From a virus: a DNA stretch of 64,000 nt. The stretch covers positions 186,001 through 250,000 of the IMG/VR virus record IMGVR_UViG_3300034117_001582; one strand, given 5' to 3'. The notes under the pieces were generated by a model that had not been told where the DNA came from, did not search any database, and was given only the letters and a program-made list of their open reading frames with translations. Positions within the stretch are counted from its first letter, which is position 1, and each line of letters starts with the position of its first letter. This document shows positions 1 to 64,000 of the stretch, piece after piece. Both the position numbers and the translations under genes were made by a program.

Positions 1-3000
1 GTTCCATTTGTACCTGAAGTCCCGTTCGTACCATTTGTTCCTGATGTTCCATTAGTCCCTGATGTTCCGTTTGTTCCATTAGTCCCTGAAGTTCCATTCG
101 TTCCATTAGTTCCGCTAGTCCCATTTGTACCTGAAGTCCCGTTGGTTCCATTAGTACCATTCGTCCCTGAAGTGCCATTTGTGCCGCTAGATCCATTAGT
201 CCCAGAAGTTCCGCTAGTACCGTTAGTGCCTGAAGTACCATCTGTACCTGATGTTCCCGCAATAAATGGTGATAATGAAGTGGTTACCTGAGCAATTGTT
301 GCATCTTCAAAATAACAAGTCATTGTTTTTGCACCTAATGAGGTTGCATAGAACTTAACGACTATTCTATCACTAATATTTACCGTTGTTGCGGGTACAG
401 GTACAGAAAATAAATAAAGCTCCACAAGCGTACCGTCGCTAATGGGGTGGGGTGCCGCACTATTTGATCCAATTAAAGTTTCAGTACCACCTGTTGTTCT
501 AATATATATATCAGCATATAATTTTGGAGTACCACCATTGGAGCTCATACTAACGTAATTCTCAAAGTTCCAGTTTCCTGCGGGTATTGTGGTTATTCCT
601 GGATCACCAATAATTGTTGAAAATGAACCTATTAGTTGTGTTCCAGCACCTGTTGCCGTTAATGTTGTTCCGGCACCTATCACTATGTTTCTATCCATTA
701 CATAGTAAGTTGGAATTGTAGATGCGGATGAAGGGTTAAAATAATAAACTAAACCTGTTGAAAATCCATTCACCCCTGAAGTTCCATTAGTACCGCTGGT
801 TCCGTTCGTTCCATTTGTACCTGATGTTCCATTGGTCCCTGATGTTCCATTCGTCCCGTTTGTTCCCGATGTACCATTCGTTCCGTTAGTACCTGAGGTT
901 CCATTCGTTCCGCTAGTTCCATTTGTTCCTGAAGTCCCATTTGTACCATTTGTTCCGTTTGTTCCACTAGTCCCATCTGTTCCGTTAGTCCCCGATGTTC
1001 CGTTGGTTCCATTAGTCCCGCTAGTACCATTGGTACCTGATGTTCCTGAAGTTCCATTTGTACCTGACGTTCCATTTGCACCATTTGTTCCCGAAGTCCC
1101 ATTTGTACCATTAGTCCCATTTGTACCATTAGTTCCTGATGTTCCATTAGTCCCCGATGTGCCATTTGTTCCATTAGTTCCTGATGTACCATTAGTACCG
1201 TTAGTTCCTGAAGTCCCGTTAGTTCCTGAAGTCCCGTTTGTGCCATTTGTTCCTGACGTTCCGTTAGTTCCACTTGTACCATTGGTACCTGATGTTCCGT
1301 TAGTTCCATTAGTACCATTAGTACCATTAGTTCCTGAAGTACCATTTGTACCTGATGTACCATTCGTACCATTTGTTCCACTAGTACCATTTGTTCCCGA
1401 AGTTCCATTAGTTCCATTCGTACCTGAAGTACCTGATGTTCCATTGGTCCCTGAAGTTCCGTTTGTACCAGAAGTCCCTGAAGTACCATTTGTACCGTTA
1501 GTTCCACTTGTACCATTTGTTCCGTTAGTGCCCGATGTTCCATTAGTACCTGAAGTACCGTTTGTTCCGTTAGTTCCTGAGGTACCATTCGTTCCCGAAG
1601 TTCCATTTGTACCATTGGTTCCGCTAGTTCCGTTTGTTCCATTAGTACCTGAAGTTCCATTAGTTCCTGACGTACCATTTGTACCGTTTGTTCCCGAAGT
1701 ACCGTTTGTTCCCGAAGTACCATTTGTTCCTGATGTTCCATTAACCCCCGATATGCCACTTGTACCATTTGTTCCTGATGTTCCATTTGTACCATTTGTT
1801 CCGCTAGTACCATTCGTACCTGAAGTTCCGTTCGTTCCATTTGTACCTGAAGTGCCGTTTGTTCCATTAGTTCCTGATGTCCCATTTGTACCATTCGTTC
1901 CATTTGCTCCGCTAGTACCATTTGTACCCGAAGTTCCATCAGTACCATTAGTTCCGTTAGCACCTGAAGTACCATTTGTTCCGCTAGTACCATCCGTTCC
2001 ATCCGTTCCATTTGTACCACTAGTACCATTTAATCCGCTAGTCCCATTTGTACCTGAAGTACCATTTGTACCTGAAGTACCATTTGTACCGCTAGTACCA
2101 TTGGTACCTGATGTTCCGTTAGCACCACTAGTTCCGTCAGTTCCATTTGTGCCTGAAGTGCCATTTGCGCCGCTAGTACCGTTAGTGCCACTTGAACCAT
2201 TTGTACCATTAGTACCGTTAGTTCCTGATGTTCCATTTGCCCCTGAAGTCCCGTCTGTTCCGCTAGTTCCATTTGTACCATTAGTTCCTGATGTACCATT
2301 AGTTCCTGAAGTACCGTTTGTTCCATTAGTGCCTGATGTCCCATTTGTTCCTGAAGTTCCGTTTGTACCATTTGTTCCTGAAGTACCATTCGTACCATTC
2401 GTACCTGATGTCCCATCCGTACCATTTGTTCCTGACGTACCATTAGTACCTGAAGTCCCATTTGCTCCGCTAGTCCCATTTGTACCATTAGTTCCTGAAG
2501 TTCCATTTGTCCCTGATGAACCATCTGTTCCGCTAGTTCCATTTGTACCATTAGTTCCGTTAGTTCCGCTAGTTCCATTTGTACCATTTGTTCCTGATGT
2601 TCCGTTTGCTCCTGAAGTACCATTTGTTCCGCTAGTACCATCCGTACCATTCGTCCCCGAAGTTCCATTGGTACCGTTAGTTCCGTTTACTCCGCTAGTT
2701 CCATTTGTACCTGACGTTCCATTTGCACCATTTGTTCCCGAAGTCCCATTTGTACCATTAGTCCCATTTGTACCATTAGTCCCACTTGTACCGTTTGTGC
2801 CTGATGTACCATTTGCTCCGCTAGTACCGTTTGTGCCTGAAGTTCCGTTTGCTCCGCTAGTACCGTCAGTACCACTAGTCCCATTGGAACCATTAGTCCC
2901 TGAAGTTCCGTTAGTACCATTCGTACCGTTGGTTCCATTAGTCCCTGAAGTTCCGTTAGTACCCGATGTGCCATTAGTCCCTGAAGTTCCGTTAGTACCC

Positions 3001-4067
3001 GATGTGCCATTTGTGCCTGATGTTCCATTCGCACCACTAGTTCCATTTGTTCCGCTAGTCCCGTTTAATCCTGATGTTCCATCCGTTCCGTTTGTACCAT
3101 TTGTTCCTGAAGTTCCATTTGTTCCTGAAGACCCATTTGTTCCACTTGTTCCATTAACCCCTGATATACCACTTGTTCCATTCGTACCATTTGTTCCCGA
3201 AGTTCCGTTTGCCCCTGACGTACCATTTGTTCCCGAAGTTCCGTTTGCCCCTGACGTACCATTTGTTCCCGAAGTTCCGTTTGTACCATTAGTTCCTGAG
3301 GTACCATTTGTTCCGCTAGTTCCATTAGTACCACTAGTGCCATTTGTACCGTTTGTGCCTGAAGTTCCGTTTGCTCCGTTTGTACCTGAAGTTCCGTTTG
3401 CTCCGCTGGTACCATCCGTCCCACTTGTTCCGTTCGTGCCGTTTGCTCCGCTTGTGCCGTTGGTTCCATTAGTCCCTGAAGTTCCATTAGTACCACTAGT
3501 GCCGTTTGTACCTGAAGACCCATCCGTTCCGTTTGTACCATTTGTTCCTGAAGTTCCATTAGTTCCGCTAGTTCCTGAAGTACCGTTGGTACCTGATATA
3601 CCACTTGTTCCATTTGTACCATTTGTTCCGCTAGTACCATTAGTCCCTGATGTTCCATTTGTACCTGATGTGCCTGCAGCTCCGCTTGTTCCATTTGTCC
3701 CACTTGTACCATTAGTGCCTGATGTACCATTTGTCCCATTAGTCCCATTCGTACCTGAGGTCCCATTTGCGCCGTTAGTTCCTGATGTACCACTTGTTCC
3801 TGATGCACCAGCAGTAAATCCAGTTACCGAAACGGAATTTCCATCATTTCTTACTAAATTTAATGTTTGAGCAGATGTAACAAAAGTTCCACCTGTAACA
3901 AAAATATCTGTTGCTCCACTTAATATAAAAGACTTTAAATTATTAACATATGTATGTACCGTATCACCCGTTGCCGCAGAGAAATAAGAAACCAACGGAA
4001 CTAAGTCTGTGGCCCCTATGCCCGAGAGCGGTAAAAATGGTAATTGAGATATTTTTTTATTTGCCAT
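1..4067 (-). CDS. Collagen-like (Gly-Thr-Asn/Ser) repeat protein, putative tail fibre; partial, runs off the left edge
   Basis: The start at 4067 opens with MANKKISQLPFLPLSG and about 85 non-repetitive residues. About 1,010 residues of G-T-S/G-T-N/G-A-N triplets follow (residues ~87-1097). Next comes a ~170-residue globular stretch rich in beta-type sequence (complement of about 257-775), then the triplets resume and remain open at base 1. The frame is the same at both ends, so this is one gene of at least 1,355 residues. Gly-X-Y tracts of this sort occur in phage tail fibres and spikes; a fibre or adsorption role is inferred. An ATATTTATTA element precedes the start. The reverse strand is open for 1,012 codons as a Val-Pro shadow, which is not a gene. 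Confidence 0.85.
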   Translation of the reverse strand, partial: MANKKISQLPFLPLSGIGATDLVPLVSYFSAATGDTVHTYVNNLKSFILSGATDIFVTGGTFVTSAQTLNLVRNDGNSVSVTGFTAGASGTSGTSGTNGANGTSGTNGTNGTNGTSGTNGTSGTNGTSGAAGTSGTNGTSGTNGTSGTNGTNGTSGISGTNGTSGTSGTNGTSGTNGTNGTDGSSGTNGTSGTNGTSGTNGTNGTSGANGTNGTSGTDGTSGANGTSGTNGANGTSGTNGTNGTSGTNGTSGTNGTSGTNGTNGTSGTNGTSGANGTSGTNGTSGANGTSGTNGTNGTSGISGVNGTSGTNGSSGTNGTSGTNGTNGTDGTSGLNGTSGTNGTSGANGTSGTNGTSGTNGTSGTNGTSGTNGTSGTNGTNGTNGTNGTSGTNGSNGTSGTDGTSGANGTSGTNGTSGANGTSGTNGTSGTNGTNGTNGTNGTSGTNGANGTSGTNGTSGVNGTNGTNGTSGTNGTDGTSGTNGTSGANGTSGTNGTNGTSGTNGTNGTNGTSGTDGSSGTNGTSGTNGTNGTSGANGTSGTNGTSGTNGTDGTSGTNGTNGTSGTNGTNGTSGTNGTSGTNGTNGTSGTNGTSGTNGTNGTSGTDGTSGANGTSGTNGTNGTNGSSGTNGTSGANGTSGTNGTDGTSGANGTSGTNGTSGTNGTSGTNGTSGTNGTSGLNGTSGTNGTDGTDGTSGTNGTSGANGTNGTDGTSGTNGTSGANGTNGTNGTSGTNGTNGTSGTNGTNGTSGTNGTSGTNGTNGTSGTNGTSGISGVNGTSGTNGTSGTNGTSGTNGTNGTSGTNGTSGTNGTNGTSGTNGTNGTSGTNGTSGTNGTNGTSGTNGTSGTNGTNGTSGTNGTNGTSGTSGTNGTSGTNGTSGTSGTNGTNGTSGTNGTSGTNGTNGTSGTNGTSGTNGTNGTNGTNGTSGTNGTSGTNGTSGTNGTNGTSGTNGTSGTNGTNGTSGTNGTNGTSGTNGTSGTNGTNGTNGTNGTSGTNGANGTSGTNGTSGTSGTNGTSGTNGTNGTSGTNGTDGTSGTNGTNGTNGTSGTNGTSGTNGTSGTNGTNGTSGTNGTNGTSGTNGTSGTNGTNGTSGTNGTSGVNGFSTGLVYYFNPSSASTIPTYYVMDRNIVIGAGTTLTATGAGTQLIGSFSTIIGDPGITTIPAGNWNFENYVSMSSNGGTPKLYADIYIRTTGGTETLIGSNSAAPHPISDGTLVELYLFSVPVPATTVNISDRIVVKFYATSLGAKTMTCYFEDATIAQVTTSLSPFIAGTSGTDGTSGTNGTSGTSGTNGSSGTNGTSGTNGTNGTNGTSGTNGTSGTNGTNGTSGTNGTNGTSGTNGTSGTNGTNGTSGTNG
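775..3809 (-). repeat. Degenerate 9-bp tandem repeat encoding collagen-like triplets
   Basis: Units such as GGTACAAATGGAACTTCA (two triplets) vary at third positions and alternate Asn, Ser and Ala. This suggests expansion with later synonymous drift. Occasional other triplets (Gly-Ile-Ser, Gly-Val-Asn, Gly-Leu-Asn) recur at irregular spacing. The same repeat occupies bases 1-256. Confidence 0.95.
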
Positions 4068-4107
4068 TAAATGGGTTTTTTAATAAATATTGAGTGAGGG
4101 TGAAAGT

Positions 4108-4479
4108 TTACCAATTAAATTCACAACAAAAGTCACTATTTACAAATGAGTCCAAAACGGTCACATATATTTTATCTCGTAGAGGTAATATTATTGTTCC
4201 TTGATCGGTGGTTATATTAAATTCGGCCATATATCTATTTGTTTTTGATGTGTTTTTTTTTGTGAATTGATAGGTAATTGTGTGGGAATCATTTGAATAA
4301 TTACAAACACCATTTGTTATTTTATATATACCACTATCAACATCCACCATTGAAAGGGTTATTGTTGCTCCCGTTAAGTTTGTGTTTTGATAATTATAAT
4401 CCAATCTACCATCCTTAAATAGATTTATTTCAAGGACAGGCAAGGTTGCGTTTTTTCTTATAAAAAATTCCATAAACAT
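4108..4479 (-). CDS. Putative phage baseplate/fibre-attachment protein (BppU N-terminal-like)
   Basis: A 123-residue protein beginning MFMEFFIRKNATLPVLEI. The order is a beta-strand opening, a TGATITLSMVDV-type strand, and a closing LPLRDKIYVTVLDSF. This resembles the N-terminal all-beta module of phage baseplate upper proteins, which describe a short range followed by an attached fibre. The likeness is from memory of the family and is not a measured match. It sits directly before the collagen-like gene in transcription order, consistent with a fibre-attachment role. The start could instead be the second Met (MEFF...), two codons in. Confidence 0.6.
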   Translation of the reverse strand: MFMEFFIRKNATLPVLEINLFKDGRLDYNYQNTNLTGATITLSMVDVDSGIYKITNGVCNYSNDSHTITYQFTKKNTSKTNRYMAEFNITTDQGTIILPLRDKIYVTVLDSFVNSDFCCEFNW

Positions 4480-4488
4480 AAATAGTTA

Positions 4489-4520
4489 GAAAAAAGAAAA
4501 GGTGTCCTTTCGAACACCTT
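4489..4520 (-). terminator. Intrinsic terminator after the 641-residue gene
   Basis: On the minus strand an AGGTGT/ACACCT stem with an 8-nt loop is followed by TTTTCTTTTTT. It lies 70 nt downstream of the stop at 4592. Confidence 0.75.
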
Positions 4521-4591
4521 CCTTAGATTCTAAACACCCCCCTTTCTTTAAAAGGTTTATGAATTAAGAGATTTACCTCTACCTTCCTATT

Positions 4592-6517
4592 TTAAGCCGT
4601 TGGTTTTAACCCTATACCGCTAACGACATCTTGGACTTGTTTAAATTTCTCATCCATTTTAGTGGTAATATCTTTAATTGCCGGTTCGATTAACTTAGCA
4701 ACCTCTTGTTTAAATTTATTTTCATCCACACTTGCAAACATTAATCCTGAAATACCTTCTGTACCAAAACTTGTTTTGTAACCCTCCATCGCCTTTGTCG
4801 CAATCATTGCACTTAACTCATCAACTCTATTTTCTTTAATTGCTCTTTCAATAACATCTTCAGGAAGTTCTTCAAATGCTGTGAGAATCATATTATGCTC
4901 ATCTTCTTTATTTTTAACTTGGTCAGCAATTTTTTGACCCAATCTTGTTTTAATGTCCTTTAACACATTATTACCTTCAGCACCATACAATCCATTCATC
5001 ACATCCAAGAACGTTTCGTTAACGATTGTTTTATTGTAACCGGCACGTAATAACATTATTCTTTCCTCACGCAAAGTTGATTCAACAATTCTTTTTCTAT
5101 TTTTATTAATACCAACCAAAGAAAAATTATATCTTTTGTTAATTAATTTTTTTTCTTCTGAAATAATTTGTTTTTTTTCAATATGTTCAGAAACGACCTT
5201 TCTGATTGTATTAGATACTGACATAATCCTGTTTTCCTTATAAATATCTTTATTTTGTTCTAATGTGAATCTTAAACCAAATATTTTTAATTTAGAACCA
5301 ACATGTACCAATCTTTTTACCATTTGGTTTGCCCTTCTTGGGTATTTGTCTTTATATGTTAAAAAACACGACTCAACGTCTTGTCTTCTTTCAGTGATTG
5401 TCTCCTCACCACCTAAGGTATCAATAGTTTTTGAACCATCATTAACAAGTACCATATCATTATAAAAATCTCTTGTAAGTCTAATACACTGCCTTTCGGT
5501 AATGTCTTTTTGAGGTTTTGGAGGTTTTATTACAATTTTTTTAAGTTTAACTTCTATTTCGTTATTACTATTAAATTTTAAATTATATCTTTTTTTAACG
5601 GAAATATACCCTTGGTTGGTTACTTTAACAACTATTTTATCAATATCTTTAACTTCGTGTGTAACTCCACCTTTACCTGATATCAACGGGGTTGTTTCAT
5701 CGTCTCCGTAAACCTGTATATCAGAACCCATCAAAGGATTATCATTTTCATCAATAACGGAAACTTTAAAGGGTGTGGTTGTTTTGATTTTAAAATTTAC
5801 AACATTTTCATAACCCTTACGTATAATTAATTTTTTTTCAGAATTAGGGTTGTCCTCATCTCCCTTACTCATCATAGAGTTATTTAACTTGATGGTTTTT
5901 TCTATATTCTCTTTAATGTTAAAATACTTAACACCAACAGTAATGTTTAACAGTTCACCACTAGCCTCCGCATCGAATACGGGGTATTTTGTTTTATCTA
6001 AAATTATGTTAGATAACATACCATTATTATCGGTTACGTTATTTCCAAATTCAATATCAGTACGTTTATACTTTATGGTTATTGTCGCATTTGGTATAGG
6101 GGAATTAAACTCATCATTAACCTGAACAGATAATGATGTTATATCAAATGTTGTTTTTACTATTACCTCCTCAACGTTTTGTACGTCCCTAAACGTAAAG
6201 TCTTGATTATAAACTTTAGGTTGGGATAAATCAATATTCTCCACAAGATCTTCATACCCCTCATTTTTATTTGTTACTTTATATGTGTATACCCCTAATG
6301 GGATATTTTCAATTTTAAAGAAACCATTTTCGTCAGATGTCGCACCTTTAATTAATTTTTCGTTTTGAAATAATTTTACTTGTGAATTTGGAGATTTACT
6401 TGCTTTATATTTTACATAACCTTGAAGTGTAGCAAATCCATCTTCCTCGTTTAATAAACGATGAAGGGATGAAATTTGTTTTTTTTCAGTTTCAGTAAGG
6501 ATTAATTTTCTTAACAT
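4592..6517 (-). CDS. Multi-Ig-like (carboxypeptidase regulatory-like) domain protein with N-terminal tag
   Basis: 641 residues. The opening LILTETEKKQISSLHRLLNE matches the tag class, with an L-N-E site. Residues ~29-110 form a carboxypeptidase-regulatory-like/CnaB-type beta sandwich (GxV...ATSDENGFFKIENIPLGVY). Two related sandwiches follow at ~127-215 and ~250-330. Residues ~345-641 are alpha-helical and charged, ending in a coiled-coil-like tail. Such Ig-like domains are common as carbohydrate-binding or scaffold modules in virion proteins; the role here is inferred. Its start lies 2 nt from the stop of the upstream 1031-residue gene, so the two are likely co-translated. Confidence 0.75.
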   Translation of the reverse strand: MLRKLILTETEKKQISSLHRLLNEEDGFATLQGYVKYKASKSPNSQVKLFQNEKLIKGATSDENGFFKIENIPLGVYTYKVTNKNEGYEDLVENIDLSQPKVYNQDFTFRDVQNVEEVIVKTTFDITSLSVQVNDEFNSPIPNATITIKYKRTDIEFGNNVTDNNGMLSNIILDKTKYPVFDAEASGELLNITVGVKYFNIKENIEKTIKLNNSMMSKGDEDNPNSEKKLIIRKGYENVVNFKIKTTTPFKVSVIDENDNPLMGSDIQVYGDDETTPLISGKGGVTHEVKDIDKIVVKVTNQGYISVKKRYNLKFNSNNEIEVKLKKIVIKPPKPQKDITERQCIRLTRDFYNDMVLVNDGSKTIDTLGGEETITERRQDVESCFLTYKDKYPRRANQMVKRLVHVGSKLKIFGLRFTLEQNKDIYKENRIMSVSNTIRKVVSEHIEKKQIISEEKKLINKRYNFSLVGINKNRKRIVESTLREERIMLLRAGYNKTIVNETFLDVMNGLYGAEGNNVLKDIKTRLGQKIADQVKNKEDEHNMILTAFEELPEDVIERAIKENRVDELSAMIATKAMEGYKTSFGTEGISGLMFASVDENKFKQEVAKLIEPAIKDITTKMDEKFKQVQDVVSGIGLKPTA

Positions 6518-6519
6518 GT

Positions 6520-9500
6520 TTAAAAATTTCTCAAACCTAATTTACTTTCGTATTTGGTGTTACATTTATTTAAAATGTGATTAACCGTCATTTTTTGTCT
6601 TTCACTTAATTCGAATTCTTTTTTACCACTTTGTAACGACCTACAGAATCCTCTTTTAATCACTATCCTTGCAGAAAATTTAACTAAACTATTAAAGAAC
6701 TCTCTTGTTGGTTCTAATTTGTAAATAACAATCTTGTCGTTAAATATTGAATTAATCTCACTTGTGGTAAAATATTCTTTAAGTTCTTCAGGTGGAGTTT
6801 CAGTTGTCCAACCTTTTCCCATCTTTTCTCTTACTTTATCTCTTACCTTTTTTGGTAAGTCTTCAATACCTTCTTTTTCGTTTCTTTTAAGAACGTTTAT
6901 TGCCGACTCTTCTTTTTTTTTTAAGTCATCCTCCGATTTGGAGTTGACTTCAGTTTCTTTAGTTCGTGGTTCCTTTTTTTCTAAATCCATATTTGCCAAC
7001 TGATTTGGTGTATAATCACCTTTAACTAAAAACCAGTTTCCGTTTGCAGGCCTTGCAACTGAAAATATTTCCATCTCACCACGACTTTCTTTAATCGTTC
7101 TTAAAACTAATGCCAATCCTCTTGGTGTTGCTGATTCATGAATGTTTGCTAAGTCTTTTGTAAACATAATCTTAACAACATCTTCATGAGTGTCGATAAC
7201 TGCTCTAACAAATGAATCATCCTCATCGTATTTTTTTCTGTAATGATTAATTCTATCCATTACATCTTCCATTTTTATTTTTACTTCTTTATATTGGCCA
7301 GGATTTTTTTCATCCTGAGCTTTAAATGTAAACGTATCTTTCCAATGTTTGAAGTTATCTTCTCCAAATTTTTCTTTATTTCGTTCAGTTATCATAATAT
7401 TCGTTTTTTTGTATCTTGATTCATTCATATTACCACTAATAAATTCATCAAGACTAAATTCATATCCATCTTTTTCTGAATAAACAACCAAAGGCCTATC
7501 CTTACGTCTTGGGTTTGCTTTCAACGAATATGTGTTATTTTTATATAAAAACACAGGGTCTGAACTCTTATTATCTAAAGTGTCTATAGTCATAATTTTT
7601 TCTAATTCTTGAGCTTTAGGTATGTTGTCCCTATTTTGTACCAGACCAACTACCTGTAGTTTTCTCAATGTTAGTATTTCCATTTTTTTGGCATATTCTT
7701 TTGGGTGTTCCAAAGCATACGGCTTAACAACGTTATTATTATTATCATCATTATTTATTTCTTCAGTCTTTTTTTTAATTTTTTCTGCAGCATCGTCAGT
7801 AAAATACCATTTCACAAAGTTATCCACTTGTGTATTAAAAGGTATAACAAAATCAAAAATTTCAAAAAACCATTCCCCAAGAGTATCCGTTTCTCCGTTA
7901 AACATTAGTGCGAATGGGCCAAAAGTATCTTTTATATCGGACCACTCATTTTCTATTAAAGAACCTACAGGTGCTTTACAATACTTTGCATATGTTGAGT
8001 CTTCTACTAAATTTAGGTAACTGTTATCCCCTCCAACTTTAAAACCAAATAACTCAGATTCTTTATCACCAACCGTACTAAAAAAACACGACCATCCAAA
8101 CATTACAATAGATAAAGAAAAATTAATTGCTAACGGAATTAAAACATTAGCTCTGAACCATATTCTCATATACATGTCAAATACCGAGTCCATACCATAT
8201 CCAGAAATATATCTTTTTCCTTTTTTACCAAAAGTAAACCGGTTTAAAAGACTTCTTCTACTTTTGGCCATTTCTTCAACATATTCCTTAAAAGTACTTA
8301 AAGTACCCGTCAAACTATATTGCCACCATCTAGTTGCCCAACCAGAACTCGCTGCGTAAATTTTGCCAAAATAATCTTTAAACTTAGTTCCAAATGGATT
8401 TTTTAAAAAACTAAAAAAATCCTTAACTTTTGCCCATAACGCTTTGACTTCTTGTGTTCCAGTGGCTGCACTTTCTGTATCTAATTTTTCAAAAAATAGT
8501 TGCAATACGTTTAATTTTTCTTCACCCGTTCCAGGGATTACTTTTCCATTTACGTCTTTTCTAGATACATTTGCTTCTAACTCTTCTATTTTGCTTAAAA
8601 TGGTTTCTCTTAATTTATCATCAGATATTGAATTTTTTATTTTTGTTATAATATCATTATATAATGTAGTGTACGATTTGTCAGCAAATTCGTTAAATTG
8701 TTTCATTTTAATAACAAGATTTTTAATCCTATCTGCTAATAATTTTCCGGCATTAATATCTTTTACCGAACCTTGTTCAATACCAATTAAAAGGTCTGAA
8801 ATCTCTTGTTCTAAAACCGCCGCGTCTTTTTTAACTGATAAAAACACTAAATTTATTAATTCTGAAAATTGGTCTATTAAAAAGGGTGCCCCTCTAAGCC
8901 ACGTCATAATACTTTCCCACGCCCCTTGACCTTTTTTTACAGTTGGTATTATGATCTCCAATGACGCTTTATAAGGTTTTTCAAATAGCTCCTCTACCAC
9001 CTTACCTTCTTGTTCTGAAAAACCAAACAATTTTTTATATGTTGCAATAAATTTCTTTTTAATTACGTCCAAAGCCTGTTTTTTAACAAAATCACTATCT
9101 CCGGCAATTTGTTCCATTCTAGCCTTAACTTCCTTATTAAAATCTTGAACGACTTCTTTTGTAAGATTGTCAGCTGGATCGGCTAAGGCGGCTATTAAGT
9201 CTTCTTTCACCTCCGCACTAACAAAGTCTTCAACCCTATCATTTATTATTTTCCAATTATCAGTACCCATTTTTGACTCTAAAAAACTCATAATCTCTTC
9301 TATTGTTTTTCCAGCCCCAATCATTTCTTCAACTTTTGCAACCGCGGCTTTTCTAGCGGTTTCTTCCGCACCACTTTTAGCGGTTTTTCCAGCAACTTCT
9401 GAACGTGTATCACCAAACATTTTTAATATTGCTAACTGTCTTCTAGACGCCGCCTCTGCTCCCAACTCTCCGGTTTCTAAAACCATTCTCCAAATTGCGG

Positions 9501-9615
9501 TTCCAGCATCACCTCTACTTTCATTAATTAAATGTTTAATTGGCGTATTTTCCACAATGGGTAAATTAGACATACGTCTAAATCTTATTATTTCTTCTAA
9601 TAATTGTGCGTTCAT
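6520..9615 (-). CDS. Large tagged protein with a hydrophobic segment; candidate internal head/ejection protein
   Basis: 1031 residues, family not recognised. The N-terminus reads LLEEIIRFRRMSNLP and reaches an I-N-E site at residues 28-30. Residues ~35-370 are helical and Ala/Glu/Lys-rich. A strongly hydrophobic segment (VLIPLAINFSLSIVMFGWS) lies near residue 500. The C-terminal part is charged and mixed. Length, tag and one membrane-active segment fit a virion protein that enters or crosses the host membrane at infection; this is inference. It is the first gene of a run with the 641-residue gene. An ATAAATAC element (plus strand) stands 13 nt before the ATG. Confidence 0.65.
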   Translation of the reverse strand: MNAQLLEEIIRFRRMSNLPIVENTPIKHLINESRGDAGTAIWRMVLETGELGAEAASRRQLAILKMFGDTRSEVAGKTAKSGAEETARKAAVAKVEEMIGAGKTIEEIMSFLESKMGTDNWKIINDRVEDFVSAEVKEDLIAALADPADNLTKEVVQDFNKEVKARMEQIAGDSDFVKKQALDVIKKKFIATYKKLFGFSEQEGKVVEELFEKPYKASLEIIIPTVKKGQGAWESIMTWLRGAPFLIDQFSELINLVFLSVKKDAAVLEQEISDLLIGIEQGSVKDINAGKLLADRIKNLVIKMKQFNEFADKSYTTLYNDIITKIKNSISDDKLRETILSKIEELEANVSRKDVNGKVIPGTGEEKLNVLQLFFEKLDTESAATGTQEVKALWAKVKDFFSFLKNPFGTKFKDYFGKIYAASSGWATRWWQYSLTGTLSTFKEYVEEMAKSRRSLLNRFTFGKKGKRYISGYGMDSVFDMYMRIWFRANVLIPLAINFSLSIVMFGWSCFFSTVGDKESELFGFKVGGDNSYLNLVEDSTYAKYCKAPVGSLIENEWSDIKDTFGPFALMFNGETDTLGEWFFEIFDFVIPFNTQVDNFVKWYFTDDAAEKIKKKTEEINNDDNNNNVVKPYALEHPKEYAKKMEILTLRKLQVVGLVQNRDNIPKAQELEKIMTIDTLDNKSSDPVFLYKNNTYSLKANPRRKDRPLVVYSEKDGYEFSLDEFISGNMNESRYKKTNIMITERNKEKFGEDNFKHWKDTFTFKAQDEKNPGQYKEVKIKMEDVMDRINHYRKKYDEDDSFVRAVIDTHEDVVKIMFTKDLANIHESATPRGLALVLRTIKESRGEMEIFSVARPANGNWFLVKGDYTPNQLANMDLEKKEPRTKETEVNSKSEDDLKKKEESAINVLKRNEKEGIEDLPKKVRDKVREKMGKGWTTETPPEELKEYFTTSEINSIFNDKIVIYKLEPTREFFNSLVKFSARIVIKRGFCRSLQSGKKEFELSERQKMTVNHILNKCNTKYESKLGLRNF

Positions 9616-9628
9616 TTGTTTTTTATTT

Positions 9629-9636
9629 ATAAATAC
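9629..9636 (-). promoter_or_regulatory. Candidate phage late promoter, GTATTTAT
   Basis: Minus-strand GTATTTATAAATAA ends 13 nt before the ATG at 9615. It is a clear copy of the motif found before most minus-strand starts. Confidence 0.5.
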
Positions 9637-9640
9637 CTGT

Positions 9641-12277
9641 TTATCCTATAATGTAATTTGTTTTTAAAAATTTAACCCAATTACTTTCATTTTGTGCGTT
9701 TTGTTGGTTTTGTTGGTTTATTAACTTTTCATCCTCTCGAGCTTTCTTAATAATTTCTTCAAACTCCTTATCACTCACAACTTTTTGTTTTGTAAAGTCT
9801 GATATTTCTTTTTCTTTATCTTTTAATTTTTCTTCTTTTAATTTTTTAGTTACTTCAGGAGATTTCATAAATTCTATTATTTTTTTTAAATCCTCCTCGT
9901 TAATTGGTTGTTCTACTTGTTCTTTTGTTTTTTCCTTTTTTTCTTGGTTTGCCTTTTTATATGATGAGGTTTGGTATTGTTCAGGTATTGGTATACCTGG
10001 TCTCCAACCATTAAGAATAGCAGTCTTTAATAAATTATTGTCGTTAACACTACCATCACTCATAAATTCATTTTTTACAATTCCCCAAGAATCTTTACCA
10101 AGTATCCGTTCAACTACCGATTTTGGTGTTTCAGAGATTTTATTAATTTCATCTATACCTGCGTTATAATCTTGACCTAAAGCGATATACCCACCTAAAG
10201 TCGCACCAGCCTTAACCAAAGGAATACCAACAGACTTAAGTCCTTTAGCTGAAAAATTTAAAGCGGCATTTGTATATTCGGCAATTGTTTTTTTACCAAA
10301 TTTTGCGTCACCTACCGACATAACTTTAGCTGCCCCTTCCTGAATCATTCTTTGTATTTTTGATCCATATTCAGCAATTACTTTTAATGCTGCTTGTATT
10401 TCAGGTTTTAACATTAGTTTAGTGTATGCCGCCAATTCTTTCATCGTCATCGTGGTAACACTTTTAACTAAAAAGTCTGGACAAGCCATTATAAATTTAA
10501 TCGCTTGTTTTACTCCTTCCCCACCTTCTCTAAATACGCCTTTTACTACTGACGAGTCTATTGCAAACGGTATAAAAGCAAATAAAACCGATAGTCCGGC
10601 CATTCTAGTATTACCTTCACTAAGATATATTCCAGCATCTAATAAATCTATGGCCGCACTTAATAACGCAGCCTCAGTTAATCCCAAACCCAGTGCTGCC
10701 GCTTCAGTCATACCAGCAAATCTCATGGCTAAACCAACGCCTTGTAATCCTGGTATTGCAATAGCAACTAAACTAGCCAACATTAAAATGTCGTGTATAT
10801 CCCAACTTTGCAACCAATCAACAAAATTATCACCCATTTTACCATATTCCCAAAAATCACCATGCCATGGTTTTTTAACTTCAGGTTTTAATGGTGCACT
10901 ATAACCAAATTGTAACTGTACCGCTTTAAATTCACCGATATATGTCTCGTAAGTGTTTAAATCGGAAAACTGTTGGGTCATATTTTGTCTTATCATATCC
11001 ATTTCCCAATCTATATCCTTATAACCCTCAATATTTGACGGTATGTCTATTTTTTCTGGTGTCGGTTCAAATCCTGATTCAAAATTAGGTAAATCTAAAT
11101 CTTGACCTGTGTATAATGGATCAACACGTAGAGCATCGGCCTCTCTACCCCTATTTATTGCTTTTTCTTTAGCAATTTCATTTCTTTTTATATTTTCATA
11201 ATACCGATATTTTTCCTTTTTTCTTTCATCAAATTTAAGATATTTGGCATAGTTTTCTTTTGTTATACCATTAGGGAATTCTACATGGTAATATTCCTTT
11301 TTTTTATCTACTAATTCTTTATCTTTTTTTTTGTTAATATTAGCAACTTCATTTGTGTATTGAGTATGTCTATTGGCGATTTGTTTAGATGACGTGTCAA
11401 TTAAATTTAAATAATATGGTCTTGTAGATTTAATAAAGTTATCCATTTCTTTATTTCCGGTGGCAACTCCACCACTACTAGGGCTTTTTAAAGTCGCGCC
11501 TAAAGCCCCCATTGGGTCATATTCCACATTGCTATTTCTTATCCCCGTACCTGATTGATAGGAATTTATTCGATTTGCAGCCTCTTCTTTCTCCGCTAAA
11601 TCTTTATTAGATTGGTTTATTTGTGCTTGTAACCTACCAATGTCTGAATCTCTATTTTTTTTTAAAAGATTAAGAGTCGCTTGGTATTTATTTGTTATGT
11701 TATTACACTCCGCCAAATAAATGGGATATTCTTCATCAGCAAACCCCTCTGGTGTTTTTCTTCTGTCGGTATCATAATTAAATATCGGTAACCCATCCTT
11801 ACCTTTAATATAAAACGGGTTATTTTTATAAAATTCGTCACCAGGAGCATTATCTTTAAACCATTTTTTCATATATTCAGAATGTTCTTTTTCTTGAACA
11901 TCGTAACAACCAAGATTACCATTATATCTTCCCCATACCTCACATGACGGAGAACCAACACTAGTAAAAACCTTCCCCTCATTAACAACAGGAGGATAAG
12001 ATTCTGGATAACCCTTTAAATTTATACTCTCCCACCAATAACTTTTATTTAATGGGTTTAATATTGAATTTGGATTATTTGTTAATTTTATTTTATCTAT
12101 TCTATTTTGTAGTTCACGTTTAGCACTATTTTTATAGTCTTCACCATATGCTAATGAAGATATAATCTTTTTTAATTCATCGTTACTTACTGATGTGAAT
12201 TGATTAGGGGTGTCTCCAGTAAAGTTTACAACTTCATTTAAAATATTTTCTAACATTATATGTTTTTTATTATTCAC
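9641..12277 (-). CDS. Large tagged protein with amphipathic/hydrophobic centre; candidate internal head/ejection protein
   Basis: 878 residues, family not recognised. The start is either 12277 (overlapping the upstream gene by 8 nt) or Met-8 at 12256, which gives the compact tag MLENILNE. Residues ~190-380 are charged and helical with coiled-coil character (KKKDKELVDKKKEYY). Residues ~490-640 carry a Gly/Ala/Leu-rich region with two or three long hydrophobic helices (ILMLASLVAIAIPG, MAGLSVLFAFIPFAI), similar in feel to pore-forming or membrane-inserting proteins. The C-terminus is Lys/Glu-rich. A role in DNA ejection is inferred from size, tag and neighbours. Confidence 0.65.
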   Translation of the reverse strand: MNNKKHIMLENILNEVVNFTGDTPNQFTSVSNDELKKIISSLAYGEDYKNSAKRELQNRIDKIKLTNNPNSILNPLNKSYWWESINLKGYPESYPPVVNEGKVFTSVGSPSCEVWGRYNGNLGCYDVQEKEHSEYMKKWFKDNAPGDEFYKNNPFYIKGKDGLPIFNYDTDRRKTPEGFADEEYPIYLAECNNITNKYQATLNLLKKNRDSDIGRLQAQINQSNKDLAEKEEAANRINSYQSGTGIRNSNVEYDPMGALGATLKSPSSGGVATGNKEMDNFIKSTRPYYLNLIDTSSKQIANRHTQYTNEVANINKKKDKELVDKKKEYYHVEFPNGITKENYAKYLKFDERKKEKYRYYENIKRNEIAKEKAINRGREADALRVDPLYTGQDLDLPNFESGFEPTPEKIDIPSNIEGYKDIDWEMDMIRQNMTQQFSDLNTYETYIGEFKAVQLQFGYSAPLKPEVKKPWHGDFWEYGKMGDNFVDWLQSWDIHDILMLASLVAIAIPGLQGVGLAMRFAGMTEAAALGLGLTEAALLSAAIDLLDAGIYLSEGNTRMAGLSVLFAFIPFAIDSSVVKGVFREGGEGVKQAIKFIMACPDFLVKSVTTMTMKELAAYTKLMLKPEIQAALKVIAEYGSKIQRMIQEGAAKVMSVGDAKFGKKTIAEYTNAALNFSAKGLKSVGIPLVKAGATLGGYIALGQDYNAGIDEINKISETPKSVVERILGKDSWGIVKNEFMSDGSVNDNNLLKTAILNGWRPGIPIPEQYQTSSYKKANQEKKEKTKEQVEQPINEEDLKKIIEFMKSPEVTKKLKEEKLKDKEKEISDFTKQKVVSDKEFEEIIKKAREDEKLINQQNQQNAQNESNWVKFLKTNYIIG

Positions 12278-13295
12278 CGATAAATAAATCGGGTTGGTTT
12301 ATTTTTTTCATGTAATCCCCACCTGTATTTGATTCAAAATAGTTAGAAACCTCAGAAGGTTTAACACCACCTTTAGGTAGTTTTTTAAAACTTTTATTGA
12401 ATTCATACAAATAGTGTATTTTTTTATTATATTCTTTGGATCCCTCAATTGACCCCCCCTTACTATAGTTAGATAAATCGGAATCTAATTTTGAAAAAAT
12501 AGTTTTAAATGTACCATTTTTAACCATATCATATGGTAGATATATTACCAATCCTTTGTATTTTTTATTTTGTAACTCAGATAATGTCGCAGCCTTAAAA
12601 ACTAATTGATTATCTTTTAATGTTTTTTCTAACATTTGTAATAAGTTTATTACATCTAAACTATTTTCGGCATATATGTATATTTTCCACCCACTATAAT
12701 TTTTATCTCCATTATTAAAATTATAAAAATCTAAACTATCTGAAATGTGACTACTGTATTCTAAAGCAAATCCAGTTAAATCGTAGTCATCCCATTGGTC
12801 TTTTATATTGCTATTATAATAGTCTAAAATAATTGAATATGCGTTTTTAAAATCTTCTTCGTATAATTTACCTATAAATTCAGTAATACTATATATTATT
12901 CCTGCATATTTAAATTTAGGTAGTTCAACATCTAACTTAAGTTTATCACCATATTCATTTATAAGTGTTAAATACTTGTCTGTTATTAATTTTTTATATT
13001 CATCACTTTGATAAAATGATGACATAATTTCATTATATGGTTCTAAATTTTTAAGTTTTGCGATTTTAAATAAAATACCCAACTCGGTTTCGGTTAAGAT
13101 TGGTGAATTAATTATCTCTTCTAATGTTTTACCAGTTTTGTTTATTAATTTAGTTATTTCTTCTTCAGTTACGTCATCTACGGTATTTGCAACATTCTCG
13201 TTATCCTCATTAATATGTTTTTTTACGCTAATTAATGGAATACCCATTAACCTTCTGTAATTATTTATTTCTAATAATAAATTATTTTCTTTCAT
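12270..13295 (-). CDS. Tagged hypothetical protein
   Basis: 341 residues. The tag reads LLLEINNYRRLMGIPL and ends at an I-N-E site (KKHINE) near residue 28. It shares the LLExI..(F/Y)RR(L/M) pattern with the 1031- and 534-residue proteins. The rest is mixed alpha/beta with many Tyr and Lys and no motif I recognise. Overlaps on both sides (4 nt upstream, 8 nt downstream) indicate translational coupling inside the virion-protein block. Confidence 0.75.
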   Translation of the reverse strand: MKENNLLLEINNYRRLMGIPLISVKKHINEDNENVANTVDDVTEEEITKLINKTGKTLEEIINSPILTETELGILFKIAKLKNLEPYNEIMSSFYQSDEYKKLITDKYLTLINEYGDKLKLDVELPKFKYAGIIYSITEFIGKLYEEDFKNAYSIILDYYNSNIKDQWDDYDLTGFALEYSSHISDSLDFYNFNNGDKNYSGWKIYIYAENSLDVINLLQMLEKTLKDNQLVFKAATLSELQNKKYKGLVIYLPYDMVKNGTFKTIFSKLDSDLSNYSKGGSIEGSKEYNKKIHYLYEFNKSFKKLPKGGVKPSEVSNYFESNTGGDYMKKINQPDLFIGE

Positions 13296-13627
13296 ACCTT
13301 ATAATTATTACCTGTTGGCCCCATGGTTCTTCCTGATGCCCATTTTTCACCAGCTTTACCTAACATATTACCTTTACCTCTACCAGTTTTATCCTCTCTT
13401 TTAGCACTTGTTATTGGATTACCTGGTCCTCTTCCTACTCCCGAGTCCCATGGCGTAATACTTGCTCCTGTGTCTGATGAGGTGTCTGTAGGTGCATCAC
13501 CTTCTTCATTAACCTCTTCTTCATTAACCTCTTCTTCATCCAATTCCGTTTCATCAATTTCTGCAGCATCTTTAACTTCCATAAGGAATTTAATTCTTTT
13601 AATATTATCTAAAAATTTTTTACTCAT
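13292..13627 (-). CDS. Small acidic, low-complexity tagged protein
   Basis: 111 residues. The opening KKFLDNIKRIKFLME ends in an L-M-E site. An acidic tract of EEEVNEE repeats (residues ~27-43) follows, then a Gly/Lys/Arg-rich basic tail (TGRGKGNMLGKAGEKWASGRT). Acid-then-base architecture with no globular core suggests a disordered or DNA-associated virion protein, but no family is recognised. It overlaps both neighbours by 4 nt. Confidence 0.75.
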   Translation of the reverse strand: MSKKFLDNIKRIKFLMEVKDAAEIDETELDEEEVNEEEVNEEGDAPTDTSSDTGASITPWDSGVGRGPGNPITSAKREDKTGRGKGNMLGKAGEKWASGRTMGPTGNNYKV

Positions 13628-15228
13628 GCTACTATTTCAAAATTGTTAAGTTGGTTAAAAGCGTTACCTCTGGTTTCACTAGTTCCTGTACCTCCAGCGT
13701 TTAAGTCAACAAAGTAATTTATCGCATCATCTTCATTTGTAAATTCAGGAAGTTGGTCAGCGGATTTACATTTTGTAAAAAATGAGACTGCCACTTCAGC
13801 AGCAATATCAACATCATTTACAACTTCAGGGTTACTTACCAATTCCCTACCAATACAAGTACCATACTTTTCGTAATTCCCTTTAAACGTTAACCCATTA
13901 AACCCTCTTCCTCTATATTTAAAACCTTCGGTTTTTGAATTTCCAAACATACCTCCGTAAACTCGATTAAAAAATTTTTCATCGTCTGATTTTAATTCAT
14001 TTAATTCAACATCGTCAGATGGTACTCTACTTTTAAAAATTTCCCGAATTCTAGAGTTATCTGTATTACCATACCCAGTTTCATTTTGAGGGATAAACCC
14101 CGACTCTTTACCTATGACGCAAAGAATACCGACTTGGGTGTATGGGTTAGTAATCCCTTTTTTATTCATATAATCTATCATTATTTGAGCGTTTCGTCTT
14201 GTTTCACCACCTAAACCAACAATTTCAACTTTACCGTTTAAAAGTGAAACAACATTAGAAATTACACCCATTTTTATTAAGAACATAGATAAGTCTTCAT
14301 CATCAAAACCTTTAATTTTTAAATTAAAAAACATTTCCTCTAATGTTTCAGAATCCGCAATCCCCGTTTCTGGTAAATTAACGGATTTTTGATAATTATA
14401 AATCGCTTCTTGAGTGTCTCTGTCAAACTTACCGGTAATCTCTAAATCATCTGATATTGATAAGAAGTTCAGTGCTAATTGTATTTGTTCAATATCGGGT
14501 TTAAAACTACCACTACTTCTTGAGTCGTAAACGTTACCTGATTTCCACATTTCTTGAAATCTCTCTAAAAATTCATATATAGTATCAAAATCGGTAACAT
14601 CTTCACCACTAATATCAACATTATCTTTTTCTATGAACGGTAAGTCTTCTATTTTTGGTTCTATATCAATTTCAAAATCAGAAACATTTTGAAATAACGC
14701 ACTATCAATTTCATTTTTTAAGTTATTAATTTTATCATTACTAAACCCTAAACCATAATCTATAGAATCATATGACCCTAAAACATCTGCACCATTTTTA
14801 GTAAATGTCTGATAAAATAATTTTGATTCATCTTCTAACTCTTTAAAATCTTCCTTTTCTTCACCACCATAAAAATAATCCTCATCAACAATACCTTTAA
14901 TGATGTTAATATTTGCCCTTGGAAATGTTTTATTTAATGCGTCAATTAAAAATGGTATGTTTTTTTTATTTTTAAATTTATCATTAACCCCAATAGACAC
15001 AAAAACATGGTCTACGTAAGGCATTGGGGATTGGTCTGTTAGTTGATTTAACAATTTATCTATTGTCATATCATCGTTTACTAAGTTTGGTAAACTGATA
15101 AAATCATCACTTTCTAAATAACCTATAAGGCGGTCACCTATTAATACAACCTTAACTGGCGACTCGATATCCTCCTTAAGGTTTGACAATCTTTTAAAGT
15201 TTTTTATTTCATGTAAAATAGTTTTCAT
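13624..15228 (-). CDS. GH19-type lysozyme with peptidoglycan-binding domain and SGNH-like N-terminal domain
   Basis: 534 residues. The tag ILHEIKNFKRLSNLKE (L-K-E) is followed at ~25-160 by an SGNH-hydrolase-like fold: VVLIGDRLIGY in place of the GDS block, and HVFVSIGVND for the GxND block. A PG_binding_1 helix bundle lies at ~243-300 (KFDRDTQEAIYNYQKS). A GH19 chitinase/lysozyme domain lies at ~345-495, with the probable catalytic Glu in IGKESGF (E375) and the family motif YRGRGFNGLT (438-447). GH19 phage enzymes cut the glycan of peptidoglycan. The tag and the virion-block position favour a virion-associated lysin over a holin-dependent endolysin. In the SGNH-like part the usual nucleophilic Ser of GDS is Arg, so esterase activity is doubtful. 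Confidence 0.85.
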   Translation of the reverse strand: MKTILHEIKNFKRLSNLKEDIESPVKVVLIGDRLIGYLESDDFISLPNLVNDDMTIDKLLNQLTDQSPMPYVDHVFVSIGVNDKFKNKKNIPFLIDALNKTFPRANINIIKGIVDEDYFYGGEEKEDFKELEDESKLFYQTFTKNGADVLGSYDSIDYGLGFSNDKINNLKNEIDSALFQNVSDFEIDIEPKIEDLPFIEKDNVDISGEDVTDFDTIYEFLERFQEMWKSGNVYDSRSSGSFKPDIEQIQLALNFLSISDDLEITGKFDRDTQEAIYNYQKSVNLPETGIADSETLEEMFFNLKIKGFDDEDLSMFLIKMGVISNVVSLLNGKVEIVGLGGETRRNAQIMIDYMNKKGITNPYTQVGILCVIGKESGFIPQNETGYGNTDNSRIREIFKSRVPSDDVELNELKSDDEKFFNRVYGGMFGNSKTEGFKYRGRGFNGLTFKGNYEKYGTCIGRELVSNPEVVNDVDIAAEVAVSFFTKCKSADQLPEFTNEDDAINYFVDLNAGGTGTSETRGNAFNQLNNFEIVA

Positions 15229-15533
15229 TTGTATTCTGCTTTTGGTATTTTTTTAGGATAAACAACATAATATTCATTTAAAAATGAAATTAAATTATCC
15301 TCATCGTTTATATAATCAACATCAACATCTTCTTCCCATTCATCCTCATCATCCATTAATGATTCAAAAATGTCAAAGTTTTTTGAGTTATCAAATCCAA
15401 ACTCCTCAAAAAAACTATATTCAATAAAGTCTTCTCTTACCATATCATCACCATCACCAATCATCTTAAACTCGACGATTATTAAGTTTTGTACCTTGTC
15501 AATATATTGTGATATGACTTCAACTACTTCCAT
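15225..15533 (-). CDS. Small acidic hypothetical protein
   Basis: 102 residues, strongly acidic, with a DDEDEWEEDVDVDYINDED tract near residue 63. No recognised family. It overlaps the lysozyme gene by 4 nt and abuts the next gene upstream, so it belongs to the same operon. No tag is present. Confidence 0.7.
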   Translation of the reverse strand: MEVVEVISQYIDKVQNLIIVEFKMIGDGDDMVREDFIEYSFFEEFGFDNSKNFDIFESLMDDEDEWEEDVDVDYINDEDNLISFLNEYYVVYPKKIPKAEYK

Positions 15534-16024
15534 TAGTTATATTTGTTAAATCTCCTAAACATATCAAGTGATTTATTCACACTCTCTTCTATTTGGTCTT
15601 CTTCACCGTCCAATTTTTGTTCATCGTCTAATAAATCGTCAAATTCAATATCATCGTATAATTCTTCATCTTCATCCTCATAAACGTCAGAAGGGCCTTT
15701 TGATACAAAATCATAAGGTCTTTTACCAAAACCCATTTGTGTCATGGATTGTTGTGGACCATCAGATTCAAACTCATATGCCTGGTCAATTGAATCGTAA
15801 TTTCCTGGTTTTGCGGTAATCTCATTAACATTATGATTTCTATATGTCTTAACATTACCTAAATTATCTACGGTAACGCCTTCTTTATCTCCTGCCGCAT
15901 CATAAACCGTAAGTGGTGTCATATTTGATGACACATTACCAGTTGCATAACCATCATAAACGGTTGAATGTTGTTTTAAAATTGATTGTCTGTCCTCATC
16001 AGACATTGTTGAATATCCTCTCAT
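15533..16024 (-). CDS. Hypothetical virion-block protein
   Basis: 163 residues. The opening MSDEDRQSILKQHSTVYDGY resembles the EEKNSIREQH-type tag of the protein at 46694-47299. The middle is rich in Thr, Val and Asn. An acidic stretch (EDEDEELYDDIEFDD) precedes a short basic helix at the C-terminus (NKSLDMFRRFNKY). Function unknown. Coupled to both neighbours (1- and 4-nt overlaps). Confidence 0.7.
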   Translation of the reverse strand: MRGYSTMSDEDRQSILKQHSTVYDGYATGNVSSNMTPLTVYDAAGDKEGVTVDNLGNVKTYRNHNVNEITAKPGNYDSIDQAYEFESDGPQQSMTQMGFGKRPYDFVSKGPSDVYEDEDEELYDDIEFDDLLDDEQKLDGEEDQIEESVNKSLDMFRRFNKYN

Positions 16025-16707
16025 TCTATTTTTTTATTTATTGTTTTATGTGCTTCTTGCATCCAAAACTTCTTTGCGGTGTTTGATAACCTCTGCATTG
16101 AATTTTGTATATTAGATACACTTGTTTCTTTATTTTCATTTTCTAATAGTTTTAATGATGCTCTGATAAAGATGTCTCTTGTCTGTTGCGATCTTTCTAT
16201 TAGTTTATTTATAATTACTTTATCGCCTTTATTAAATTCAATATTATGTGATATTAATTTAATATAGTCTTTAATGTAGTCGGGACCGGCCAAAATAAAC
16301 TTACCACCTTCAGTGTACATGTTATGTGTACCTAACCTTTTTTCTAACTCTAAAAACTCGTAGATTTTATTTATTTCTCCCTTATCAAAAAGAGATAAGA
16401 ATTCACCAATTTTTACTAAATCATCAACATCCTTAATTTTGACTTCTTGTAATGATTCTACATCGTAATCAGTATCAATAATCCATGCATCCTCTTCGGG
16501 GATTAAAGATAACCTACTAAAAATATTGTTGTTTTCATCATACCACTCAACTCGGTATTGAACACCAATATCCCTACCTGTAAATTTTGGCACATTTTCT
16601 ATACTTATAACCTTTCCTTTTATTCCAGCACCTAAAGATTCACCATCCATATGAACCAAAACAATTCTATCGTCTTTTTTTAGTTCAGGATTTAATTTAT
16701 TTCTCAT
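16021..16707 (-). CDS. Hypothetical protein with SH3/KOW-like N-terminal barrel
   Basis: 228 residues. Residues ~10-70 read like a small beta barrel (KKDDRIVLVHMDGE, KGKVISIENVP, YRVEWYDENN), as in SH3/KOW folds. A helical C-terminal half follows with WMQEAHKTINKK near the end. It is the first gene of the 13.3-16.7 kb operon, and an ATATTTATTA element lies immediately before its ATG. No tag. Confidence 0.65.
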   Translation of the reverse strand: MRNKLNPELKKDDRIVLVHMDGESLGAGIKGKVISIENVPKFTGRDIGVQYRVEWYDENNNIFSRLSLIPEEDAWIIDTDYDVESLQEVKIKDVDDLVKIGEFLSLFDKGEINKIYEFLELEKRLGTHNMYTEGGKFILAGPDYIKDYIKLISHNIEFNKGDKVIINKLIERSQQTRDIFIRASLKLLENENKETSVSNIQNSMQRLSNTAKKFWMQEAHKTINKKIE

Positions 16708-16754
16708 ATTAATAAATATAATTATATTAATAATAACGCCAATAGATTATTAAT

Positions 16755-19214
16755 CTATTTTATAATCGTTAAGTTCCCTGAAAATTCTCTTTTACCATCA
16801 TCTTTAATCATACCAAATCTAACAACCCAAGTATATGTTCCATCAGGACATTTAATGTTATTATATGTTCCATCCCAAGTTGATTTAGAATCATTTGTTT
16901 CCCATATAGTTTCACCCCATCTGTTAAATATTTTCATATTAAAGTCATAAGGATTAAATCCTGATGTGAATACGGGAGCAAATGTCTGATTATGTTCATC
17001 ACCATCAGGGGTAAACGTATTAGGTATATATATCAAATCTTGTGGACAAAGTTCCAAAGTCACATTAAATGTTTGAGGGAGTGACACACAACCATTATCC
17101 CATCTTACAACATCAAAAGTAAATAAACCATCCTGATCCCAAGTTATATTAATAGTGGGGCCTTGTAATGTATCACCAAATACGTACCACTCATTATAAC
17201 CACCATTAGGTGATATCGCTTCATACATATCAACTATACTATCACCTTCACATATTTGGTGATATTCATAATTAACTCCATTTCTACCGTCAACAACAGG
17301 CGTTATTAATGGTCTTGGATATACTTGGACATTTATATTTGTGTCAAAAACACATCCTGATTGATTATAAACATAGGTAATATTATCAATACCGACAAAA
17401 CCATTATCAGGACAATATTCATTACCCCAAATATTATTACCAAATAAGATACCTCCAGGTGGTGTTGTAATAACATTAACACAACCATCATATTCACAAT
17501 AAGGTCCCATAGGTGTGATAACTGGTAGTACGTTTAAAACCACAATATTAAAGTTCTGAGGTAATGATTGGCAACCAAGTTGGTTTACACCAATCACTGA
17601 TAGCGCACCATTATAAAATCCACCATTAACCCCCGTTACATCCAAGTTTATTTGACCCGTACCTTGTCCTGAGGTGATATTTCCTATCGTGTTAGTCCAA
17701 ACATACCCTAAGTTAGGGAAAAGACTTGTAATCCCATAAGGATTGATTGTGGAGTTATAACAAACCGTGTCTAAACCTGTAATTTGGTTGATTGTAACCA
17801 TTGGTGGGTCAATTAATGTTGTTGTTCCTTGTGATGTACACCCATAAGTGTCAGTAACAATACAACTAATATTTCCCGAACATAAATTATTTGCGACTTG
17901 CGTTGTTTGTCCATTACTCCATAAGAACGTATATGGTGAAACCCCATCAATTGGATTAACTGCCGATTGACCATCACAATCCCCAAAACATGTTGGATTA
18001 ATATTTGCAAATTGTGGTGATTGTAATGGTGGCGGGTTATTTAATGTTACTGAAGAACTATAGGTACATCCAGCAGCATCAACTAAATTATATGTGTATA
18101 TACCTGAACATAAATTAGTTAAATTAAAATTATTACCTAAACCATTCCATGATATAGTCGTAACTCCATTCCCCCCATTTGGTGTGATGATTATATCTCC
18201 GTCACACCCATTATTACAATGTGGGTCATTTGCCACAACATTTGGTGGTGGTAAATTAGGTGGTCCAGGAGCCACAAATACGGTGTCAGGACCCAAATTT
18301 CCAATACCCACATTACACGTACTCCATCCCGCATTACAAATAGGATATACAAAATGACAAGTATAATTTGCTCCTGCCGGTGGAGGGGTTACAGTAATTG
18401 TCGGACCCGTACCAATTGGATTTGGGTTACCAACCTGATACCAAGTTAGGGTAGGGGTAACAGCAGGACCACTTGGTGTCCATCTATGTGAGTTGTTTTG
18501 AGTTGACCATTGAGAAGAGTTTCTTCCCGGAACTGCAATACCAATAGTTCCTGGTTGGTTATGAATCCCTTGAACTGCCGTCCCAAGAGCCCAATTAGGG
18601 CAATTTGGTTTGTTCTGTATGTGGTTTTCAATTACATTTGTTGATTCATATATGACAATATGAAAATTACCTTGTAAATTAGTACACAAGTACATAGGAA
18701 CGTTAATCCAGCTAACGGTTAATTTTCGACAAGGAGCAACTCCCGATACTTGATATCTGATTTGTCCTCCGATTCCAGGGTGCCAGTCTTGCCAAGGACC
18801 CATAATACAATTCTTTGGAACATTTAAACCACCATTAGGAATTGCAACAGAAGCAAAGGTTGCTGGTTGGCCACCTGAAAAACCAATCCATCCATTAGAT
18901 CCAATGTAGAACTGTGTGTATGTATTTCCAAAAAAACAAAAGGTAAACCCTATGTTTTGTGGTTGAGATATTGCATCATCACCTAAAAAGACTTGCGTTC
19001 CTGTGTTGGTTTGTGCAACATAAGGAATGTTAGTTACACCATAGTTTGTGGTTTGATTAGGATTTGCACCACCTGGACCACACTGACTTAAGTCCGCCGT
19101 TAAAGTGGTCGAGTTAACACCACAAGGTAATAATTGGTCAGGACCAAGATATGGGCAATATTGTGAATAACTATAAAAAGTTAAAAAAATAAAAAGGTAT
19201 TTAAGTAGTTTCAT
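16755..19214 (-). CDS. T9SS type B-sorted surface protein with SprB-like repeats
   Basis: 819 residues. A signal peptide (MKLLKYLFIFLTFYSYSQ) is followed by a ~250-residue beta-rich domain containing FCFFGNTYTQFYIGSNGWIGF, a form common in Bacteroidota adhesins. Ig-like and SprB-type repeats come next (CNNGCDGDIIITPNGG, TCFGDCDGQSAVNPIDG). The last ~90 residues are a gliding-motility-associated C-terminal domain: YIPNTFTPDGDEHNQTFAP, MKIFNRWGETIWET, CPDGTYTWVVRF. That domain is the type B signal that sends proteins through the type IX secretion system to the cell surface. Codon use and AT-content look like the neighbours. Such a gene would remodel the host surface or act as an adhesin; the role is inferred. 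A GTATTTAT element precedes the ATG. Confidence 0.9.
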   Translation of the reverse strand: MKLLKYLFIFLTFYSYSQYCPYLGPDQLLPCGVNSTTLTADLSQCGPGGANPNQTTNYGVTNIPYVAQTNTGTQVFLGDDAISQPQNIGFTFCFFGNTYTQFYIGSNGWIGFSGGQPATFASVAIPNGGLNVPKNCIMGPWQDWHPGIGGQIRYQVSGVAPCRKLTVSWINVPMYLCTNLQGNFHIVIYESTNVIENHIQNKPNCPNWALGTAVQGIHNQPGTIGIAVPGRNSSQWSTQNNSHRWTPSGPAVTPTLTWYQVGNPNPIGTGPTITVTPPPAGANYTCHFVYPICNAGWSTCNVGIGNLGPDTVFVAPGPPNLPPPNVVANDPHCNNGCDGDIIITPNGGNGVTTISWNGLGNNFNLTNLCSGIYTYNLVDAAGCTYSSSVTLNNPPPLQSPQFANINPTCFGDCDGQSAVNPIDGVSPYTFLWSNGQTTQVANNLCSGNISCIVTDTYGCTSQGTTTLIDPPMVTINQITGLDTVCYNSTINPYGITSLFPNLGYVWTNTIGNITSGQGTGQINLDVTGVNGGFYNGALSVIGVNQLGCQSLPQNFNIVVLNVLPVITPMGPYCEYDGCVNVITTPPGGILFGNNIWGNEYCPDNGFVGIDNITYVYNQSGCVFDTNINVQVYPRPLITPVVDGRNGVNYEYHQICEGDSIVDMYEAISPNGGYNEWYVFGDTLQGPTINITWDQDGLFTFDVVRWDNGCVSLPQTFNVTLELCPQDLIYIPNTFTPDGDEHNQTFAPVFTSGFNPYDFNMKIFNRWGETIWETNDSKSTWDGTYNNIKCPDGTYTWVVRFGMIKDDGKREFSGNLTIIK

Positions 19215-19223
19215 GTTTTAATT

Positions 19224-19231
19224 ATAAATAC
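19224..19231 (-). promoter_or_regulatory. Candidate phage late promoter before the T9SS-type gene
   Basis: Minus-strand GGTATTTATAATTAAAAC runs directly up to the ATG at 19214, with a 9-nt gap. A matching GATATTTATTTGT on the plus strand precedes the divergent hydrolase gene at 19316. Confidence 0.5.
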
Positions 19232-19315
19232 CAAAACTATACATTATAAACTTTGATAAATCAATATGACTTATCATTTATGTACATCTTTTGAATATTA
19301 ACGATATTTATTTGT

Positions 19316-20428
19316 ATGTCTAAAAAACTTTTAACATTACTTGCGGAAGAAATTAAAGAACAGGGGTTCGGTAGATATTTTCAAGACGCCATACTACCAA
19401 GCGGTCAAAGAATAGGAGACGTTAAAAGTGTTGACTTAGCGACTAGTAAACCAATCGATATCACTATTTCAGACACAGAAGATTTACCAAGCGACACAGA
19501 AGAATTACCAAATGAAGTTAAAGACGAGGAAGATGTGATTTTTCAAGATATTGTAAAAGACTCTGAAAAATCAATTGGTACTAAATATTGTTATGGTGGT
19601 AATGATCCAAATGAAGGTATAGATTGTAGCGCGTTTATGTTATATTATTACAAAAAGTACGGAATAGACCTACCAAGAAGCGCTAATAGTCAATATAATG
19701 CGTCTAAAAAATTTGACAATAAGGATAACTTAAAAGTTGGTGATTTAATCTTTTTTGAAGGAACACAAAAAGCATTACCTGATGGTTCCGCAAGTCATGT
19801 GGGTATGGTTCATAAAATACACCCTGACGGAAAAATAGATATGATTCATGCGAGCAGTAGTAAAGGAGTTATAATTCAACCGAATGTTTTTGGAAAAAAC
19901 TATTACAAAAAACATTTTTTAAGTTTTGGAACGTTTAGAAAAGGTATATCCCCCAAAAAAGTTGAAGACAATAAGATATTAGGTGGAAATACAAATTTAA
20001 AAAAACAAAAATTTATTTACCCATTACCAAAAAAAGTTAGATTGTCATCTCCATTTGGGCCTAGAGGGGGAAGACATCATAATGGTGTTGACCTTGCTTG
20101 TCCTGGTAATACAGAAGTATATTCGGTTGCTGATGGGAAAGTGGTTAGGGCAGACATTAAAGACTATGAAGGTTACGGTAATTTTATAATTGTTAAACAC
20201 ATCTTAAATGGTGAAACCTTATATTCAGGATATGCCCATTTAACTAAAATGTTGGTAAGTGTTGGTGATGAAGTTAAACAAGGACAATTAATTGCGAAAT
20301 CTGGTGGATCACAGGGTATGCGTAACGGTGCAGGTAATTCAGAGGACCCACATTTACATTTTGAAATTAGAAAAAGTCAAACGGGTGGACCCATTAATCC
20401 AATACATTTTATAGACGACATTAAGTAA
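19316..20428 (+). CDS. NlpC/P60 + M23 (LytM) bifunctional peptidoglycan hydrolase
   Basis: 370 residues. The tag-like opening (KKLLTLLAEEIKE, L-A-E) is followed by an acidic linker. Residues ~80-210 form an NlpC/P60 domain with Cys104 in GIDCSAF and His161 in SHVGMVH. Residues ~240-368 form an M23/LytM zinc endopeptidase with HHNGVD (H255, D259) and PHLHFE (H346, H348). Both domains keep their catalytic residues. NlpC/P60 enzymes cut gamma-D-Glu-diamino-acid bonds and M23 enzymes cut cross-bridges, so the protein can attack two peptide bonds. It is probably virion-associated or used at lysis. It diverges from the T9SS-type gene; upstream is GATATTTATTTGT. Confidence 0.9.
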   Translation: MSKKLLTLLAEEIKEQGFGRYFQDAILPSGQRIGDVKSVDLATSKPIDITISDTEDLPSDTEELPNEVKDEEDVIFQDIVKDSEKSIGTKYCYGGNDPNEGIDCSAFMLYYYKKYGIDLPRSANSQYNASKKFDNKDNLKVGDLIFFEGTQKALPDGSASHVGMVHKIHPDGKIDMIHASSSKGVIIQPNVFGKNYYKKHFLSFGTFRKGISPKKVEDNKILGGNTNLKKQKFIYPLPKKVRLSSPFGPRGGRHHNGVDLACPGNTEVYSVADGKVVRADIKDYEGYGNFIIVKHILNGETLYSGYAHLTKMLVSVGDEVKQGQLIAKSGGSQGMRNGAGNSEDPHLHFEIRKSQTGGPINPIHFIDDIK

Positions 20429-20541
20429 GTTATAAGTTAATCGTAGACACTAAAAATAGACATACACATTGGCGGTATATTAAAAAAGGTTAATATTTGG
20501 GTGTGTATCGGCTATTATAAATATTATTTTACTTTATTTTT

Positions 20542-20572
20542 TTTGTATTTTACAGAAAGTTATGTATCTTTG
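20542..20572 (+). promoter_or_regulatory. Bacteroidota-type promoter (TTTG-N19-TATCTTTG)
   Basis: TTTG at 20542-20545 and TATCTTTG at 20565-20572 are spaced by 19 nt and lie 16 nt before the ATG at 20588. This is a full match to the Bacteroidota housekeeping sigma consensus. Confidence 0.8.
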
Positions 20573-20587
20573 TTTTAAATAAACAAA

Positions 20588-20941
20588 ATGAAAGATATGG
20601 ACAAAATTCAAAAAGAAGCGGCACTTTATAAAGACTTACCAACTAAAAAATTAAAAAAAGCGATTCGTAGTTATAAATCTTTAGCATTTTCTAATTCAGA
20701 TATTTTTAATTTTCTGTACACCTTAGTTATTATGGTTGGGACTGCGGTGTTGATTTCAGGGTTTAATTTAGTCCTTCTGTTAGTAGTTGGTTTAGTTCAC
20801 TACTTATTTTTTTGGGTGTACTTACACAAATACAAAAAATCTAAAATTGTAAGTGATAAGGACAAAGAAGAAATTGATGAGATTATTAAAATTTTAGAAT
20901 CTCACCTTAAAGAACAAGAAACAAAAAACCCCTCCGTATAG
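20588..20941 (+). CDS. Small two-helix membrane protein
   Basis: 117 residues. A basic helical N-terminus (YKDLPTKKLKKAIRSYK) is followed by two hydrophobic segments at about 38-75 (FLYTLVIMVGTAVLISG and VLLLVVGLVHYLFFWVY) and a charged cytoplasmic tail. This 2TM layout resembles small Bacteroidota inner-membrane proteins; function unknown. It has a strong host-type promoter and its own terminator, so it is probably a stand-alone unit transcribed by host polymerase. No tag. Confidence 0.8.
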   Translation: MKDMDKIQKEAALYKDLPTKKLKKAIRSYKSLAFSNSDIFNFLYTLVIMVGTAVLISGFNLVLLLVVGLVHYLFFWVYLHKYKKSKIVSDKDKEEIDEIIKILESHLKEQETKNPSV

Positions 20942-20957
20942 AAGGGGTTTCTTTTTA
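20927..20957 (+). terminator. Terminator overlapping the end of the 2TM gene
   Basis: An AACCCCT/AGGGGTT stem followed by TTCTTTTT. The 5' arm encodes the last codons of the gene and the stop codon is in the loop. Confidence 0.85.
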
Positions 20958-20972
20958 TTAAAAGATAATATA

Positions 20973-21512
20973 TTAATTTCCAGTTCTTCTATATCTACTG
21001 TCAAGACCCTTTAACGCTAACGCCAATCCAGCAAATACCATTGCAACTGTAACAGGACCTGTGTATCTCTCTAATCCCGCCATATGATTTAAATCATGTA
21101 ACATAGAGGTTATTTGAGACTCCGAGTAACCCATAAATTCACCTAAAGAGAGTACCGCACCTGTCGCTGACATCCCAAGGCCACCACGCATCATCATTTT
21201 TTCTCTTCTTGATGCTCTTCTTGAAGATAAATCCTCATCGTCTTCATAAATGTTTTCACTTACATTGTTTTCCGACTTTTCTACTTTTCTTTCAAGTGTA
21301 TTTATTTCTCTTGATGAAAGGTCAGATAATACCTCATCTTTAAGGAACTCTGAAATTTTTCTAATTGCATCTTGTTTGGTCATGTCAGAGTCGTCTTCAT
21401 CATTAAAGTCCATTCTCATTTCCATTCCCATATCGTTTTCAGTGTCTTCAACAATTCTTTTAATAAGACTTGTTAATTGTGATTCTGTTAATCTAATTTT
21501 TTTAATTGCCAT
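20973..21512 (-). CDS. Tagged membrane protein, hypothetical
   Basis: 179 residues. The opening IRLTESQLTSLIKRIVED is the RLTES-class tag, ending I-V-E. An acidic, helical middle follows (Met/Asp-rich, then Ser/Arg-rich SSRRASRREK). Two hydrophobic stretches near the C-terminus (GGLGMSATGAVLSLGEF and VTVAMVFAGLALALKG) suggest membrane association. The leader holds four T6-7A units (21511-21541 on the plus strand) between an ATATTTATAA element and the ATG. Function unknown. Confidence 0.75.
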   Translation of the reverse strand: MAIKKIRLTESQLTSLIKRIVEDTENDMGMEMRMDFNDEDDSDMTKQDAIRKISEFLKDEVLSDLSSREINTLERKVEKSENNVSENIYEDDEDLSSRRASRREKMMMRGGLGMSATGAVLSLGEFMGYSESQITSMLHDLNHMAGLERYTGPVTVAMVFAGLALALKGLDSRYRRTGN

Positions 21513-21558
21513 TTTTTTATTTTTTTATTTTTTTATTTTTTATATTATAAATATATTG

Positions 21559-21999
21559 TTATTTCAAAAATCTTAATTTATAAAGTGTTGAATTAATTAA
21601 CTCACAAACAGTATCAATTTGATTTTGTATGTATGAGTCTTCACAACAATCTCTTAGCCCCTCAACTTTACCACAAAGACCTTGTAAATATTTAATAGTT
21701 GATTCAGTACTTTTATACCCCTCAATGTCGTAAGATGTATAACCACCAATAATACCGTATTTTCCTTGGAATGACTCAACCAATCCATCAACTATACCAT
21801 CAATACCTTCATAATATTTTTGAAGTGCTTTGTGTTCTGAATATGAGTCTGTTTGTAGGTGTAAGGTATGTGTTTGCGTTCTTGAGTGAAGTAATAATGA
21901 TATCATCTCTGCAAACTCACCATTTTTACCTTCTTTTTGTTCAGACATCAATCTTGATGTATTGAAACCTTTTCTAATTAATTCTTTTTTTGTTATCAT
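21559..21999 (-). CDS. Tagged helical protein, ferritin-like (DUF5856-type)
   Basis: 146 residues. The tag KKELIRKGFNTSRLMSEQ is followed by a four-helix-type body beginning EFAEMISLLLHSRTQTHTLH. Regularly placed His, Glu and Tyr residues (SEHKALQKYYEGIDGIVDGLV) recall ferritin/Dps-like bundles and the phage family I know as DUF5856. The link is from memory and untested. ATATTTATCATT lies just before the ATG, back-to-back with the divergent PAP2 gene. Confidence 0.65.
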   Translation of the reverse strand: MITKKELIRKGFNTSRLMSEQKEGKNGEFAEMISLLLHSRTQTHTLHLQTDSYSEHKALQKYYEGIDGIVDGLVESFQGKYGIIGGYTSYDIEGYKSTESTIKYLQGLCGKVEGLRDCCEDSYIQNQIDTVCELINSTLYKLRFLK

Positions 22000-22021
22000 A
22001 ATGATAAATATATCTATTTTT

Positions 22022-22029
22022 GTATTTAT
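22022..22029 (+). promoter_or_regulatory. Candidate phage late promoter before the PAP2 gene
   Basis: GTATTTATATAAAT on the plus strand ends directly at the ATG at 22036. It shows that the element follows gene orientation, being on the plus strand for a plus-strand gene. Confidence 0.5.
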
Positions 22030-22035
22030 ATAAAT

Positions 22036-22629
22036 ATGTTACTAAAAGAAGAAATATCACGAATAAAAAAAATAATGAATTTATCTGAAGGGTTATTTGA
22101 TAATTTTAATATTTCAGATTTTAAAAAAATGGATCCACCATCAAATGGTAGTAAAGAAACCAAAAAAGAAATAGACTATTTAGAAGATATTGACGTTGAC
22201 TCATTATTTGTTCAAGAAAAAGATGATATGTTGGGTAACTTTATAAAGTTTTTAGATGGTAAGAAATTAAAATACGATAAAAAACAACTTAAAAAGATAT
22301 ACGACGACTCATACCATATCGTTAAAGAACTAAAAAATCATTTTAAAAGACCAAGACCATTTGATTTAAAACCAAAATTAAAAGACGAAGTTACAGATTC
22401 AATGGAAGGGTTTGCATATCCATCAGGACACTCAACAACATCCTATCTTTTATGTTACGTTTTAAGTGAATTATACCCGAAATATAAAAAAGACTTTGAA
22501 AAAATTGCAGAAGATATTGTTTTTTCAAGACAAATGGCTAAAGCACATTACCCGTCAGACATTAAATTTGGTAAAAAGTTAGCGAAAAGTATGTTTAAAC
22601 ATTTAAAAGATGGTGATTTAATCCATTAA
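22036..22629 (+). CDS. PAP2-family phosphatase with N-terminal tag
   Basis: 197 residues. The tag MLLKEEISRIKKIMNLSE ends at L-S-E. The three PAP2 motifs are intact: K-x6-R-P at residues 100-108, PSGH at 129-132, and SR-x5-H-x3-D at 164-175. There are no membrane helices, so it matches soluble class A acid phosphatases more than lipid phosphatases. These enzymes use the motif-3 His as phospho-acceptor on phosphomonoesters. In a phage it could act on nucleotides or lipid phosphates; the substrate is not predictable. Its 3' end overlaps the convergent gene by 12 nt. Confidence 0.85.
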   Translation: MLLKEEISRIKKIMNLSEGLFDNFNISDFKKMDPPSNGSKETKKEIDYLEDIDVDSLFVQEKDDMLGNFIKFLDGKKLKYDKKQLKKIYDDSYHIVKELKNHFKRPRPFDLKPKLKDEVTDSMEGFAYPSGHSTTSYLLCYVLSELYPKYKKDFEKIAEDIVFSRQMAKAHYPSDIKFGKKLAKSMFKHLKDGDLIH

Positions 22630-23178
22630 GTTGGTAATAACCTCTTCTTGGAAGAAGTATTTAACCTGATGTATATCCTCCCCTAACTCATTTTGTAGTC
22701 TAATCTCTTTTTTTTCATCGTATCCAGCAAACTCATCATCAGAATCGTATGTTTGGTACCCGTTTGACTCCAAAACAAAATCAATCTCTGTTAGGTTTTG
22801 ATTTTTATCGGTAACTATAACACCAACCCATTCCTCACCATGCCATTTTACCGACCCATAGTGTAGGATTTCGTCTGTTAATATGTCGGAATAGTCATAT
22901 TTGAATGAAAATTCACTACCATCACGTAAATAAGTGGTATATTCCTCACCTTCTTTATCCTCAAAATCAGGTGTTTTACCTTCAAAATCGGTGTTTTTAG
23001 GGTTAAAATCACCTTTTTTACCCCCATTTAACCACTCTGAATAGCGATTTAAGGTCATTTTTTCCTCATTTTCAAGGTTTTCATACCCAATTTTACCTAT
23101 TTTTTCTAATATTTGGTCTATTTCTTGGGTGTTTTCGACCAAAAAACGGTATTGAGACTCTGTAATTATGATTTTCAT
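22618..23178 (-). CDS. Tagged hypothetical protein
   Basis: 186 residues. The MKIIITESQYRFLVE tag has I-T-E and L-V-E sites. Residues ~20-55 (LEKIGKIGYENLENEEKMTLNRYSEWL) resemble the short two-helix motif found at the C-terminus of Bacteroidota rhomboid proteases (DUF6576-like). The rest is acidic and beta-rich (Trp-His-Gly-Glu, many Asp/Tyr). Function unknown. CTATTTATTTGT stands directly before the ATG. Confidence 0.7.
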   Translation of the reverse strand: MKIIITESQYRFLVENTQEIDQILEKIGKIGYENLENEEKMTLNRYSEWLNGGKKGDFNPKNTDFEGKTPDFEDKEGEEYTTYLRDGSEFSFKYDYSDILTDEILHYGSVKWHGEEWVGVIVTDKNQNLTEIDFVLESNGYQTYDSDDEFAGYDEKKEIRLQNELGEDIHQVKYFFQEEVITNLMD

Positions 23179-23195
23179 ACAAATAAATAGTCTTT

Positions 23196-23230
23196 TTTGT
23201 TGGTTTTTACTTAAAAAAGTAGTATTTTAG
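23196..23230 (+). promoter_or_regulatory. Weak host-type promoter for the uvrC-like gene
   Basis: TTTG at 23196-23199 and TATTTTAG at 23223-23230 are 23 nt apart. The -7 box has one mismatch to TAnnTTTG and spacing is at the long end. Confidence 0.3.
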
Positions 23231-23235
23231 CGTAT

Positions 23236-24510
23236 ATGTTAGTAGAAAAACTTAAAAATATTCCAAAAAGTAGTGGTTGTTACCTTTTTAAAGACAAAAA
23301 AGGTCAAATTATCTATGTTGGTAAGGCAAAACACCTCCCAAATAGGGTAAAATCGTACTTTTCTAACAAAAATCACACAAGTAAAACCAAATTATTGGTA
23401 GAAAACGTGTCAGATGTGGATTTTTTGACCACTTTAGACGAAAATTCGGCACTTGTGCTTGAAAATGACCTAATTAAGACCCATAATCCCAAATTTAACA
23501 TTAAATTAAAGGACGACAGGTCAAAAAAATGGTATCTAACCCTTACAAATGGTGATTTTCCACGTTTAGAAGTTAAAAATGACACAAGTTTAGACTCAGA
23601 CCCCCTAATTGAAGTACCAAGTAGTAGTTTATGTCATGAAATGTATGATTTATTACATGATATCTTTAATTTACGTTCATGTTCTTATGAATTAACACCC
23701 GAAAACATTGAAAATAACAAGTTTAAAGTGTGTTTAGAGTCCCATATGGGTCGATGTGACGCCCCATGTGTATCAAACATCAATAAATTTATCTATCGTG
23801 AGGTAATAACTGAACTAAAACAGGTAGTTTCATTCAACTTTGACCAACTACGAAGTAAATTAATTCGTAAAATGAACGCTTTTAGTAAAAATATGGAGTT
23901 TGAGAAGGCAAATACCATCAAATTTCGACTAAATGCACTTGATAAGTATGAAAAATGTGTAGAATCCGCAAGAATTGGTGGTTATTTGGTGATTGCCGAC
24001 GAGTTCAAGACTACTTTTGGGTTACAAAACGCCCCAATTGACATAGAAATGTATGATAACTCCCATACTGCGGGTGATTGTCAGGTATCTGCCCTTGTTA
24101 GATATACAAATGGTAGGAAGAACACGTCAGAATACCGTAAGTTTAACATTAAAACGGTTGAGGGTCCTGATGATTACGCATCATTTGATGAGGTTTTACG
24201 TAGAAGGTTTACCAGATTACTTAAAGAACGTGGAAAACTACCTGACATGGTAGTAATCGATGGTGGTAAGGGTCAATTAGGGGTGGCAAAGAGGGTTTTT
24301 GAGGAACTTTCACTACTTGATAAGGTAGATTTACTATCTATTGGTAAAAACTCGTCTCACAAGTCAGATACTGTCCACTTTTGTGGCGGAAATAGTGTTA
24401 AATTTGAAAATTCTAAGTTTTTTAACCTACTTGGTACTATACAAGATGAGGTTCACAGGTTTGTTATTACTTTTCACCGTAAAAAACGAACAAAAACTAT
24501 GTTTAATTAA
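23236..24510 (+). CDS. uvrC: UvrC-like excision nuclease lacking the C-terminal HhH domain
   Basis: 424 residues. A GIY-YIG nuclease domain lies at residues ~10-90 (GCYLFKDKKGQIIYVGKAK). A Cys-containing segment typical of UvrC follows (CLESHMGRCDAPC). A UvrB-binding-like helix pair lies at ~210-240 (MNAFSKNMEFEKANTIKFR). The RNase H-like endonuclease half carries IEMYDNSHTAGD and VVIDGGKGQLGVA. It ends at FHRKKRTKTMFN, the point where cellular UvrC (about 600 residues) continues into tandem helix-hairpin-helix motifs. UvrC makes both incisions in nucleotide-excision repair. Loss of HhH would alter DNA binding, so this may be a phage-specialised repair or host-DNA nuclease. No tag. Confidence 0.9.
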   Translation: MLVEKLKNIPKSSGCYLFKDKKGQIIYVGKAKHLPNRVKSYFSNKNHTSKTKLLVENVSDVDFLTTLDENSALVLENDLIKTHNPKFNIKLKDDRSKKWYLTLTNGDFPRLEVKNDTSLDSDPLIEVPSSSLCHEMYDLLHDIFNLRSCSYELTPENIENNKFKVCLESHMGRCDAPCVSNINKFIYREVITELKQVVSFNFDQLRSKLIRKMNAFSKNMEFEKANTIKFRLNALDKYEKCVESARIGGYLVIADEFKTTFGLQNAPIDIEMYDNSHTAGDCQVSALVRYTNGRKNTSEYRKFNIKTVEGPDDYASFDEVLRRRFTRLLKERGKLPDMVVIDGGKGQLGVAKRVFEELSLLDKVDLLSIGKNSSHKSDTVHFCGGNSVKFENSKFFNLLGTIQDEVHRFVITFHRKKRTKTMFN

Positions 24511-24550
24511 AAAAACTCCATCTCTTAGTTTGAAATGGGGTTTAAATTGT

Positions 24551-24844
24551 TTAATCTCTTGGGAAAACAGTACTTTTTACTTTAACTCCCTTTGGTAATT
24601 CAAAAGTTTCGGGTCTTTGACTTTCAATACGTTTATATTTTTGAACAGGAAAATTATAATTTAGTTTATTTAACTCCATCATGTATTTAATACCGTGTTC
24701 TTTGATTCTATTGATAACATCATCAACCAATTCGGTTTGTTTGTTATATGAAACACCATGAACCATTTCAAGATCATAATTTGATTCATTAATAACAAGG
24801 TTTGTTATTCTTTTTATCTCCGATTCTGTAATTCTTCTACTCAT
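24551..24844 (-). CDS. Small tagged hypothetical protein
   Basis: 97 residues. The tag SRRITESEIKRITNLVINE is an RLTES variant ending I-N-E. The body is helical (TELVDDVINRIKEHGIKYMM) with a basic C-terminal strand. No family recognised. It lies just downstream of the 425-residue gene (9-nt gap) in the same direction. Confidence 0.7.
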   Translation of the reverse strand: MSRRITESEIKRITNLVINESNYDLEMVHGVSYNKQTELVDDVINRIKEHGIKYMMELNKLNYNFPVQKYKRIESQRPETFELPKGVKVKSTVFPRD

Positions 24845-24853
24845 ATTTTAATA

Positions 24854-26131
24854 TTATATTCCTAATTCAGATAAATCGATGTCATCATCATCTTCATCCG
24901 GTAATGCCTCTTTATATGCTTGTCTTTTTAGGTCGTTTACAATCCCATCAACCAATCTTTGGATGAATTGTTTACCCTTAGGGTCATCATTTAAGATTAA
25001 TTGAGCAATTCTAAAGAATTCTTTAGCATCAAGTGCCGAAAATCGCATAAATAGGTAATGTTGGATGTGTTTTTTGTCTTCATCAAACAATTCCATAGGG
25101 TAAGTTGCCATAAACTTCTCCCAAAAGATAGGACCAAGTCTTGAATCCCATATTTCAGAAGGTAATGTGTCTTCTGCGTTTAAAATCATCTCTTGTTGTT
25201 TTGGATCATCAGGTAAACCATGTGTTCCAAAGATTTCATACACACCTTTTACTAATTCATGCACCAATAATGGGAATGTAACCGCCTTAGCCCTTACTGT
25301 TGGTGGGTCTGTCTCTTCATCAACCTCTGATTGACCCATTTGACCACCGCCACCGCCAGCCATTCCTTCCATGTCAGGGAATATCCAATACGCATGTTCC
25401 ATTAATGCTTGTGATACCCCATAAAGATTTAATAAACTTGGGTCCATGTTGTTTAATTCTTTTGAAACTAACACATACATATGACCACCTTTAAATGCTG
25501 CCCCCTGAATAAGGGAATTAATAAATCTTCTTTTGGATCTTTCCAAATTAAAGTTTTCCATATCACCCATAAACTCTTCAATCTCTTCTTCAGATGGTAA
25601 TTCAGGTTCAGATTGCATTCCTTTAGCGGCACCCATAGGTTGCATTACAAGTTCAGCTTTGAATTGCATTGCACCTTCAGGAATACCCATCTCTTTTTTA
25701 ACAAGTTTGATAGCAAGTTGTTCCAACTCTTCTTTATTTCTCATTTGAATACCGATGATTTGTTGCATTGATTGCATTACGGTCATCATTAATTGATTAA
25801 GAGGATTATTTCCTTGAATTACTCTTGTGTTACCCATGTATCTATTTACTTTCTCTACAGAATCTTTAAATCTCTTAGATGATATTAATTCAATAAAGTC
25901 TTTATCCATCTTTGGGATAGCAGGGAAGTTATGGTAAGGGGTTTCCTTACCTGTTATCTTTCTTTCAATACCCGGTTCCATTCTTTCAGGCCCTTCATAA
26001 TCAATAGGGGCTTCATTAAGTCTGGTACTTATCGATGCCAACCTATTCATTTCAACATTGTTCAAACCCTCAAGAACCAATTTAGCTCTTAAGTGTTCTC
26101 TTTCTTTTTTAAGTGTGTTTAAATTTCTCAT
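24854..26131 (-). CDS. Conserved-looking phage protein of unknown function, possibly structural
   Basis: 425 residues. The N-terminal helix with an L-N-E site (ISTRLNE, residues ~32-38) fits the tag pattern. The body is Met-rich and helical (NQLMMTVMQSMQQIIGIQM) with a Gly-rich loop (GMAGGGGGQMGQ, ~265). The acidic C-terminus is DEDDDDIDLSELGI. The Met/Gln-rich helices and acidic tail suggest an abundant structural or scaffold-type protein; this is inference. Start and stop overlap the 124-residue gene upstream (ATGA type). Confidence 0.65.
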   Translation of the reverse strand: MRNLNTLKKEREHLRAKLVLEGLNNVEMNRLASISTRLNEAPIDYEGPERMEPGIERKITGKETPYHNFPAIPKMDKDFIELISSKRFKDSVEKVNRYMGNTRVIQGNNPLNQLMMTVMQSMQQIIGIQMRNKEELEQLAIKLVKKEMGIPEGAMQFKAELVMQPMGAAKGMQSEPELPSEEEIEEFMGDMENFNLERSKRRFINSLIQGAAFKGGHMYVLVSKELNNMDPSLLNLYGVSQALMEHAYWIFPDMEGMAGGGGGQMGQSEVDEETDPPTVRAKAVTFPLLVHELVKGVYEIFGTHGLPDDPKQQEMILNAEDTLPSEIWDSRLGPIFWEKFMATYPMELFDEDKKHIQHYLFMRFSALDAKEFFRIAQLILNDDPKGKQFIQRLVDGIVNDLKRQAYKEALPDEDDDDIDLSELGI

Positions 26132-26505
26132 TAGTTTTCACTCATATCAATTCCTAATTCATCAAATGATAACCAACTTGGCATTCTTCTTTCATTTTCA
26201 GCTTTAGGATTTTTTTTAGGTCCTGGTTTAGGACTATACGGAGTATCCGGGTTTTTAGGTTTTGTTGGAGTGTCGACATCAGGTCTAACAGGAGTTTCAA
26301 TTTCTCTATTTGATTCAACATCAAAGTCAATTCCGTCATATTCATAATCAACGTTATCTAATACGTCAATGTCTTCATCGTTCATAACATCAAAGTCCAC
26401 ATCCTCTTCCATTGGTACTTCTTTTTGTTCTGAAATTACTCTACCTCTTTCATATCCAAAAAGATATTTCATTTCATTTAATTCGTTTACTACGTTTTTT
26501 TTCAT
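26131..26505 (-). CDS. Small acidic tagged protein with Pro/Lys-rich C-terminus
   Basis: 124 residues. The tag VNELNEMKYLFGYERGRVISE ends I-S-E. A very acidic middle (EDVDFDVMNDEDIDVLDN) is followed by a Pro-Lys-rich linker (TPTKPKNPDTPYSPKPGP) and a short C-terminal helix. It looks intrinsically disordered. ATATATTTATAT lies upstream. It is the first gene of the three-gene run with the 425- and 97-residue genes. Confidence 0.7.
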   Translation of the reverse strand: MKKNVVNELNEMKYLFGYERGRVISEQKEVPMEEDVDFDVMNDEDIDVLDNVDYEYDGIDFDVESNREIETPVRPDVDTPTKPKNPDTPYSPKPGPKKNPKAENERRMPSWLSFDELGIDMSEN

Positions 26506-26541
26506 AACTACGTTTTTTATATAAATATATGGTTATTAAGA

Positions 26542-26997
26542 TTAAATCTCTTTAATGTTAGTTATATCATCACTAGACACATCACTGTCGTACACATCTT
26601 CATTAATAATTCGACCATCCCAATATTCATATTCACTAATAGTTCCCATATCATAAAGAACTGATTTTGTTAATGGTATATATGAAGAAACCTCACTAAG
26701 GTATGTTACGGTTTTATATAAAGTGATTTCTTCATCATGAGTAACCTCATAGTTTTTTAATGTCGGTCTTTCAATATTAACATCAGGGTTATTAAAATCG
26801 GGGTTATTTAAATATAACATAATAAAAAATCCCCATATTTCGTAATTAGTATTAGTAATACTAAAATATTTTAAAGCATCATCAATAATAGTTATAACCT
26901 CAGCGGCATATGCATCGTGTTCGTTAATTTCAACACCCTCCTCTTCAAATTTTTCACGCATAGAAGATAGTATCAACCTTAATACACCATCAGACAT
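26542..26997 (-). CDS. Hypothetical protein
   Basis: About 151 residues from the ATG at 26997. An in-frame TTG at 27015 would add MANFNN and sits 11 nt from a GTATTTATAA element (27027-27034), so it is a real alternative. The protein is helical then acidic, with VEINEHDAYAAEVITIIDDALKYF near the N-terminus. No family recognised and no clear tag. Confidence 0.65.
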   Translation of the reverse strand: MSDGVLRLILSSMREKFEEEGVEINEHDAYAAEVITIIDDALKYFSITNTNYEIWGFFIMLYLNNPDFNNPDVNIERPTLKNYEVTHDEEITLYKTVTYLSEVSSYIPLTKSVLYDMGTISEYEYWDGRIINEDVYDSDVSSDDITNIKEI

Positions 26998-27038
26998 GTT
27001 ATTAAAATTTGCCAAATTTTTTATTTATAAATACTTCG

Positions 27039-27332
27039 TTAATCTAAATCTTTATCCACCAAATAATATTGGTACCCCAATGAATAATACATAAAGCTTC
27101 CTTTTGATTTTAAAATAAGATTTAATTTTTCTTTTTCAGATGTTTTTACACCAACAATAGTTTTACCTTGTGGTAATTTTCTTCCTGGATGAGTATTTAA
27201 TACATCTTGTATTGGTTCCAAAAAGTATTTTAATTTTTTAATTAGAGTTTTTTTATCTCCAACAACACCAATGTCGTATTTTTTGCAAAGTGATTTGATT
27301 TCTAATACATCTAATAGTTCTAAATTTTCCAT
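27039..27332 (-). CDS. Small SAP-domain-like protein
   Basis: 97 residues. Residues 5-38 (LDVLEIKSLCKKYDIGVVGDK and the following LIKKLKYFL) fit the SAP helix-extension-helix motif used for DNA binding. The rest (PGRKLPQGKTIVGVKTSEKEK) is basic and mixed. The TATCTTTG box of a host-type promoter lies only 4 nt before the ATG, so the mRNA is probably leaderless. A DNA-binding or transcription-related role is inferred. No tag. Confidence 0.65.
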   Translation of the reverse strand: MENLELLDVLEIKSLCKKYDIGVVGDKKTLIKKLKYFLEPIQDVLNTHPGRKLPQGKTIVGVKTSEKEKLNLILKSKGSFMYYSLGYQYYLVDKDLD

Positions 27333-27336
27333 ACCA

Positions 27337-27368
27337 CAAAGATAAGTAAAATAAATTATTTAAACAAA
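27337..27368 (-). promoter_or_regulatory. Bacteroidota-type promoter on the minus strand (TTTG-N20-TATCTTTG)
   Basis: Plus-strand CAAA (27365-27368) and CAAAGATA (27337-27344) read as TTTG and TATCTTTG on the minus strand, spaced by 20 nt. It drives the SAP-like gene and overlaps the end of the upstream gene at 27356. Confidence 0.65.
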
Positions 27369-27673
27369 GAAGATTTTGTTCTTATTAAATTATCAACCGC
27401 AATTTGAGCATCTTTTTGATTTGCATATATCTTTGTAAGGTCATTAAACTTAGAATCTCTGAATCTTTCGTCATCTCTAGCGTCCTTTGGTAATTTAACC
27501 CCTTTACTTTTCCAAGTATATTTAATTTTATATTTACCAAACCCTTCAGGAGTTACTTGAAATTCAGGTAGACCATTATCTTCGGTATCTTCCATTAAGA
27601 ACTTTTTATTCAAATACCTTTCTTCGGCAATAGCATTAATTGATTGAATAACTTTTTGTTTTCTATTCCACAT
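27356..27673 (-). CDS. Small hypothetical protein with tag-like N-terminus
   Basis: 105 residues. The basic helical opening KQKVIQSINAIAEERYLNKK has I-A-E and, further on, L-M-E. The body FQVTPEGFGKYKIKYTWKSKGVKL is beta-rich, and the helical end (QKDAQIAVDNLI) could be a small nucleic-acid or protein-binding fold. CTATTTATTAAAA lies before the ATG. Not recognised. Confidence 0.65.
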   Translation of the reverse strand: MWNRKQKVIQSINAIAEERYLNKKFLMEDTEDNGLPEFQVTPEGFGKYKIKYTWKSKGVKLPKDARDDERFRDSKFNDLTKIYANQKDAQIAVDNLIRTKSSLFK

Positions 27674-27739
27674 ACTTTTTTTTTAATAAATAGTTTTACT
27701 ATATGAATAATAATGATTAAAATTAAAAAAACAAAAAAC

Positions 27740-28165
27740 ATGAAGAAAGTATTAAGTGACAGTACCGTGACTGTTAATTACACGGGTAGATTAGAAGATG
27801 GGACAATTTTTGATTCTTCTACGGTTGAGGGTAGAGAACCTATGACCACAAAATTAGGTCAGGGACAACTTATTAAAGGATTTGAAGAAGGTCTTGTTGA
27901 TATGTCTGAGGGCGATAAAAAAACGGTTGAGATTGAAAGTGCCGAAGCGTATGGTGAATATTTGGATTATTTAATTCAGGAAGTTGAAAAATCACAAATG
28001 CCAGGTGAGGTTGAGGTTGGAATGCCACTTCAAGCACAAACAGAAATGGGAGTTGTTCAATTTGTGGTTAAAGAAGTTAAAGGCGAAACTATCGTTTTAG
28101 ATGCTAACCATCCGTTAGCGGGTAAAAAACTTATCTTTGATTTAGAAGTAGTTTCTATCGACTAA
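27740..28165 (+). CDS. SlyD-like FKBP-type peptidyl-prolyl isomerase
   Basis: About 141 residues from Met at 27740; an upstream ATG at 27713 would add nine Lys-rich residues. The FKBP core is clear: VTVNYTGRLEDGTIFDSS near the N-terminus, then GQGQLIKGFEEGLVDMSEGDKKTV. An insert-in-flap region follows (AEAYGEYLDYLIQEV...MPLQAQTEMG), then the FKBP return NHPLAGKKLIFDLEV. This arrangement defines SlyD-type FKBPs, which are folding helpers with prolyl isomerase and chaperone activity. The His-rich metal-binding tail of Escherichia coli SlyD is absent. Host origin is likely; a role in folding virion or injected proteins is inferred. Confidence 0.9.
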   Translation: MKKVLSDSTVTVNYTGRLEDGTIFDSSTVEGREPMTTKLGQGQLIKGFEEGLVDMSEGDKKTVEIESAEAYGEYLDYLIQEVEKSQMPGEVEVGMPLQAQTEMGVVQFVVKEVKGETIVLDANHPLAGKKLIFDLEVVSID

Positions 28166-28167
28166 AA

Positions 28168-28200
28168 AAATAACCCCCTCATTAATTTGGGGGGATTTTA
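28168..28200. terminator. Bidirectional terminator between convergent genes
   Basis: CCCCC (28174-28178) pairs with GGGGGG (28189-28194). It is flanked by A7 on the left and ATTTTA on the right, so it can stop transcription from both sides. The stop codon of the acetyltransferase gene lies in the loop. Confidence 0.8.
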
Positions 28201-28592
28201 TAGTATAGCAGATAATCAACATTATTTCTTCCAAATTCAATAAACCCAAATTTATCGTATAACTTTTTTGCCTTATTATTTATTAAATCGCAGTTTAGGT
28301 ATATGTATTCTATTTTTTGAATTTTACAAAATTTGACAGTTTCATTTAACAAATTAGTACCAAACCCATTTCCTCTGTATTTTTCATATACGTTAAACTT
28401 AAAAACATATATTGAATTTAATATATTGAATGGGACGTTTAATTTACTTTCTAAAATTTCTGACGTGTTAAAATTAATATCTAAAGACGCATCAAAATTA
28501 GTAATAAATAAAGAACCTATTTTTTCAGTGTTGTAAACGTATAGTTCAAGACCACCGTATGAATTAATATTTCCTGATTTACCAAAGTTCAT
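28182..28592 (-). CDS. GNAT-family N-acetyltransferase
   Basis: 136 residues. The acetyl-CoA loop is YEKYRGNGFGTNLLNETVKF (R/Q-x-x-G-x-G/A motif), followed by the beta5-alpha4 pattern IYLNCDLINNKAKKLYDKFGF typical of GNATs. The usual N-terminal strands are present but short. Substrate unknown. No tag, unlike the other GNAT at 29153. It is convergent with the FKBP gene and shares a terminator with it. Confidence 0.85.
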   Translation of the reverse strand: MNFGKSGNINSYGGLELYVYNTEKIGSLFITNFDASLDINFNTSEILESKLNVPFNILNSIYVFKFNVYEKYRGNGFGTNLLNETVKFCKIQKIEYIYLNCDLINNKAKKLYDKFGFIEFGRNNVDYLLYYKIPPN

Positions 28593-28613
28593 ATTTTAAA
28601 AATAATAATCTAT

Positions 28614-28654
28614 TAAAAAAAATAAACCCCCATTGGTAGCGACACTGATGGGGG
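28614..28654 (-). terminator. Intrinsic terminator after the 152-residue gene
   Basis: A CCCCCAT/ATGGGGG stem (28627-28633 with 28648-28654) is followed on the minus strand by TTTATTTTTTTT. A second perfect hairpin, ATATAGC/GCTATAT, sits just upstream at 28659-28676. Confidence 0.8.
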
Positions 28655-28691
28655 TTTTATATAGCCGTTGCTATATCGGTCCTAAGCCGTA

Positions 28692-29150
28692 TCACATATT
28701 ATTTTTAATAATAATCTCTTCTATATCTTCCATTAGTTTATCTGATATGATCACTTCATTCATAGTCACATGAGCATATTCGGTTGAAATAAAATATTTC
28801 ATAAAGTCCATTATCACACCAACGGTTGGTCTTAAGATGTAACTATCTTTTTTAAACCATGATGCTAATTTTTCTGTGGTGGATTCTCCTTTGTAATGGT
28901 CTAAAAATATTTTAACAATAATTGCTAAATACGGTTTTAAATTTCCAGTAATTCCCAAAATTGTTAAATCATAAACCGCGTAATCATAATATTCACCAAC
29001 AGAAATCATTTTTTTATTCCCAATAATTTCAAACGTAAATTCTATTACACCTCTTGGGTTGTCATCGTGAGGGGAAACATAGGTTTCGACTTCAAAACTA
29101 TTTTCTGATGCGATTTTATTAATCTTTAAAATTTCTTTTTCTGTAAACAT
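28692..29150 (-). CDS. Hypothetical protein
   Basis: 152 residues of mixed alpha/beta sequence with many aromatic residues. The opening FTEKEILKINKIASE only loosely resembles the tags. No recognisable motif. It starts 2 nt after the stop of the tagged GNAT gene and ends before a strong terminator, so the two form a bicistronic unit. Confidence 0.7.
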   Translation of the reverse strand: MFTEKEILKINKIASENSFEVETYVSPHDDNPRGVIEFTFEIIGNKKMISVGEYYDYAVYDLTILGITGNLKPYLAIIVKIFLDHYKGESTTEKLASWFKKDSYILRPTVGVIMDFMKYFISTEYAHVTMNEVIISDKLMEDIEEIIIKNNM

Positions 29151-29152
29151 TT

Positions 29153-29617
29153 TTATAATTCAAGATATAACACATCTCTTTCTTCATTTGATTGGTGTTT
29201 TTTATACCCCAACTTATTCATTAATTTTTGAGACCCAACATTATCGTGTCTAACAATGTTAGTAGCATATTTATACCCAAGATTTTTAATTATGTCGTGA
29301 CACTCGTGTTTTAGTTTTTCACCCCAACCCTGTCTTTGGTACGGTTGGTCAATGTCTAAACTATATTGATACACACAATTATCTTGATTAAACATATCAT
29401 TATTGGTTTCCATAAACTTAGTCAAATTAGGACTTAAAGATAACCCATTTTCAAAATCTATAATATTTGTTTCACCGATATGTTTACCATCTGTAGTTAT
29501 GATACATACTATCATACCATTTGGAGATTTAATGTCCCCATAAGTTACTATTTCGTAATCTTTAACACTTTCGTACATTATTGATTTAATTCGGTTTATA
29601 CTCTCATATAGATTCAT
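29153..29617 (-). CDS. GNAT-family N-acetyltransferase with N-terminal tag
   Basis: 154 residues from Met at 29617. That start is chosen because MNLYESINRIKSIMYES matches the MNLQENIxRI tag exactly and GATATTTATATTT directly precedes it; a start at 29632 is possible. The GNAT acetyl-CoA loop reads QPYQRQGWGEKLKHEC, followed by NIVRHDNVGSQKLMNKLGYKK. Acetyltransferases packaged and injected by phages could modify host proteins at entry; that role is inferred. Confidence 0.8.
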   Translation of the reverse strand: MNLYESINRIKSIMYESVKDYEIVTYGDIKSPNGMIVCIITTDGKHIGETNIIDFENGLSLSPNLTKFMETNNDMFNQDNCVYQYSLDIDQPYQRQGWGEKLKHECHDIIKNLGYKYATNIVRHDNVGSQKLMNKLGYKKHQSNEERDVLYLEL

Positions 29618-29649
29618 AAATATAAATATCAAATATCTTAATAAAATAT

Positions 29650-29680
29650 TTTGTTCATTTAGAAAAATGCATTATTTTTG
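29650..29680 (+). promoter_or_regulatory. Bacteroidota-type promoter (TTTG-N19-TATTTTTG)
   Basis: TTTG at 29650-29653 and TATTTTTG at 29673-29680 precede the secreted-protein gene at 29710. The leader ends ATAACCATG, as does that of the CAP gene at 32238. Confidence 0.75.
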
Positions 29681-29709
29681 TATAAATAACTAATCAGCCC
29701 CACATAACC

Positions 29710-30366
29710 ATGAAAACTTTAGTTCTTGTTCTTTTTGTTTTATCTTATCTTTCTTTGAATTCTCAGGTTAATACCGATTCTATTGAATCAATTATGATAC
29801 AATTAATCAGAAAAGATAGGGGGTTAAAAGGGACTACTTATTTATACACATCAGAAAGATGTAAAAAAGTGTCTAAGATTCATTTGGATTATACCATGAA
29901 GTATCTTAACGCAGATATGTACTCGCACAATGAAACAATACCTTTTTACAGTAAAAAGGTTTTACGTTCTCCGTCAGATAGATACTCACTTTTTGATAAA
30001 GATTCCGTAACTATAAAAGTTATGGATGACCTTTATAAAAAAGTAACTCTTTGGTGTTATGACGCAGAAATCATGACAGGTTGCTATGTTACGGATATTA
30101 ATGAACCTAACATCAATAAAATAATTGCTGAAAAATTGTTTATGAAATTTAAAAACTCACCAACACATTATAAGTCAATGGTTCAAAACCCAACTGACGG
30201 TCAAATTTATAGAGGTAATTTCTCAATTAGTTATAAAAAAGAAATGATTAATGGTGTAGAATATTATAGTTTTGACTGCGTTGGTGTTTTTGACGAATCA
30301 AGATACTACCCATCAGAAACAAATCGTTATAAAAAAAGTAAAGAAAGTAATTTTTATTTTGACTAA
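29710..30366 (+). CDS. Secreted protein, divergent CAP-like
   Basis: 218 residues. The signal peptide is MKTLVLVLFVLSYLSLNSQ. The body parallels the CAP/SCP-like protein at 32238. An early helix has YTSERCKKVSKIHLDYTMKYLNAD followed by SHNE (the first CAP His block), and a later SPTHYKSMV segment stands where CAP proteins have W-x-x-SPGHxxNLL. Several usual CAP residues are missing, so it is a divergent relative or decayed copy. It probably acts in the periplasm or outside the cell. No tag; host-type promoter. Confidence 0.7.
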   Translation: MKTLVLVLFVLSYLSLNSQVNTDSIESIMIQLIRKDRGLKGTTYLYTSERCKKVSKIHLDYTMKYLNADMYSHNETIPFYSKKVLRSPSDRYSLFDKDSVTIKVMDDLYKKVTLWCYDAEIMTGCYVTDINEPNINKIIAEKLFMKFKNSPTHYKSMVQNPTDGQIYRGNFSISYKKEMINGVEYYSFDCVGVFDESRYYPSETNRYKKSKESNFYFD

Positions 30367-30370
30367 AAAT

Positions 30371-32137
30371 TTATCTGATTAAATCTGAGTTCATATCCTC
30401 GTCGGCATATTTTTCAAACCTTGGCTCCTTTAAATAATCCACTTTAGGTGGGAATCTTCCACAATATTTAGGGATTGATGCGAACCAATAGTTTTTTAAT
30501 CTTGCATATTTTTTACCTCCGTACGTTATTACTTCATTTGTGTGTGTCGTTAACGGGACTTTGGTCCCGTACGCATTTTCACAAGATTGTCCACCTCTAC
30601 GATCACTCGCACCCATATATGGATCCATAAAGTCGCTGTTAGCGTTCATCAACGAAACAGCATTACCGTAAGAAAAACTATTATCGAACGATACCATATC
30701 GAATGTATTGGTTTTACCTAACTCATCGGTAATAGTTAAACTATTATTATTTACGGTAGCGTTTGACACAAAGTCATCAAACTCTTCAGGAATTTTTAAA
30801 TAATCAACATAATCCATTCTTAAATAAACACCTTTAGTTGCGTTAGTAAAATTACTATTTGGTAATTCCGCAGATATTGCAATTGGACCTAAAGTTTCAT
30901 CTGATTGTTCAAACAATCTCATTTGTCCATTTACCCCCATTTTAATATCAACAGGATTATATTTGGCTTGATATTCTATTTGTCTATTGAATTTTTCTTT
31001 AGTCTTTTCTTTATATTTAATTTCATCGGCAGGATTAATAATTTCTAATTCAGGAGCATTCGCAACTAAAAGCATACTTCGGTATTTTGAACCTCTTTTA
31101 GATTCGCCCTGACCTAGGTAACTTATAGGTGTCATCTCATTTATAGTGATTTTAACTCCTGTTTGTTTTTCTATCTCATCAATTAGTAAAACCGCATAAT
31201 TATGTGCCCTACTTTTTGCTAAGTATAAGTTCATTTTTTCTAATTCTTCTTTTGTTTGTGGATTGTTTTTGTTAGGTCTCCTTACTCCCCCATAATTGTG
31301 GTCAATTACTGTGTAACCTGCAGGTGATTTCCATGTTGGGTTTGCAGAGTCGGCTTGACCTTGTATTGTTACGTTTGTTAAATTTTTTGCACCACCCGCT
31401 TCTATATAGTCTACAAAATCTTTAACAATAATATTAAATTCATTTTTAGCTGAAGGATATTTTTTAAAATCAACATTAACAATATTATCAGGAAATGCTC
31501 TATAATCAGAATTGACCTCAAATTTGTCTAATGTTGGTTTGTCTTTGATAGGTTCTAATTCGGGTTTAGGTTCAGTTCCAGGTTTTTTAACGTTAAACGC
31601 TTCAGAAGTTCCCGCAAAAATATACCCCATACTTTTTCCAACGTTATAAGCATTTGGATATTGTGAGGTACCTAAAAATAATGTTCCTGAATTTTTACCT
31701 AACCAATTTGCCCCTTCTAAATTTTGTTTTACCTCCCTATCATTTGCCCTTTTATTACGTCTTGTATCCCTTCTAGATAAATCACTATTTTTATCTTTAT
31801 TTTTATCAACCACAACTTTTGTATTGTCCATAGCAATATATCCGTCACATTGGACAAGTTTTGGAGTACCATTAGGGTGTGATTCACTAAATAACTTACT
31901 TAAATCAGACGAAGTAAAAATATTCATTTTTTTACCAAATTCGGTTGGTTGGAAATTACCGTCTTCAAAAATACCTATCGGAGTTTGTTCACCGTCTTCA
32001 GCAACATAACAATATTGTTTACGGTCTTTTTTTTCCGTTAACGTTATTTTTGAATAATTTTCTGATAGGGTAACATTACTATCGTAATTAACCATTAGTT
32101 TAAATCTTTTTATATCTTCTAAAAGTCTGTTGTTCAT
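30371..32137 (-). CDS. Tagged protein with OmpA-like segment
   Basis: 588 residues from Met at 32137. That start is chosen because MNNRLLEDIKRFKLMV fits the tag and ATATTTATTA precedes it; the longer frame from 32191 would overlap the divergent promoter. L-S-E and L-T-E sites occur at ~26 and ~34 (VTLSE, ITLTE). A central region reads like an OmpA C-terminal fold: DFKKYPSAKNEFNIIVKDFVDYI, VTIQGQADSA, and NLYLAKSRAHNYAVLLI matching N-x-x-L-S/A-x-x-R-A-x-x-V. OmpA-like domains bind diaminopimelate in peptidoglycan, suggesting cell-wall engagement. The C-terminal half is unrecognised. Confidence 0.65.
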   Translation of the reverse strand: MNNRLLEDIKRFKLMVNYDSNVTLSENYSKITLTEKKDRKQYCYVAEDGEQTPIGIFEDGNFQPTEFGKKMNIFTSSDLSKLFSESHPNGTPKLVQCDGYIAMDNTKVVVDKNKDKNSDLSRRDTRRNKRANDREVKQNLEGANWLGKNSGTLFLGTSQYPNAYNVGKSMGYIFAGTSEAFNVKKPGTEPKPELEPIKDKPTLDKFEVNSDYRAFPDNIVNVDFKKYPSAKNEFNIIVKDFVDYIEAGGAKNLTNVTIQGQADSANPTWKSPAGYTVIDHNYGGVRRPNKNNPQTKEELEKMNLYLAKSRAHNYAVLLIDEIEKQTGVKITINEMTPISYLGQGESKRGSKYRSMLLVANAPELEIINPADEIKYKEKTKEKFNRQIEYQAKYNPVDIKMGVNGQMRLFEQSDETLGPIAISAELPNSNFTNATKGVYLRMDYVDYLKIPEEFDDFVSNATVNNNSLTITDELGKTNTFDMVSFDNSFSYGNAVSLMNANSDFMDPYMGASDRRGGQSCENAYGTKVPLTTHTNEVITYGGKKYARLKNYWFASIPKYCGRFPPKVDYLKEPRFEKYADEDMNSDLIR

Positions 32138-32178
32138 AAATCTTTTTTTAATAAATATAAAATAATTACAAAAAATGT

Positions 32179-32209
32179 TTTGTAGATTCAAAAAAGTGTA
32201 CTATATTTG
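32179..32209 (+). promoter_or_regulatory. Bacteroidota-type promoter (TTTG-N19-TATATTTG) for the CAP gene
   Basis: TTTG at 32179-32182 and TATATTTG at 32202-32209. The leader of about 22 nt ends ATAACCATG. Confidence 0.8.
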
Positions 32210-32237
32210 TAGTATAACCAATTAAAACCATATAACC

Positions 32238-32771
32238 ATGAAAAATTTATCTCTTATTCTTTTTGTTTTTATTTCACAAGTATTATTCTCACAAGTTACT
32301 TACGATGCTAACGATCCGTTTTCAAAAATCACAAAACAAAGTGTGGAATTAGTTACTGGTGCCGATTATGTTACCATGAGTAAAACATTAATGAACGAAA
32401 TAAACACATACCGTTTACAAAATGGTTTACCTAAATTGGCTTATGATGAAAAAATGTTTACATACTCTAAATTGTACGCCGACAGTATGACATCAACAAA
32501 CACTTATAATCACAGTGATTTGAATGGTGGTGAATACAAATTGGAAAATATTAACCTATTGAAAACTGTTGGTACATTTTTATTTTTAGATGAAAAAATG
32601 GTTAAAAGTATTCCAACTACAATCTTAAATTCATGGGAATCTTCTCCAGGTCACAACGCAAACCTTTTGAGTAAAGATGTTACAAAAGTTGGTATTGCAA
32701 TATCATCAGTTGTATATATGAAAAACGGGTTTTACGTTTACGACATAAAAGCGGTAATGGTTGCTAAATAA
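32238..32771 (+). CDS. Secreted CAP (SCP-like) domain protein
   Basis: 177 residues. The signal peptide is MKNLSLILFVFISQVLFSQ. The CAP-superfamily core is intact: MNEINTYRLQNGLPKLAYDE, a helix with YADSMTSTNTYNHSDL, the NINLL segment, and SWESSPGHNANLLSKDVTKVGIA. Bacterial CAP proteins of this type are exported; some bind lipid or peptidoglycan-related ligands and their chemistry is mostly unknown. It is convergent with the 615-residue gene. It shares promoter type, leader and signal-peptide style with the gene at 29710, so the two may be paralogues. Confidence 0.9.
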   Translation: MKNLSLILFVFISQVLFSQVTYDANDPFSKITKQSVELVTGADYVTMSKTLMNEINTYRLQNGLPKLAYDEKMFTYSKLYADSMTSTNTYNHSDLNGGEYKLENINLLKTVGTFLFLDEKMVKSIPTTILNSWESSPGHNANLLSKDVTKVGIAISSVVYMKNGFYVYDIKAVMVAK

Positions 32772-32827
32772 GTAACCATTACCATTTTGGATAATCGGTT
32801 AATCGATCACCACTACGTATAGTCCTT

Positions 32828-34675
32828 TTAACCCCAATTTGGACAATCTGTTGATCGACCACCACTAGGTATAAACCCTCTAGGAAACCTTTTACCAAAT
32901 TTAATCTTACCAATTTTTGGCCAATTAATTTCAATTTTTTTCCTCCTTGCCCAAGTAATTTCACCACTAAAATCACCTGCAGTTGCCATTACGTACTCTC
33001 CTGTTGGTGTTACTGTTGCTAACTCTTCAGGGGCTATTAATTGTATGGATATACCAACCGATGATTTTCTATATCCAGCATAAGTTATTTCATAATCATC
33101 TTTAAGTGATTGGTCATTTGCTCTTGAAGCATAAAACTGTCTTGGTGTTAACTTTTTATTCTTATATGCCGCTTGATATAATGGGCCATAAGATTCAATA
33201 CCATATTTTGTTCCGTAGTTTTCACCACCCATACTTTCCCATTCAGGGCCTTTGTTGGCCTCTGATTGTTTAACTAATGTCATAATTTTATTGGTAATTG
33301 GTTCATCATCTTTGTCAGTCATATCTCCAAGAATACTATTTAAAAGTTCTTTAAACTTTAAATCCATAGCGGTTAATCTTGCATTTGCCAATTTATTATT
33401 GTTTGCCTTACTAAAAAACTTTTTTGTTTTAAACGCGTCTCCAGTACCAAAAGAAGTGTTTACCGCACTGGTTGCAGCATAACTACCAACACCAATACTT
33501 ACAATAGTAACCTTTTCTTTACCATATCGTTTTTGTAAATCAGAAATAAGTAGTTTTACTTTATCTGCAAGACCCTCCATAGCAGTAACGGCATCACTAC
33601 CAATATTTGTCCTATCATCACCAAAAAAGTTATCTGCTTGTTTGTTTTTTGTCGCTTGGTCGGCGTTTTCATCAGGGTATGAAAAATTTATAACTCGTAA
33701 CAATTCAATTGTTGTTTTGGTTCCAACACCGGATTCTTGACCCACAGCCGTTGCCTCTCCCTCAATAAATTCAATATAATCCGCCTCGGCAACAACGCTA
33801 GGTATATTTAATTCAATTAACTTACCTTTTCTAATTCCGTCTCTACTTTCAGGATTTTGCATTTTTTGATTCACCAAATTTTGGATGTCAGTTAATATTT
33901 TAAGTCTTGACGTATCATCGGCTGAAACATCAATATTTAGGGAATATTTTTTGTTCTTTCCCGTTAATATTGATTGAATAAAAGTTTTAGACGTGGTTGC
34001 GTTTATTACGTCTTGGTCCGTATACCCACCTTTAGTGTAAAAACCCAATAATTTAGTATTTGTATTTGGTAGGTCCTTGGTTTTAATAAACTTATCTAAA
34101 GATAAATTAAGGTCCTTTAAATTTTTATCGGATATGTATATTTTTTGAGCGATAGCGGCGGTAATCGATTTAGGTATCATAGCAAGTTGAGCTTTAACCT
34201 TACCATCGATTTCTGAAGTACCATTTAATTGGTCCACAACTTGTGTTTGATATTTATCGGCGTATGCTTTCATTCCCGCATCATCTCCAACAGGCACATA
34301 ATCACCATTCCACACGGCTTCAGCGCCGCGTAATCCATACCAAGGATCTTTACTTACCCATATATAAAGAGACTTTTTAACATCCTCATCAGACATTTTC
34401 TTTTTGTTATTTTTATACCATTCCATAATTGGCATATAAATTTGTAATTTAGAGTACGGTCTTAAGGAGTCCCTTGCAATAACATAATTAATAAATTGGT
34501 CGGTGTTTGCTTCCCAAAAGTCAGTCGTACCACTATTAGACCAATCGTATTTAGAAAGGTCAGGTTCTTTAGTTTCGTCTTCTTCAGTTAAAAATCTTTT
34601 ACCCGCAGCATTATAATGCATTTCAAGTATTTTGGCCTTTTCTTTATGCGATACCTCAAATAAATTTTTTTTCAT
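32828..34675 (-). CDS. Large tagged protein, possibly OmpA-like
   Basis: 615 residues. The N-terminus has KKNLFEVSHKEKAKILEMHY and an L-T-E site in KRFLTEEDE (residues ~27-35). A domain near residues 290-450 contains VTIVSIGVGSYAATSAVNTSFG and NNKLANARLTAMDLKFKELL. These parallel the OmpA-type N-x-x-L-x-x-x-R pattern of the protein at 30371. The C-terminus is basic with a Gly/Arg/Pro tail. It may be a paralogue or partner of that protein; function unknown. GATATTTATTATAA lies upstream of the ATG. Confidence 0.6.
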   Translation of the reverse strand: MKKNLFEVSHKEKAKILEMHYNAAGKRFLTEEDETKEPDLSKYDWSNSGTTDFWEANTDQFINYVIARDSLRPYSKLQIYMPIMEWYKNNKKKMSDEDVKKSLYIWVSKDPWYGLRGAEAVWNGDYVPVGDDAGMKAYADKYQTQVVDQLNGTSEIDGKVKAQLAMIPKSITAAIAQKIYISDKNLKDLNLSLDKFIKTKDLPNTNTKLLGFYTKGGYTDQDVINATTSKTFIQSILTGKNKKYSLNIDVSADDTSRLKILTDIQNLVNQKMQNPESRDGIRKGKLIELNIPSVVAEADYIEFIEGEATAVGQESGVGTKTTIELLRVINFSYPDENADQATKNKQADNFFGDDRTNIGSDAVTAMEGLADKVKLLISDLQKRYGKEKVTIVSIGVGSYAATSAVNTSFGTGDAFKTKKFFSKANNNKLANARLTAMDLKFKELLNSILGDMTDKDDEPITNKIMTLVKQSEANKGPEWESMGGENYGTKYGIESYGPLYQAAYKNKKLTPRQFYASRANDQSLKDDYEITYAGYRKSSVGISIQLIAPEELATVTPTGEYVMATAGDFSGEITWARRKKIEINWPKIGKIKFGKRFPRGFIPSGGRSTDCPNWG

Positions 34676-34699
34676 AATATTAATATTTTATAATAAATA

Positions 34700-34879
34700 T
34701 CACAATCTAGATAAACGATTCATAATATCTCTAACTTTAGATTCTAAAACTCGAATTCTCTGGATTTGTTCTTGATTTAATTCAAAACTTTCACCTTTAA
34801 CGGCGCTAATTTCATTAGATAATTTTGTGTGTTCAAACATCATTTGATTATACACTTGGGCTTTTTGTTCATTTGTCAT
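34700..34879 (-). CDS. Small helical protein (59 residues)
   Basis: The frame from ATG at 34879 to TGA at 34700 gives MTNEQKAQVYNQMMFEHTKL, a middle SNEISAVKGESFEL, and an Arg/Leu-rich end (QIQRIRVLESKVRDIMNRL). The pattern is a coiled-coil-like helical hairpin. GTATTTATAATAT lies 28 nt upstream. Length and composition resemble short coiled-coil helper proteins. Too short for most annotation cut-offs, but coding character and the upstream element support it. Confidence 0.6.
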   Translation of the reverse strand: MTNEQKAQVYNQMMFEHTKLSNEISAVKGESFELNQEQIQRIRVLESKVRDIMNRLSRL

Positions 34880-34907
34880 AAGGTATGGTAGTACATTTGT
34901 AGATATT

Positions 34908-34915
34908 ATAAATAC
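34908..34915 (-). promoter_or_regulatory. Candidate phage late promoter before the 59-residue gene
   Basis: Minus-strand GTATTTATAATA, the consensus form of the element, with 28 nt to the ATG. Confidence 0.45.
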
Positions 34916-34932
34916 TTTATATTCTTGGTTTG

Positions 34933-35910
34933 TTATAATCCTTTTTTATATGTGGTATTAACTCGAGTGTTATCAGGAATATTACCCGCAGGGATATATA
35001 TATCGCCTTTATTATATTGTTGATAATCCGTTTTCATCACCGGTTTCACATCTTTTTCAACTGCGTTGTGATATTTTTTGGTTATGACAGGATACTTCCC
35101 ACCGTCTCCCCACGTTAAATGTGATGATGAAGGATTTCGTGGATTACCATCCTTGTCTATAAACCCAAACCAACTATATTTGGTATTGTTCGTTAAACTT
35201 AAATGAAAATGAGGACCTGATGCCGCACCTGATGGGTTAAGTCTTTCATTTATAAACCCAATTCTATTTCCATACTTACGACTCGACATAATACTAATTA
35301 CCGCTTCTTCAATTTTTTTGTCATTCACGTTATTCATACCGGCTGTTGGTACAACATCTATTGCGTCGCCAGTTTTATGAGCACTATTGTAGGAAAGCTT
35401 GGTATGAAACTTATCATTTCCTCCTGTTATTTCTAAGTCTAATCCGCTTAAATCGCTTATATCTTTAGCCAAATCAATTAATTCTACATTAAAATTAAAT
35501 CCATCAAATAATCCTGAAACAATTTCAGGAACAAATGTATTATAAGCGCTAGGTAAAACGTCTTTAATTTTTTGTAACTGAATATTGTTCACAACGTCAC
35601 CCCAACGGGTTTGATTTTTAGTGGTTGACGCTTTATCTTTTAATTTTAACCCTTTATTCAAGGCATAATTTACAATTTTAATTGAATCTGAAACGTGTTT
35701 ATTTAAAGTAATATCTGTTTTACAACATTTAATACTATTTGTGCCGTCAGGACATGGGCATCTTACCTCTTCATTTAAGACATAAGTATTAATTGTTCCA
35801 GATTTATATTTTATAAAAGTTGAGAAATTTTCAGTAACGATTTTTAAAGTTTCTGTATATTGGTTTTTAATTTCTTCTATTTCTTTTTTTGTTATTAATA
35901 TTTTTTTCAA
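34933..35910 (-). CDS. M15-type peptidoglycan peptidase with N-terminal tag; TTG start
   Basis: 325 residues. The start is TTG at 35910, supported because translation gives KKILITKKEIEEIKNQY, an MKIIITExQY-class tag. Residues ~45-70 hold a Cys cluster (CPCPDGTNSIKCC). The M15/hedgehog-type zinc site is visible as SAHKTGDAIDV (residues ~178-188) and GPHFHLSL (~230). M15 peptidases cut D-Ala-D-Ala or L-Ala-D-Glu bonds in peptidoglycan stems. With the GH19 and NlpC/M23 proteins, this is the third cell-wall enzyme in the window. A virion-associated lysin is the likely role. Confidence 0.8.
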   Translation of the reverse strand: MKKILITKKEIEEIKNQYTETLKIVTENFSTFIKYKSGTINTYVLNEEVRCPCPDGTNSIKCCKTDITLNKHVSDSIKIVNYALNKGLKLKDKASTTKNQTRWGDVVNNIQLQKIKDVLPSAYNTFVPEIVSGLFDGFNFNVELIDLAKDISDLSGLDLEITGGNDKFHTKLSYNSAHKTGDAIDVVPTAGMNNVNDKKIEEAVISIMSSRKYGNRIGFINERLNPSGAASGPHFHLSLTNNTKYSWFGFIDKDGNPRNPSSSHLTWGDGGKYPVITKKYHNAVEKDVKPVMKTDYQQYNKGDIYIPAGNIPDNTRVNTTYKKGL

Positions 35911-35934
35911 AATAAATTATTTTCATTATTTATG

Positions 35935-37026
35935 TTAACAATTAGCATCAGCAATTTTCATATCATCTAAAATGTCGTTAATTACTTTCATAACCTCATC
36001 AGCTAACATACCATTAGCCATATCTAATAACATTTGATTCATATCAACAATTCCTCCAGTAACATATTCAACTTCCATACCAAGAGCATATACTAATTGG
36101 GTAAGAGCATTTGAATCGTAGATGTTAGTTGGAATTTCAATTGTTAATGAATCTAACTGTAAGTAGTATCCCGATTTATCACTTCCATCACAAACAATTG
36201 TTAACGTTCCTTTACCGCTCCCTTTAACGTCTGTAGCAATGATAGGTAAATTACCATCCACTGCAGGAATTGGGTCTTGCCATAATTTATAGTAAGAGTT
36301 AGCAATAACTTGTGGAACATTTAAGTCCATAGAAATGGTAAACACATTTAACTCGTTTTCTTTAGGGACCATGTCATAAACATTAGTCACTTGAACTGTA
36401 CCAACACCTTTAATGTTTAATAATCTAAATGAATATCCTCCAGTAATGGTTAAATAACCACACCCATCAACACATGAGTTGTACATAGAATCGGCTCCCG
36501 ATTTACAATCAGATGACATTTTGTTACAACTATCTGTACAACTTTGGTAAGGGAATGCGTCGTCACATCCGTTTTTACATTTTTTAGACATATCATCACA
36601 TGAGTTTTCACAAGACTTAATTCCAAAACATCCAGCCTTACAGGTTTTTCTTGCAGCATCACAAGTACCACAACAACCATCGTAACCAACTTTAACACCA
36701 TCACATCCTGTATTACATGTTGCTCTTGTCGCATCACAAACACCATAAGCGGTAGATTTAGTTGCTTTACATATTTCAATACAATCGTTGTTTAATGTTT
36801 GTTCTTCGTAGCTATCGTGAACATAAACCTCATCACAAAATTCAATGTCGTTAATTACTGATGTTTTATCACATTTAGAGGACACTTTAAATTCCATACC
36901 TTGAATTGCCGGTGATTGGATGATAGTGTTTAGTGCGGTTAAGACTTTACCCTCAATAGTATTGGGGTCTAAAGATACTTTTTGTTTTTTAAAAAAGTTT
37001 TTAATAAATTTAATAAGTTTTTTCAT
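35935..37026 (-). CDS. Cys-rich protein with TULIP-like (lipid-binding) flanks
   Basis: 363 residues from Met at 37026. That start is chosen over 37071 because GTATTTATAATA lies 15 nt before it. A basic amphipathic N-terminus (KKLIKFIKNFFKKQK) is followed by the start of a beta-rich domain. That domain is interrupted at ~75-190 by an insert with more than 20 Cys in CDATRATCNTGCDG-like repeats. It then continues as YSFRLLNIKGVGTVQVTNVYD, a SYYKLW segment and YYLQLDSLTIEIP, ending in a long helix. The strand-helix layout of the flanks recalls TULIP (BPI/takeout-type) lipid-binding folds; this is a structural impression only. The Cys insert may be disulfide-bonded, implying extracytoplasmic action. 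Confidence 0.55.
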   Translation of the reverse strand: MKKLIKFIKNFFKKQKVSLDPNTIEGKVLTALNTIIQSPAIQGMEFKVSSKCDKTSVINDIEFCDEVYVHDSYEEQTLNNDCIEICKATKSTAYGVCDATRATCNTGCDGVKVGYDGCCGTCDAARKTCKAGCFGIKSCENSCDDMSKKCKNGCDDAFPYQSCTDSCNKMSSDCKSGADSMYNSCVDGCGYLTITGGYSFRLLNIKGVGTVQVTNVYDMVPKENELNVFTISMDLNVPQVIANSYYKLWQDPIPAVDGNLPIIATDVKGSGKGTLTIVCDGSDKSGYYLQLDSLTIEIPTNIYDSNALTQLVYALGMEVEYVTGGIVDMNQMLLDMANGMLADEVMKVINDILDDMKIADANC

Positions 37027-37041
37027 AATTATATTTTTATT

Positions 37042-37049
37042 ATAAATAC
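37042..37049 (-). promoter_or_regulatory. Candidate phage late promoter before the Cys-rich gene
   Basis: Minus-strand GTATTTATAATAAA, 15 nt before the ATG at 37026. Confidence 0.5.
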
Positions 37050-37093
37050 ATCGCATATAAAGAAAACCCAATTATCAGTGAGGTATAGTTTTA

Positions 37094-37741
37094 TTATATT
37101 ATCTTAGTGTTGTAATAGGTTGCTATCCAATCGGCATTTAGTAATGGCGATTTAGTTATTATTGAATCTATCTTACTATAATGATTCTCAGTCTCCCAAT
37201 ACGTTTCAACACCTTGTAAAAAATCATCATAGTATTCAAGAGCGTCTTCAATGTCTATAACTTCACCATCACACGTAGCTTTGGTTGGTTTAAAACTATT
37301 ATTTATTGAAAACTCATCTTCATCCCAATTGGAGGTGATACCAATATTTTTACCATAGATTCTATAATTAGTTGGGTTGTTACTTTGACCAACCCAAACT
37401 TGGAAAGATATAAAAGGTAATTCATCAAAGACCTGTTTAATTTCCTTTATTGTTTTATTATTTAAAACTAACCCTTCTTTAACGTCAGCACTAAATTTAA
37501 TAAAAATCTTTTCGTTAATGTATTTTTCAAAAGATTCGACAACTTCATTTAATTCTTCTGCAACCAACGGAGTAAAGTATGACAATTTATTTGGATTAGA
37601 TATATTAAAATACATCACATTTTGTATCTCCATTCTTCGAGTCCTTTTGCCGATTGAAGTTGGAGTTAATTTTAACCCATGAATATCAATCACATCGCCA
37701 GCAAATTGTTTAAATAACTTAAGTATTTTTTCTTGTTCCAT
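37094..37741 (-). CDS. Hypothetical protein
   Basis: 215 residues from Met at 37741, giving MEQEKILKLFKQFAGDVIDI and a gap of 10 nt to the upstream stop; the frame extends to 37774. Mixed alpha/beta with aromatic residues (SFQVWVGQSNNPTNYRIYG). No family recognised. Probably co-transcribed with the two MKII-class genes upstream. Confidence 0.65.
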   Translation of the reverse strand: MEQEKILKLFKQFAGDVIDIHGLKLTPTSIGKRTRRMEIQNVMYFNISNPNKLSYFTPLVAEELNEVVESFEKYINEKIFIKFSADVKEGLVLNNKTIKEIKQVFDELPFISFQVWVGQSNNPTNYRIYGKNIGITSNWDEDEFSINNSFKPTKATCDGEVIDIEDALEYYDDFLQGVETYWETENHYSKIDSIITKSPLLNADWIATYYNTKII

Positions 37742-37751
37742 TATAATAATA

Positions 37752-38447
37752 TCATTCTTCAAAATATATATCAACCAAATCTTTAATTGTTAACCCAATA
37801 ATATCAACTCCAAGATTTTCCAAAAAAATAGATTCGGATTTATTATACCCATCTTGGTCTACTAAATAACTAGATCCGTCAACTCGAGGTCGATATAAAT
37901 AAAGTTTGTTTACATATTGATTACCAATCTTATAACCTTTAGTAATGTTCATCACATAAAACGGACCACCATCATTTAACATCCTGTTAAAATCTTTTGG
38001 ATAAAAATGTGAGGTAAATATAAGTGGAAGCTCTTCAAAACTTTGAATCATTTTAATTTTTCCATCAAGGTCAATTCCAAACTCATCTTTAAGAAAAATT
38101 TTATTTTTATCATTTGATGTGGATTCATTAATGTTTTTATCCTTATATAAACGAGAACTAAAATAATCTCTAATTACGGAAATATAATTAGTTTGAGTAA
38201 ACTGTTTTATTTGTTTTTTTAATTCTTCTTTTTCATCTCCCTGAAAAGATGTACGATTAACGATTTCATTTGCAATTTTCAATGTAACGACATCTATGAA
38301 TGCATCGTAGTATTCCATATTAAGTGGGGACCGATCATCACCTTGTAAATATTCGTAGGTCAAATCCATCGTAGGCTCAATCATATATTCAATTTCTGAA
38401 ACTCTACGTAATAGACGATGTTGATTTTCTGTTATAATGATTTTCAT
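37752..38447 (-). CDS. Two-part tagged protein with paralogous C-terminal domain
   Basis: 231 residues. The tag MKIIITENQHRLL is followed by a helical domain to ~100. An I-N-E-S junction (residues 106-109, KNINESTSNDKNK) precedes a C-terminal domain with FGIDLDGKIKMIQSFEELP, GGPFYVMNI and GLTIKDLVDIYFEE. That domain recurs at the end of the next gene upstream and in the 46217-46621 protein. Function unknown. It overlaps its upstream neighbour by 4 nt. Confidence 0.7.
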   Translation of the reverse strand: MKIIITENQHRLLRRVSEIEYMIEPTMDLTYEYLQGDDRSPLNMEYYDAFIDVVTLKIANEIVNRTSFQGDEKEELKKQIKQFTQTNYISVIRDYFSSRLYKDKNINESTSNDKNKIFLKDEFGIDLDGKIKMIQSFEELPLIFTSHFYPKDFNRMLNDGGPFYVMNITKGYKIGNQYVNKLYLYRPRVDGSSYLVDQDGYNKSESIFLENLGVDIIGLTIKDLVDIYFEE

Positions 38448-39385
38448 CTGTCGTCCTCCTCTTCAAAATACATATCAAGTATATCTGAGAACCTTAACCC
38501 CAATATACCAATACCAAGTTTCTCAGGAATTTCATCTTTATTCCAATATCCATCCTCATCAATAAACATTTCAAAATCGCCTCTATCTTGATATAAGTAA
38601 TCTTTACCATTGATATTAACAAGATACATTGGACCCCAAAAGTTTAAATATGTTCTGATAGTTGAAGGAGCGATACCATCATCAAAACTTGTTGGAACAT
38701 CATGTGTAGAAGTTATTTGTTTAATCTTGTCGGTAAAGTCCATACCCATAACAGAAATAAGAAACTTCTTGTTTTTATCATTTGATTCACTAATTTGACT
38801 TACAGCATCATAATCCCCCGAAACAATTTGGTTTTGACTTGGGAAGGAGTCCGTTTTACCGTTTGGAAAAACTGATTTAACTGAAAAATATGCTGTAACA
38901 TTATCTGAATATATAAGAGGGTCACCGGTTAGTTGAGGAAAAAACATATCGTGAATAAAGCTTATTTCATCAAATAACTCAAACTGTGTCGTCATTCGAA
39001 TTTTTTGATAGTTTTTAAAATAAACTGACACTTTTAATAGTGGTTTACTCTCTTCATTTCTCCATCCACCTGCTTCGGCGGTAGAACTTAATTTAACATC
39101 AATCTTAGATACCCAATCAAATGTTTCTGTTAGTTCATTTAAAAGTTTTGAATATGTTTTATATTTTTTTTCTATATCATTTGATGTTGATTCTTTTATA
39201 ATTCTGAATCTTAATAAAGGCTTACCGTTAATTGTAATATCACCTTTATTATTTTTTCCAATAGTTTTAACAACAATCTTTTTGTTTTTAAACTTACCTC
39301 CCATGATTGTATCACCAACCTTGATGTCAAGTTTAATCATTTCAGTTAATTGTCCGTACTGGTCCTCTGTAAGAATGATTTTCAT
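38444..39385 (-). CDS. Multi-part tagged protein with the same C-terminal domain
   Basis: 313 residues. The tag MKIILTEDQYGQL is followed by a small beta domain (KVGDTIMGGKFKNKKIVVK). An I-K-E-S junction at 63-66 precedes a middle domain (~70-190), then an I-S-E-S junction at 198-201. The C-terminal paralogous domain has MGMDFTDKIKQI, FWGPMYLVNINGKDYLY and IGILGLRFSDILDMYFEEE. The junction texts ESTSND and ESNDKNKKF closely match ESTSNDKNK in the gene at 37752, implying shared modular assembly. Confidence 0.7.
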   Translation of the reverse strand: MKIILTEDQYGQLTEMIKLDIKVGDTIMGGKFKNKKIVVKTIGKNNKGDITINGKPLLRFRIIKESTSNDIEKKYKTYSKLLNELTETFDWVSKIDVKLSSTAEAGGWRNEESKPLLKVSVYFKNYQKIRMTTQFELFDEISFIHDMFFPQLTGDPLIYSDNVTAYFSVKSVFPNGKTDSFPSQNQIVSGDYDAVSQISESNDKNKKFLISVMGMDFTDKIKQITSTHDVPTSFDDGIAPSTIRTYLNFWGPMYLVNINGKDYLYQDRGDFEMFIDEDGYWNKDEIPEKLGIGILGLRFSDILDMYFEEEDDR

Positions 39386-39392
39386 ATTATTA

Positions 39393-39893
39393 TTAAACTT
39401 TTTTGGATATATCCGCGCTTGATGTGGTTAATGCCGCAAAATGGCCAGCTTTATGATTGGTTTTATTTGCCCCTTCTTTGGTTCCCTTTCCTCTTGCGTA
39501 AGATTCATAATCTATGTACATATTTTTTTCAGGTATACTAGCATAAATAACACTTTTGTTTGCATCTGACCCATTTCCATTCCAAGGTTCAATACAATAT
39601 ATTTTATTACTTGAAAAATCTAATTTGTTTGCAAGTGTGCCTCCAGCACTAAATAAAATAATAGCCTTGACCTTATTTTCTTTTTCTTTTAAAAAGTCTT
39701 GTATCAGTTTTTTTTCAGAATATCTAAAAGATTTAACAATATGATTTTTATTAAATGATGATGTAAATTTTGCAGTTTGACCATTATGATTAATACTACT
39801 CTCAAGTCCAGACACAAAAACAACATAAGAATCTGTTAATTTTTTTTTGGTTTCTTCTTTTAATATTTTTCTTATATTTTCTTTTAATATCAT
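39393..39893 (-). CDS. Tagged protein, possibly alpha/beta-hydrolase-like
   Basis: 166 residues. The tag MILKENIRKILKEE ends at L-K-E. The body has VVFVSGLESS at the first strand, AIILFSAGGTLANKL where a hydrolase nucleophile elbow would lie, and a His in NHKAGHFAALT near the end. This arrangement hints at an alpha/beta hydrolase, but the elbow (F-S-A-G-G) is not canonical and the Asp is unplaced. Low-confidence function. It ends 7 nt before the start of the next gene. Confidence 0.55.
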   Translation of the reverse strand: MILKENIRKILKEETKKKLTDSYVVFVSGLESSINHNGQTAKFTSSFNKNHIVKSFRYSEKKLIQDFLKEKENKVKAIILFSAGGTLANKLDFSSNKIYCIEPWNGNGSDANKSVIYASIPEKNMYIDYESYARGKGTKEGANKTNHKAGHFAALTTSSADISKKV

Positions 39894-39894
39894 A

Positions 39895-41235
39895 TCAATC
39901 GACGTATCTAGCGAAAAAATTATTAAAAAACATTGCCGCTGAATTCAAAGCAGATTCAAAGTTTTCAACATATGGTGAACCGTCTGTCCATTTTTTTTCA
40001 TCCGATAACGTTGTAGAGTCCAAGACTATTTCTTGACCATTATTACCTTTTCTTTTCCATTTAGGTACATTTTTACTTATGCCTAAATCATCGGATTCAA
40101 ATGAAACGCTATTAGATATATAATACAAATCCACTACTTTATCAAATAATGATTTAACCTCATCATATATAGACCGGTATAATGGATATGGATAATCTTC
40201 CGAATCAAGAATATCCATTACGTTATTTGTTTTACTAACCATACCTCTATAAAATCCATCTGTAAACCCGTCGGAAACGTTACCTTTAAGCGAAATTAGT
40301 TTATTTAAATAATATTTTAAATTTTCAAAAAACAAGTTAAATCGTACTTTTCTTGGGTTTTCAGATACACCAACCAAATTAGGATAATCATTTTTTAAAT
40401 CATCACCTAATATTAAATTAACATTACCACCTCCTGTATAATATTGTAATATTGAATTAACAATGTTATTAGGTTTTATGTCTGATTTTTTTGAAATAGC
40501 ATATACATACGTATCATTATTTATTTCAATTACAAATGAATAAAAATCGGGGTCTTCAACTAATTTAGACCAAATAACTTGCGCCAATGAAGATGCGTTT
40601 GGTTGTGAACTACCCCACCCCAAATATTTAATAAATGATTCATAAATTATATAACCAAGACCTGAACCTCTTAATGAACTAGGAACCCCGCTTGGGAAGT
40701 GTATCCTATTTGTTGGGGAACCTTCAGTATTGATATTAATATTATTCAACAACGTATCAATACTTGATTCCTTAGCGATAGGTCCTGATAGGGTATTATA
40801 TAATTTGTCGGCGCTCATTGGTACATCTTTATCTCCGTGTTCATCACCATAAGGGCCTAACTGACTATCATATACTTGTGATGTAGGTAGTGAAAAATAT
40901 TTTTGAATAAACTCATTAGGGAAATTAACTTTATATATGTTTTTAACGGTTTCTTCAAAGGTTATACCATATTCATTTCCTGAACTTAATCCGGCATCTT
41001 TAAATTGGTTACCTTTAACATCACTAACTTTTTTAATTTTTAAAGATGGAAAAGGTGAGTCCACATTTGATTTATTTGTGTCTTTAAGATTCTTCATTTT
41101 TTCAGGACTCAAGTATGTTTGACTTAAATCAATCCTATCTTCATCAAGTTCATTCTCACAAATTAATGGTTTAACATTACCTAACTTACTTTCCAATAAG
41201 TTATAAAATCTGTTTCTATATTCATTAATATTCAT
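39895..41235 (-). CDS. Tagged protein with GNAT-like core
   Basis: 446 residues. The tag RFYNLLESKLGNVKPLICE ends I-C-E; the LESxLGxVKPLI(C/S)E text recurs in the gene at 46694. Near residues 180-270, NRIHFPSGVPSSLRGSGLGY, IYESFIKYLG and DPDFYSFVIE match the protein at 41321. The R-G-x-G-L-G-Y segment looks like a GNAT acetyl-CoA loop. The protein is longer than a GNAT, with an uncharacterised C-terminal half. GTATTTATAATAA lies 21 nt upstream. Confidence 0.6.
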   Translation of the reverse strand: MNINEYRNRFYNLLESKLGNVKPLICENELDEDRIDLSQTYLSPEKMKNLKDTNKSNVDSPFPSLKIKKVSDVKGNQFKDAGLSSGNEYGITFEETVKNIYKVNFPNEFIQKYFSLPTSQVYDSQLGPYGDEHGDKDVPMSADKLYNTLSGPIAKESSIDTLLNNININTEGSPTNRIHFPSGVPSSLRGSGLGYIIYESFIKYLGWGSSQPNASSLAQVIWSKLVEDPDFYSFVIEINNDTYVYAISKKSDIKPNNIVNSILQYYTGGGNVNLILGDDLKNDYPNLVGVSENPRKVRFNLFFENLKYYLNKLISLKGNVSDGFTDGFYRGMVSKTNNVMDILDSEDYPYPLYRSIYDEVKSLFDKVVDLYYISNSVSFESDDLGISKNVPKWKRKGNNGQEIVLDSTTLSDEKKWTDGSPYVENFESALNSAAMFFNNFFARYVD

Positions 41236-41256
41236 AATTCCTTTATGATGTTTATT

Positions 41257-41264
41257 ATAAATAC
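41257..41264 (-). promoter_or_regulatory. Candidate phage late promoter before the 446-residue gene
   Basis: Minus-strand GGTATTTATAATAAA lies between the terminator of the upstream gene and the ATG at 41235, giving a terminator-promoter-start order. Confidence 0.5.
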
Positions 41265-41270
41265 CTCATA

Positions 41271-41298
41271 AAACAAAAAACCCCACTGATGAGGTGGG
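41271..41298 (-). terminator. Intrinsic terminator after the 208-residue gene
   Basis: Minus-strand CCCAC-CTCATCA-GTGGG stem-loop followed by GTTTTTTGTTT. Confidence 0.85.
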
Positions 41299-41320
41299 TA
41301 GTTATGTTTACATTTTAGAT

Positions 41321-41947
41321 TTAGTTTGTTGAATATGAATTTAAATCGGGGTAGTCATTTAACAAATCATTATTTAAATATAAGACCTTATCTCGACCTT
41401 TCTTGGAGATAAAGGATTTTACCAACAAGACAACATCACCAGACCAATCTTTACTAATTGCCATTACATTATGACCTTCACAAACAACACCATAAAAATC
41501 GGGGTCATTCATTATTTTACTCCATACTCTTTTGGATTCATCGGTCGCAGAATCAGATGTAGAAGCATACCCCAAAAATTTTATAAAATCTTGATATATT
41601 ATATAACCCAAACCAATACCTTGTAACTGAGGGTGAACACCTTCTCTGAAATGTATTCGATTAAATTCGCCGCTAGCCTCAATATACGTACTATTTTCAA
41701 AATGGCTCATTACTTGAAAACTATCGGGACCCAAAGTTCTTAAATAACCATAAAACTCTCTAGGTAGACCATTAATTACCATCACTTGATATTGTCCCTC
41801 ACTACCTACCGGTTTAAAAGTAAACGTTGGGTTATTTGATGAGCTAGTTTGTTCAGAAGAAAATATGTTTTCTTTTTTATTTTCATTAATAACTCGTCTA
41901 ACAATTCTTGATAAATCGGATTCGGTAAGTCTTATTATTCTTGACAC
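41321..41947 (-). CDS. Tagged GNAT-like protein; GTG start
   Basis: 208 residues. GTG start at 41947 encoding the tag SRIIRLTESDLSRIVRRVINE. The core FREGVHPQLQGIGLGYIIYQ and the following DFIKFLG match the central domain of the 446-residue protein and carry a GNAT-like Q-G-x-G-L-G-Y loop. DPDFYGVVCEG follows as the next shared strand. Likely paralogues fused to different tags. It is followed by its own terminator. Confidence 0.65.
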   Translation of the reverse strand: MSRIIRLTESDLSRIVRRVINENKKENIFSSEQTSSSNNPTFTFKPVGSEGQYQVMVINGLPREFYGYLRTLGPDSFQVMSHFENSTYIEASGEFNRIHFREGVHPQLQGIGLGYIIYQDFIKFLGYASTSDSATDESKRVWSKIMNDPDFYGVVCEGHNVMAISKDWSGDVVLLVKSFISKKGRDKVLYLNNDLLNDYPDLNSYSTN

Positions 41948-41951
41948 AATA

Positions 41952-42218
41952 TTAATTTATTTTTGCATCGATAATAGCATCCATTAATGCGTCTTCAGCT
42001 TTTTTCCAATCGTCATTTGATGGAGTTTCTCCATTCTCAAATGAACCACCATTGTCCTCTACTTGTCTTTTGGCTTCTTCTAGAATATCTGAAAAGCTAT
42101 TCACTATAACCTCAGAAATTACGGCTAAACAAAACTCAGGGGTTTCAATGTCGCTTTCAGATTCTTCTTTAATAACACGTCTAACAATACGTGATAAATC
42201 TCTTTCATTTAATCTCAT
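41952..42218 (-). CDS. Small tagged hypothetical protein
   Basis: 88 residues. The tag MRLNERDLSRIVRRVIKEE ends I-K-E. A short helical, acidic body follows (SFSDILEEAKRQVED; KKAEDALMDAIIDAKI). Unrecognised. It ends 4 nt before the next gene's GTG and is probably co-transcribed with it. Confidence 0.7.
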   Translation of the reverse strand: MRLNERDLSRIVRRVIKEESESDIETPEFCLAVISEVIVNSFSDILEEAKRQVEDNGGSFENGETPSNDDWKKAEDALMDAIIDAKIN

Positions 42219-42232
42219 AATACATTTTTATT

Positions 42233-42240
42233 ATAAATAC
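42233..42240 (-). promoter_or_regulatory. Candidate phage late promoter before the 88-residue gene
   Basis: Minus-strand GTATTTATAATAAAAA, 14 nt before the ATG at 42218. Confidence 0.5.
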
Positions 42241-42293
42241 CACATGAACCAAAAAATAAGGATATTCCCATGTAAAAGATTTTTATATAAAAC

Positions 42294-42707
42294 TTATTTT
42301 TTTTGTTTGGGTACGCTAATACAGGATATCACTTTACCCTCACATTCCATATACTTCACAACCTCAACACCTGGAGGTATATTACCTGAAACGGTTGTTG
42401 TGGTTGTATTTCCTACCGTTACTGTAGATGAATTACCTTGTGCCATTAACCAGTTTCTTTCGGCATCATATTGGGCATACCTAAAAGCATCATACCCATA
42501 ACCTTCACCTTTTATGGTGTTTGGTGGACAAGTAAATGTTTTTTCAACTTCACAACCAAATTTAACTTGTTCAAATTCACCATCTTCCAAACGATTAAAT
42601 AACTTATCAAAAAATTTACGGACCTTTTTTTTAAATCCACGTTCATTTTGTTCATATAATCCCATTATATGTTTTTTCTCTTCTTCGCTGATAATAAACT
42701 TATTCAT
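42294..42707 (-). CDS. Small tagged hypothetical protein
   Basis: 137 residues. The tag FIISEEEKKHIMGLYEQNE has I-S-E and L-Y-E. A basic helix follows (KKKVRKFFDKLFNRL), then a Cys-containing segment (GCEVEKTFTCPP) and a Thr/Val-rich strand region (SSTVTVGNTTTTTVSG). The C-terminal CEGKVISCIS adds two more Cys. The Cys and Thr content suggests a secreted or surface-type fold, but no signal peptide is present. Confidence 0.65.
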   Translation of the reverse strand: MNKFIISEEEKKHIMGLYEQNERGFKKKVRKFFDKLFNRLEDGEFEQVKFGCEVEKTFTCPPNTIKGEGYGYDAFRYAQYDAERNWLMAQGNSSTVTVGNTTTTTVSGNIPPGVEVVKYMECEGKVISCISVPKQKK

Positions 42708-42735
42708 ATTAATGATTTATAAATAAATACCATAT

Positions 42736-42770
42736 AAAACAAAAAACCCCCTCCGTATAAGGAAAGGGTT
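42736..42770 (-). terminator. Intrinsic terminator after the 84-frame (76-residue) gene
   Basis: Minus-strand AACCC...GGGGGTT stem followed by TTTTGTTTT, between 42792 and the next start. Confidence 0.65.
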
Positions 42771-42791
42771 CACATATTAATATAAAATTAT

Positions 42792-43022
42792 TTACATACC
42801 ATCTCTAAATCGAGATTCAGCGCCACGTCTTACTTTTCTAGACGATGTCATTTCATCAGCAATGTTTCTTAAAATACTAACGGTTTCTTCGTGACTAGAA
42901 TTTGAGTTTCTTATAACATCCATAATATCGGAGTATAAAGTATTTTTTTCCATGTCCTCACTAACTATACGTTTAACTAATCTTGTTAAATCTCTTTCTG
43001 TAAGTCTAATTATTTTTTTCAT
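42792..43022 (-). CDS. Small tagged hypothetical protein
   Basis: 76 residues from Met at 43022. That start is chosen because the RLTERDLTRLVKRIVSE tag begins there and GATATTTATTA directly precedes it. Only ~55 residues follow the tag; they are helical with Ser/Arg and end KVRRGAESRFRDGM. Unrecognised. Confidence 0.65.
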   Translation of the reverse strand: MKKIIRLTERDLTRLVKRIVSEDMEKNTLYSDIMDVIRNSNSSHEETVSILRNIADEMTSSRKVRRGAESRFRDGM

Positions 43023-43040
43023 ATTAATAAATATCACATA

Positions 43041-43077
43041 AAACAAAAAACCCCACCTTAATTAGAGAATGGGGGGT
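43041..43077 (-). terminator. Intrinsic terminator upstream of the 76-residue gene
   Basis: Minus-strand CCCC...GGTGGGG stem with TTTTTTGTTT. It serves transcripts arriving from 43250-43687 and the 30-residue frame. Confidence 0.75.
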
Positions 43078-43079
43078 GA

Positions 43080-43172
43080 TTAACTTTTTCCGTGATAATC
43101 AAAATAATCTTTTCTGTCCTTAAGTACCGTTGCAATCACGAACGAAATACTTAATATACTAAATATTGCCAT
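43080..43172 (-). CDS. Possible 30-residue single-span membrane peptide
   Basis: ATG at 43172 to TAA at 43080 gives MAIFSILSISFVIATVL, then a charged end (KDRKDYFDYHGKS). That is one hydrophobic helix with a cytoplasmic tail, placed right before a terminator. TTGAC and TATATT lie upstream as a loose -35/-10 pair. Too short to be sure. Confidence 0.35.
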   Translation of the reverse strand: MAIFSILSISFVIATVLKDRKDYFDYHGKS

Positions 43173-43249
43173 ATACAATATATACTAAAAATTCATTCAA
43201 TAGTCAATTATCGTAGGTTATGAAATAGTTAAGTTTAAACACCTAAAAC

Positions 43250-43687
43250 TTAATGAGTCGTTCTCTTTATCTTTTTATTCTTTTTCACATTAAAGTTATA
43301 TCTTTTATCGTGAGAAGGACCCTTTTCATACCAAAACTCAATACAGTCAATATCAAGACCAGTTTTTTCATTAACATAAGAAAGAACGGTTTTAGAAAAT
43401 AGTTTTTTTCTTGTTGCAACTTTTGGTATAAAATTATCTATTTCTTCTCCGGTCTCAGAATTAACATACATATCTTGTTTACACCCCTCACCTTTACCAC
43501 CAACAGTATAAACTGTAAATATCGCATCACCGTATCCAATCGACTCATTTTCAAACGGATTACTATCATTTGGATATATTCTTATCCTATCGGATTCTCT
43601 TTCATATGAAAGTTTTGGCCCATACAATACGTCCAACAAATTAAATACAATTTTCTGATACTGTGATTTTGTTATGATTACGTCCAT
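43250..43687 (-). CDS. Tagged hypothetical protein, tandem paralogue A
   Basis: 145 residues. The opening MDVIITKSQYQKIVFNLLD and LYG is nearly the same as in the neighbour at 43736. Both continue with an acidic segment, VYT...G(K)xxGCKxDM, a FSKTVLSYVNEKTGLDIDCI-type block and a basic NVKKNKK end. This is a local tandem duplication. Family unknown; the shared single Cys and Asp/Glu blocks suggest a conserved small fold. ATATTTATCTTAT precedes the ATG. Confidence 0.7.
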   Translation of the reverse strand: MDVIITKSQYQKIVFNLLDVLYGPKLSYERESDRIRIYPNDSNPFENESIGYGDAIFTVYTVGGKGEGCKQDMYVNSETGEEIDNFIPKVATRKKLFSKTVLSYVNEKTGLDIDCIEFWYEKGPSHDKRYNFNVKKNKKIKRTTH

Positions 43688-43735
43688 ATAAGATAAATAT
43701 ACAAGAAATAAAAACCACTACGAATATAGGGGGAC

Positions 43736-44146
43736 TTACTTAGTTGTTGTCTTTTTATTTTTTTTAACGTTAAACCTATATCTATTTTCGAAATAAGTTT
43801 CATCATTATTATATATTTCATAAGGAAAATCAATACAGTCAATATCAAGATTTGTTTTTTCATTAACATAAGAAAGAATGGTTCTAGAAAATAGTTTTTT
43901 TCTTAATACCGCTGGTGGTAAATACCTTTCAATTTCCTCAATTGTTTGAGAAAGAACTAACATATCTCTTTTACATCCTTTAGATTTTCCCTGTTTTGTA
44001 TAAACTCTAAAAATTTCTTCACCATGATCTGATAAAATCTCAAATATCTCCTCATCTTTTTTAACTGAAATATTTGGGCCATATAATGTGTCCAACAAAT
44101 TAAAAACAATTTTCTGATATTGTGATACTGTTATAACAATTTTCAT
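43736..44146 (-). CDS. Tagged hypothetical protein, tandem paralogue B
   Basis: 136 residues. MKIVITVSQYQKIVFNLLDT opens the copy; VYTKQGKSKGCKRDM and LSYVNEKTNLDIDCIDF are the shared blocks. The DNA around the two starts is also similar (CATATAAGATAAATATA on the plus strand at both), so the upstream element was duplicated with the gene. An identical start context occurs at 46621. Confidence 0.7.
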   Translation of the reverse strand: MKIVITVSQYQKIVFNLLDTLYGPNISVKKDEEIFEILSDHGEEIFRVYTKQGKSKGCKRDMLVLSQTIEEIERYLPPAVLRKKLFSRTILSYVNEKTNLDIDCIDFPYEIYNNDETYFENRYRFNVKKNKKTTTK

Positions 44147-44168
44147 ATAAGATAAATATAATGGAAAA

Positions 44169-44200
44169 CAAAAAACCCCACCTTAATTAAAAGATGGGGG
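44169..44200 (-). terminator. Intrinsic terminator after the 144-residue gene
   Basis: Minus-strand CCCCC-A-TCTT...AAGG-TGGGG stem followed by TTTTTTGTTTT. Confidence 0.8.
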
Positions 44201-44225
44201 TTTCTAAATTTATTATTTATATTTT

Positions 44226-44660
44226 TTAATGACCAGATTGTGAACCTCCATGGTCGTAACGTTCACGTGGGTCCTGTGAATATTGTGGGTCATACTTACT
44301 TGGTTTGCCGTAACTTGTATATTTTGATGTTTGATTGTCATCAACCATTTTCATTGCATCATTAGGATTCATACCGTAATCGGCATAAATTAATCCTTTA
44401 CCTTTTCTTTTTAAATCTCTCAATGATTCTTCATCACCTCTACAATATCTAATGATGATAACCTTGTTTCCGTCTTCATCTTCTTCAATATCAACATGAC
44501 CTTTATTATCTTCTTCATCCATATATTCTTCTGATGAGTCACAATCAACGGCTTTTATATCAAATGTAAAATCCTCATTTGAATTTTCTTCCATTTCCAT
44601 AATAGTTCTTTTAACAATTCTTGTTAAATCTCTTTCAGTTAATCTTATAATTCTTGCCAT
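44226..44660 (-). CDS. Tagged acidic protein with His/Gly/Ser-rich tail
   Basis: 144 residues. The tag RIIRLTERDLTRIVKRTIME ends I-M-E. An acidic centre follows (SSEEYMDEEDNKGHVDIEED) with a beta hairpin (KVIIIRYCRGDEESL). The tail is polar (DPRERYDHGGSQSGH) and looks disordered. No family recognised. GTATTTATTAATAA lies upstream. Confidence 0.65.
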   Translation of the reverse strand: MARIIRLTERDLTRIVKRTIMEMEENSNEDFTFDIKAVDCDSSEEYMDEEDNKGHVDIEEDEDGNKVIIIRYCRGDEESLRDLKRKGKGLIYADYGMNPNDAMKMVDDNQTSKYTSYGKPSKYDPQYSQDPRERYDHGGSQSGH

Positions 44661-44694
44661 AATATTTTAATTTATTAATAAATACTTTGATATT

Positions 44695-44725
44695 CAAAAA
44701 ACCCCACCTTAATTAAAAGATAGGG
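44695..44725 (-). terminator. Intrinsic terminator after the 99-residue coiled-coil gene
   Basis: CCCACCTT...AAAGATAGGG on the plus strand with A5 before it; on the minus strand a T-run follows the stem. Weaker stem than its neighbours. Confidence 0.6.
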
Positions 44726-44731
44726 ATTTTT

Positions 44732-45031
44732 TTAGGATTTTAATTTATCCAAAACTTGAATAAGTTGGTCAGCTCGTTTGTCAGTGTGACTTCTAGAATC
44801 TTGGTGGACTTCCTCAATACGTCTATGGATATGTTCCAAAGTGATATCCAATTCACGTCTTTGGTCATCCAATCTTCTTTGGGAGTATTCCATTTCCCGC
44901 AAATAAGACAATTCCAATTCTTTTAAATCTTTTTTTGTTCTAACAACCATAACTAACCCCCAAACAAGAGCAACAATAAAAATTATTGCAATAATCGAAA
45001 GGATACCTAAAGTAAAATAAAATGTTTCCAT
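44732..45031 (-). CDS. Single-span membrane protein with coiled-coil tail
   Basis: 99 residues from Met at 45031; the frame extends to 45061. One N-terminal transmembrane helix (LGILSIIAIIFIVALVWGLVMVV) is followed by a Glu/Arg/Leu-rich coiled coil (RREMEYSQRRLDDQRRELDI-like) to the end. No tag and only a weak upstream element, GGTATAAAC. The layout is that of spanin-like or membrane-anchor proteins; no specific assignment. Confidence 0.65.
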   Translation of the reverse strand: METFYFTLGILSIIAIIFIVALVWGLVMVVRTKKDLKELELSYLREMEYSQRRLDDQRRELDITLEHIHRRIEEVHQDSRSHTDKRADQLIQVLDKLKS

Positions 45032-45099
45032 TAATTTAAGATTTTGTTGTTTATACCTCAAGGGTATATAAAGTATAATGAAAACATATTAAAAATAAA

Positions 45100-45126
45100 T
45101 AAAAAACCCCTCTTTGTTGGGAGGGG
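45100..45126 (-). terminator. Intrinsic terminator after the 145-residue gene
   Basis: CCCCTC/GAGGGG stem (plus-strand 45107-45126) with A6 on the left, giving T6 on the minus strand. Confidence 0.8.
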
Positions 45127-45156
45127 AATCATTTTAAATTTATCAAAATAATTGTT

Positions 45157-45594
45157 TTAGTGATTTTCTCCTGATAAGTACTTAGGATTTGGATATACTA
45201 TCTTCTTATTATATAATTTATTCTTATCTTCATCGGATAACTTTGGGGTCTTGTCTTTGGATTTGGATGCAAGTAGTGAAACAAGTGGTTCTAATGGTGT
45301 TAAAGGCACAGGAGATTTAATGAGCAAACAATTTAATACTTTTGTTACTTCTTTTAGATTATTGTAGGTCAACATATTTCCAATAGCATTTAGACATTCT
45401 TTACTTATTAAATCTCCAGTACCCATAGTACCAGACAAAGTCTTTTTAGGTTTTGTGTCACAAGATTTTGGTATACTTAGAGTTGTTTTACTAAAACAGC
45501 CACCGACCATTGATGTGGTGTCTTCCTCTTCTTTAAGAACTCTTCTTACAATACGTGATAAATCTCTTTCTGTTAATCTAACTATTCTTGCCAT
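45157..45594 (-). CDS. Tagged hypothetical protein with several Cys
   Basis: 145 residues. The tag RIVRLTERDLSRIVRRVLKE ends L-K-E. The body has GGCFSKTTLSIPKSCD, a helix with CLNAIGNMLTYNNLKEVTKVL, and a Pro/Leu/Ser stretch (SPVPLTPLEPLVSLLASKS). No recognised family. It has its own upstream GTATTTATAATAA (45611-45618) and downstream terminator. Confidence 0.65.
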   Translation of the reverse strand: MARIVRLTERDLSRIVRRVLKEEEDTTSMVGGCFSKTTLSIPKSCDTKPKKTLSGTMGTGDLISKECLNAIGNMLTYNNLKEVTKVLNCLLIKSPVPLTPLEPLVSLLASKSKDKTPKLSDEDKNKLYNKKIVYPNPKYLSGENH

Positions 45595-45610
45595 AATATT
45601 TTAATTTATT

Positions 45611-45618
45611 ATAAATAC
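45611..45618 (-). promoter_or_regulatory. Candidate phage late promoter before the 145-residue gene
   Basis: Minus-strand AGTATTTATAATAAA, 16 nt before the ATG at 45594. Confidence 0.5.
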
Positions 45619-45627
45619 TTCGTAAAA

Positions 45628-45653
45628 CAAAAAACCCCTCTGTTGGGAGGGGG
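45628..45653 (-). terminator. Intrinsic terminator after the 148-residue gene
   Basis: CCCCTC-TGTTGG-GAGGGG stem, with T-rich sequence following on the minus strand. Confidence 0.8.
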
Positions 45654-45674
45654 AGTATTTTAATTTTTTTAAAA

Positions 45675-46121
45675 TTATAGATATGCTTTTATATGATTTC
45701 TTTTTAACCAACTTCTAACTTGTTCCTCTGTTTGACCTTTTTGTATTTTTGATAATACATGTTTACGGTCACCATTACCTAGTATTTCACCGGTTTTTGG
45801 AACATATTTTATCATGAGATACCCGTCCATTGGTTTTTTTAATTGAATCTCTATGCCGGTTTTAGCAGTTACGGTAACCTCTTGATATGTTTGTAACTTT
45901 GCATACCTATCGGTACCATCGTCTTTACAAGGAATTTCTTTATAATTATTATCAATACAACTGTCAGGATCTCCATACCTATCGGTATCATTGCCCTTAC
46001 AAGCTATTCTATTACCTTTAAAATCAATACAGAATCCTTCTTCATCCGCAGTATTTTCATTAATTATTCGTTTAACAATTCTTGCTAAATCAGATTCAGT
46101 TAATCTTATAATTCTTGCCAT
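45675..46121 (-). CDS. Tagged protein with two short Cys repeats
   Basis: 148 residues. The tag RIIRLTESDLARIVKRIINE ends I-N-E. Two consecutive ~21-residue units follow, CIDFKGNRIACKGNDTDRYG and CIDNNYKEIPCKDDGTDRYA. A beta region (EVTVTAKTGIEIQLKKP) comes next, then a C-terminal helix with KGQTEEQVRSWLKRN. The repeats recall small metal- or disulfide-stabilised loops. Upstream element at 46137-46144. Confidence 0.65.
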   Translation of the reverse strand: MARIIRLTESDLARIVKRIINENTADEEGFCIDFKGNRIACKGNDTDRYGDPDSCIDNNYKEIPCKDDGTDRYAKLQTYQEVTVTAKTGIEIQLKKPMDGYLMIKYVPKTGEILGNGDRKHVLSKIQKGQTEEQVRSWLKRNHIKAYL

Positions 46122-46136
46122 AATTTATATTTTATT

Positions 46137-46144
46137 ATAAATAC
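46137..46144 (-). promoter_or_regulatory. Candidate phage late promoter before the 148-residue gene
   Basis: Minus-strand GTATTTATAATAAAA, 15 nt before the ATG at 46121. The flanking stretch 46159-46176 is a G-run (GGGGGCGGGGGG) that is unusual for this AT-rich DNA. Confidence 0.45.
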
Positions 46145-46216
46145 ATCATAAAACAAAAAAGGAAGGGGGCGGGGGGATGGTTCAATGTAAAAAATTTTTC
46201 CAGAAAATTAGCCGTG

Positions 46217-46621
46217 TTATAAATACAATTTTATTATATCAATAGGGTCCAACCCTATTTCACTAATATTAAATAGTTTGTTTAAACGGTCTCCCGTTAA
46301 TGAGGAAGTTGCTCCAAGTTCATTATCTATTTCTATATCATAAAATATTTCCAAAGCAAATCCACCATTGCGTTCGCTATCCACAAATAAAAAAGTTCTA
46401 TCCTTAAATTTAATAAGATACAAAGGACCAAATGGTTTTACCTGAGACCTAAACCACCAACGGGTTACCAAATCACGAACATTAGTTGGCATATCATCAT
46501 ACGTCTCAATAAGTTTAACTTCCAATTCAAAATCAAACTCATATTTCAAAAACTTTTTAAACTTATCGGTTTTTGATTCAAACAATAAGTTATACTGGTC
46601 TTCAGTTATAATGATTTTCAT
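46217..46621 (-). CDS. Tagged protein with the paralogous C-terminal domain of the 38-39 kb genes
   Basis: 134 residues from Met at 46621, the start shared with the MKIIITEDQYNLLFES tag. The body (FDFELEVKLIETYDDMPTNV, FGPLYLIKFKDRTFLF, GLDPIDIIKLYL) parallels the last ~110 residues of the proteins at 37752 and 38444. This is a minimal, single-domain version: one tag plus one domain. Confidence 0.7.
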   Translation of the reverse strand: MKIIITEDQYNLLFESKTDKFKKFLKYEFDFELEVKLIETYDDMPTNVRDLVTRWWFRSQVKPFGPLYLIKFKDRTFLFVDSERNGGFALEIFYDIEIDNELGATSSLTGDRLNKLFNISEIGLDPIDIIKLYL

Positions 46622-46642
46622 ATAAGATAAATATAAGGAAAC

Positions 46643-46667
46643 AAAAAACCCCACTGATGAGGTGGGG
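46643..46667 (-). terminator. Intrinsic terminator after the 201-residue gene
   Basis: CCCCAC-TGATGAG-GTGGGG stem with T6 following on the minus strand. Its sequence nearly repeats the terminator at 41271. Confidence 0.85.
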
Positions 46668-46693
46668 AATTATTTTACATATTATAAGGATTA

Positions 46694-47299
46694 CTAATCA
46701 AGTTCTGAACCCCATGATTTAATTATATTATTAATTGGTTTTTTGTGCCATTTTCTATAAATGTCAATACTATCTTTAACATCTTCCATCATATCACCAT
46801 TAAATCTTTGTTTATATAGGGTTACAACTTCATTATATTTTTTCCAACATTCAGGACAGTTTCCTTCTTTTTTTAAAGGTTTTGACATATTTAAAAATGC
46901 TGCTTCAATAGGGGCTTCCGCATTCCCATCAGTTATAAACTCAGGAGCGGAGTAATCTTTAGGTACCATCTTTTTTCCAAATTCTTGTTGAATCAAGACC
47001 GCTAATGAGTGACTTTTCTGTAATGATGCGTAAATTAAATCGGCAAGTTCTTTTGTTGTCATTGAATTTTCAATATAGTTATAATCAAGTTCTCCACCTT
47101 CAATAACGTCCCTATACAAATTTTTAATTTTTTGAATAAAGGATGGTTCATTTTGTTCAGAAATTAAAGGTTTAACATCTCCCAATGTTGATTCCATTAA
47201 TTGTTTAAACCTTGAAGTATCAACCGACATACCCCCATTATGTTGTTCACGAATACTATTCTTTTCTTCGTCTGATAAATTATTTAATAAATGTTTCAT
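46694..47299 (-). CDS. Tagged hypothetical protein
   Basis: 201 residues. The N-terminus reads LNNLSDEEKNSIREQHNGGM, then FKQLMESTLGDVKPLISEQN (I-S-E at ~47). The second stretch repeats the tag of the 446-residue protein, so the true processing site may be at LISE. The remaining ~150 residues are helical with C-x-x-C (NCPECWKKYNE). Unrecognised. Upstream element at 47318-47325. Confidence 0.7.
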   Translation of the reverse strand: MKHLLNNLSDEEKNSIREQHNGGMSVDTSRFKQLMESTLGDVKPLISEQNEPSFIQKIKNLYRDVIEGGELDYNYIENSMTTKELADLIYASLQKSHSLAVLIQQEFGKKMVPKDYSAPEFITDGNAEAPIEAAFLNMSKPLKKEGNCPECWKKYNEVVTLYKQRFNGDMMEDVKDSIDIYRKWHKKPINNIIKSWGSELD

Positions 47300-47317
47300 A
47301 ATATATTTGTTTTATTT

Positions 47318-47325
47318 ATAAATAC
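47318..47325 (-). promoter_or_regulatory. Candidate phage late promoter before the 201-residue gene
   Basis: Minus-strand GGTATTTATAAATAAAAC, 18 nt before the ATG at 47299. Confidence 0.5.
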
Positions 47326-47333
47326 CACATAAA

Positions 47334-47364
47334 ACAAAAACCCCCACTCGTTGGAATAGGGGTT
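47334..47364 (-). terminator. Intrinsic terminator after the 119-residue gene
   Basis: CCCC...GGGG stem with T5 following on the minus strand, between the stop at 47386 and the next promoter element. Confidence 0.75.
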
Positions 47365-47385
47365 TAATAATTTGACCGATATGAA

Positions 47386-47745
47386 TTAATATTTAGGTTC
47401 TCTACCACACGTTAGTTTATAGTAGTAAATTATAAAATCAAGTTTCTCATTAATTAGATATTCCCTTATTGATAAATCCAATGAATTACCATCAGATTCA
47501 AATTCAGATTTAATCTGTTCATTATGTAAATATAACCTTAAAAACAATCTTTCCATTACATGATTAAAGTATGTTTTTAGTTTTAAATATTTACAAATTT
47601 TCATATCAGACAATATCCCTATTAACAATTCAGTTATATCAATCCCCCTTCTTCTGAAATATGTGTCACTTATTGTTGATTCAGATATTACCTGTTTAAC
47701 GATTCTTGTAATATCTGATTCCGTAAGTCTTATAGTTTTTTTCAT
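47386..47745 (-). CDS. Tagged hypothetical protein
   Basis: 119 residues from Met at 47745, where KKTIRLTESDITRIVKQVISE begins (I-S-E). ATATTTATCATTAT directly precedes it. The body is helical and Tyr/Leu-rich (FNHVMERLFLRLYLHNEQI). Unrecognised. Confidence 0.65.
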   Translation of the reverse strand: MKKTIRLTESDITRIVKQVISESTISDTYFRRRGIDITELLIGILSDMKICKYLKLKTYFNHVMERLFLRLYLHNEQIKSEFESDGNSLDLSIREYLINEKLDFIIYYYKLTCGREPKY

Positions 47746-47766
47746 ATAATGATAAATATATGGGGA

Positions 47767-47797
47767 AATAAAAAACCCCACTAGTTGGAATGGGGGG
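47767..47797 (-). terminator. Intrinsic terminator after the 124-residue gene
   Basis: CCCCACT...AATGGGGG stem with T5 on the minus strand, 5 nt past the stop at 47802. Confidence 0.75.
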
Positions 47798-47801
47798 TAT
47801 C

Positions 47802-48176
47802 TTATCTTTTATTCCATTTGGATTTTAATTTGGACTTGTATTTTTTTGGGATGTACTCAAATAAAAACTCTTTCACCCTCTTTCTATATTTTTCATCTAC
47901 CTGTTTAAAATAAAACCCCGAACCTCTAAGTAACTTAAATGTGATTAATCCCCCCATTTGTTCTAAAAAATGGTCTTCATTTTTAAAACCATTAGTATCT
48001 ATGTCATCAATAGTTTTATTAACAACATTTAATATGTGGTCATTTAATGAAGTATCTTTTTTATTATAGAATCTTTCTAAATCCGATATCTTTTTTATTT
48101 CATCACTTTCTTCAGTTATAACTCGTCTAACCATTTCTATAAGTTCTGATTCTGTAAGTCTAATTACTTTTTTCAT
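47802..48176 (-). CDS. Tagged hypothetical protein
   Basis: 124 residues. The tag KKVIRLTESELIEMVRRVITE ends I-T-E. The body is helical and ends in a very basic tail (KKYKSKLKSKWNKR). Possibly nucleic-acid-associated; not recognised. Confidence 0.65.
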   Translation of the reverse strand: MKKVIRLTESELIEMVRRVITEESDEIKKISDLERFYNKKDTSLNDHILNVVNKTIDDIDTNGFKNEDHFLEQMGGLITFKLLRGSGFYFKQVDEKYRKRVKEFLFEYIPKKYKSKLKSKWNKR

Positions 48177-48193
48177 AGTATTATTGTTTAAAT

Positions 48194-48201
48194 ATAAATA
48201 C
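48194..48201 (-). promoter_or_regulatory. Candidate phage late promoter before the 124-residue gene
   Basis: Minus-strand GGTATTTATATTTAAAC, 17 nt before the ATG at 48176. Confidence 0.45.
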
Positions 48202-48508
48202 CCCTATTTTCCTAAAATTTTTCTGGAATTTTTTTTTAACATATAGGGGGTATTCCGACTTTTAAAGAATTTTTACCAAAATATTTTTTAAGACCATATA
48301 CCCTTTTTTATAACCCATACTCTGCAAGAGGGATTGACCCCCCTTTTGACCCCTGACATTGTGTCAGAAAGAGGGAGGATACGGGGGAGGGGGCCCCCAT
48401 TAAATGAGGGGAGGGGGGTATGCCAAAGATATGAGGGGGGTAGACATAGGGGATGTTAGTTATCAACATAATGTTCATAAAGATATATGAAATAAATGTG
48501 GGGGATTG

Positions 48509-48540
48509 TTTGGCAGTATCAATAACATTCACTATCTTTG
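48509..48540 (+). promoter_or_regulatory. Bacteroidota-type promoter (TTTG-N20-TATCTTTG)
   Basis: TTTG at 48509-48512 and TATCTTTG at 48533-48540. The predicted transcript starts near 48547 and has about 75 nt before the ATG at 48623. Confidence 0.7.
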
Positions 48541-48570
48541 TATAGACAATGTGAGAGAGATGTCGGGCTG

Positions 48571-48601
48571 AGGGAACAACACCCTTTGGAGTGTAGACTC
48601 C
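48571..48601 (+). promoter_or_regulatory. Tandem hairpins in the leader of the small membrane-protein frame
   Basis: AGGG...CCCT (48571-48585) and GGAGT-GTAG-ACTCC (48588-48601) lie side by side just after the predicted transcription start. A structured leader or small RNA is possible; neither is a terminator, since no T-run follows. Confidence 0.35.
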
Positions 48602-48622
48602 AACCTGCCTTTATAATATATA

Positions 48623-48835
48623 ATGGGACTTATAAATAATTATGTTAGACCCCCTTGTCATATGAGATATTATACTTATCTTTGTTATATGATTTTTATA
48701 TACATAACACTTATCTCGGTCATCCTTATTGTTGGGGTATCTATTATGATTCTTAAGTGTTCCCCATCTTCTAAGGTGTCCTCGTTTATTCGTAGACATA
48801 TCATTACTGATGAAGACCTTGAACCATTGGACTAA
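48623..48835 (+). CDS. Possible 70-residue membrane protein
   Basis: The frame gives a hydrophobic core (CYMIFIYITLISVILIVGVSI, about residues 21-43) with basic flanks and an acidic end (TDEDLEPLD). A good host-type promoter lies 80 nt upstream, and the frame ends 4 nt into the convergent gene's 3' end, the compact spacing seen between real genes here. No tag. Codon use is hard to judge at this length. Confidence 0.45.
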   Translation: MGLINNYVRPPCHMRYYTYLCYMIFIYITLISVILIVGVSIMILKCSPSSKVSSFIRRHIITDEDLEPLD

Positions 48836-49149
48836 TCCCCATAGAACTCTTCCATCTTTTGTATTCCCATGTTTACTATTGTAGTTCTTATATCATGGTA
48901 GTCATCCTCAGATAAATTATAGTATTGATTTAAAAACTGTAATACATCTGACATGTGGGCATCAACTATTACAAATTGTCTTTTACTTACAATTGGTTTC
49001 TTACTCCATCCCTTCTTAGCAAATTCAAAATAGATTACACCATCATCGGTTAATCCCTCCTTATGTTTGAATATACATTTAATCCCCTTACTATCCTCAG
49101 TAATCATTGGGGAGTATTGTTCTATGATAAATTTTTCTATTACGTTCAT
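48832..49149 (-). CDS. Small hypothetical protein with tag-like N-terminus
   Basis: 105 residues. The opening MNVIEKFIIEQYSPMITEDS has an I-T-E site, a loose member of the tag group. A beta region follows (GIKCIFKHKEGLTDDGVIYF, KRQFVIVDAHM), then a helical end. Not recognised. An ATATTTATTAAC element lies 20 nt before the ATG. Confidence 0.65.
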   Translation of the reverse strand: MNVIEKFIIEQYSPMITEDSKGIKCIFKHKEGLTDDGVIYFEFAKKGWSKKPIVSKRQFVIVDAHMSDVLQFLNQYYNLSEDDYHDIRTTIVNMGIQKMEEFYGD

Positions 49150-50103
49150 AACTATACATTAAGGTTAATAAATATATTCCATAATGTGAATAACAAATGG
49201 GGATGACAGTATGTCAGGAGGGAATTGTTGATAACTATTTATGTTAATTTATTTGATTTTGTCAAAATGTCAGTCAGCGAACACGAACGGGACAATCCCT
49301 TTTCCCACTTTATCCCACATCTTCTTACCACTATTTACCACCACAATTCCCTCTGTTGCTATAGTGAGACTAATAAATCCCCTCTATCAGTACCGCCATA
49401 AAGGTTTTTTTAGGTATACAGATTTTCCAGCTAAAAATTGTATTAATACTGTAGAGGCGGCCGAGACGTAGTCTTATAGTTCTTCCAACGTATAGGGAAC
49501 CGAAAATATCCCCTTCAACGTGTCATTAAGTCATATCACCAACGTTTAAGACCTCTATAGTTTAGTGGTAATATGTGGGACAATTAGTCATATCATATAA
49601 ATCAGGTTTCACCTGACCACAGTGATATATAACATCAGTCCCTCTAATAAGTTCTATGTATATTATTCCCTTATACATAACGAAGTTATTCTATATATGA
49701 ATTACTTTAAAGAACACCATATACCACATGTGAATGTCTACCACTATTATGGGGAGAGGTCGAAGACCGATTAAATGGGGGGAACTATCAGGTAAACTTT
49801 CTATACCTGAGAACCTCATCATGTAAAAGAACTATACATTATCTTATCGTAATGTGGATTACTGTAATGACCATTACATTACTGTTTAAGATATGTCCCA
49901 TTAATTACCACATATCCTTTATACAAAGGTAACGATTACTCTTGTTTTTTATACGAAGGTAAAGATTACTCTCGTTAAGAGTATAGGATAAATTTATGAG
50001 GTGAATTCCGTAGTGATAACGGAGGACTATGAACCGAATGAATTAATCGTATAGTCTAACTTACTTTCCCTATAATGTAGAGGATTAGTTATTTTATACA
50101 TTA
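49150..50103. other. About 950-nt non-coding region with hairpins and a direct repeat
   Basis: Both strands are closed by frequent stops; the one 76-codon frame (49241-49471) has unconvincing composition. Perfect short hairpins occur at 49602-49616 (TCAGGT-TTC-ACCTGA), 49758-49768 (GGTC-GAA-GACC), 49788-49810 (TCAGGTA/TACCTGA, 9-nt loop) and 49863-49878 (TGTAAT-GACC-ATTACA). A 24-nt imperfect direct repeat lies at 49921/49951. Structured RNA, an origin or a recombination region are all possible. Confidence 0.6.
49921..49974. repeat. Imperfect direct repeat, two 24-nt copies 30 nt apart
   Basis: ATACAAAGGTAACGATTACT and ATACGAAGGTAAAGATTACT (first 20 nt of each copy) differ at two positions. 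The second copy runs into an ACTCT-CGTTA-AGAGT inverted repeat. Confidence 0.7.
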
Positions 50104-51225
50104 TTATGCGTAGTTAACGTCTCTTGTTGTATCTATTTTTGCAAACTCCTGAGAGTAATCGTATATCTTATTTAAATCCACCTCTATATATGAATCATAC
50201 TCATCTTTTACTGTTTTTGTTGCGGTATTAAAAAGTGTTTTAACGTCATGTGCGTCAGTATCATTAATAAACAATTTAAAATTTAATAACGTAATATCTT
50301 CTGTACTTTTGAATGGTATCTTCATTAAATTATTCTCGTAAACCACATTAAAAACATTATCACCACTTTTAATCTTAACATTATCTTTTATTAATTTAAT
50401 AAAATTATCTAATGTTCCAAAATCATCTACCCCTAAAAGTCTTTTTAAATTTTGAACTCTTGATGAATTTTCAGTAGCAGAGTTACCGTAATCGGTATTA
50501 GTATTAACGGAAATTTGGGGGCCTTTAGCGTCTTCTGGTAAATAATCCACACCCTTACTGATAAAATACCCGCTAAGGCAGTGATTAAACTCGTGTACTA
50601 AAATTAACATAATAGAGTTTTTATTAACGTCACTTGGAAATACATTTTTAACACAAAAATTCAACTTAGAATATTCACCTTTAATAACAAACCCACCTGT
50701 AGAATCGTCACATGTCAAACTAAAAACTAAATTTACACTATTTAAAAAGTTTTTTAATTCATTTTTTTGTTTGTTATCCCATGCCGTTATCACGCCTTTT
50801 AATTTTACCTCCTCTTCTTTTACCATATCATTAAAAAACTCAAGGGTTTCTTTTGCTCTTTGTAATTCAGAAATATTGGCATTTTTTAACCCATTAACTT
50901 TGTTTTGCCAATTAATTACTTGTTTTTTATATTTTTCTAAATCTTCTGTATTGTATTTAGAACCTTTTCCTATTTTTTCTTGAACTTTTTTATTGAACCA
51001 CTCGCTATCTATGTATTTTAACATGTAAGTTTTTGCTTCTGTAAAAAATGGTTTAACAAAATTTTCAACCTCTGTTATTTTTTCTTGTTCGGTTTTGGCT
51101 TTGTCTTCCCAATAGGCTCGAAGGGTATTTAAATTAATGTTTTTTAATTTACAAGCATCATCCACTTCCTCTTTAATTACACCCATTATTGATTGTATTC
51201 TTCTTATGTTTTCGTGTAAATTCAT
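50104..51225 (-). CDS. Tagged HEXXH metallopeptidase-like protein, long form
   Basis: 373 residues. The tag MNLHENIRRIQSIMGVIKE ends I-K-E. The zinc motif HEFNH is at 211-215 within MLILVHEFNHCLSGYF. It is closely related over its whole length to the 355-residue protein at 53720: EEVDDACKLK, EKITEVENFVKPFF, TYMLKYxDSEWFNKK, LLxVxDFGTLDNFIKLIKDNV and an identical DVNYA end. It carries about 70 extra residues (~84-155, coiled-coil-like) that the paralogue lacks. Probably a zinc protease acting on a host protein; target unknown. ATATATTTATTA precedes the ATG. Confidence 0.75.
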   Translation of the reverse strand: MNLHENIRRIQSIMGVIKEEVDDACKLKNINLNTLRAYWEDKAKTEQEKITEVENFVKPFFTEAKTYMLKYIDSEWFNKKVQEKIGKGSKYNTEDLEKYKKQVINWQNKVNGLKNANISELQRAKETLEFFNDMVKEEEVKLKGVITAWDNKQKNELKNFLNSVNLVFSLTCDDSTGGFVIKGEYSKLNFCVKNVFPSDVNKNSIMLILVHEFNHCLSGYFISKGVDYLPEDAKGPQISVNTNTDYGNSATENSSRVQNLKRLLGVDDFGTLDNFIKLIKDNVKIKSGDNVFNVVYENNLMKIPFKSTEDITLLNFKLFINDTDAHDVKTLFNTATKTVKDEYDSYIEVDLNKIYDYSQEFAKIDTTRDVNYA

Positions 51226-51242
51226 ATTAATAAATATATCAT

Positions 51243-51278
51243 AAATAAAAATCCCCCCATCTTTACAAGTGGAGGATT
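51243..51278 (-). terminator. Intrinsic terminator between the 233- and 373-residue genes
   Basis: Minus-strand TCCTCCACTTGTAAAGATGGGGGGA hairpin with TTTTTATTTAT after it. Confidence 0.65.
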
Positions 51279-51285
51279 AGTCATT

Positions 51286-51987
51286 TTATGGTACTTGTTG
51301 TAACCCTAACTCAAAGTAGTCATACTCGTTGTTGTAAAATCTTGGATTGTTTACAAATATATTATACATTGGAAGTAAAATGTTATGTAACTCTTCTTTC
51401 CATTCGTCGTAGTCAGTTTCTGTCATATCACTTATAAAATATTTAGGTTTTACTTTTTCTAATGTTCGTTCTAAATTGTCTTGAAGATTAGTTTTTCTTA
51501 GGTTTGTTATATTTCCATAAACATATACTTCTACTTCAGGGTCATTTGTTGTGACATGCGTGGTTTCATAATCAAAGTCAAACTCATAACGATAAAACAC
51601 CCCCGAAAAATCAATATGTTTAATTTGTTTTCCACTAACATTAAGATGTGTTCTATCTTCTTTTGATACATAACAATTGTTTCTGATATTTTTCATCCAT
51701 GAAGCAAAATGCTTATATTTGTTAAAATCAGTGTTTGTCATATCACAAAATGATTTAAACTCATCATGTAAAACTTGAGTTAGTATTGTTTTTGAATATG
51801 AATAATCATTTGGGTTTTTAACTTTCCATTTTATTTGTAACCCTGTCCATTTTGGAACTAAAAAAAGTCCTTCGAATTCTATTGGGTTTTCATTTAAATA
51901 ATTATAATAGTAATACTTTACAGGATTTTCTTTAGGGTTGGTTCTTTCTTCCCTTAATACTCTTCTTATGTTCTCTTGTAGGTTCAT
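51286..51987 (-). CDS. Tagged hypothetical protein
   Basis: 233 residues from Met at 51987, where MNLQENIRRVLREE begins (L-R-E); the frame extends to 52008. The body is alpha/beta with many Tyr and Asn (RYEFDFDYETTHVTTNDPEV). No recognised family. It overlaps the stop of the ParB-like gene by 4 nt (ATGA type). Confidence 0.7.
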   Translation of the reverse strand: MNLQENIRRVLREERTNPKENPVKYYYYNYLNENPIEFEGLFLVPKWTGLQIKWKVKNPNDYSYSKTILTQVLHDEFKSFCDMTNTDFNKYKHFASWMKNIRNNCYVSKEDRTHLNVSGKQIKHIDFSGVFYRYEFDFDYETTHVTTNDPEVEVYVYGNITNLRKTNLQDNLERTLEKVKPKYFISDMTETDYDEWKEELHNILLPMYNIFVNNPRFYNNEYDYFELGLQQVP

Positions 51988-52715
51988 TCTGATAAATCTA
52001 TAAACCAAGCAGATATTGGCACGTTTAGTTGGTTGGCGATGGTTGATCGTTTGTGTCCACCAATTAATGTATATTCATTTCCTTCTCTTCCGCCTGTTGG
52101 TAATTTCATTACAAATGGTGCTGGAAGTTCTCTATGTTTTTCATTTCTTATTTTTTCTATATTATCAACATAACCTTTGTGACGTTGTTTAACTTCTCCA
52201 TCATCGCCTGTCATTTGTTTAATTAAACCTGATGATGTGGTATCTTTAAACATTCCTGGAAACTCTTTTGAGAATCTACCCATATAAAATGTGTTATTTA
52301 TCATATCATTATCCCATTCTTCCATTCTTCCTTTATTAAACAAATTAAACCCTTCCATTTGTGATTGTCCATCTTTTAATAAAACTTGTCTAAAATCCTC
52401 CCAATCATCCATTAAATCAGATATTTCTTTATCTAATAGAATGTCTTTAATTTCTTGTTCATCATCCACTTCACTTCCTTTTGAATGTTCGGCAATCATT
52501 TTGAATGTATGAGGAAATATGGAATACATTAAATCATAATTTTGTGGGTGAAAGAATTCATCTTTACTGAACCTCATATTATTTCCCAATAGTTCATCTA
52601 ACTCTTGGTTAAAGTATTCTACTGTTGGTTCTAACCAAGTGATAGAATATGGATTTGATATCTCATTTAACCCCATCATTGATTTAATTCTTTGTATGTT
52701 TTCTTGTAGGTTCAT
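51984..52715 (-). CDS. Tagged protein with ParB/sulfiredoxin-like C-terminal domain
   Basis: 243 residues. The tag MNLQENIQRIKSMMGLNE ends L-N-E. The last ~60 residues hold KLPTGGREGNEYTLIGGHKR and STIANQLNVPISAWFIDL, matching the ParB N-terminal/sulfiredoxin fold (strand, G-G/D-H-x-R, helix, I-x-A-x-x-I). Such domains in phages act as nucleotide-binding or nuclease-like modules. The N-terminal ~170 residues are helical and unassigned. Confidence 0.7.
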   Translation of the reverse strand: MNLQENIQRIKSMMGLNEISNPYSITWLEPTVEYFNQELDELLGNNMRFSKDEFFHPQNYDLMYSIFPHTFKMIAEHSKGSEVDDEQEIKDILLDKEISDLMDDWEDFRQVLLKDGQSQMEGFNLFNKGRMEEWDNDMINNTFYMGRFSKEFPGMFKDTTSSGLIKQMTGDDGEVKQRHKGYVDNIEKIRNEKHRELPAPFVMKLPTGGREGNEYTLIGGHKRSTIANQLNVPISAWFIDLSE

Positions 52716-52728
52716 ATTAATGAATATA

Positions 52729-52938
52729 TTATTTTTTGATAATTCTTATTCTTTTTTTTTCAATCCAATTTTTTAATTCTTGAGTTTCTGGTACTTCAGT
52801 TAAAACAAACTCCCTAATATAATCATCGGCTAAAAAATTTGGTAAATTAACGGGTTGAAATCCCATTTCGTTTTTTGTGATTAAGACCAAATGATTTTTT
52901 TTTCTTTTGTGTCTTTTGGTGGGTATTAGTTTTTTCAT
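52729..52938 (-). CDS. Small basic hypothetical protein
   Basis: 69 residues, rich in Lys and Arg at both ends (KKLIPTKRHKRKKNH; EKKRIRIIKK). It starts 40 nt after the DUF5872-like gene's stop and ends 13 nt before the ParB-like gene. No tag and no recognised family. Confidence 0.55.
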   Translation of the reverse strand: MKKLIPTKRHKRKKNHLVLITKNEMGFQPVNLPNFLADDYIREFVLTEVPETQELKNWIEKKRIRIIKK

Positions 52939-52978
52939 TTATGTTTTATTATTCTTTTTATATAACCTTGTAGGTTCA

Positions 52979-53296
52979 TTACTTTGTCTTCTTAACACAA
53001 TTAGGATATCGTTTACCAAACATTGTCTTCATACCTTTTTGAGTATATCCTGCCCAACATCTCTCTGTAAGTTCACCTTCTTTCATCTCACTTTGTTTAC
53101 GTTTACCTTGACAGTGAGCTCTTTGACTAAATCCTTTTGGGTTATTGCAGTCGATTGATTTTTTATACTTTTCTGACCACTTTTCTGTAACATCCCCTTC
53201 TCCCATCTCTTCGTCATTTTTTATTGTATTTTCATTGATTACTCTTTTAACTAACAAAATAAGGTCTGATTCCGTTAACCGTATTACTTTTTTCAT
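52979..53296 (-). CDS. Tagged DUF5872-like protein
   Basis: 105 residues. The tag KKVIRLTESDLILLVKRVINE ends I-N-E. Two short motifs common in marine phage proteins follow: CNNPKGFSQRAHCQGKRK, and CWAGYTQKGMKTMFGKRYPN then CVKK. I know the second as the DUF5872 type; its function is not established. Here the domain is fused to a tag. It overlaps nothing; 1 nt separates it from the dehydratase gene. Confidence 0.75.
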   Translation of the reverse strand: MKKVIRLTESDLILLVKRVINENTIKNDEEMGEGDVTEKWSEKYKKSIDCNNPKGFSQRAHCQGKRKQSEMKEGELTERCWAGYTQKGMKTMFGKRYPNCVKKTK

Positions 53297-53297
53297 A

Positions 53298-53705
53298 TTA
53301 TCTATTGTATGGCCTAAACCTTGATGGGTTTGATTTTATTGCTGACTTTGGGAATTTTAATCCAACACCCTGTTGTCTTGCGTTCTTTAATGTTCTTGCG
53401 TATTCGGTTAGTTCTTCATTTCCCATATCATCAATAGCCTTTACTAATTTATGGCATTTCTCTGATACCTCACCCTTTTCGTGATCAGTTATTGATAATT
53501 TTACTTTGTTGTAATTTATTTTAATATCAGGATGATGATTTTGTGATTCGGCAATCTTCGCAACTTTATTAACAAATTCCATTGATTCATTAAAATCTTT
53601 GAATTTAAAAGTTCTTTCTAATTTTTGCTCTGAATCACTCCAACCTTTGGATTCATTCATATTTATCATTTCCTGTATTCTTCTTATGTTCTCTTGTAGG
53701 TTCAT
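53298..53705 (-). CDS. phhB: Pterin-4a-carbinolamine dehydratase with N-terminal tag
   Basis: 135 residues. The tag MNLQENIRRIQEMINMNES is followed by an intact dehydratase fold (~22-95): LERTFKFKDFNESMEFVNKV, the signature SQNHHPDIKINYNKVKLSI, and ITDHEKGEVSEKCHKLVKAI. The double His plus the later His are the catalytic set. A ~35-residue basic C-terminal extension is not part of the family. The enzyme dehydrates 4a-hydroxytetrahydropterin in pterin recycling; it can also act as a dimerisation cofactor (DCoH). Use by a phage, with a tag, is unusual. Confidence 0.9.
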   Translation of the reverse strand: MNLQENIRRIQEMINMNESKGWSDSEQKLERTFKFKDFNESMEFVNKVAKIAESQNHHPDIKINYNKVKLSITDHEKGEVSEKCHKLVKAIDDMGNEELTEYARTLKNARQQGVGLKFPKSAIKSNPSRFRPYNR

Positions 53706-53719
53706 ATTATATGAATATA

Positions 53720-54787
53720 TTATGCGTAGTTAACATCATTATTTGTATTTATTTTTGCAAATTGTATTGAGTAGTCATATATTTCTTTTAAATTGATTTT
53801 TAGTAAAGAAAGATTTAAATCTATCATATAATCTCCTACTGATATGGCATCTGATGCCGTCATTTCATATTTTTTTCTATAAAAATCATATTTGTTTACC
53901 ATTTCAGGATCTTCAGTGTATTCATTAAATAACCACCAAACGTCAATAGCGTCTACATTGTTAATATTAATCCTAACGTCTATCCATTTCAATCGTTTAT
54001 CGGATTTTTTATTGTTTTTACCATATATTTTTATTAAATTACCATCATATTCCACTTTATCAATAACTACCTTATCGTCTTGCCCTGAAAACTTAACGTT
54101 ATCTTTTATTAATTTAATAAAATTATCTAATGTTCCAAAATCGGTTACATTTAAAAGTCTTTTAAGTGTTTTAATACGAGCCGAATGTTCGTTATTTGAT
54201 TTACCATAATCCTTATCCCATTCTTTAGGATAACGTTCCCCATACCATTTTGAATCAATATTGGATGGTAAATAGTTAGATACACCAATATTTTTAAAAT
54301 AAAAAGAAATACAATGGTCAAATTCATGGACTAAAATTAATATACCCTCATTTTTATTAACACCATTAGGAAATATATTTTTAGTACAAAAATTAAGATT
54401 AGAATATTTGTCTTCATTAACAAACCCACCTACTTTGGGTTGACAGATTGGATCATCCGAATTAAAAACTAAATTTACATTATTTATAAAGTCTTTTAAT
54501 TCTTTTTTTTGTTTATCACCCCAATCTCCATTTGTGAACTCAATAAGTTTTTTATTGAACCATTCACTGTCTACGTATTTTAACATGTAAGTTCTTGCTT
54601 GAGTAAAAAATGGTTTAACAAAATTTTCAACCTCTGTTATTTTTTCTTGTTCGGTTTTAGATTTGTCTTCCCAATATTTTTTTAAAGTAATAGGGTCAAC
54701 ATGTTTTAATTTACAAGCATCATCCACTTCCTCTTTAATTACCCCCATCATTTCCTGTATTCTTCTTATGTTCTCTTGTAGGTTCAT
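53720..54787 (-). CDS. Tagged HEXXH metallopeptidase-like protein, short form
   Basis: 355 residues. The tag MNLQENIRRIQEMMGVIKE ends I-K-E. HEFDH at 154-158 (ILILVHEFDHCISFYF) is the zinc motif; a Glu or His third ligand further on cannot be fixed by eye. Related end to end to the protein at 50104, but lacking its ~70-residue insert. The C-terminal half diverges more. GTATTTATCATT precedes the ATG. Likely a host-targeting zinc protease; the substrate is unknown. Confidence 0.75.
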   Translation of the reverse strand: MNLQENIRRIQEMMGVIKEEVDDACKLKHVDPITLKKYWEDKSKTEQEKITEVENFVKPFFTQARTYMLKYVDSEWFNKKLIEFTNGDWGDKQKKELKDFINNVNLVFNSDDPICQPKVGGFVNEDKYSNLNFCTKNIFPNGVNKNEGILILVHEFDHCISFYFKNIGVSNYLPSNIDSKWYGERYPKEWDKDYGKSNNEHSARIKTLKRLLNVTDFGTLDNFIKLIKDNVKFSGQDDKVVIDKVEYDGNLIKIYGKNNKKSDKRLKWIDVRININNVDAIDVWWLFNEYTEDPEMVNKYDFYRKKYEMTASDAISVGDYMIDLNLSLLKINLKEIYDYSIQFAKINTNNDVNYA

Positions 54788-54802
54788 AATGATAAATACT
54801 TT

Positions 54803-55516
54803 TTACATATGAATTATTTTCCACTTACCTTTAAAATCCTCCACAAGACATGTGGAGTTCTCACAGAAGTCCCCACTGTTCATATAGTCCACATCTAACT
54901 TAGGTTGATGGATGTGTCCACATACCGCGACATCACATCCTTTTTGTTTTGATAATCCTTTTGCGTTCTCCTCAAAATCAGATACAAAGTTGATTGCTCC
55001 CTTTACAGATTGTTTAATATCATTTGCCAAGGAATGGTATGGTAAGTTAAACTTTCTTCTAATATAGTTGTATATCGTATTTAATCTAATAACTAAATCG
55101 TATGACCATCCACCAAGAACTGCCAACCATCTTACTTTCATAATCACAAAGTCTAATACATCCCCATGAAAACAATAATAACTTCTTCCGTCCGCTCCAA
55201 TGTGTGTGTATTTTCTAACAATCTCTATGTTGTTTAATAAGAACGGAACAAATGGTTTTAAAAAGTCATCGTGGTTTCCCCTGATATACACTACCTTTGT
55301 TCCATCTTCTGATCGTTTCATAAAACGTCTGAATATCTTTGAGCAATCTTTTTTCCATTTACCTCCACCCTTTAATGCCCATCCATCAATAATATCACCA
55401 TTTAATATTAGTGTTTCAGATTCATTCTCTTCCAAGAACTTAATTATCTTGTCTGTTTGTGATTGTCTGGCACCTAAGTGTAAATCACTCATTATAATTG
55501 TTCTCCACTTTTTCAT
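54803..55516 (-). CDS. LpxH-like calcineurin-type metallophosphoesterase
   Basis: 237 residues. Metal motifs in order: SDLHLG (residues 10-15), GDIIDGW, RGNHDD, HGD and GHIHQP. This pattern fits the UDP-2,3-diacylglucosamine hydrolase (LpxH) group, in which the enzyme releases UMP during lipid A synthesis; LpxH-like enzymes of Bacteroidota also act on other lipid or sugar phosphates. No tag. It overlaps the membrane-protein gene by 4 nt and forms an operon with it and the glycosyltransferase. Lipid A or glycolipid remodelling of the host envelope is inferred. Confidence 0.85.
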   Translation of the reverse strand: MKKWRTIIMSDLHLGARQSQTDKIIKFLEENESETLILNGDIIDGWALKGGGKWKKDCSKIFRRFMKRSEDGTKVVYIRGNHDDFLKPFVPFLLNNIEIVRKYTHIGADGRSYYCFHGDVLDFVIMKVRWLAVLGGWSYDLVIRLNTIYNYIRRKFNLPYHSLANDIKQSVKGAINFVSDFEENAKGLSKQKGCDVAVCGHIHQPKLDVDYMNSGDFCENSTCLVEDFKGKWKIIHM

Positions 55517-55839
55517 ATAAATAAAGATATGTATTGTGCTAATTTATAACCTGTAAATGCCCCAATGGCGGCAGATCCAGGAAGAATAATAAATTTACCC
55601 AATTTTGTTTTATACTTTTCACGATTTACAATGTATGAGATTAATAAATAATATAATATAAAATTTATAAATACCATAAAATCAAGCTCCTTTGACATAA
55701 AAACAACAATTGAGTTACCAATAAGTCCCCACATAAAATTTATAATGGTTTCTCTTATTAACTCAAATGGTGTTGTAATGGCCCCAAATATATTAATTTG
55801 TTTGCTCATGGGATTTTGTTTATTTTTTTTCATTTCCAA
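55513..55839 (-). CDS. Small multi-span membrane protein
   Basis: 108 residues; three hydrophobic helices are visible (FMWGLIGNSIVVFM, FINFILYYLLISYIV and LPGSAAIGAFTGYKLAQYI). Starts at 55839 or 55833 (MKKN) are both possible. Located between the glycosyltransferase and the LpxH-like gene and overlapping both, it probably supplies a membrane partner or carrier. Not recognised. Confidence 0.7.
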   Translation of the reverse strand: MEMKKNKQNPMSKQINIFGAITTPFELIRETIINFMWGLIGNSIVVFMSKELDFMVFINFILYYLLISYIVNREKYKTKLGKFIILPGSAAIGAFTGYKLAQYISLFI

Positions 55840-56552
55840 TAGTCTTTGTCGTTTGTAAAATATTCTTTATTTTTATTATTGAAGAATGATGACAACATTA
55901 GTCTTAACATATACATCACACCTTTGTTTTCAAATCTTCTTGGTGGTGTATATACAATATTGTTTATTCTTCCGAATTTCTTTGGTTTAATTTGTTTTGA
56001 GAACATATAATCTTCTGCGACTTTAATCTCTTCATCAAAACCTCCAATTGATTTAAACGTCTCTGAACGAACTAACATGTATCCACCTAAACAGAATGGT
56101 GTTGACCACTTGGAAAGTGCTTGTATTAAGTCAAACACCTTATATACGTAGTTATATCTTCCATTGTCTGAACGGAACTTTGTTGTTACTAAATCTAAAT
56201 GGTATCTATGTATTCTTACTACCGATCGTTTTAGTACCTTTGGATCTAATAGGAACACATCAGCATCCATAAACAACACATATGGTGTTGTAACAAGTTT
56301 GAATCCGTTGTTTCTTGCTATTGCTGGAAGTCCACCATCCATTAAATGTAAATCAAACATATCTGAATTATGTTCATATTCTATTCTACCCAACAGGGCA
56401 AATTTTGTTACACCATCGTTTGATGCGTCACATACAACAACTTTTACGTTATGTATATCAACCTGATAGTTTAACAGGTCCAACGTTTTTAATATAATAT
56501 CCTTCTCGTTCTTACAAGGTATTACGATCGTTACTAATTTACTTAAATCCAT
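55830..56552 (-). CDS. Family 2 glycosyltransferase
   Basis: 240 residues. A GT-A fold opens with LVTIVIPCKNEKDIIL, then VVVCDASND. GGLPAIARNNGFKLVTTPYV is followed by the D-x-D motif in LFMDADVFLL. FCLGGYMLVRSETFKSIGGF and EDYM complete the GT2 signature. No membrane domain of its own; the neighbouring small membrane protein may anchor it. Glycosyltransferase plus LpxH-like phosphatase suggests modification of host surface glycans or lipids, for example to block superinfection. No tag. Confidence 0.9.
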   Translation of the reverse strand: MDLSKLVTIVIPCKNEKDIILKTLDLLNYQVDIHNVKVVVCDASNDGVTKFALLGRIEYEHNSDMFDLHLMDGGLPAIARNNGFKLVTTPYVLFMDADVFLLDPKVLKRSVVRIHRYHLDLVTTKFRSDNGRYNYVYKVFDLIQALSKWSTPFCLGGYMLVRSETFKSIGGFDEEIKVAEDYMFSKQIKPKKFGRINNIVYTPPRRFENKGVMYMLRLMLSSFFNNKNKEYFTNDKDYWK

Positions 56553-56630
56553 ATTCGTTTAATATAATAATAATCCACCATATTTACAAGTGGAGAATAA
56601 AATTTATATTCAGCAATATCCAAATTTAAT

Positions 56631-57140
56631 TTATTTTTGACACCCAGGACTTTTGGGGTTCATTTTTTTACAATGGGTTCCTGTATAATAATCCCAACCT
56701 TTTTCAGAGTGACCAATTGATGTTTTTTCAAAAATATTTGGTTCAAAAAAAGTATTTAATTTATTAATAATTTCATTATATACTTTTATAACTTCGCCAT
56801 CCCATTTTTTATTTTTTTCAGCATCAAATTTTACACTTTCCATACTTGATTTAAAATAACCAACTAAACCAACTAATTTAGGAACGTCATCAATAGTTTC
56901 ACCTTCTTTTAAATTTTCATATTTTTCTTTATCGTAGTATTTACCATCAACTTTAACATAAAAATTTAACATACGTTCCACATTGTCTTTTAACTCTAAA
57001 ATTGCGCTTATATGTGTTTTTTCATTATTATCACTTTTTAAGTTTAATTTATTTTTTATATATTCTAAACTGTTAGTGTTTTCCTCAGATAAGGTTATCA
57101 TCATTGATTTAATCCTTTGTATGTTTTCTTGTAGGTTCAT
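56631..57140 (-). CDS. Tagged hypothetical protein
   Basis: 169 residues. The tag MNLQENIQRIKSMMITLSEE ends L-S-E. The body is helical and Lys/Glu-rich (LELKDNVERMLNFYVKVDGK), with a C-terminal CKKMNPKSPGCQK reminiscent of a zinc knuckle or disulfide. Unrecognised. A weak hairpin with T-rich flank lies downstream near 56571-56600. Confidence 0.65.
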   Translation of the reverse strand: MNLQENIQRIKSMMITLSEENTNSLEYIKNKLNLKSDNNEKTHISAILELKDNVERMLNFYVKVDGKYYDKEKYENLKEGETIDDVPKLVGLVGYFKSSMESVKFDAEKNKKWDGEVIKVYNEIINKLNTFFEPNIFEKTSIGHSEKGWDYYTGTHCKKMNPKSPGCQK

Positions 57141-57189
57141 ATTATATAATTATCTTTGTGTTCATTAATGTTATATTTCATATCACTTA

Positions 57190-58260
57190 TTAATCCCAAT
57201 CACCATTTTTTATTGTTTCCATCATCCAAGAAATGATTGATAATAACTCTTCATTAGTTAGGTTGTTAATAGTTGTTATGTATTGGTCGTTTTGTTCAGT
57301 ATGTCCGTATTCATCAATATCAAATTCCATTATCTCAACAGCAATTTGGTCGCTGTCTTGAACCATTATATCGTCAACATATTTGTTATTACTTAATTGT
57401 ATTTCATATCCACTAAGTATTCCACTATTATCTCCCCATTTATTACCATTTATTAAAACAAAATCCCTAATATATTGTTTTAATACTTCTTTAGGGTTAT
57501 TCATGTTTTTTAACGCCGAACTAATTTGACGAATGTCTAACCCTGACATGTTTATAAAATCATATAAACCATACTCATCTATAAGTTCCGTTAAAGATTG
57601 TTTTTTATTTTCTGATTCATTCATGGGTTTCCATTTGCAATTTGGTTTTGATATGGATCCAACATATAAATTATCTATTGGCAAATAACCTTTAATAGCG
57701 TTTTTAACATCATTTCTTAAATTTTCTCCATGTCGCGCTCTTCCAACAAAACTAAAAAATAAATCATTTAGTTCTTCCGACCCAAACACCAAATAAATCA
57801 CATACATATCGTCTTCGAATGTTACTCTAATATCGCAAACACAATCTTCTTTTTTGAATGGTTCTATAAGTTCTTTAATTATGTTAAGATACTTTGGTTG
57901 TTTTTCTTCGGATTCATTTATAACGTTTCCTTCACTATCGTATTTTAGTTTAATGGCATCCAAACGAAAATCTGCACTGTTATCTTGGTCATTGTGCCAA
58001 TATGGAATAAGTTTAATACCTGTATATTCATAGATTTTACGTTGTATTTGTTCTGCAAAATAAGTCTCTTCATTACCAGCATATTCATCGTTATCAAAAT
58101 AAACTCTTATCATTGGTTTATTTTCATATTTTTTAATATCAATAAAACTAACCTCATCAAAAAACTCATGAATCATTCTTGTCACCAACTTAAGTTTTTT
58201 CTCTTCAGATTTGTCAACTGATTCCCTTAATATTTTTTTTATGGATTCTTGTAGGGTCAT
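57190..58260 (-). CDS. Tagged three-module protein with internal (I/M)NES junctions
   Basis: 356 residues. The tag MTLQESIKKILRES is L-R-E-S. Module 1 (~20-110: LVTRMIHEFFDEVSF, MIRVYFDNDEY, GIKLIPYWHND) is paralogous to the N-terminus of the 531-residue protein. INESEEK (114-120) marks the junction to module 2 (~123-210: EPFKKEDCVCDIRVTFEDD). MNESENK (213-219) marks the junction to module 3 (helical, to the end). The regular junction text suggests either processing sites or old gene fusions. Overlaps the next gene by 4 nt. Confidence 0.7.
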   Translation of the reverse strand: MTLQESIKKILRESVDKSEEKKLKLVTRMIHEFFDEVSFIDIKKYENKPMIRVYFDNDEYAGNEETYFAEQIQRKIYEYTGIKLIPYWHNDQDNSADFRLDAIKLKYDSEGNVINESEEKQPKYLNIIKELIEPFKKEDCVCDIRVTFEDDMYVIYLVFGSEELNDLFFSFVGRARHGENLRNDVKNAIKGYLPIDNLYVGSISKPNCKWKPMNESENKKQSLTELIDEYGLYDFINMSGLDIRQISSALKNMNNPKEVLKQYIRDFVLINGNKWGDNSGILSGYEIQLSNNKYVDDIMVQDSDQIAVEIMEFDIDEYGHTEQNDQYITTINNLTNEELLSIISWMMETIKNGDWD

Positions 58261-58712
58261 ATAAAAATTATATTAGTGGCTTTACAACCAAACTTTTCAT
58301 TTATTAACTCTAATAACTCAATTTTCCAATTACCTTTACGTCCCAAGTAGTTCTCAATTTCTTCAGCAAACTGTTCGTAAAATATTATAAAATTAAAATT
58401 TGGATTTTTAACATCAGGCATTTCATAACATACTTCAGGTAACTCACCCATTACTTCTTTAAAGTATTTACCATTATCGTCATAGTTATTACCATCAACC
58501 AATTTGAATAAATAATCATCATAATTATTTTTTGGAAGAACAAACCCAACAGCATATGGGTCACAACAAACACCCATTCCACAATTATATTGAGCCCAAT
58601 CATAATAGATATCATCAAATCCATCAAACAACATATTAAGTAAATTGCTTAAAACGGGTTTAATATTGGTTTCTTCCCTTAATATTTTTCTTATGGATTC
58701 TTGTTGGTTCAT
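58257..58712 (-). CDS. Small tagged protein related to the adjacent modules
   Basis: 151 residues. The tag MNQQESIRKILREE is L-R-E. The body opens LSNLLNMLFDGFDDIYYDW like module 1 of its neighbours, with a Cys cluster (NCGMGVCCDPYAVG) not found there. It reads as a single-module, divergent member of the family; overlaps downstream by 4 nt and abuts the 531-residue gene. Confidence 0.65.
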   Translation of the reverse strand: MNQQESIRKILREETNIKPVLSNLLNMLFDGFDDIYYDWAQYNCGMGVCCDPYAVGFVLPKNNYDDYLFKLVDGNNYDDNGKYFKEVMGELPEVCYEMPDVKNPNFNFIIFYEQFAEEIENYLGRKGNWKIELLELINEKFGCKATNIIFI

Positions 58713-60308
58713 CTATATATTATTTTTAACCATATTATAAAAGAACTCACTGATTTTATCAGGAGTTGTTATGTTCTGTTGTTTTAATTGTGACCGATAA
58801 AACCCTACCATCGCAATTATTTGTGACATAGGCGCGTTTTTATATAATGATGGAGGAATAAACCCTTTATCTAATAATCCTTGTTTTTGGAGTTGTTTAA
58901 TCTTTTTTCCCGCAAACTCATCCGCAACTTCTTCAGTATGTTTCATTAGGTTTGCTGCCTCCTCAACACTTATATCACCAAGATAACACTCATACATTAA
59001 ATCTTCACCATATTTTTTAAATTGGTACTGATGTGCAGTCTCGTGAAATATAATAAACAATAGATATTCTAACCTTTGGTTTAACGCCATTTTATTTATT
59101 AACACACCATCATGTAAAGCAACTCCCATAGCCGGCATCTTGAAATTGGCAAATTCTATTTTTTTGCAGTTTGATTGTGAAATAAAATCTTTTACCTTTT
59201 CTATTAACTCATCAGACATTTCATGTCTTGATGTAATATCATCTATTAAGGTGTTAACACCATCAGTTTCTTCCTTTAATACTTTTCTTATGGATTCTTT
59301 TAGGTATATGTTTTTCTTTCCACAATCGTTAACTGTTTTGTAATACGTATCAACCGCCTCGTTTGTGTAATTATAAATTACCTGCCAAATCTCATCCAAT
59401 ATGTTATCATACATTTGTTTAATCCCTTGAGTTTGTGGAAAAAGTTTTGTTCCATGTCCACCAATAAATGTTACGGTAACACTTACAAATTTAAATGTAT
59501 TATTACCCAAAGTATTTCTTTCATTAGGTACCTTAACTTCAAACCCACATATTACGTGGTCATATTCAGGTAGTATTATATTATTTAATACATTCTCAAT
59601 CATTTCTTTTTGTGACTCTTCTTTGGATTCTCTTATCATATCTCTGCCAGTACCTTCACGCATTAATTCTATTGCTTCTGATGGTATGTTATCAAACGTA
59701 ACTATATGTTTCTTAGATGATTCAAAATGTCTATCTTTATACCACTTAACATTAGGTATTAATTCTGTATTGATTGTCCATACATCGTCGTCATATGTAG
59801 AATCAAACCACGCTCGTTTATTTGTCGAGTTGGTTGCAAATATTGCAGGTATACATTTTTCACCATATCCTGCGTATATTTTATAACATTCACCAGCAAT
59901 TGCCTTTAACCCTTCATTTGATATTCTATCTCTAAACTTTGGATTGGATTTATGTATAACAATTTTGTTTGGTGTAATTTCTTTTCCTGCTGGGCTATAA
60001 TTTTCATTAAGTTCTTCCTCATATCTTTCAGTATCTAAATAAAAATCAGGTTCCTTTTTTAATTCTGTTCGTTTCTTGTAGTCATACCAAGGAACAACAT
60101 TTAAACCGGTAAACTTATTTATAGTATCACATATTTCTGAACTCTCTAACTCTTCCCATGCATCATAGTAAACCATAATCTCATTTCTTTTGGCGATGTA
60201 TTCTAAATCTATAATATTATCAAACATGGTATATATAAAATTCTTAACTAACTCAAATTTATTAGTCTCCTCTTTTAATACTTTTTTTATGTTCTTTTTT
60301 ATGTTCAT
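58713..60308 (-). CDS. Multi-module tagged protein: module 1 + ART-like + zincin-like, with a complete internal tag
   Basis: 531 residues. The tag MNIKKNIKKVLKEE ends L-K-E. Module 1 (~20-95) matches the start of the 57190 protein. L-N-E lies at 100-102. Residues ~113-222 (KIVIHKSNPKFRDRISNEGL, AIFATNSTNKRAWFDS) resemble the ADP-ribosyltransferase/KptA-like fold by pattern only. I-R-E-S at 225-228 precedes a module like module 2 of the neighbour. A full tag, IYLKESIRKVLKEET, is at 334-348. The last part is a zincin: HETAH at 422-426 with EEVADEFA (~459-466) as probable third-ligand region, M78/SprT-like. Looks like two fused cargo genes. Confidence 0.7.
   Translation of the reverse strand: MNIKKNIKKVLKEETNKFELVKNFIYTMFDNIIDLEYIAKRNEIMVYYDAWEELESSEICDTINKFTGLNVVPWYDYKKRTELKKEPDFYLDTERYEEELNENYSPAGKEITPNKIVIHKSNPKFRDRISNEGLKAIAGECYKIYAGYGEKCIPAIFATNSTNKRAWFDSTYDDDVWTINTELIPNVKWYKDRHFESSKKHIVTFDNIPSEAIELMREGTGRDMIRESKEESQKEMIENVLNNIILPEYDHVICGFEVKVPNERNTLGNNTFKFVSVTVTFIGGHGTKLFPQTQGIKQMYDNILDEIWQVIYNYTNEAVDTYYKTVNDCGKKNIYLKESIRKVLKEETDGVNTLIDDITSRHEMSDELIEKVKDFISQSNCKKIEFANFKMPAMGVALHDGVLINKMALNQRLEYLLFIIFHETAHQYQFKKYGEDLMYECYLGDISVEEAANLMKHTEEVADEFAGKKIKQLQKQGLLDKGFIPPSLYKNAPMSQIIAMVGFYRSQLKQQNITTPDKISEFFYNMVKNNI
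59265..59309 (-). other. Internal cargo tag inside the 531-residue gene
   Basis: These bases encode IYLKESIRKVLKEET, which has the form of a terminal tag except that the first codon is ATA (Ile) instead of ATG. A start-codon change after fusion would explain it. Confidence 0.7.
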
Positions 60309-60309
60309 G

Positions 60310-60633
60310 TTACATTACTTGGGATAAAAACTTTTTAATTGTTCTAACCACTTTTTGTCTATATGGATTGTTTTCATTTGAAAAATTATCAATTGGTTCT
60401 GTAACGTTATTATCTTCTAACATATTCAATATCAATCTTACTTGTCTTTTTTTATTATCAAAAGTTCCAATATTATAATAATCGTCATCTACTTTGAAAT
60501 AAACTTTTTTAAATCTAATCTGGTCATCAATATTTATTTCTTCAACTTTATATCTTCGCATAAGAAAATTCATAACTTTTTTGTCAATGTCCTCAGTTTC
60601 TTCTTTCAATATGTGTCTAATTAGTTTTCTCAT
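60310..60633 (-). CDS. Small tagged hypothetical protein
   Basis: 107 residues. The tag MRKLIRHILKEE ends L-K-E. A basic body follows (MRRYKVEEINIDDQIRFKKV). Not recognised. The ATG base overlaps the stop of the gene upstream, a tight coupling shared by all genes from 57.2 to 63.9 kb. Confidence 0.65.
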   Translation of the reverse strand: MRKLIRHILKEETEDIDKKVMNFLMRRYKVEEINIDDQIRFKKVYFKVDDDYYNIGTFDNKKRQVRLILNMLEDNNVTEPIDNFSNENNPYRQKVVRTIKKFLSQVM

Positions 60634-61076
60634 TAAATAAAAATATAATCATCAACTTTTAATCCTTTATATCCTGTCACAGATCCATACGTATAACTCT
60701 CTTCTAATTTTAATTCGTCAGGTATATATTCATACATCTCAAACACATATTCACCTAATTTTTGAGACTCTATATAGGGGTCAAATTTACCTTCATAATC
60801 AAATGGAGTAAGGACATATGCTATTTGTTTGTTTTTAATATATTCAAGGTTATACATCCGTTTTTTTTCCAAACCATAAAATTCTTTTACCTTTTCATAT
60901 TCAACAACTAAATCAATATAAATACTTGTCCTATATTCCTCATAGTCGTTATGTAATTGCCAACCAACAACAAATGGAAACTCGTTCTTTAATCCGTTAA
61001 CAACAATATCAATACCCTTATCTATTTGTTGTTTAGATACCTCTTCATTTAATATGTGTTTAATAAGTCCTCTCAT
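60633..61076 (-). CDS. Small tagged hypothetical protein
   Basis: 147 residues. The tag MRGLIKHILNEE ends L-N-E. The beta-rich body (YEEYRTSIYIDLVVEYEKVK) contains AYVLTPFDYEGKFDPYIES. Not recognised. Confidence 0.65.
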   Translation of the reverse strand: MRGLIKHILNEEVSKQQIDKGIDIVVNGLKNEFPFVVGWQLHNDYEEYRTSIYIDLVVEYEKVKEFYGLEKKRMYNLEYIKNKQIAYVLTPFDYEGKFDPYIESQKLGEYVFEMYEYIPDELKLEESYTYGSVTGYKGLKVDDYIFI

Positions 61077-61078
61077 TA

Positions 61079-62140
61079 TTATGCTTTTAACGTTTCTACT
61101 ATATCCTGAATGTCAGACAAATCATAACTACGACTTATGTTGTTTGGTCGTTGTGCAGTCTTTCCGTTTATTTCCCCCAACTGAACATAGGTTTGAGGCA
61201 TCCTATGTTCATTACTATCCAATTTAACAACTTTTACTGAAGACTCATCATTAAAAGAATCATATAAAAAATCTTTAAATTTATGATTCTCATCTTCCGT
61301 TAATTTATTTTCATTATAAATAATATTAACTATTGGCCAACTATTAGACATCCACCTATTCCATCCGGCATCGATAGTTTTAAATGGTAAAACAATTGAT
61401 GGTTCGTCCCCATCCGTTGTCCAAGATACCTCAACCAAACCTTTTTGGTTTTCAATTCTTTCAACCATTTCGGGGTCGTCTTTGAATATTTTTTTTAAAT
61501 TGTCTAATCCTCCAACCAATTTTGCAGCATAAAATAATCCATCCGTTTTTATTAGATTAATAATGTCCGAATTATTACTTTCATTTAAACTTTCAGATTC
61601 GCCATAAAGTTTGTCGTGTATTCTCTCTACATCTTCTATTGAAAAAGAGTCATCATAATCATGTATATCGACATCATTACCGTTTATTTGTGTAACATCA
61701 AAATAAGTGGACTTCCCAAAATCAAATGATTTAGTTTTTAACTTTCCTACAGTGTTGTCATTTTGAATTACCGAAATAATGGTTATCAGTTTGTTTTTTT
61801 CCACCGAAGTTAATTTACTGTCATCATAAATAAGATTTAATTCAGGCCAAGAATGTGTGCCCCATATATTTTTTCCAATACCTATTATTTCATATTTAAT
61901 TGGAAATACAACAAATTTATCACTTTTAAATTTCCCATCGTAATACATTTCAAAATCAACAACACCTGTTAATTCATCTAATATTTCAGAAACTTCGAGG
62001 TCATCTTTGAATATACTTTTAAGATTATCCAGTCCACCAACCATTTCAGCAGCATCAAAGATATTATTATCTTCGATAAATTGTTTCAGCTCTTGTTGGA
62101 GTCTATTTTCTTTTAATATGTGTTTAATAAGTTCTCTCAT
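61079..62140 (-). CDS. Tagged protein with two repeated domains joined at LNES
   Basis: 353 residues. The tag MRELIKHILKE ends L-K-E. Two homologous halves occupy residues ~20-180 and ~195-353: IFDAAEMVGGLDNLKSIFKD is answered by LFYAAKLVGGLDNLKKIFKD, and THSWPELNLIYDDSKLT by SNSWPIVNIIYNENKLT. They are joined at ESLNESNN (LNE at 185-187). An internal duplication with a candidate processing site exactly between the copies. Function unknown. Confidence 0.75.
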   Translation of the reverse strand: MRELIKHILKENRLQQELKQFIEDNNIFDAAEMVGGLDNLKSIFKDDLEVSEILDELTGVVDFEMYYDGKFKSDKFVVFPIKYEIIGIGKNIWGTHSWPELNLIYDDSKLTSVEKNKLITIISVIQNDNTVGKLKTKSFDFGKSTYFDVTQINGNDVDIHDYDDSFSIEDVERIHDKLYGESESLNESNNSDIINLIKTDGLFYAAKLVGGLDNLKKIFKDDPEMVERIENQKGLVEVSWTTDGDEPSIVLPFKTIDAGWNRWMSNSWPIVNIIYNENKLTEDENHKFKDFLYDSFNDESSVKVVKLDSNEHRMPQTYVQLGEINGKTAQRPNNISRSYDLSDIQDIVETLKA

Positions 62141-62142
62141 TA

Positions 62143-62793
62143 CTATCTACTTCCTCTTACTCTATCTATTTCGACCTCACGAAGTTTATCTACATATAAT
62201 TTATCAATATAACCAGGAGTTTCTTTTTCTTTTTTAATTAAATCGTTTGCTTTCCATAAAGTATTTTTGACAATAAAATCAATCATTTCATCATTTGTAA
62301 CTCCTTCAGGTTTTGAAACAGGAGGAACGCAAATTTGAGTTTTTTCTGGATGTACAGAAAATTCATCTATTGTTATATCATTTCTTCCCATTTTATTTTG
62401 GATTGTTTCTAAAAATGTGTCTTCAAACCAGTCTTGAATAACATATTTTAAATAGTTTTTTCTTACGGGAATGTCTGAATTTAATTCATCAAATATATCT
62501 TTAGGCATTTGTAATTCACCACTTTCAAAATCTCTTTCTTCCGTTTTTCTTTTATCATCAAAAACATTTTCATCATCATGGAAGAATAATATAACACTCA
62601 TTATTTCTTTTCCGTCGTTACACCATTCAAAATCATGTCTTGTTTCCCAAGATTTGTCATGATACATTTGTGCGCCATCAACATAGTCGTTTAACCACCT
62701 ATAGATAAGTTTATCCACACTTGGTGTTGGCTTTGAGTATTTCTTATTAACCTCTTCTTTTAATATATGTCTAATTAAATTTCTATTCTCCAT
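62143..62793 (-). CDS. Tagged hypothetical protein
   Basis: 216 residues from Met at 62793. That start is chosen because MENRNLIRHILKEE is the tag and the 11-nt overlap with the upstream gene fits the coupling pattern; the frame extends to 62814. Mixed alpha/beta, acidic (FFHDDENVFDDKRKTEERDF), with a conserved-looking HPEKTQICVPPVSKPEG. Unrecognised. Confidence 0.65.
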   Translation of the reverse strand: MENRNLIRHILKEEVNKKYSKPTPSVDKLIYRWLNDYVDGAQMYHDKSWETRHDFEWCNDGKEIMSVILFFHDDENVFDDKRKTEERDFESGELQMPKDIFDELNSDIPVRKNYLKYVIQDWFEDTFLETIQNKMGRNDITIDEFSVHPEKTQICVPPVSKPEGVTNDEMIDFIVKNTLWKANDLIKKEKETPGYIDKLYVDKLREVEIDRVRGSR

Positions 62794-63214
62794 CATCATA
62801 TTCTTCTTGTACAAATTGGTATTTCATATTCATTGAATAGTCACCTCCCGCACTCCATTCACAACCAATAAACCAAAACATCAAGTTATTATGTTTACCT
62901 TTCTTTTCCCCAAAAGACCCATTACTTGTAAATGAATAATTAAGTAAAATTTTATTCAATTCTTTATCGACTGTTTTTAGTTGGTCGGTAAACGAAAAAA
63001 GGTCAGGGTCTTCACACCAAGATGTTATTAATAATTCACCCTCAATTTCGTTACTTCTGCTAATATAATTAATATTCGCAGTTTCTATATTTGTTATTAA
63101 ACTTGAATCTACATTACTTTGTAATATCCACGCAATTTTTTGAGCAGATCTAATAAACTTTTCTTTAAGATCTGAAGTATCTTCTTTTAATACTTTTCTA
63201 ATTATTTCTTTCAT
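62783..63214 (-). CDS. Tagged hypothetical protein
   Basis: 143 residues. The tag MKEIIRKVLKED ends L-K-E. The body has LITSWCEDPDLFSFTDQLKT and NNLMFWFIGCEWSAGGDYS. No recognised family. Overlaps both neighbours. Confidence 0.65.
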   Translation of the reverse strand: MKEIIRKVLKEDTSDLKEKFIRSAQKIAWILQSNVDSSLITNIETANINYISRSNEIEGELLITSWCEDPDLFSFTDQLKTVDKELNKILLNYSFTSNGSFGEKKGKHNNLMFWFIGCEWSAGGDYSMNMKYQFVQEEYDDGE

Positions 63215-63855
63215 TTTACTGGCTTACCGTATTTGTAGAATTTCTGTTGTATGTTTATTGTGCCCTTACATCCACCTGTCTTCTTAGTCCCATTATCATT
63301 AAAACATTTAGGTATGGTTTTATTAAAATAATAAACCATTTTAGGCTCCCCTGAATTGCCTGAGTGCATGGATTGTAATTGTCCATTAACCGCAGACTCA
63401 CCTCCACCAGCACTTCCTCTACTATCGAATTGCTCGTAAGTATATCCATCAGTACTAGGACCAATAGTAACTTCCCAATTTACCGTTAAAGTATTTGGGT
63501 CAATAAACACATACATGTCTTTAATATCAACGGCCTTAACATTTTTATTTTTAAATTTATAATCTTTAATACCATTTTGTACTATCGTATTAATTCTACC
63601 ACCAAACCCATCGGACCGTCTTCTGTGAAATGAATGTAATGCGTCGTAAACTCCTGATTTACCAGCAGCACTATAACTTCCTTTTATTACTTCATCTGAT
63701 GAAAATCCTTTTGATGGGTCTAACCATAGTGAACCTTTAAGGTCTTTAGTCGGGTCAGGTTTAATATTAGCCCCTTTTTTCTTTTCGTTATCCTCTAATA
63801 TATTAGGATTTAAACCAACATATTCTTTTAATACTTTTCTAATTAAATCTTTCAT
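63211..63855 (-). CDS. Tagged hypothetical protein, first gene of the 57-64 kb run
   Basis: 214 residues. The tag MKDLIRKVLKEY ends L-K-E. Gly/Ser-rich segments (SRGSAGGGESAVNGQLQSMH) and two C-terminal Cys (PKCFNDNG, GGCKG) are visible; the rest is beta-rich. Function unknown. GATATTTATAACT stands directly before the ATG, the only such element in this run, so the whole run may be one transcript. Confidence 0.65.
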   Translation of the reverse strand: MKDLIRKVLKEYVGLNPNILEDNEKKKGANIKPDPTKDLKGSLWLDPSKGFSSDEVIKGSYSAAGKSGVYDALHSFHRRRSDGFGGRINTIVQNGIKDYKFKNKNVKAVDIKDMYVFIDPNTLTVNWEVTIGPSTDGYTYEQFDSRGSAGGGESAVNGQLQSMHSGNSGEPKMVYYFNKTIPKCFNDNGTKKTGGCKGTINIQQKFYKYGKPVK

Positions 63856-63878
63856 AGTTATAAATATCGCTTAATTAT

Positions 63879-63910
63879 TTTGCGTCATCAATAGTTTATC
63901 GTATCTTTAT
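63879..63910 (+). promoter_or_regulatory. Host-type promoter (TTTG-N20-TATCTTTA)
   Basis: TTTG at 63879-63882 and TATCTTTA at 63903-63910, one base off TAnnTTTG, only 4 nt before the ATG at 63915, so a leaderless or very short-leader mRNA. Confidence 0.55.
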
Positions 63911-63914
63911 GTTA

Positions 63915-64000
63915 TGAAAAAATTCTTAGCATATTACTTTATCTATCGAACCACTAAGGACCCTATGACAGCGGCCAAAATATATCAAATGATATATCAT
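63915..64000 (+). CDS. N-terminal fragment of a plus-strand gene cut by the window edge
   Basis: ATG at 63915, open to the window end: MKKFLAYYFIYRTTKDPMTA then AKIYQMIYH. Too short to classify. A host-type promoter precedes it. No tag. Confidence 0.5.

Follow-up and report, generated by a model that had tools for sequence, protein, structure and literature searches.

Fifty-two genes in the window (the whole 64,000-nucleotide stretch analysed here) encode proteins that begin with short N-terminal leaders of five classes (A-E) on bodies that are almost all unrelated, and these leaders are very probably capsid-targeting propeptides removed by a prohead protease, as in the internal proteins of T4. 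Sequence comparison strongly supports trimming of the leaders by the head protease and supports well the routing of the tagged proteins into the head. These results suggest that phages of this group package dozens of different proteins, and perhaps inject them, whereas T4 is known to package only a few. The phage itself is a giant phage of the Bacteroidetes type.

Tagged genes in the window

The reading frames of all 52 tagged ORFs are open, with 50 ATG starts, one GTG and one TTG (Table 1), and only five pairs of related bodies occur among them, which bears out the original prediction of more than forty unrelated proteins with common N-terminal tags. An [ILV]-x-E motif lies near the leader end in 48 of the 52, ending at residues 8-48, and a site is present in 50 once M is allowed at P3. 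Most tags end as had been proposed, in (I/L)-x-E, but some class C leaders show no clear [IL]xE beyond the core. By strict HMM criteria, 36 of the 76 window genes are tagged. The leaders are amphipathic, with a net charge of +1.3, and a conserved strand-TE-helix look is common to classes A, C, and E.

The GNAT, PAP2, pterin dehydratase, and lysin domains expected behind the tags are all present, and an HEXXH motif, also expected, was found in three tagged proteins. Where a DUF5872-like domain had been named, Pfam gives DUF5856/DUF6576 instead, and the supposed ParB-like domain has no Pfam ParB match. The genes singled out as untagged (T9SS protein, CAP proteins, UvrC, FKBP, glycosyltransferase) indeed lack leaders of this kind in the ORF list. 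Among the tagged proteins are two lysozymes (window 13624-15228 and genome 257849-258772), unexpected as DNA-associated cargo of the T4 style.

Table 1. Tagged genes of the window. A slash marks the predicted cut, i.e., the leader end.
Window position	Strand	Length (aa)	Class	Leader	Body or remark
4592..6517	-	641	E	MLRKLILTETEKKQISSLHRLLNE/	CarboxypepD_reg-like
6520..9615	-	1031	D-like	MNAQLLEEIIRFRRMSNLPIVENTPIKHLINE/S	Assigned by eye, no HMM match
9641..12256	-	871		MLENILNE/V	Weak candidate
12270..13295	-	341	D-like	MKENNLLLEINNYRRLMGIPLISVKKHINE/	
13292..13627	-	111	D-like	MSKKFLDNIKRIKFLMEVKDAAEIDE/	
13624..15228	-	534	D-like	MKTILHEIKNFKRLSNLKE/	PG_binding + GH19 lysin
15533..16024	-	163	E-like		No clear (I/L)xE
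20973..21512	-	179	A	MAIKKIRLTESQLTSLIKRIVE/	
21559..21999	-	146	Leader-like	MITKKELIRKGFNTSRLMSE/	DUF5856
22036..22629	+	197	D	MLLKEEISRIKKIMNLSE/G	PAP2
22618..23178	-	186	C	MKIIITESQYRFLVE/	DUF6576
24551..24844	-	97	A	MSRRITESEIKRITNLVINE/S	
24854..26131	-	425		40 aa, ending RLNE/APIDYEGPERM	APIDY ortholog family
26131..26505	-	124	D-like	MKKNVVNELNEMKYLFGYERGRVISE/	
27356..27673	-	105	Leader-like	Candidate end FLME or IAEE	
29153..29617	-	154	D	MNLYESINRIKSIMYE/S	GNAT acetyltransferase
30371..32137	-	588	D-like	MNNRLLEDIKRFKLMVNYDSNVTLSE/	
32828..34675	-	615	E	MKKNLFEVSHKEKAKILEMHYNAAGKRFLTE/	
34933..35910	-	325	C/E-like	...ILITKKEIEEIKNQYTETLKIVTE/	
37752..38447	-	231	C	MKIIITENQHRLLRRVSE/	
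38444..39385	-	313	C	MKIILTEDQYGQLTE/	
39393..39893	-	166	B	MILKENIRKILKE/E	
39895..41235	-			MNINEYRNRFYNLLESKLGNVKPLICE/	Homologous to class A-led 41321-41947
41321..41947	-	208	A	MSRIIRLTESDLSRIVRRVINE/	GTG start
41952..42218	-	88	A	MRLNERDLSRIVRRVIKE/	
42294..42707	-	137	E	MNKFIISEEEKKHIMGLYE/	
42792..43022	-	76	A	MKKIIRLTERDLTRLVKRIVSE/	
43250..43687	-		C-like	MDVIITKSQYQKIV	No clear (I/L)xE; paralog of 43736-44146
43736..44146	-		C	MKIVITVSQYQKIV	No clear (I/L)xE at core
44226..44660	-	144	A	MARIIRLTERDLTRIVKRTIME/	
45157..45594	-	145	A	MARIVRLTERDLSRIVRRVLKE/	
45675..46121	-	148	A	MARIIRLTESDLARIVKRIINE/	
46217..46621	-	134	C	MKIIITEDQYNLLFE/S	
46694..47299	-	201	E-like	...STLGDVKPLISE/	Late site
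47386..47745	-	119	A	MKKTIRLTESDITRIVKQVISE/S	
47802..48176	-	124	A	MKKVIRLTESELIEMVRRVITE/	
50104..51225	-	373	D	MNLHENIRRIQSIMGVIKE/	HEXXH; body paralog of 53720-54787
51286..51987	-	233	B	MNLQENIRRVLRE/E	
51984..52715	-	243	D	MNLQENIQRIKSMMGLNE/	
52979..53296	-	105	A	MKKVIRLTESDLILLVKRVINE/	
53298..53705	-	135	D	MNLQENIRRIQEMINMNE/S	Pterin-4a-carbinolamine dehydratase
53720..54787	-	355	D	MNLQENIRRIQEMMGVIKE/	HEXXH
56631..57140	-	169	D	MNLQENIQRIKSMMITLSE/	
57190..58260	-	356	B	MTLQESIKKILRE/S	
58257..58712	-	151	B	MNQQESIRKILRE/E	
58713..60308	-	531	B	MNIKKNIKKVLKE/E	HEXXH
60310..60633	-	107	B	MRKLIRHILKE/E	
60633..61076	-	147	B	MRGLIKHILNE/E	
61079..62140	-	353	B	MRELIKHILKE/N	
62143..62799	-	218	B	MMMENRNLIRHILKE/E	
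62783..63214	-	143	B	MKEIIRKVLKE/D	
63211..63855	-	214	B	MKDLIRKVLKE/Y	

Leaders across the genome and its relatives

The tags had been placed at 4592-63855 of the window but in fact occur across the whole genome. When the N-terminal 35-mers of all 332 proteins were compared, 63 pairs scored at least 50, versus none among interior or shuffled controls. Leader HMMs at E<0.05 gave 225 N-terminal matches in five relatives of 270-304 kb (57, 59, 39, 36, and 34 per genome). At E<1e-2, five leader HMMs gave 58, 47, 59, 31, and 30 N-terminal matches across five genomes, versus 3, 2, 0, 1, and 0 for the same HMMs in 4,484 interior segments and none in reversed segments. An [ILV]xE ending within residues 10-35 was found in 89% of tagged proteins, compared with 44% of untagged ones and 45% of the interiors of tagged proteins, and a plain count found (I/L)xE in 63% of window proteins versus 32% of interior windows. 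Since such counting alone is weak, we relied on leader similarity and orthologs.

In each genome 34-59 genes are tagged (~17% of the genes in this phage), and 221 tagged proteins fall into 156 body families, i.e., unrelated bodies with the leader as their only common part. Of the tagged bodies, 34% have a homolog elsewhere among the five genomes, versus 67% of untagged ones. The S77 protease is present in 15 of 21 tag-bearing records; the other six contain no gp23 above the cut-off and are therefore probably headless fragments. A few class A-like genes occur in Bacteroidales MAG contigs, and an S77 search of two tag-bearing MAGs gave no match, its control being likewise silent. A tblastn search of INPHARED with a 23-aa tag and one tagged protein also gave no match, as such short queries are not findable by tblastn.

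Head module and proposed mechanism

A gp21-like prohead protease, proposed as something to look for in the rest of the genome, is indeed encoded there (S77, gp21-type, E=5.5e-26; genome 154799-155509), together with a gp20 portal and a gp23 capsid protein, and the protease can be aligned with T4 gp21 in its His (ELNHP) and Ser (GVSSRG) regions. The capsid propeptide (~61 aa) ends LINE/A or LINE/S in 80 of 80 relatives, the same (I/L)xE site as at the leader ends, and the gene adjoining the capsid gene bears RLTE or LIxxILRE leaders across relatives. The head gene cluster also contains an acidic candidate scaffold with a net charge of -70 to -89 (T4 gp22, -28), assigned by position and composition, its family search having given no match; its (I/L)xE counts exceed those of shuffles in one of five genomes only, so enrichment is not general.

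We propose that a short, mostly basic, amphipathic N-terminal helix of the cargo would dock on the very acidic scaffold core, that the S77 protease would cut after the E of (I/L)-x-E, a site whose conservation emerges from comparison, and that the mature body would be left in the head with the DNA. By analogy with the T4 internal proteins, much of the cargo would probably be ejected into the next host cell. The protease, the capsid site, the exchange of leaders described below, the capsid-gene neighbours and the likeness to T4 all favor the original proposal that the tagged proteins are routed into the head and trimmed, but some class C leaders, with no clear site after the core, speak against it. 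A broader reading, to which we give slightly less than even credence, is a modular loading code in which ~35-60 different proteins (~17% of genes) are routed into one head by interchangeable leaders of five or more classes, each virion delivering an effector payload as broad as that of a bacterial secretion system. On this reading, the scaffold site or the assembly stage at which a leader docks may differ from class to class.

The same trimming could act on minor structural or assembly parts of the head that are never injected, as with T4 gp24, which itself has a class B-like leader (MAKINELLRE/S). Leaders on genes adjoining the capsid gene fit this alternative, as do the APIDY and DHH families, whose tagged bodies are conserved widely and look core rather than accessory. 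We nevertheless consider it unlikely, though a serious competitor, since most tagged bodies are accessory by the homolog comparison above, some of them are small enzymes (GNAT, pterin dehydratase, PAP2) for which a structural role is not expected, and it would be unusual for a phage to have ~60 minor head proteins.

Conservation of the predicted cut site and exchange of leaders

Conservation collapses directly after [ILV]20-x-E22 in class A (E in 43 of 44) and directly after [LI]-x-E in class B (42 of 42), and P2 is variable within the conserved leader-end motif. Among orthologs, the leader class is exchanged on the same body while the residues preceding the conserved body stay [IL]-x-E; the junction site is present in the distinct leaders of two ortholog families (31 of 31 and 45 of 45), the former being the APIDY family (window 24854-26131), in which every distinct leader ends [ILV]xE/APID. 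A motif-free boundary test found the site in every member for 6 of 22 tagged versus 1 of 109 untagged families. Since five leader classes are interchangeable on one body, the leader would be a loading label and not part of the protein's activity. In some orthologs, minimal 7-residue leaders (MKKLIKE/) consist of little more than the predicted cut site, and for those leader targeting is putative. The AlphaFold2 model of the APIDY protein of the window is poor (mean pLDDT 61, pTM 0.50); it shows two helices (4-20 and 25-39) followed by a low-confidence coil (40-50) where the cut is predicted. Foldseek with this model gave no significant match.

The sharp end of conservation at the motif with its variable P2, the constant presence of (I/L)xE at the junction when leaders of unrelated sequence sit on the same body, and the capsid propeptide that ends at the same site make it improbable that the tags are uncleaved docking motifs for another partner (membrane, replication compartment, or RNA polymerase) with the terminal E as part of a helix, as the strand-TE-helix look of classes A, C, and E and the occurrence of minimal leaders might have suggested.

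Of the 79 genes between 54 and 149.7 kb of the genome, tail and replication genes among them, none is tagged (P=4e-8). Loading of cargo into the tail tube instead of the head, after the manner of the N-terminal signals of contractile injection systems, could draw on the two lysins among the tagged proteins and on the kinship of phage tails and injection systems. It is most improbable, however, given the tail-gene block without tags, the linked tagged genes in the head cluster and a site that is that of the head protease and capsid propeptide; moreover, we know of no protease trimming of those signals.

At shared residues, class C codons are about as alike as chance would give (0.574 versus 0.563), and their upstream DNA is unrelated, a pattern that points to selection at the protein level. 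Class B codons resemble one another more than expected (0.81 versus 0.55) and upstream DNA is somewhat alike within classes A and B, which suggests recent copying in places. This likeness speaks for tags that are a feature of the nucleic acid (translation-initiation enhancer or recombination hotspot) and propagated through DNA copying, a scarcely credible explanation that the codon analysis, with class C codons randomised at conserved residues, largely refutes, and against which also stand the end of conservation at the protease motif and the single ending of leaders unlike in both DNA and protein.

Comparison with known systems

In T4, the capsid targeting sequence (CTS) is cleaved by gp21 at L/I-X-E (PMC9026906). 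The system described here resembles T4 IPI-IPIII and Alt in its short N-terminal propeptide, L/I-X-E site and S77 protease (with cutting here predicted), and in its unrelated bodies with a common leader, acidic scaffold core and accessory, variable genes (PMC9026906, PMC3012670, PMC12373910). The T4 control propeptides end FIAE10/A (IPII and IPIII), TITE19/A (IPI), LTE65/A (gp23), and LRE10/S (gp24), a layout like that of the leaders. However, T4 has three IPs plus Alt and one main CTS, versus 34-59 genes per genome and five interchangeable classes here; leaders here reach ~40 aa, and the hosts differ. We found no similarity of the leaders to the T4 CTS MKTYQEFIAE, and class B resembles the gp24 leader only generally.

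The jumbo phages phiKZ and SPN3US are similar in their large heads, with many internal ejected proteins and propeptides ending x-x-E, and their ejected head proteins are processed by gp175/gp245 (PMC5694885). SPN3US has paralogs with a common N-terminal 15-mer, and eight of its proteins were found cleaved (PMC5694885), but in these phages leaders do not serve as modular labels for dozens of bodies without common ancestry. The protease of these phages is S80 with AxE or SxE sites, in contrast to S77 and (I/L/V)xE here, a distinction that rests on the S77 match, the S80 family having had no separate search. The bS21 phages of freshwater Bacteroidetes, with genomes up to 331 kb, have a like terminase/portal/protease/capsid region with an opposite-strand bS21-like ORF (PMC9723584), found here at genome 156088-156282; we found no mention of the leader system in that paper. 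A literature search likewise yielded no earlier description of the system and no tag sequences, nor did it turn up a virion proteome for the present phage group or for any Flavobacterium jumbo phage.

Most jumbo-phage genes are without known function. If the propeptide reading is true, a leader readable from sequence puts hundreds of "hypothetical" proteins in one class, that of head-packaged, probably injected, first-contact proteins and thus candidates for anti-defence or host takeover, and a mechanism known from few T4 proteins extends to a phage group that is widespread. Being interchangeable, the leaders also point to new tags with which proteins could be loaded into phage heads. The reading is testable now in the cultured Flavobacterium phage vB_FspM_immuto_2-6A (MW353175), which has a T4-like head with an S77 protease (gp201) and, in three sets of its own, common leaders with (I/L)xE at their ends, borne by unrelated bodies. 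The predicted leader ends include LINE/G (gp3), LLKE/G (gp194), ILKE/N (gp195), and IITE/S (gp41 and gp188). Its genome is smaller (160 kb), its leaders are fewer (nine found) and of different sequence, and its capsid propeptide ends IVSE/A.

Leader Classes and Their Ends

Leader-like N-termini, i.e., short shared peptides preceding the remainder (body) of the protein, were found on 52 genes of the window, and only five pairs of the tagged bodies were related to one another. Strict HMM counts gave 36/76 genes in the window and 57/335 genome-wide; the remaining window leaders were called by eye and are less certain. These numbers bear out the original prediction that more than forty unrelated proteins share N-terminal tags. 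The leaders form class A (M-K-K-I-I-R-L-T-E-S-D-L-x-R-I-V-K-R-V-I-N-E), class B (M-N-L-Q-E-N-I-R-R-I-L-R-E, plus a short form, M-R-x-L-I-R-H-I-L-K-E), class C (M-K-I-I-I-T-E-S-Q-Y-x-x-L), class D (M-N-L-Q-E-N-I-R-R-I-Q-x-M-M-G...), and class E (I-L-T-E-x-E-K-x-x-I-x-x-L-H...). Comparison of 35-mers from the N-termini of all 332 proteins yielded 63 pairs scoring 50 or more, vs. 0 with interior or shuffled 35-mers. The five class HMMs matched 225 N-termini across five large related phages, each carrying all five classes; controls at E<1e-2 gave a handful of matches among 4,484 interior segments and 0 in reversed N-termini.

Information content of class A (44 distinct leaders) was high through residue 22 and then collapsed, with I, V or L at position 20, a variable position 21, and E at position 22 in 43/44. 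Class B leaders end in [LI]-x-E in 42/42. The class C end is less sharp, and some class C members have no clear (I/L)xE. Codon agreement at identical residues of class C was 0.574 vs. 0.563 predicted from codon usage, and DNA upstream of class C genes was as dissimilar as between random genes. Identical codons were enriched slightly in class A and clearly in class B, suggesting some recent copying. Judged from these sequences, leader conservation acts at the protein level.

Leader Exchange

In the APID family (window gene 24854-26131), [ILV]xE immediately precedes the conserved APID block in 31/31 distinct leaders; 16 off-pattern matches include fragments lacking the N-terminus and a few junction variants, e.g., LIQE/API (slash, predicted cut). 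Similarly, [IL]xE precedes SG(I/L)R in 45/45 distinct leaders of the DHH-like family (genome 20091-21671, L002/L003); some of these belong to class A, B or C, and others are minimal leaders of only seven residues. This DHH-like phosphoesterase is conserved, with a leader in all relatives examined, and is possibly a constant virion component. Window genes 39895-41235 and 41321-41947 have a common body and different leaders. When homology boundaries were located without use of the motif, [ILV]xE stood at the boundary in all members of 6/22 tagged families vs. 1/109 untagged. At the sequence level, tag classes end sharply at (I/L)xE and are exchanged with the site kept.

Link to the Head

The viral record is 291,867 bases long, and the window spans its bases 186001-250000. 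The head module on the record's minus strand is T4-like (Table) and includes a prohead protease (S77, gp21-type), for which a search of the rest of the genome had been suggested. As read from the genes, the capsid propeptide (~61 residues) carries the same site as the leaders; in 80/80 relatives its last residues are LINE and the next residue is A or S. The head region and its bS21-like ORF match the conserved region published for bS21 phages of freshwater Bacteroidetes, where such an ORF lies opposite the head genes (PMC9723584). The two genes adjoining the capsid gene bear leaders in relatives: the first has either class B or RLTE (class A type) leaders, depending on the relative, and the leader of the second ends in [IL]xE/AT in most. 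S77 was found in 15/21 tag-bearing records; in the other six, gp23 above cut-off was not found either, so these are probably fragments. Between 54 and 149.7 kb, a region including tail and replication genes, 0/79 genes were tagged (P = 4e-8). The leaders are basic and amphipathic and the scaffold-position protein has a charge of -70 to -89, which fits docking. We infer that leaders would dock on the scaffold, that S77 would cut them at (I/L)xE, and that tagged proteins would be present in the head. Three observations sit awkwardly with this reading: two tagged proteins are lysozymes, some leaders are minimal, and some class C members lack a site.

In T4, cut sites follow L/I-X-E and capsid targeting sequences span 10-19 residues (PMC9026906); our control recovered gp23 (LTE/A at 65), IPII and IPIII (IAE/A at 10), IPI (ITE/A at 19), and gp24 (LRE/S at 10). 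IPI-IPIII have only the leader in common, each blocking different restriction enzymes (PMC12373910), and are variable like the tagged bodies here. Judged by capsid protein, Flavobacterium phage immuto is one of the closest cultured phages; its own three leader sets are borne by unrelated bodies, and its capsid propeptide ends in IVSE/A. The system is best read as a T4-type capsid-targeting and propeptide system, a kind already known, whose novelty would lie in its huge expansion and modularity in giant Bacteroidetes-type phages.

Distribution

The RLTE leader was confirmed at at least 492 places in viral contigs and at four loci only among ~85,000 bacterial and archaeal genomes; the pattern differed between these two scans. 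A few gut Bacteroidales MAG contigs carry RLTE-like leaders (L176:9624-10582, L178:114-1538, L177, L179) in a longer form, RLTESDLHRIVKESVKRVxxE; S77 was not found in these MAGs by a search whose control was silent too. On two contigs the genes adjoin housekeeping genes, one having an N-run beside them and the other placing them close to the contig end; they may therefore represent pieces of phage, assembly errors or small integrated elements.

Candidate Cargo

Among the tagged bodies are a GNAT acetyltransferase, a PAP2 phosphatase, a pterin-4a-carbinolamine dehydratase, HEXXH proteins, and two lysozymes, all domain types foreseen, together with DUF5856 and DUF6576; most tagged bodies had no Pfam match. 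Homologs in another of the five phages exist for 34% of tagged vs. 67% of untagged genes, indicating that tagged genes are accessory. Apparent secretion signals, without a leader, occur at window 16755-19214, 29710-30366, and 32238-32771. The 1012-aa ORF of (VP[FLDES]) repeats at window 832-3870 is an antisense shadow of the repetitive tail-fibre gene.

Table. Head-module, lysozyme and tail-fibre genes
Feature	Coordinates	Strand	Remark
Portal gp20	genome 157328-159139	minus	
bS21-like ribosomal protein ORF	genome 156088-156282	opposite to head cluster	inside cluster
S77 protease	genome 154799-155509	minus	
Acidic protein in scaffold position	genome 152871-154421	minus	
gp23-type capsid protein	genome 151022-152830	minus	
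Repetitive tail-fibre gene	genome 181308-190067	minus	
PG_binding+GH19 lysozyme-type enzyme	window 13624-15228		class D-like leader
T4-type lysozyme+LysM	genome 257849-258772 (L014:17849-18772)		class C leader
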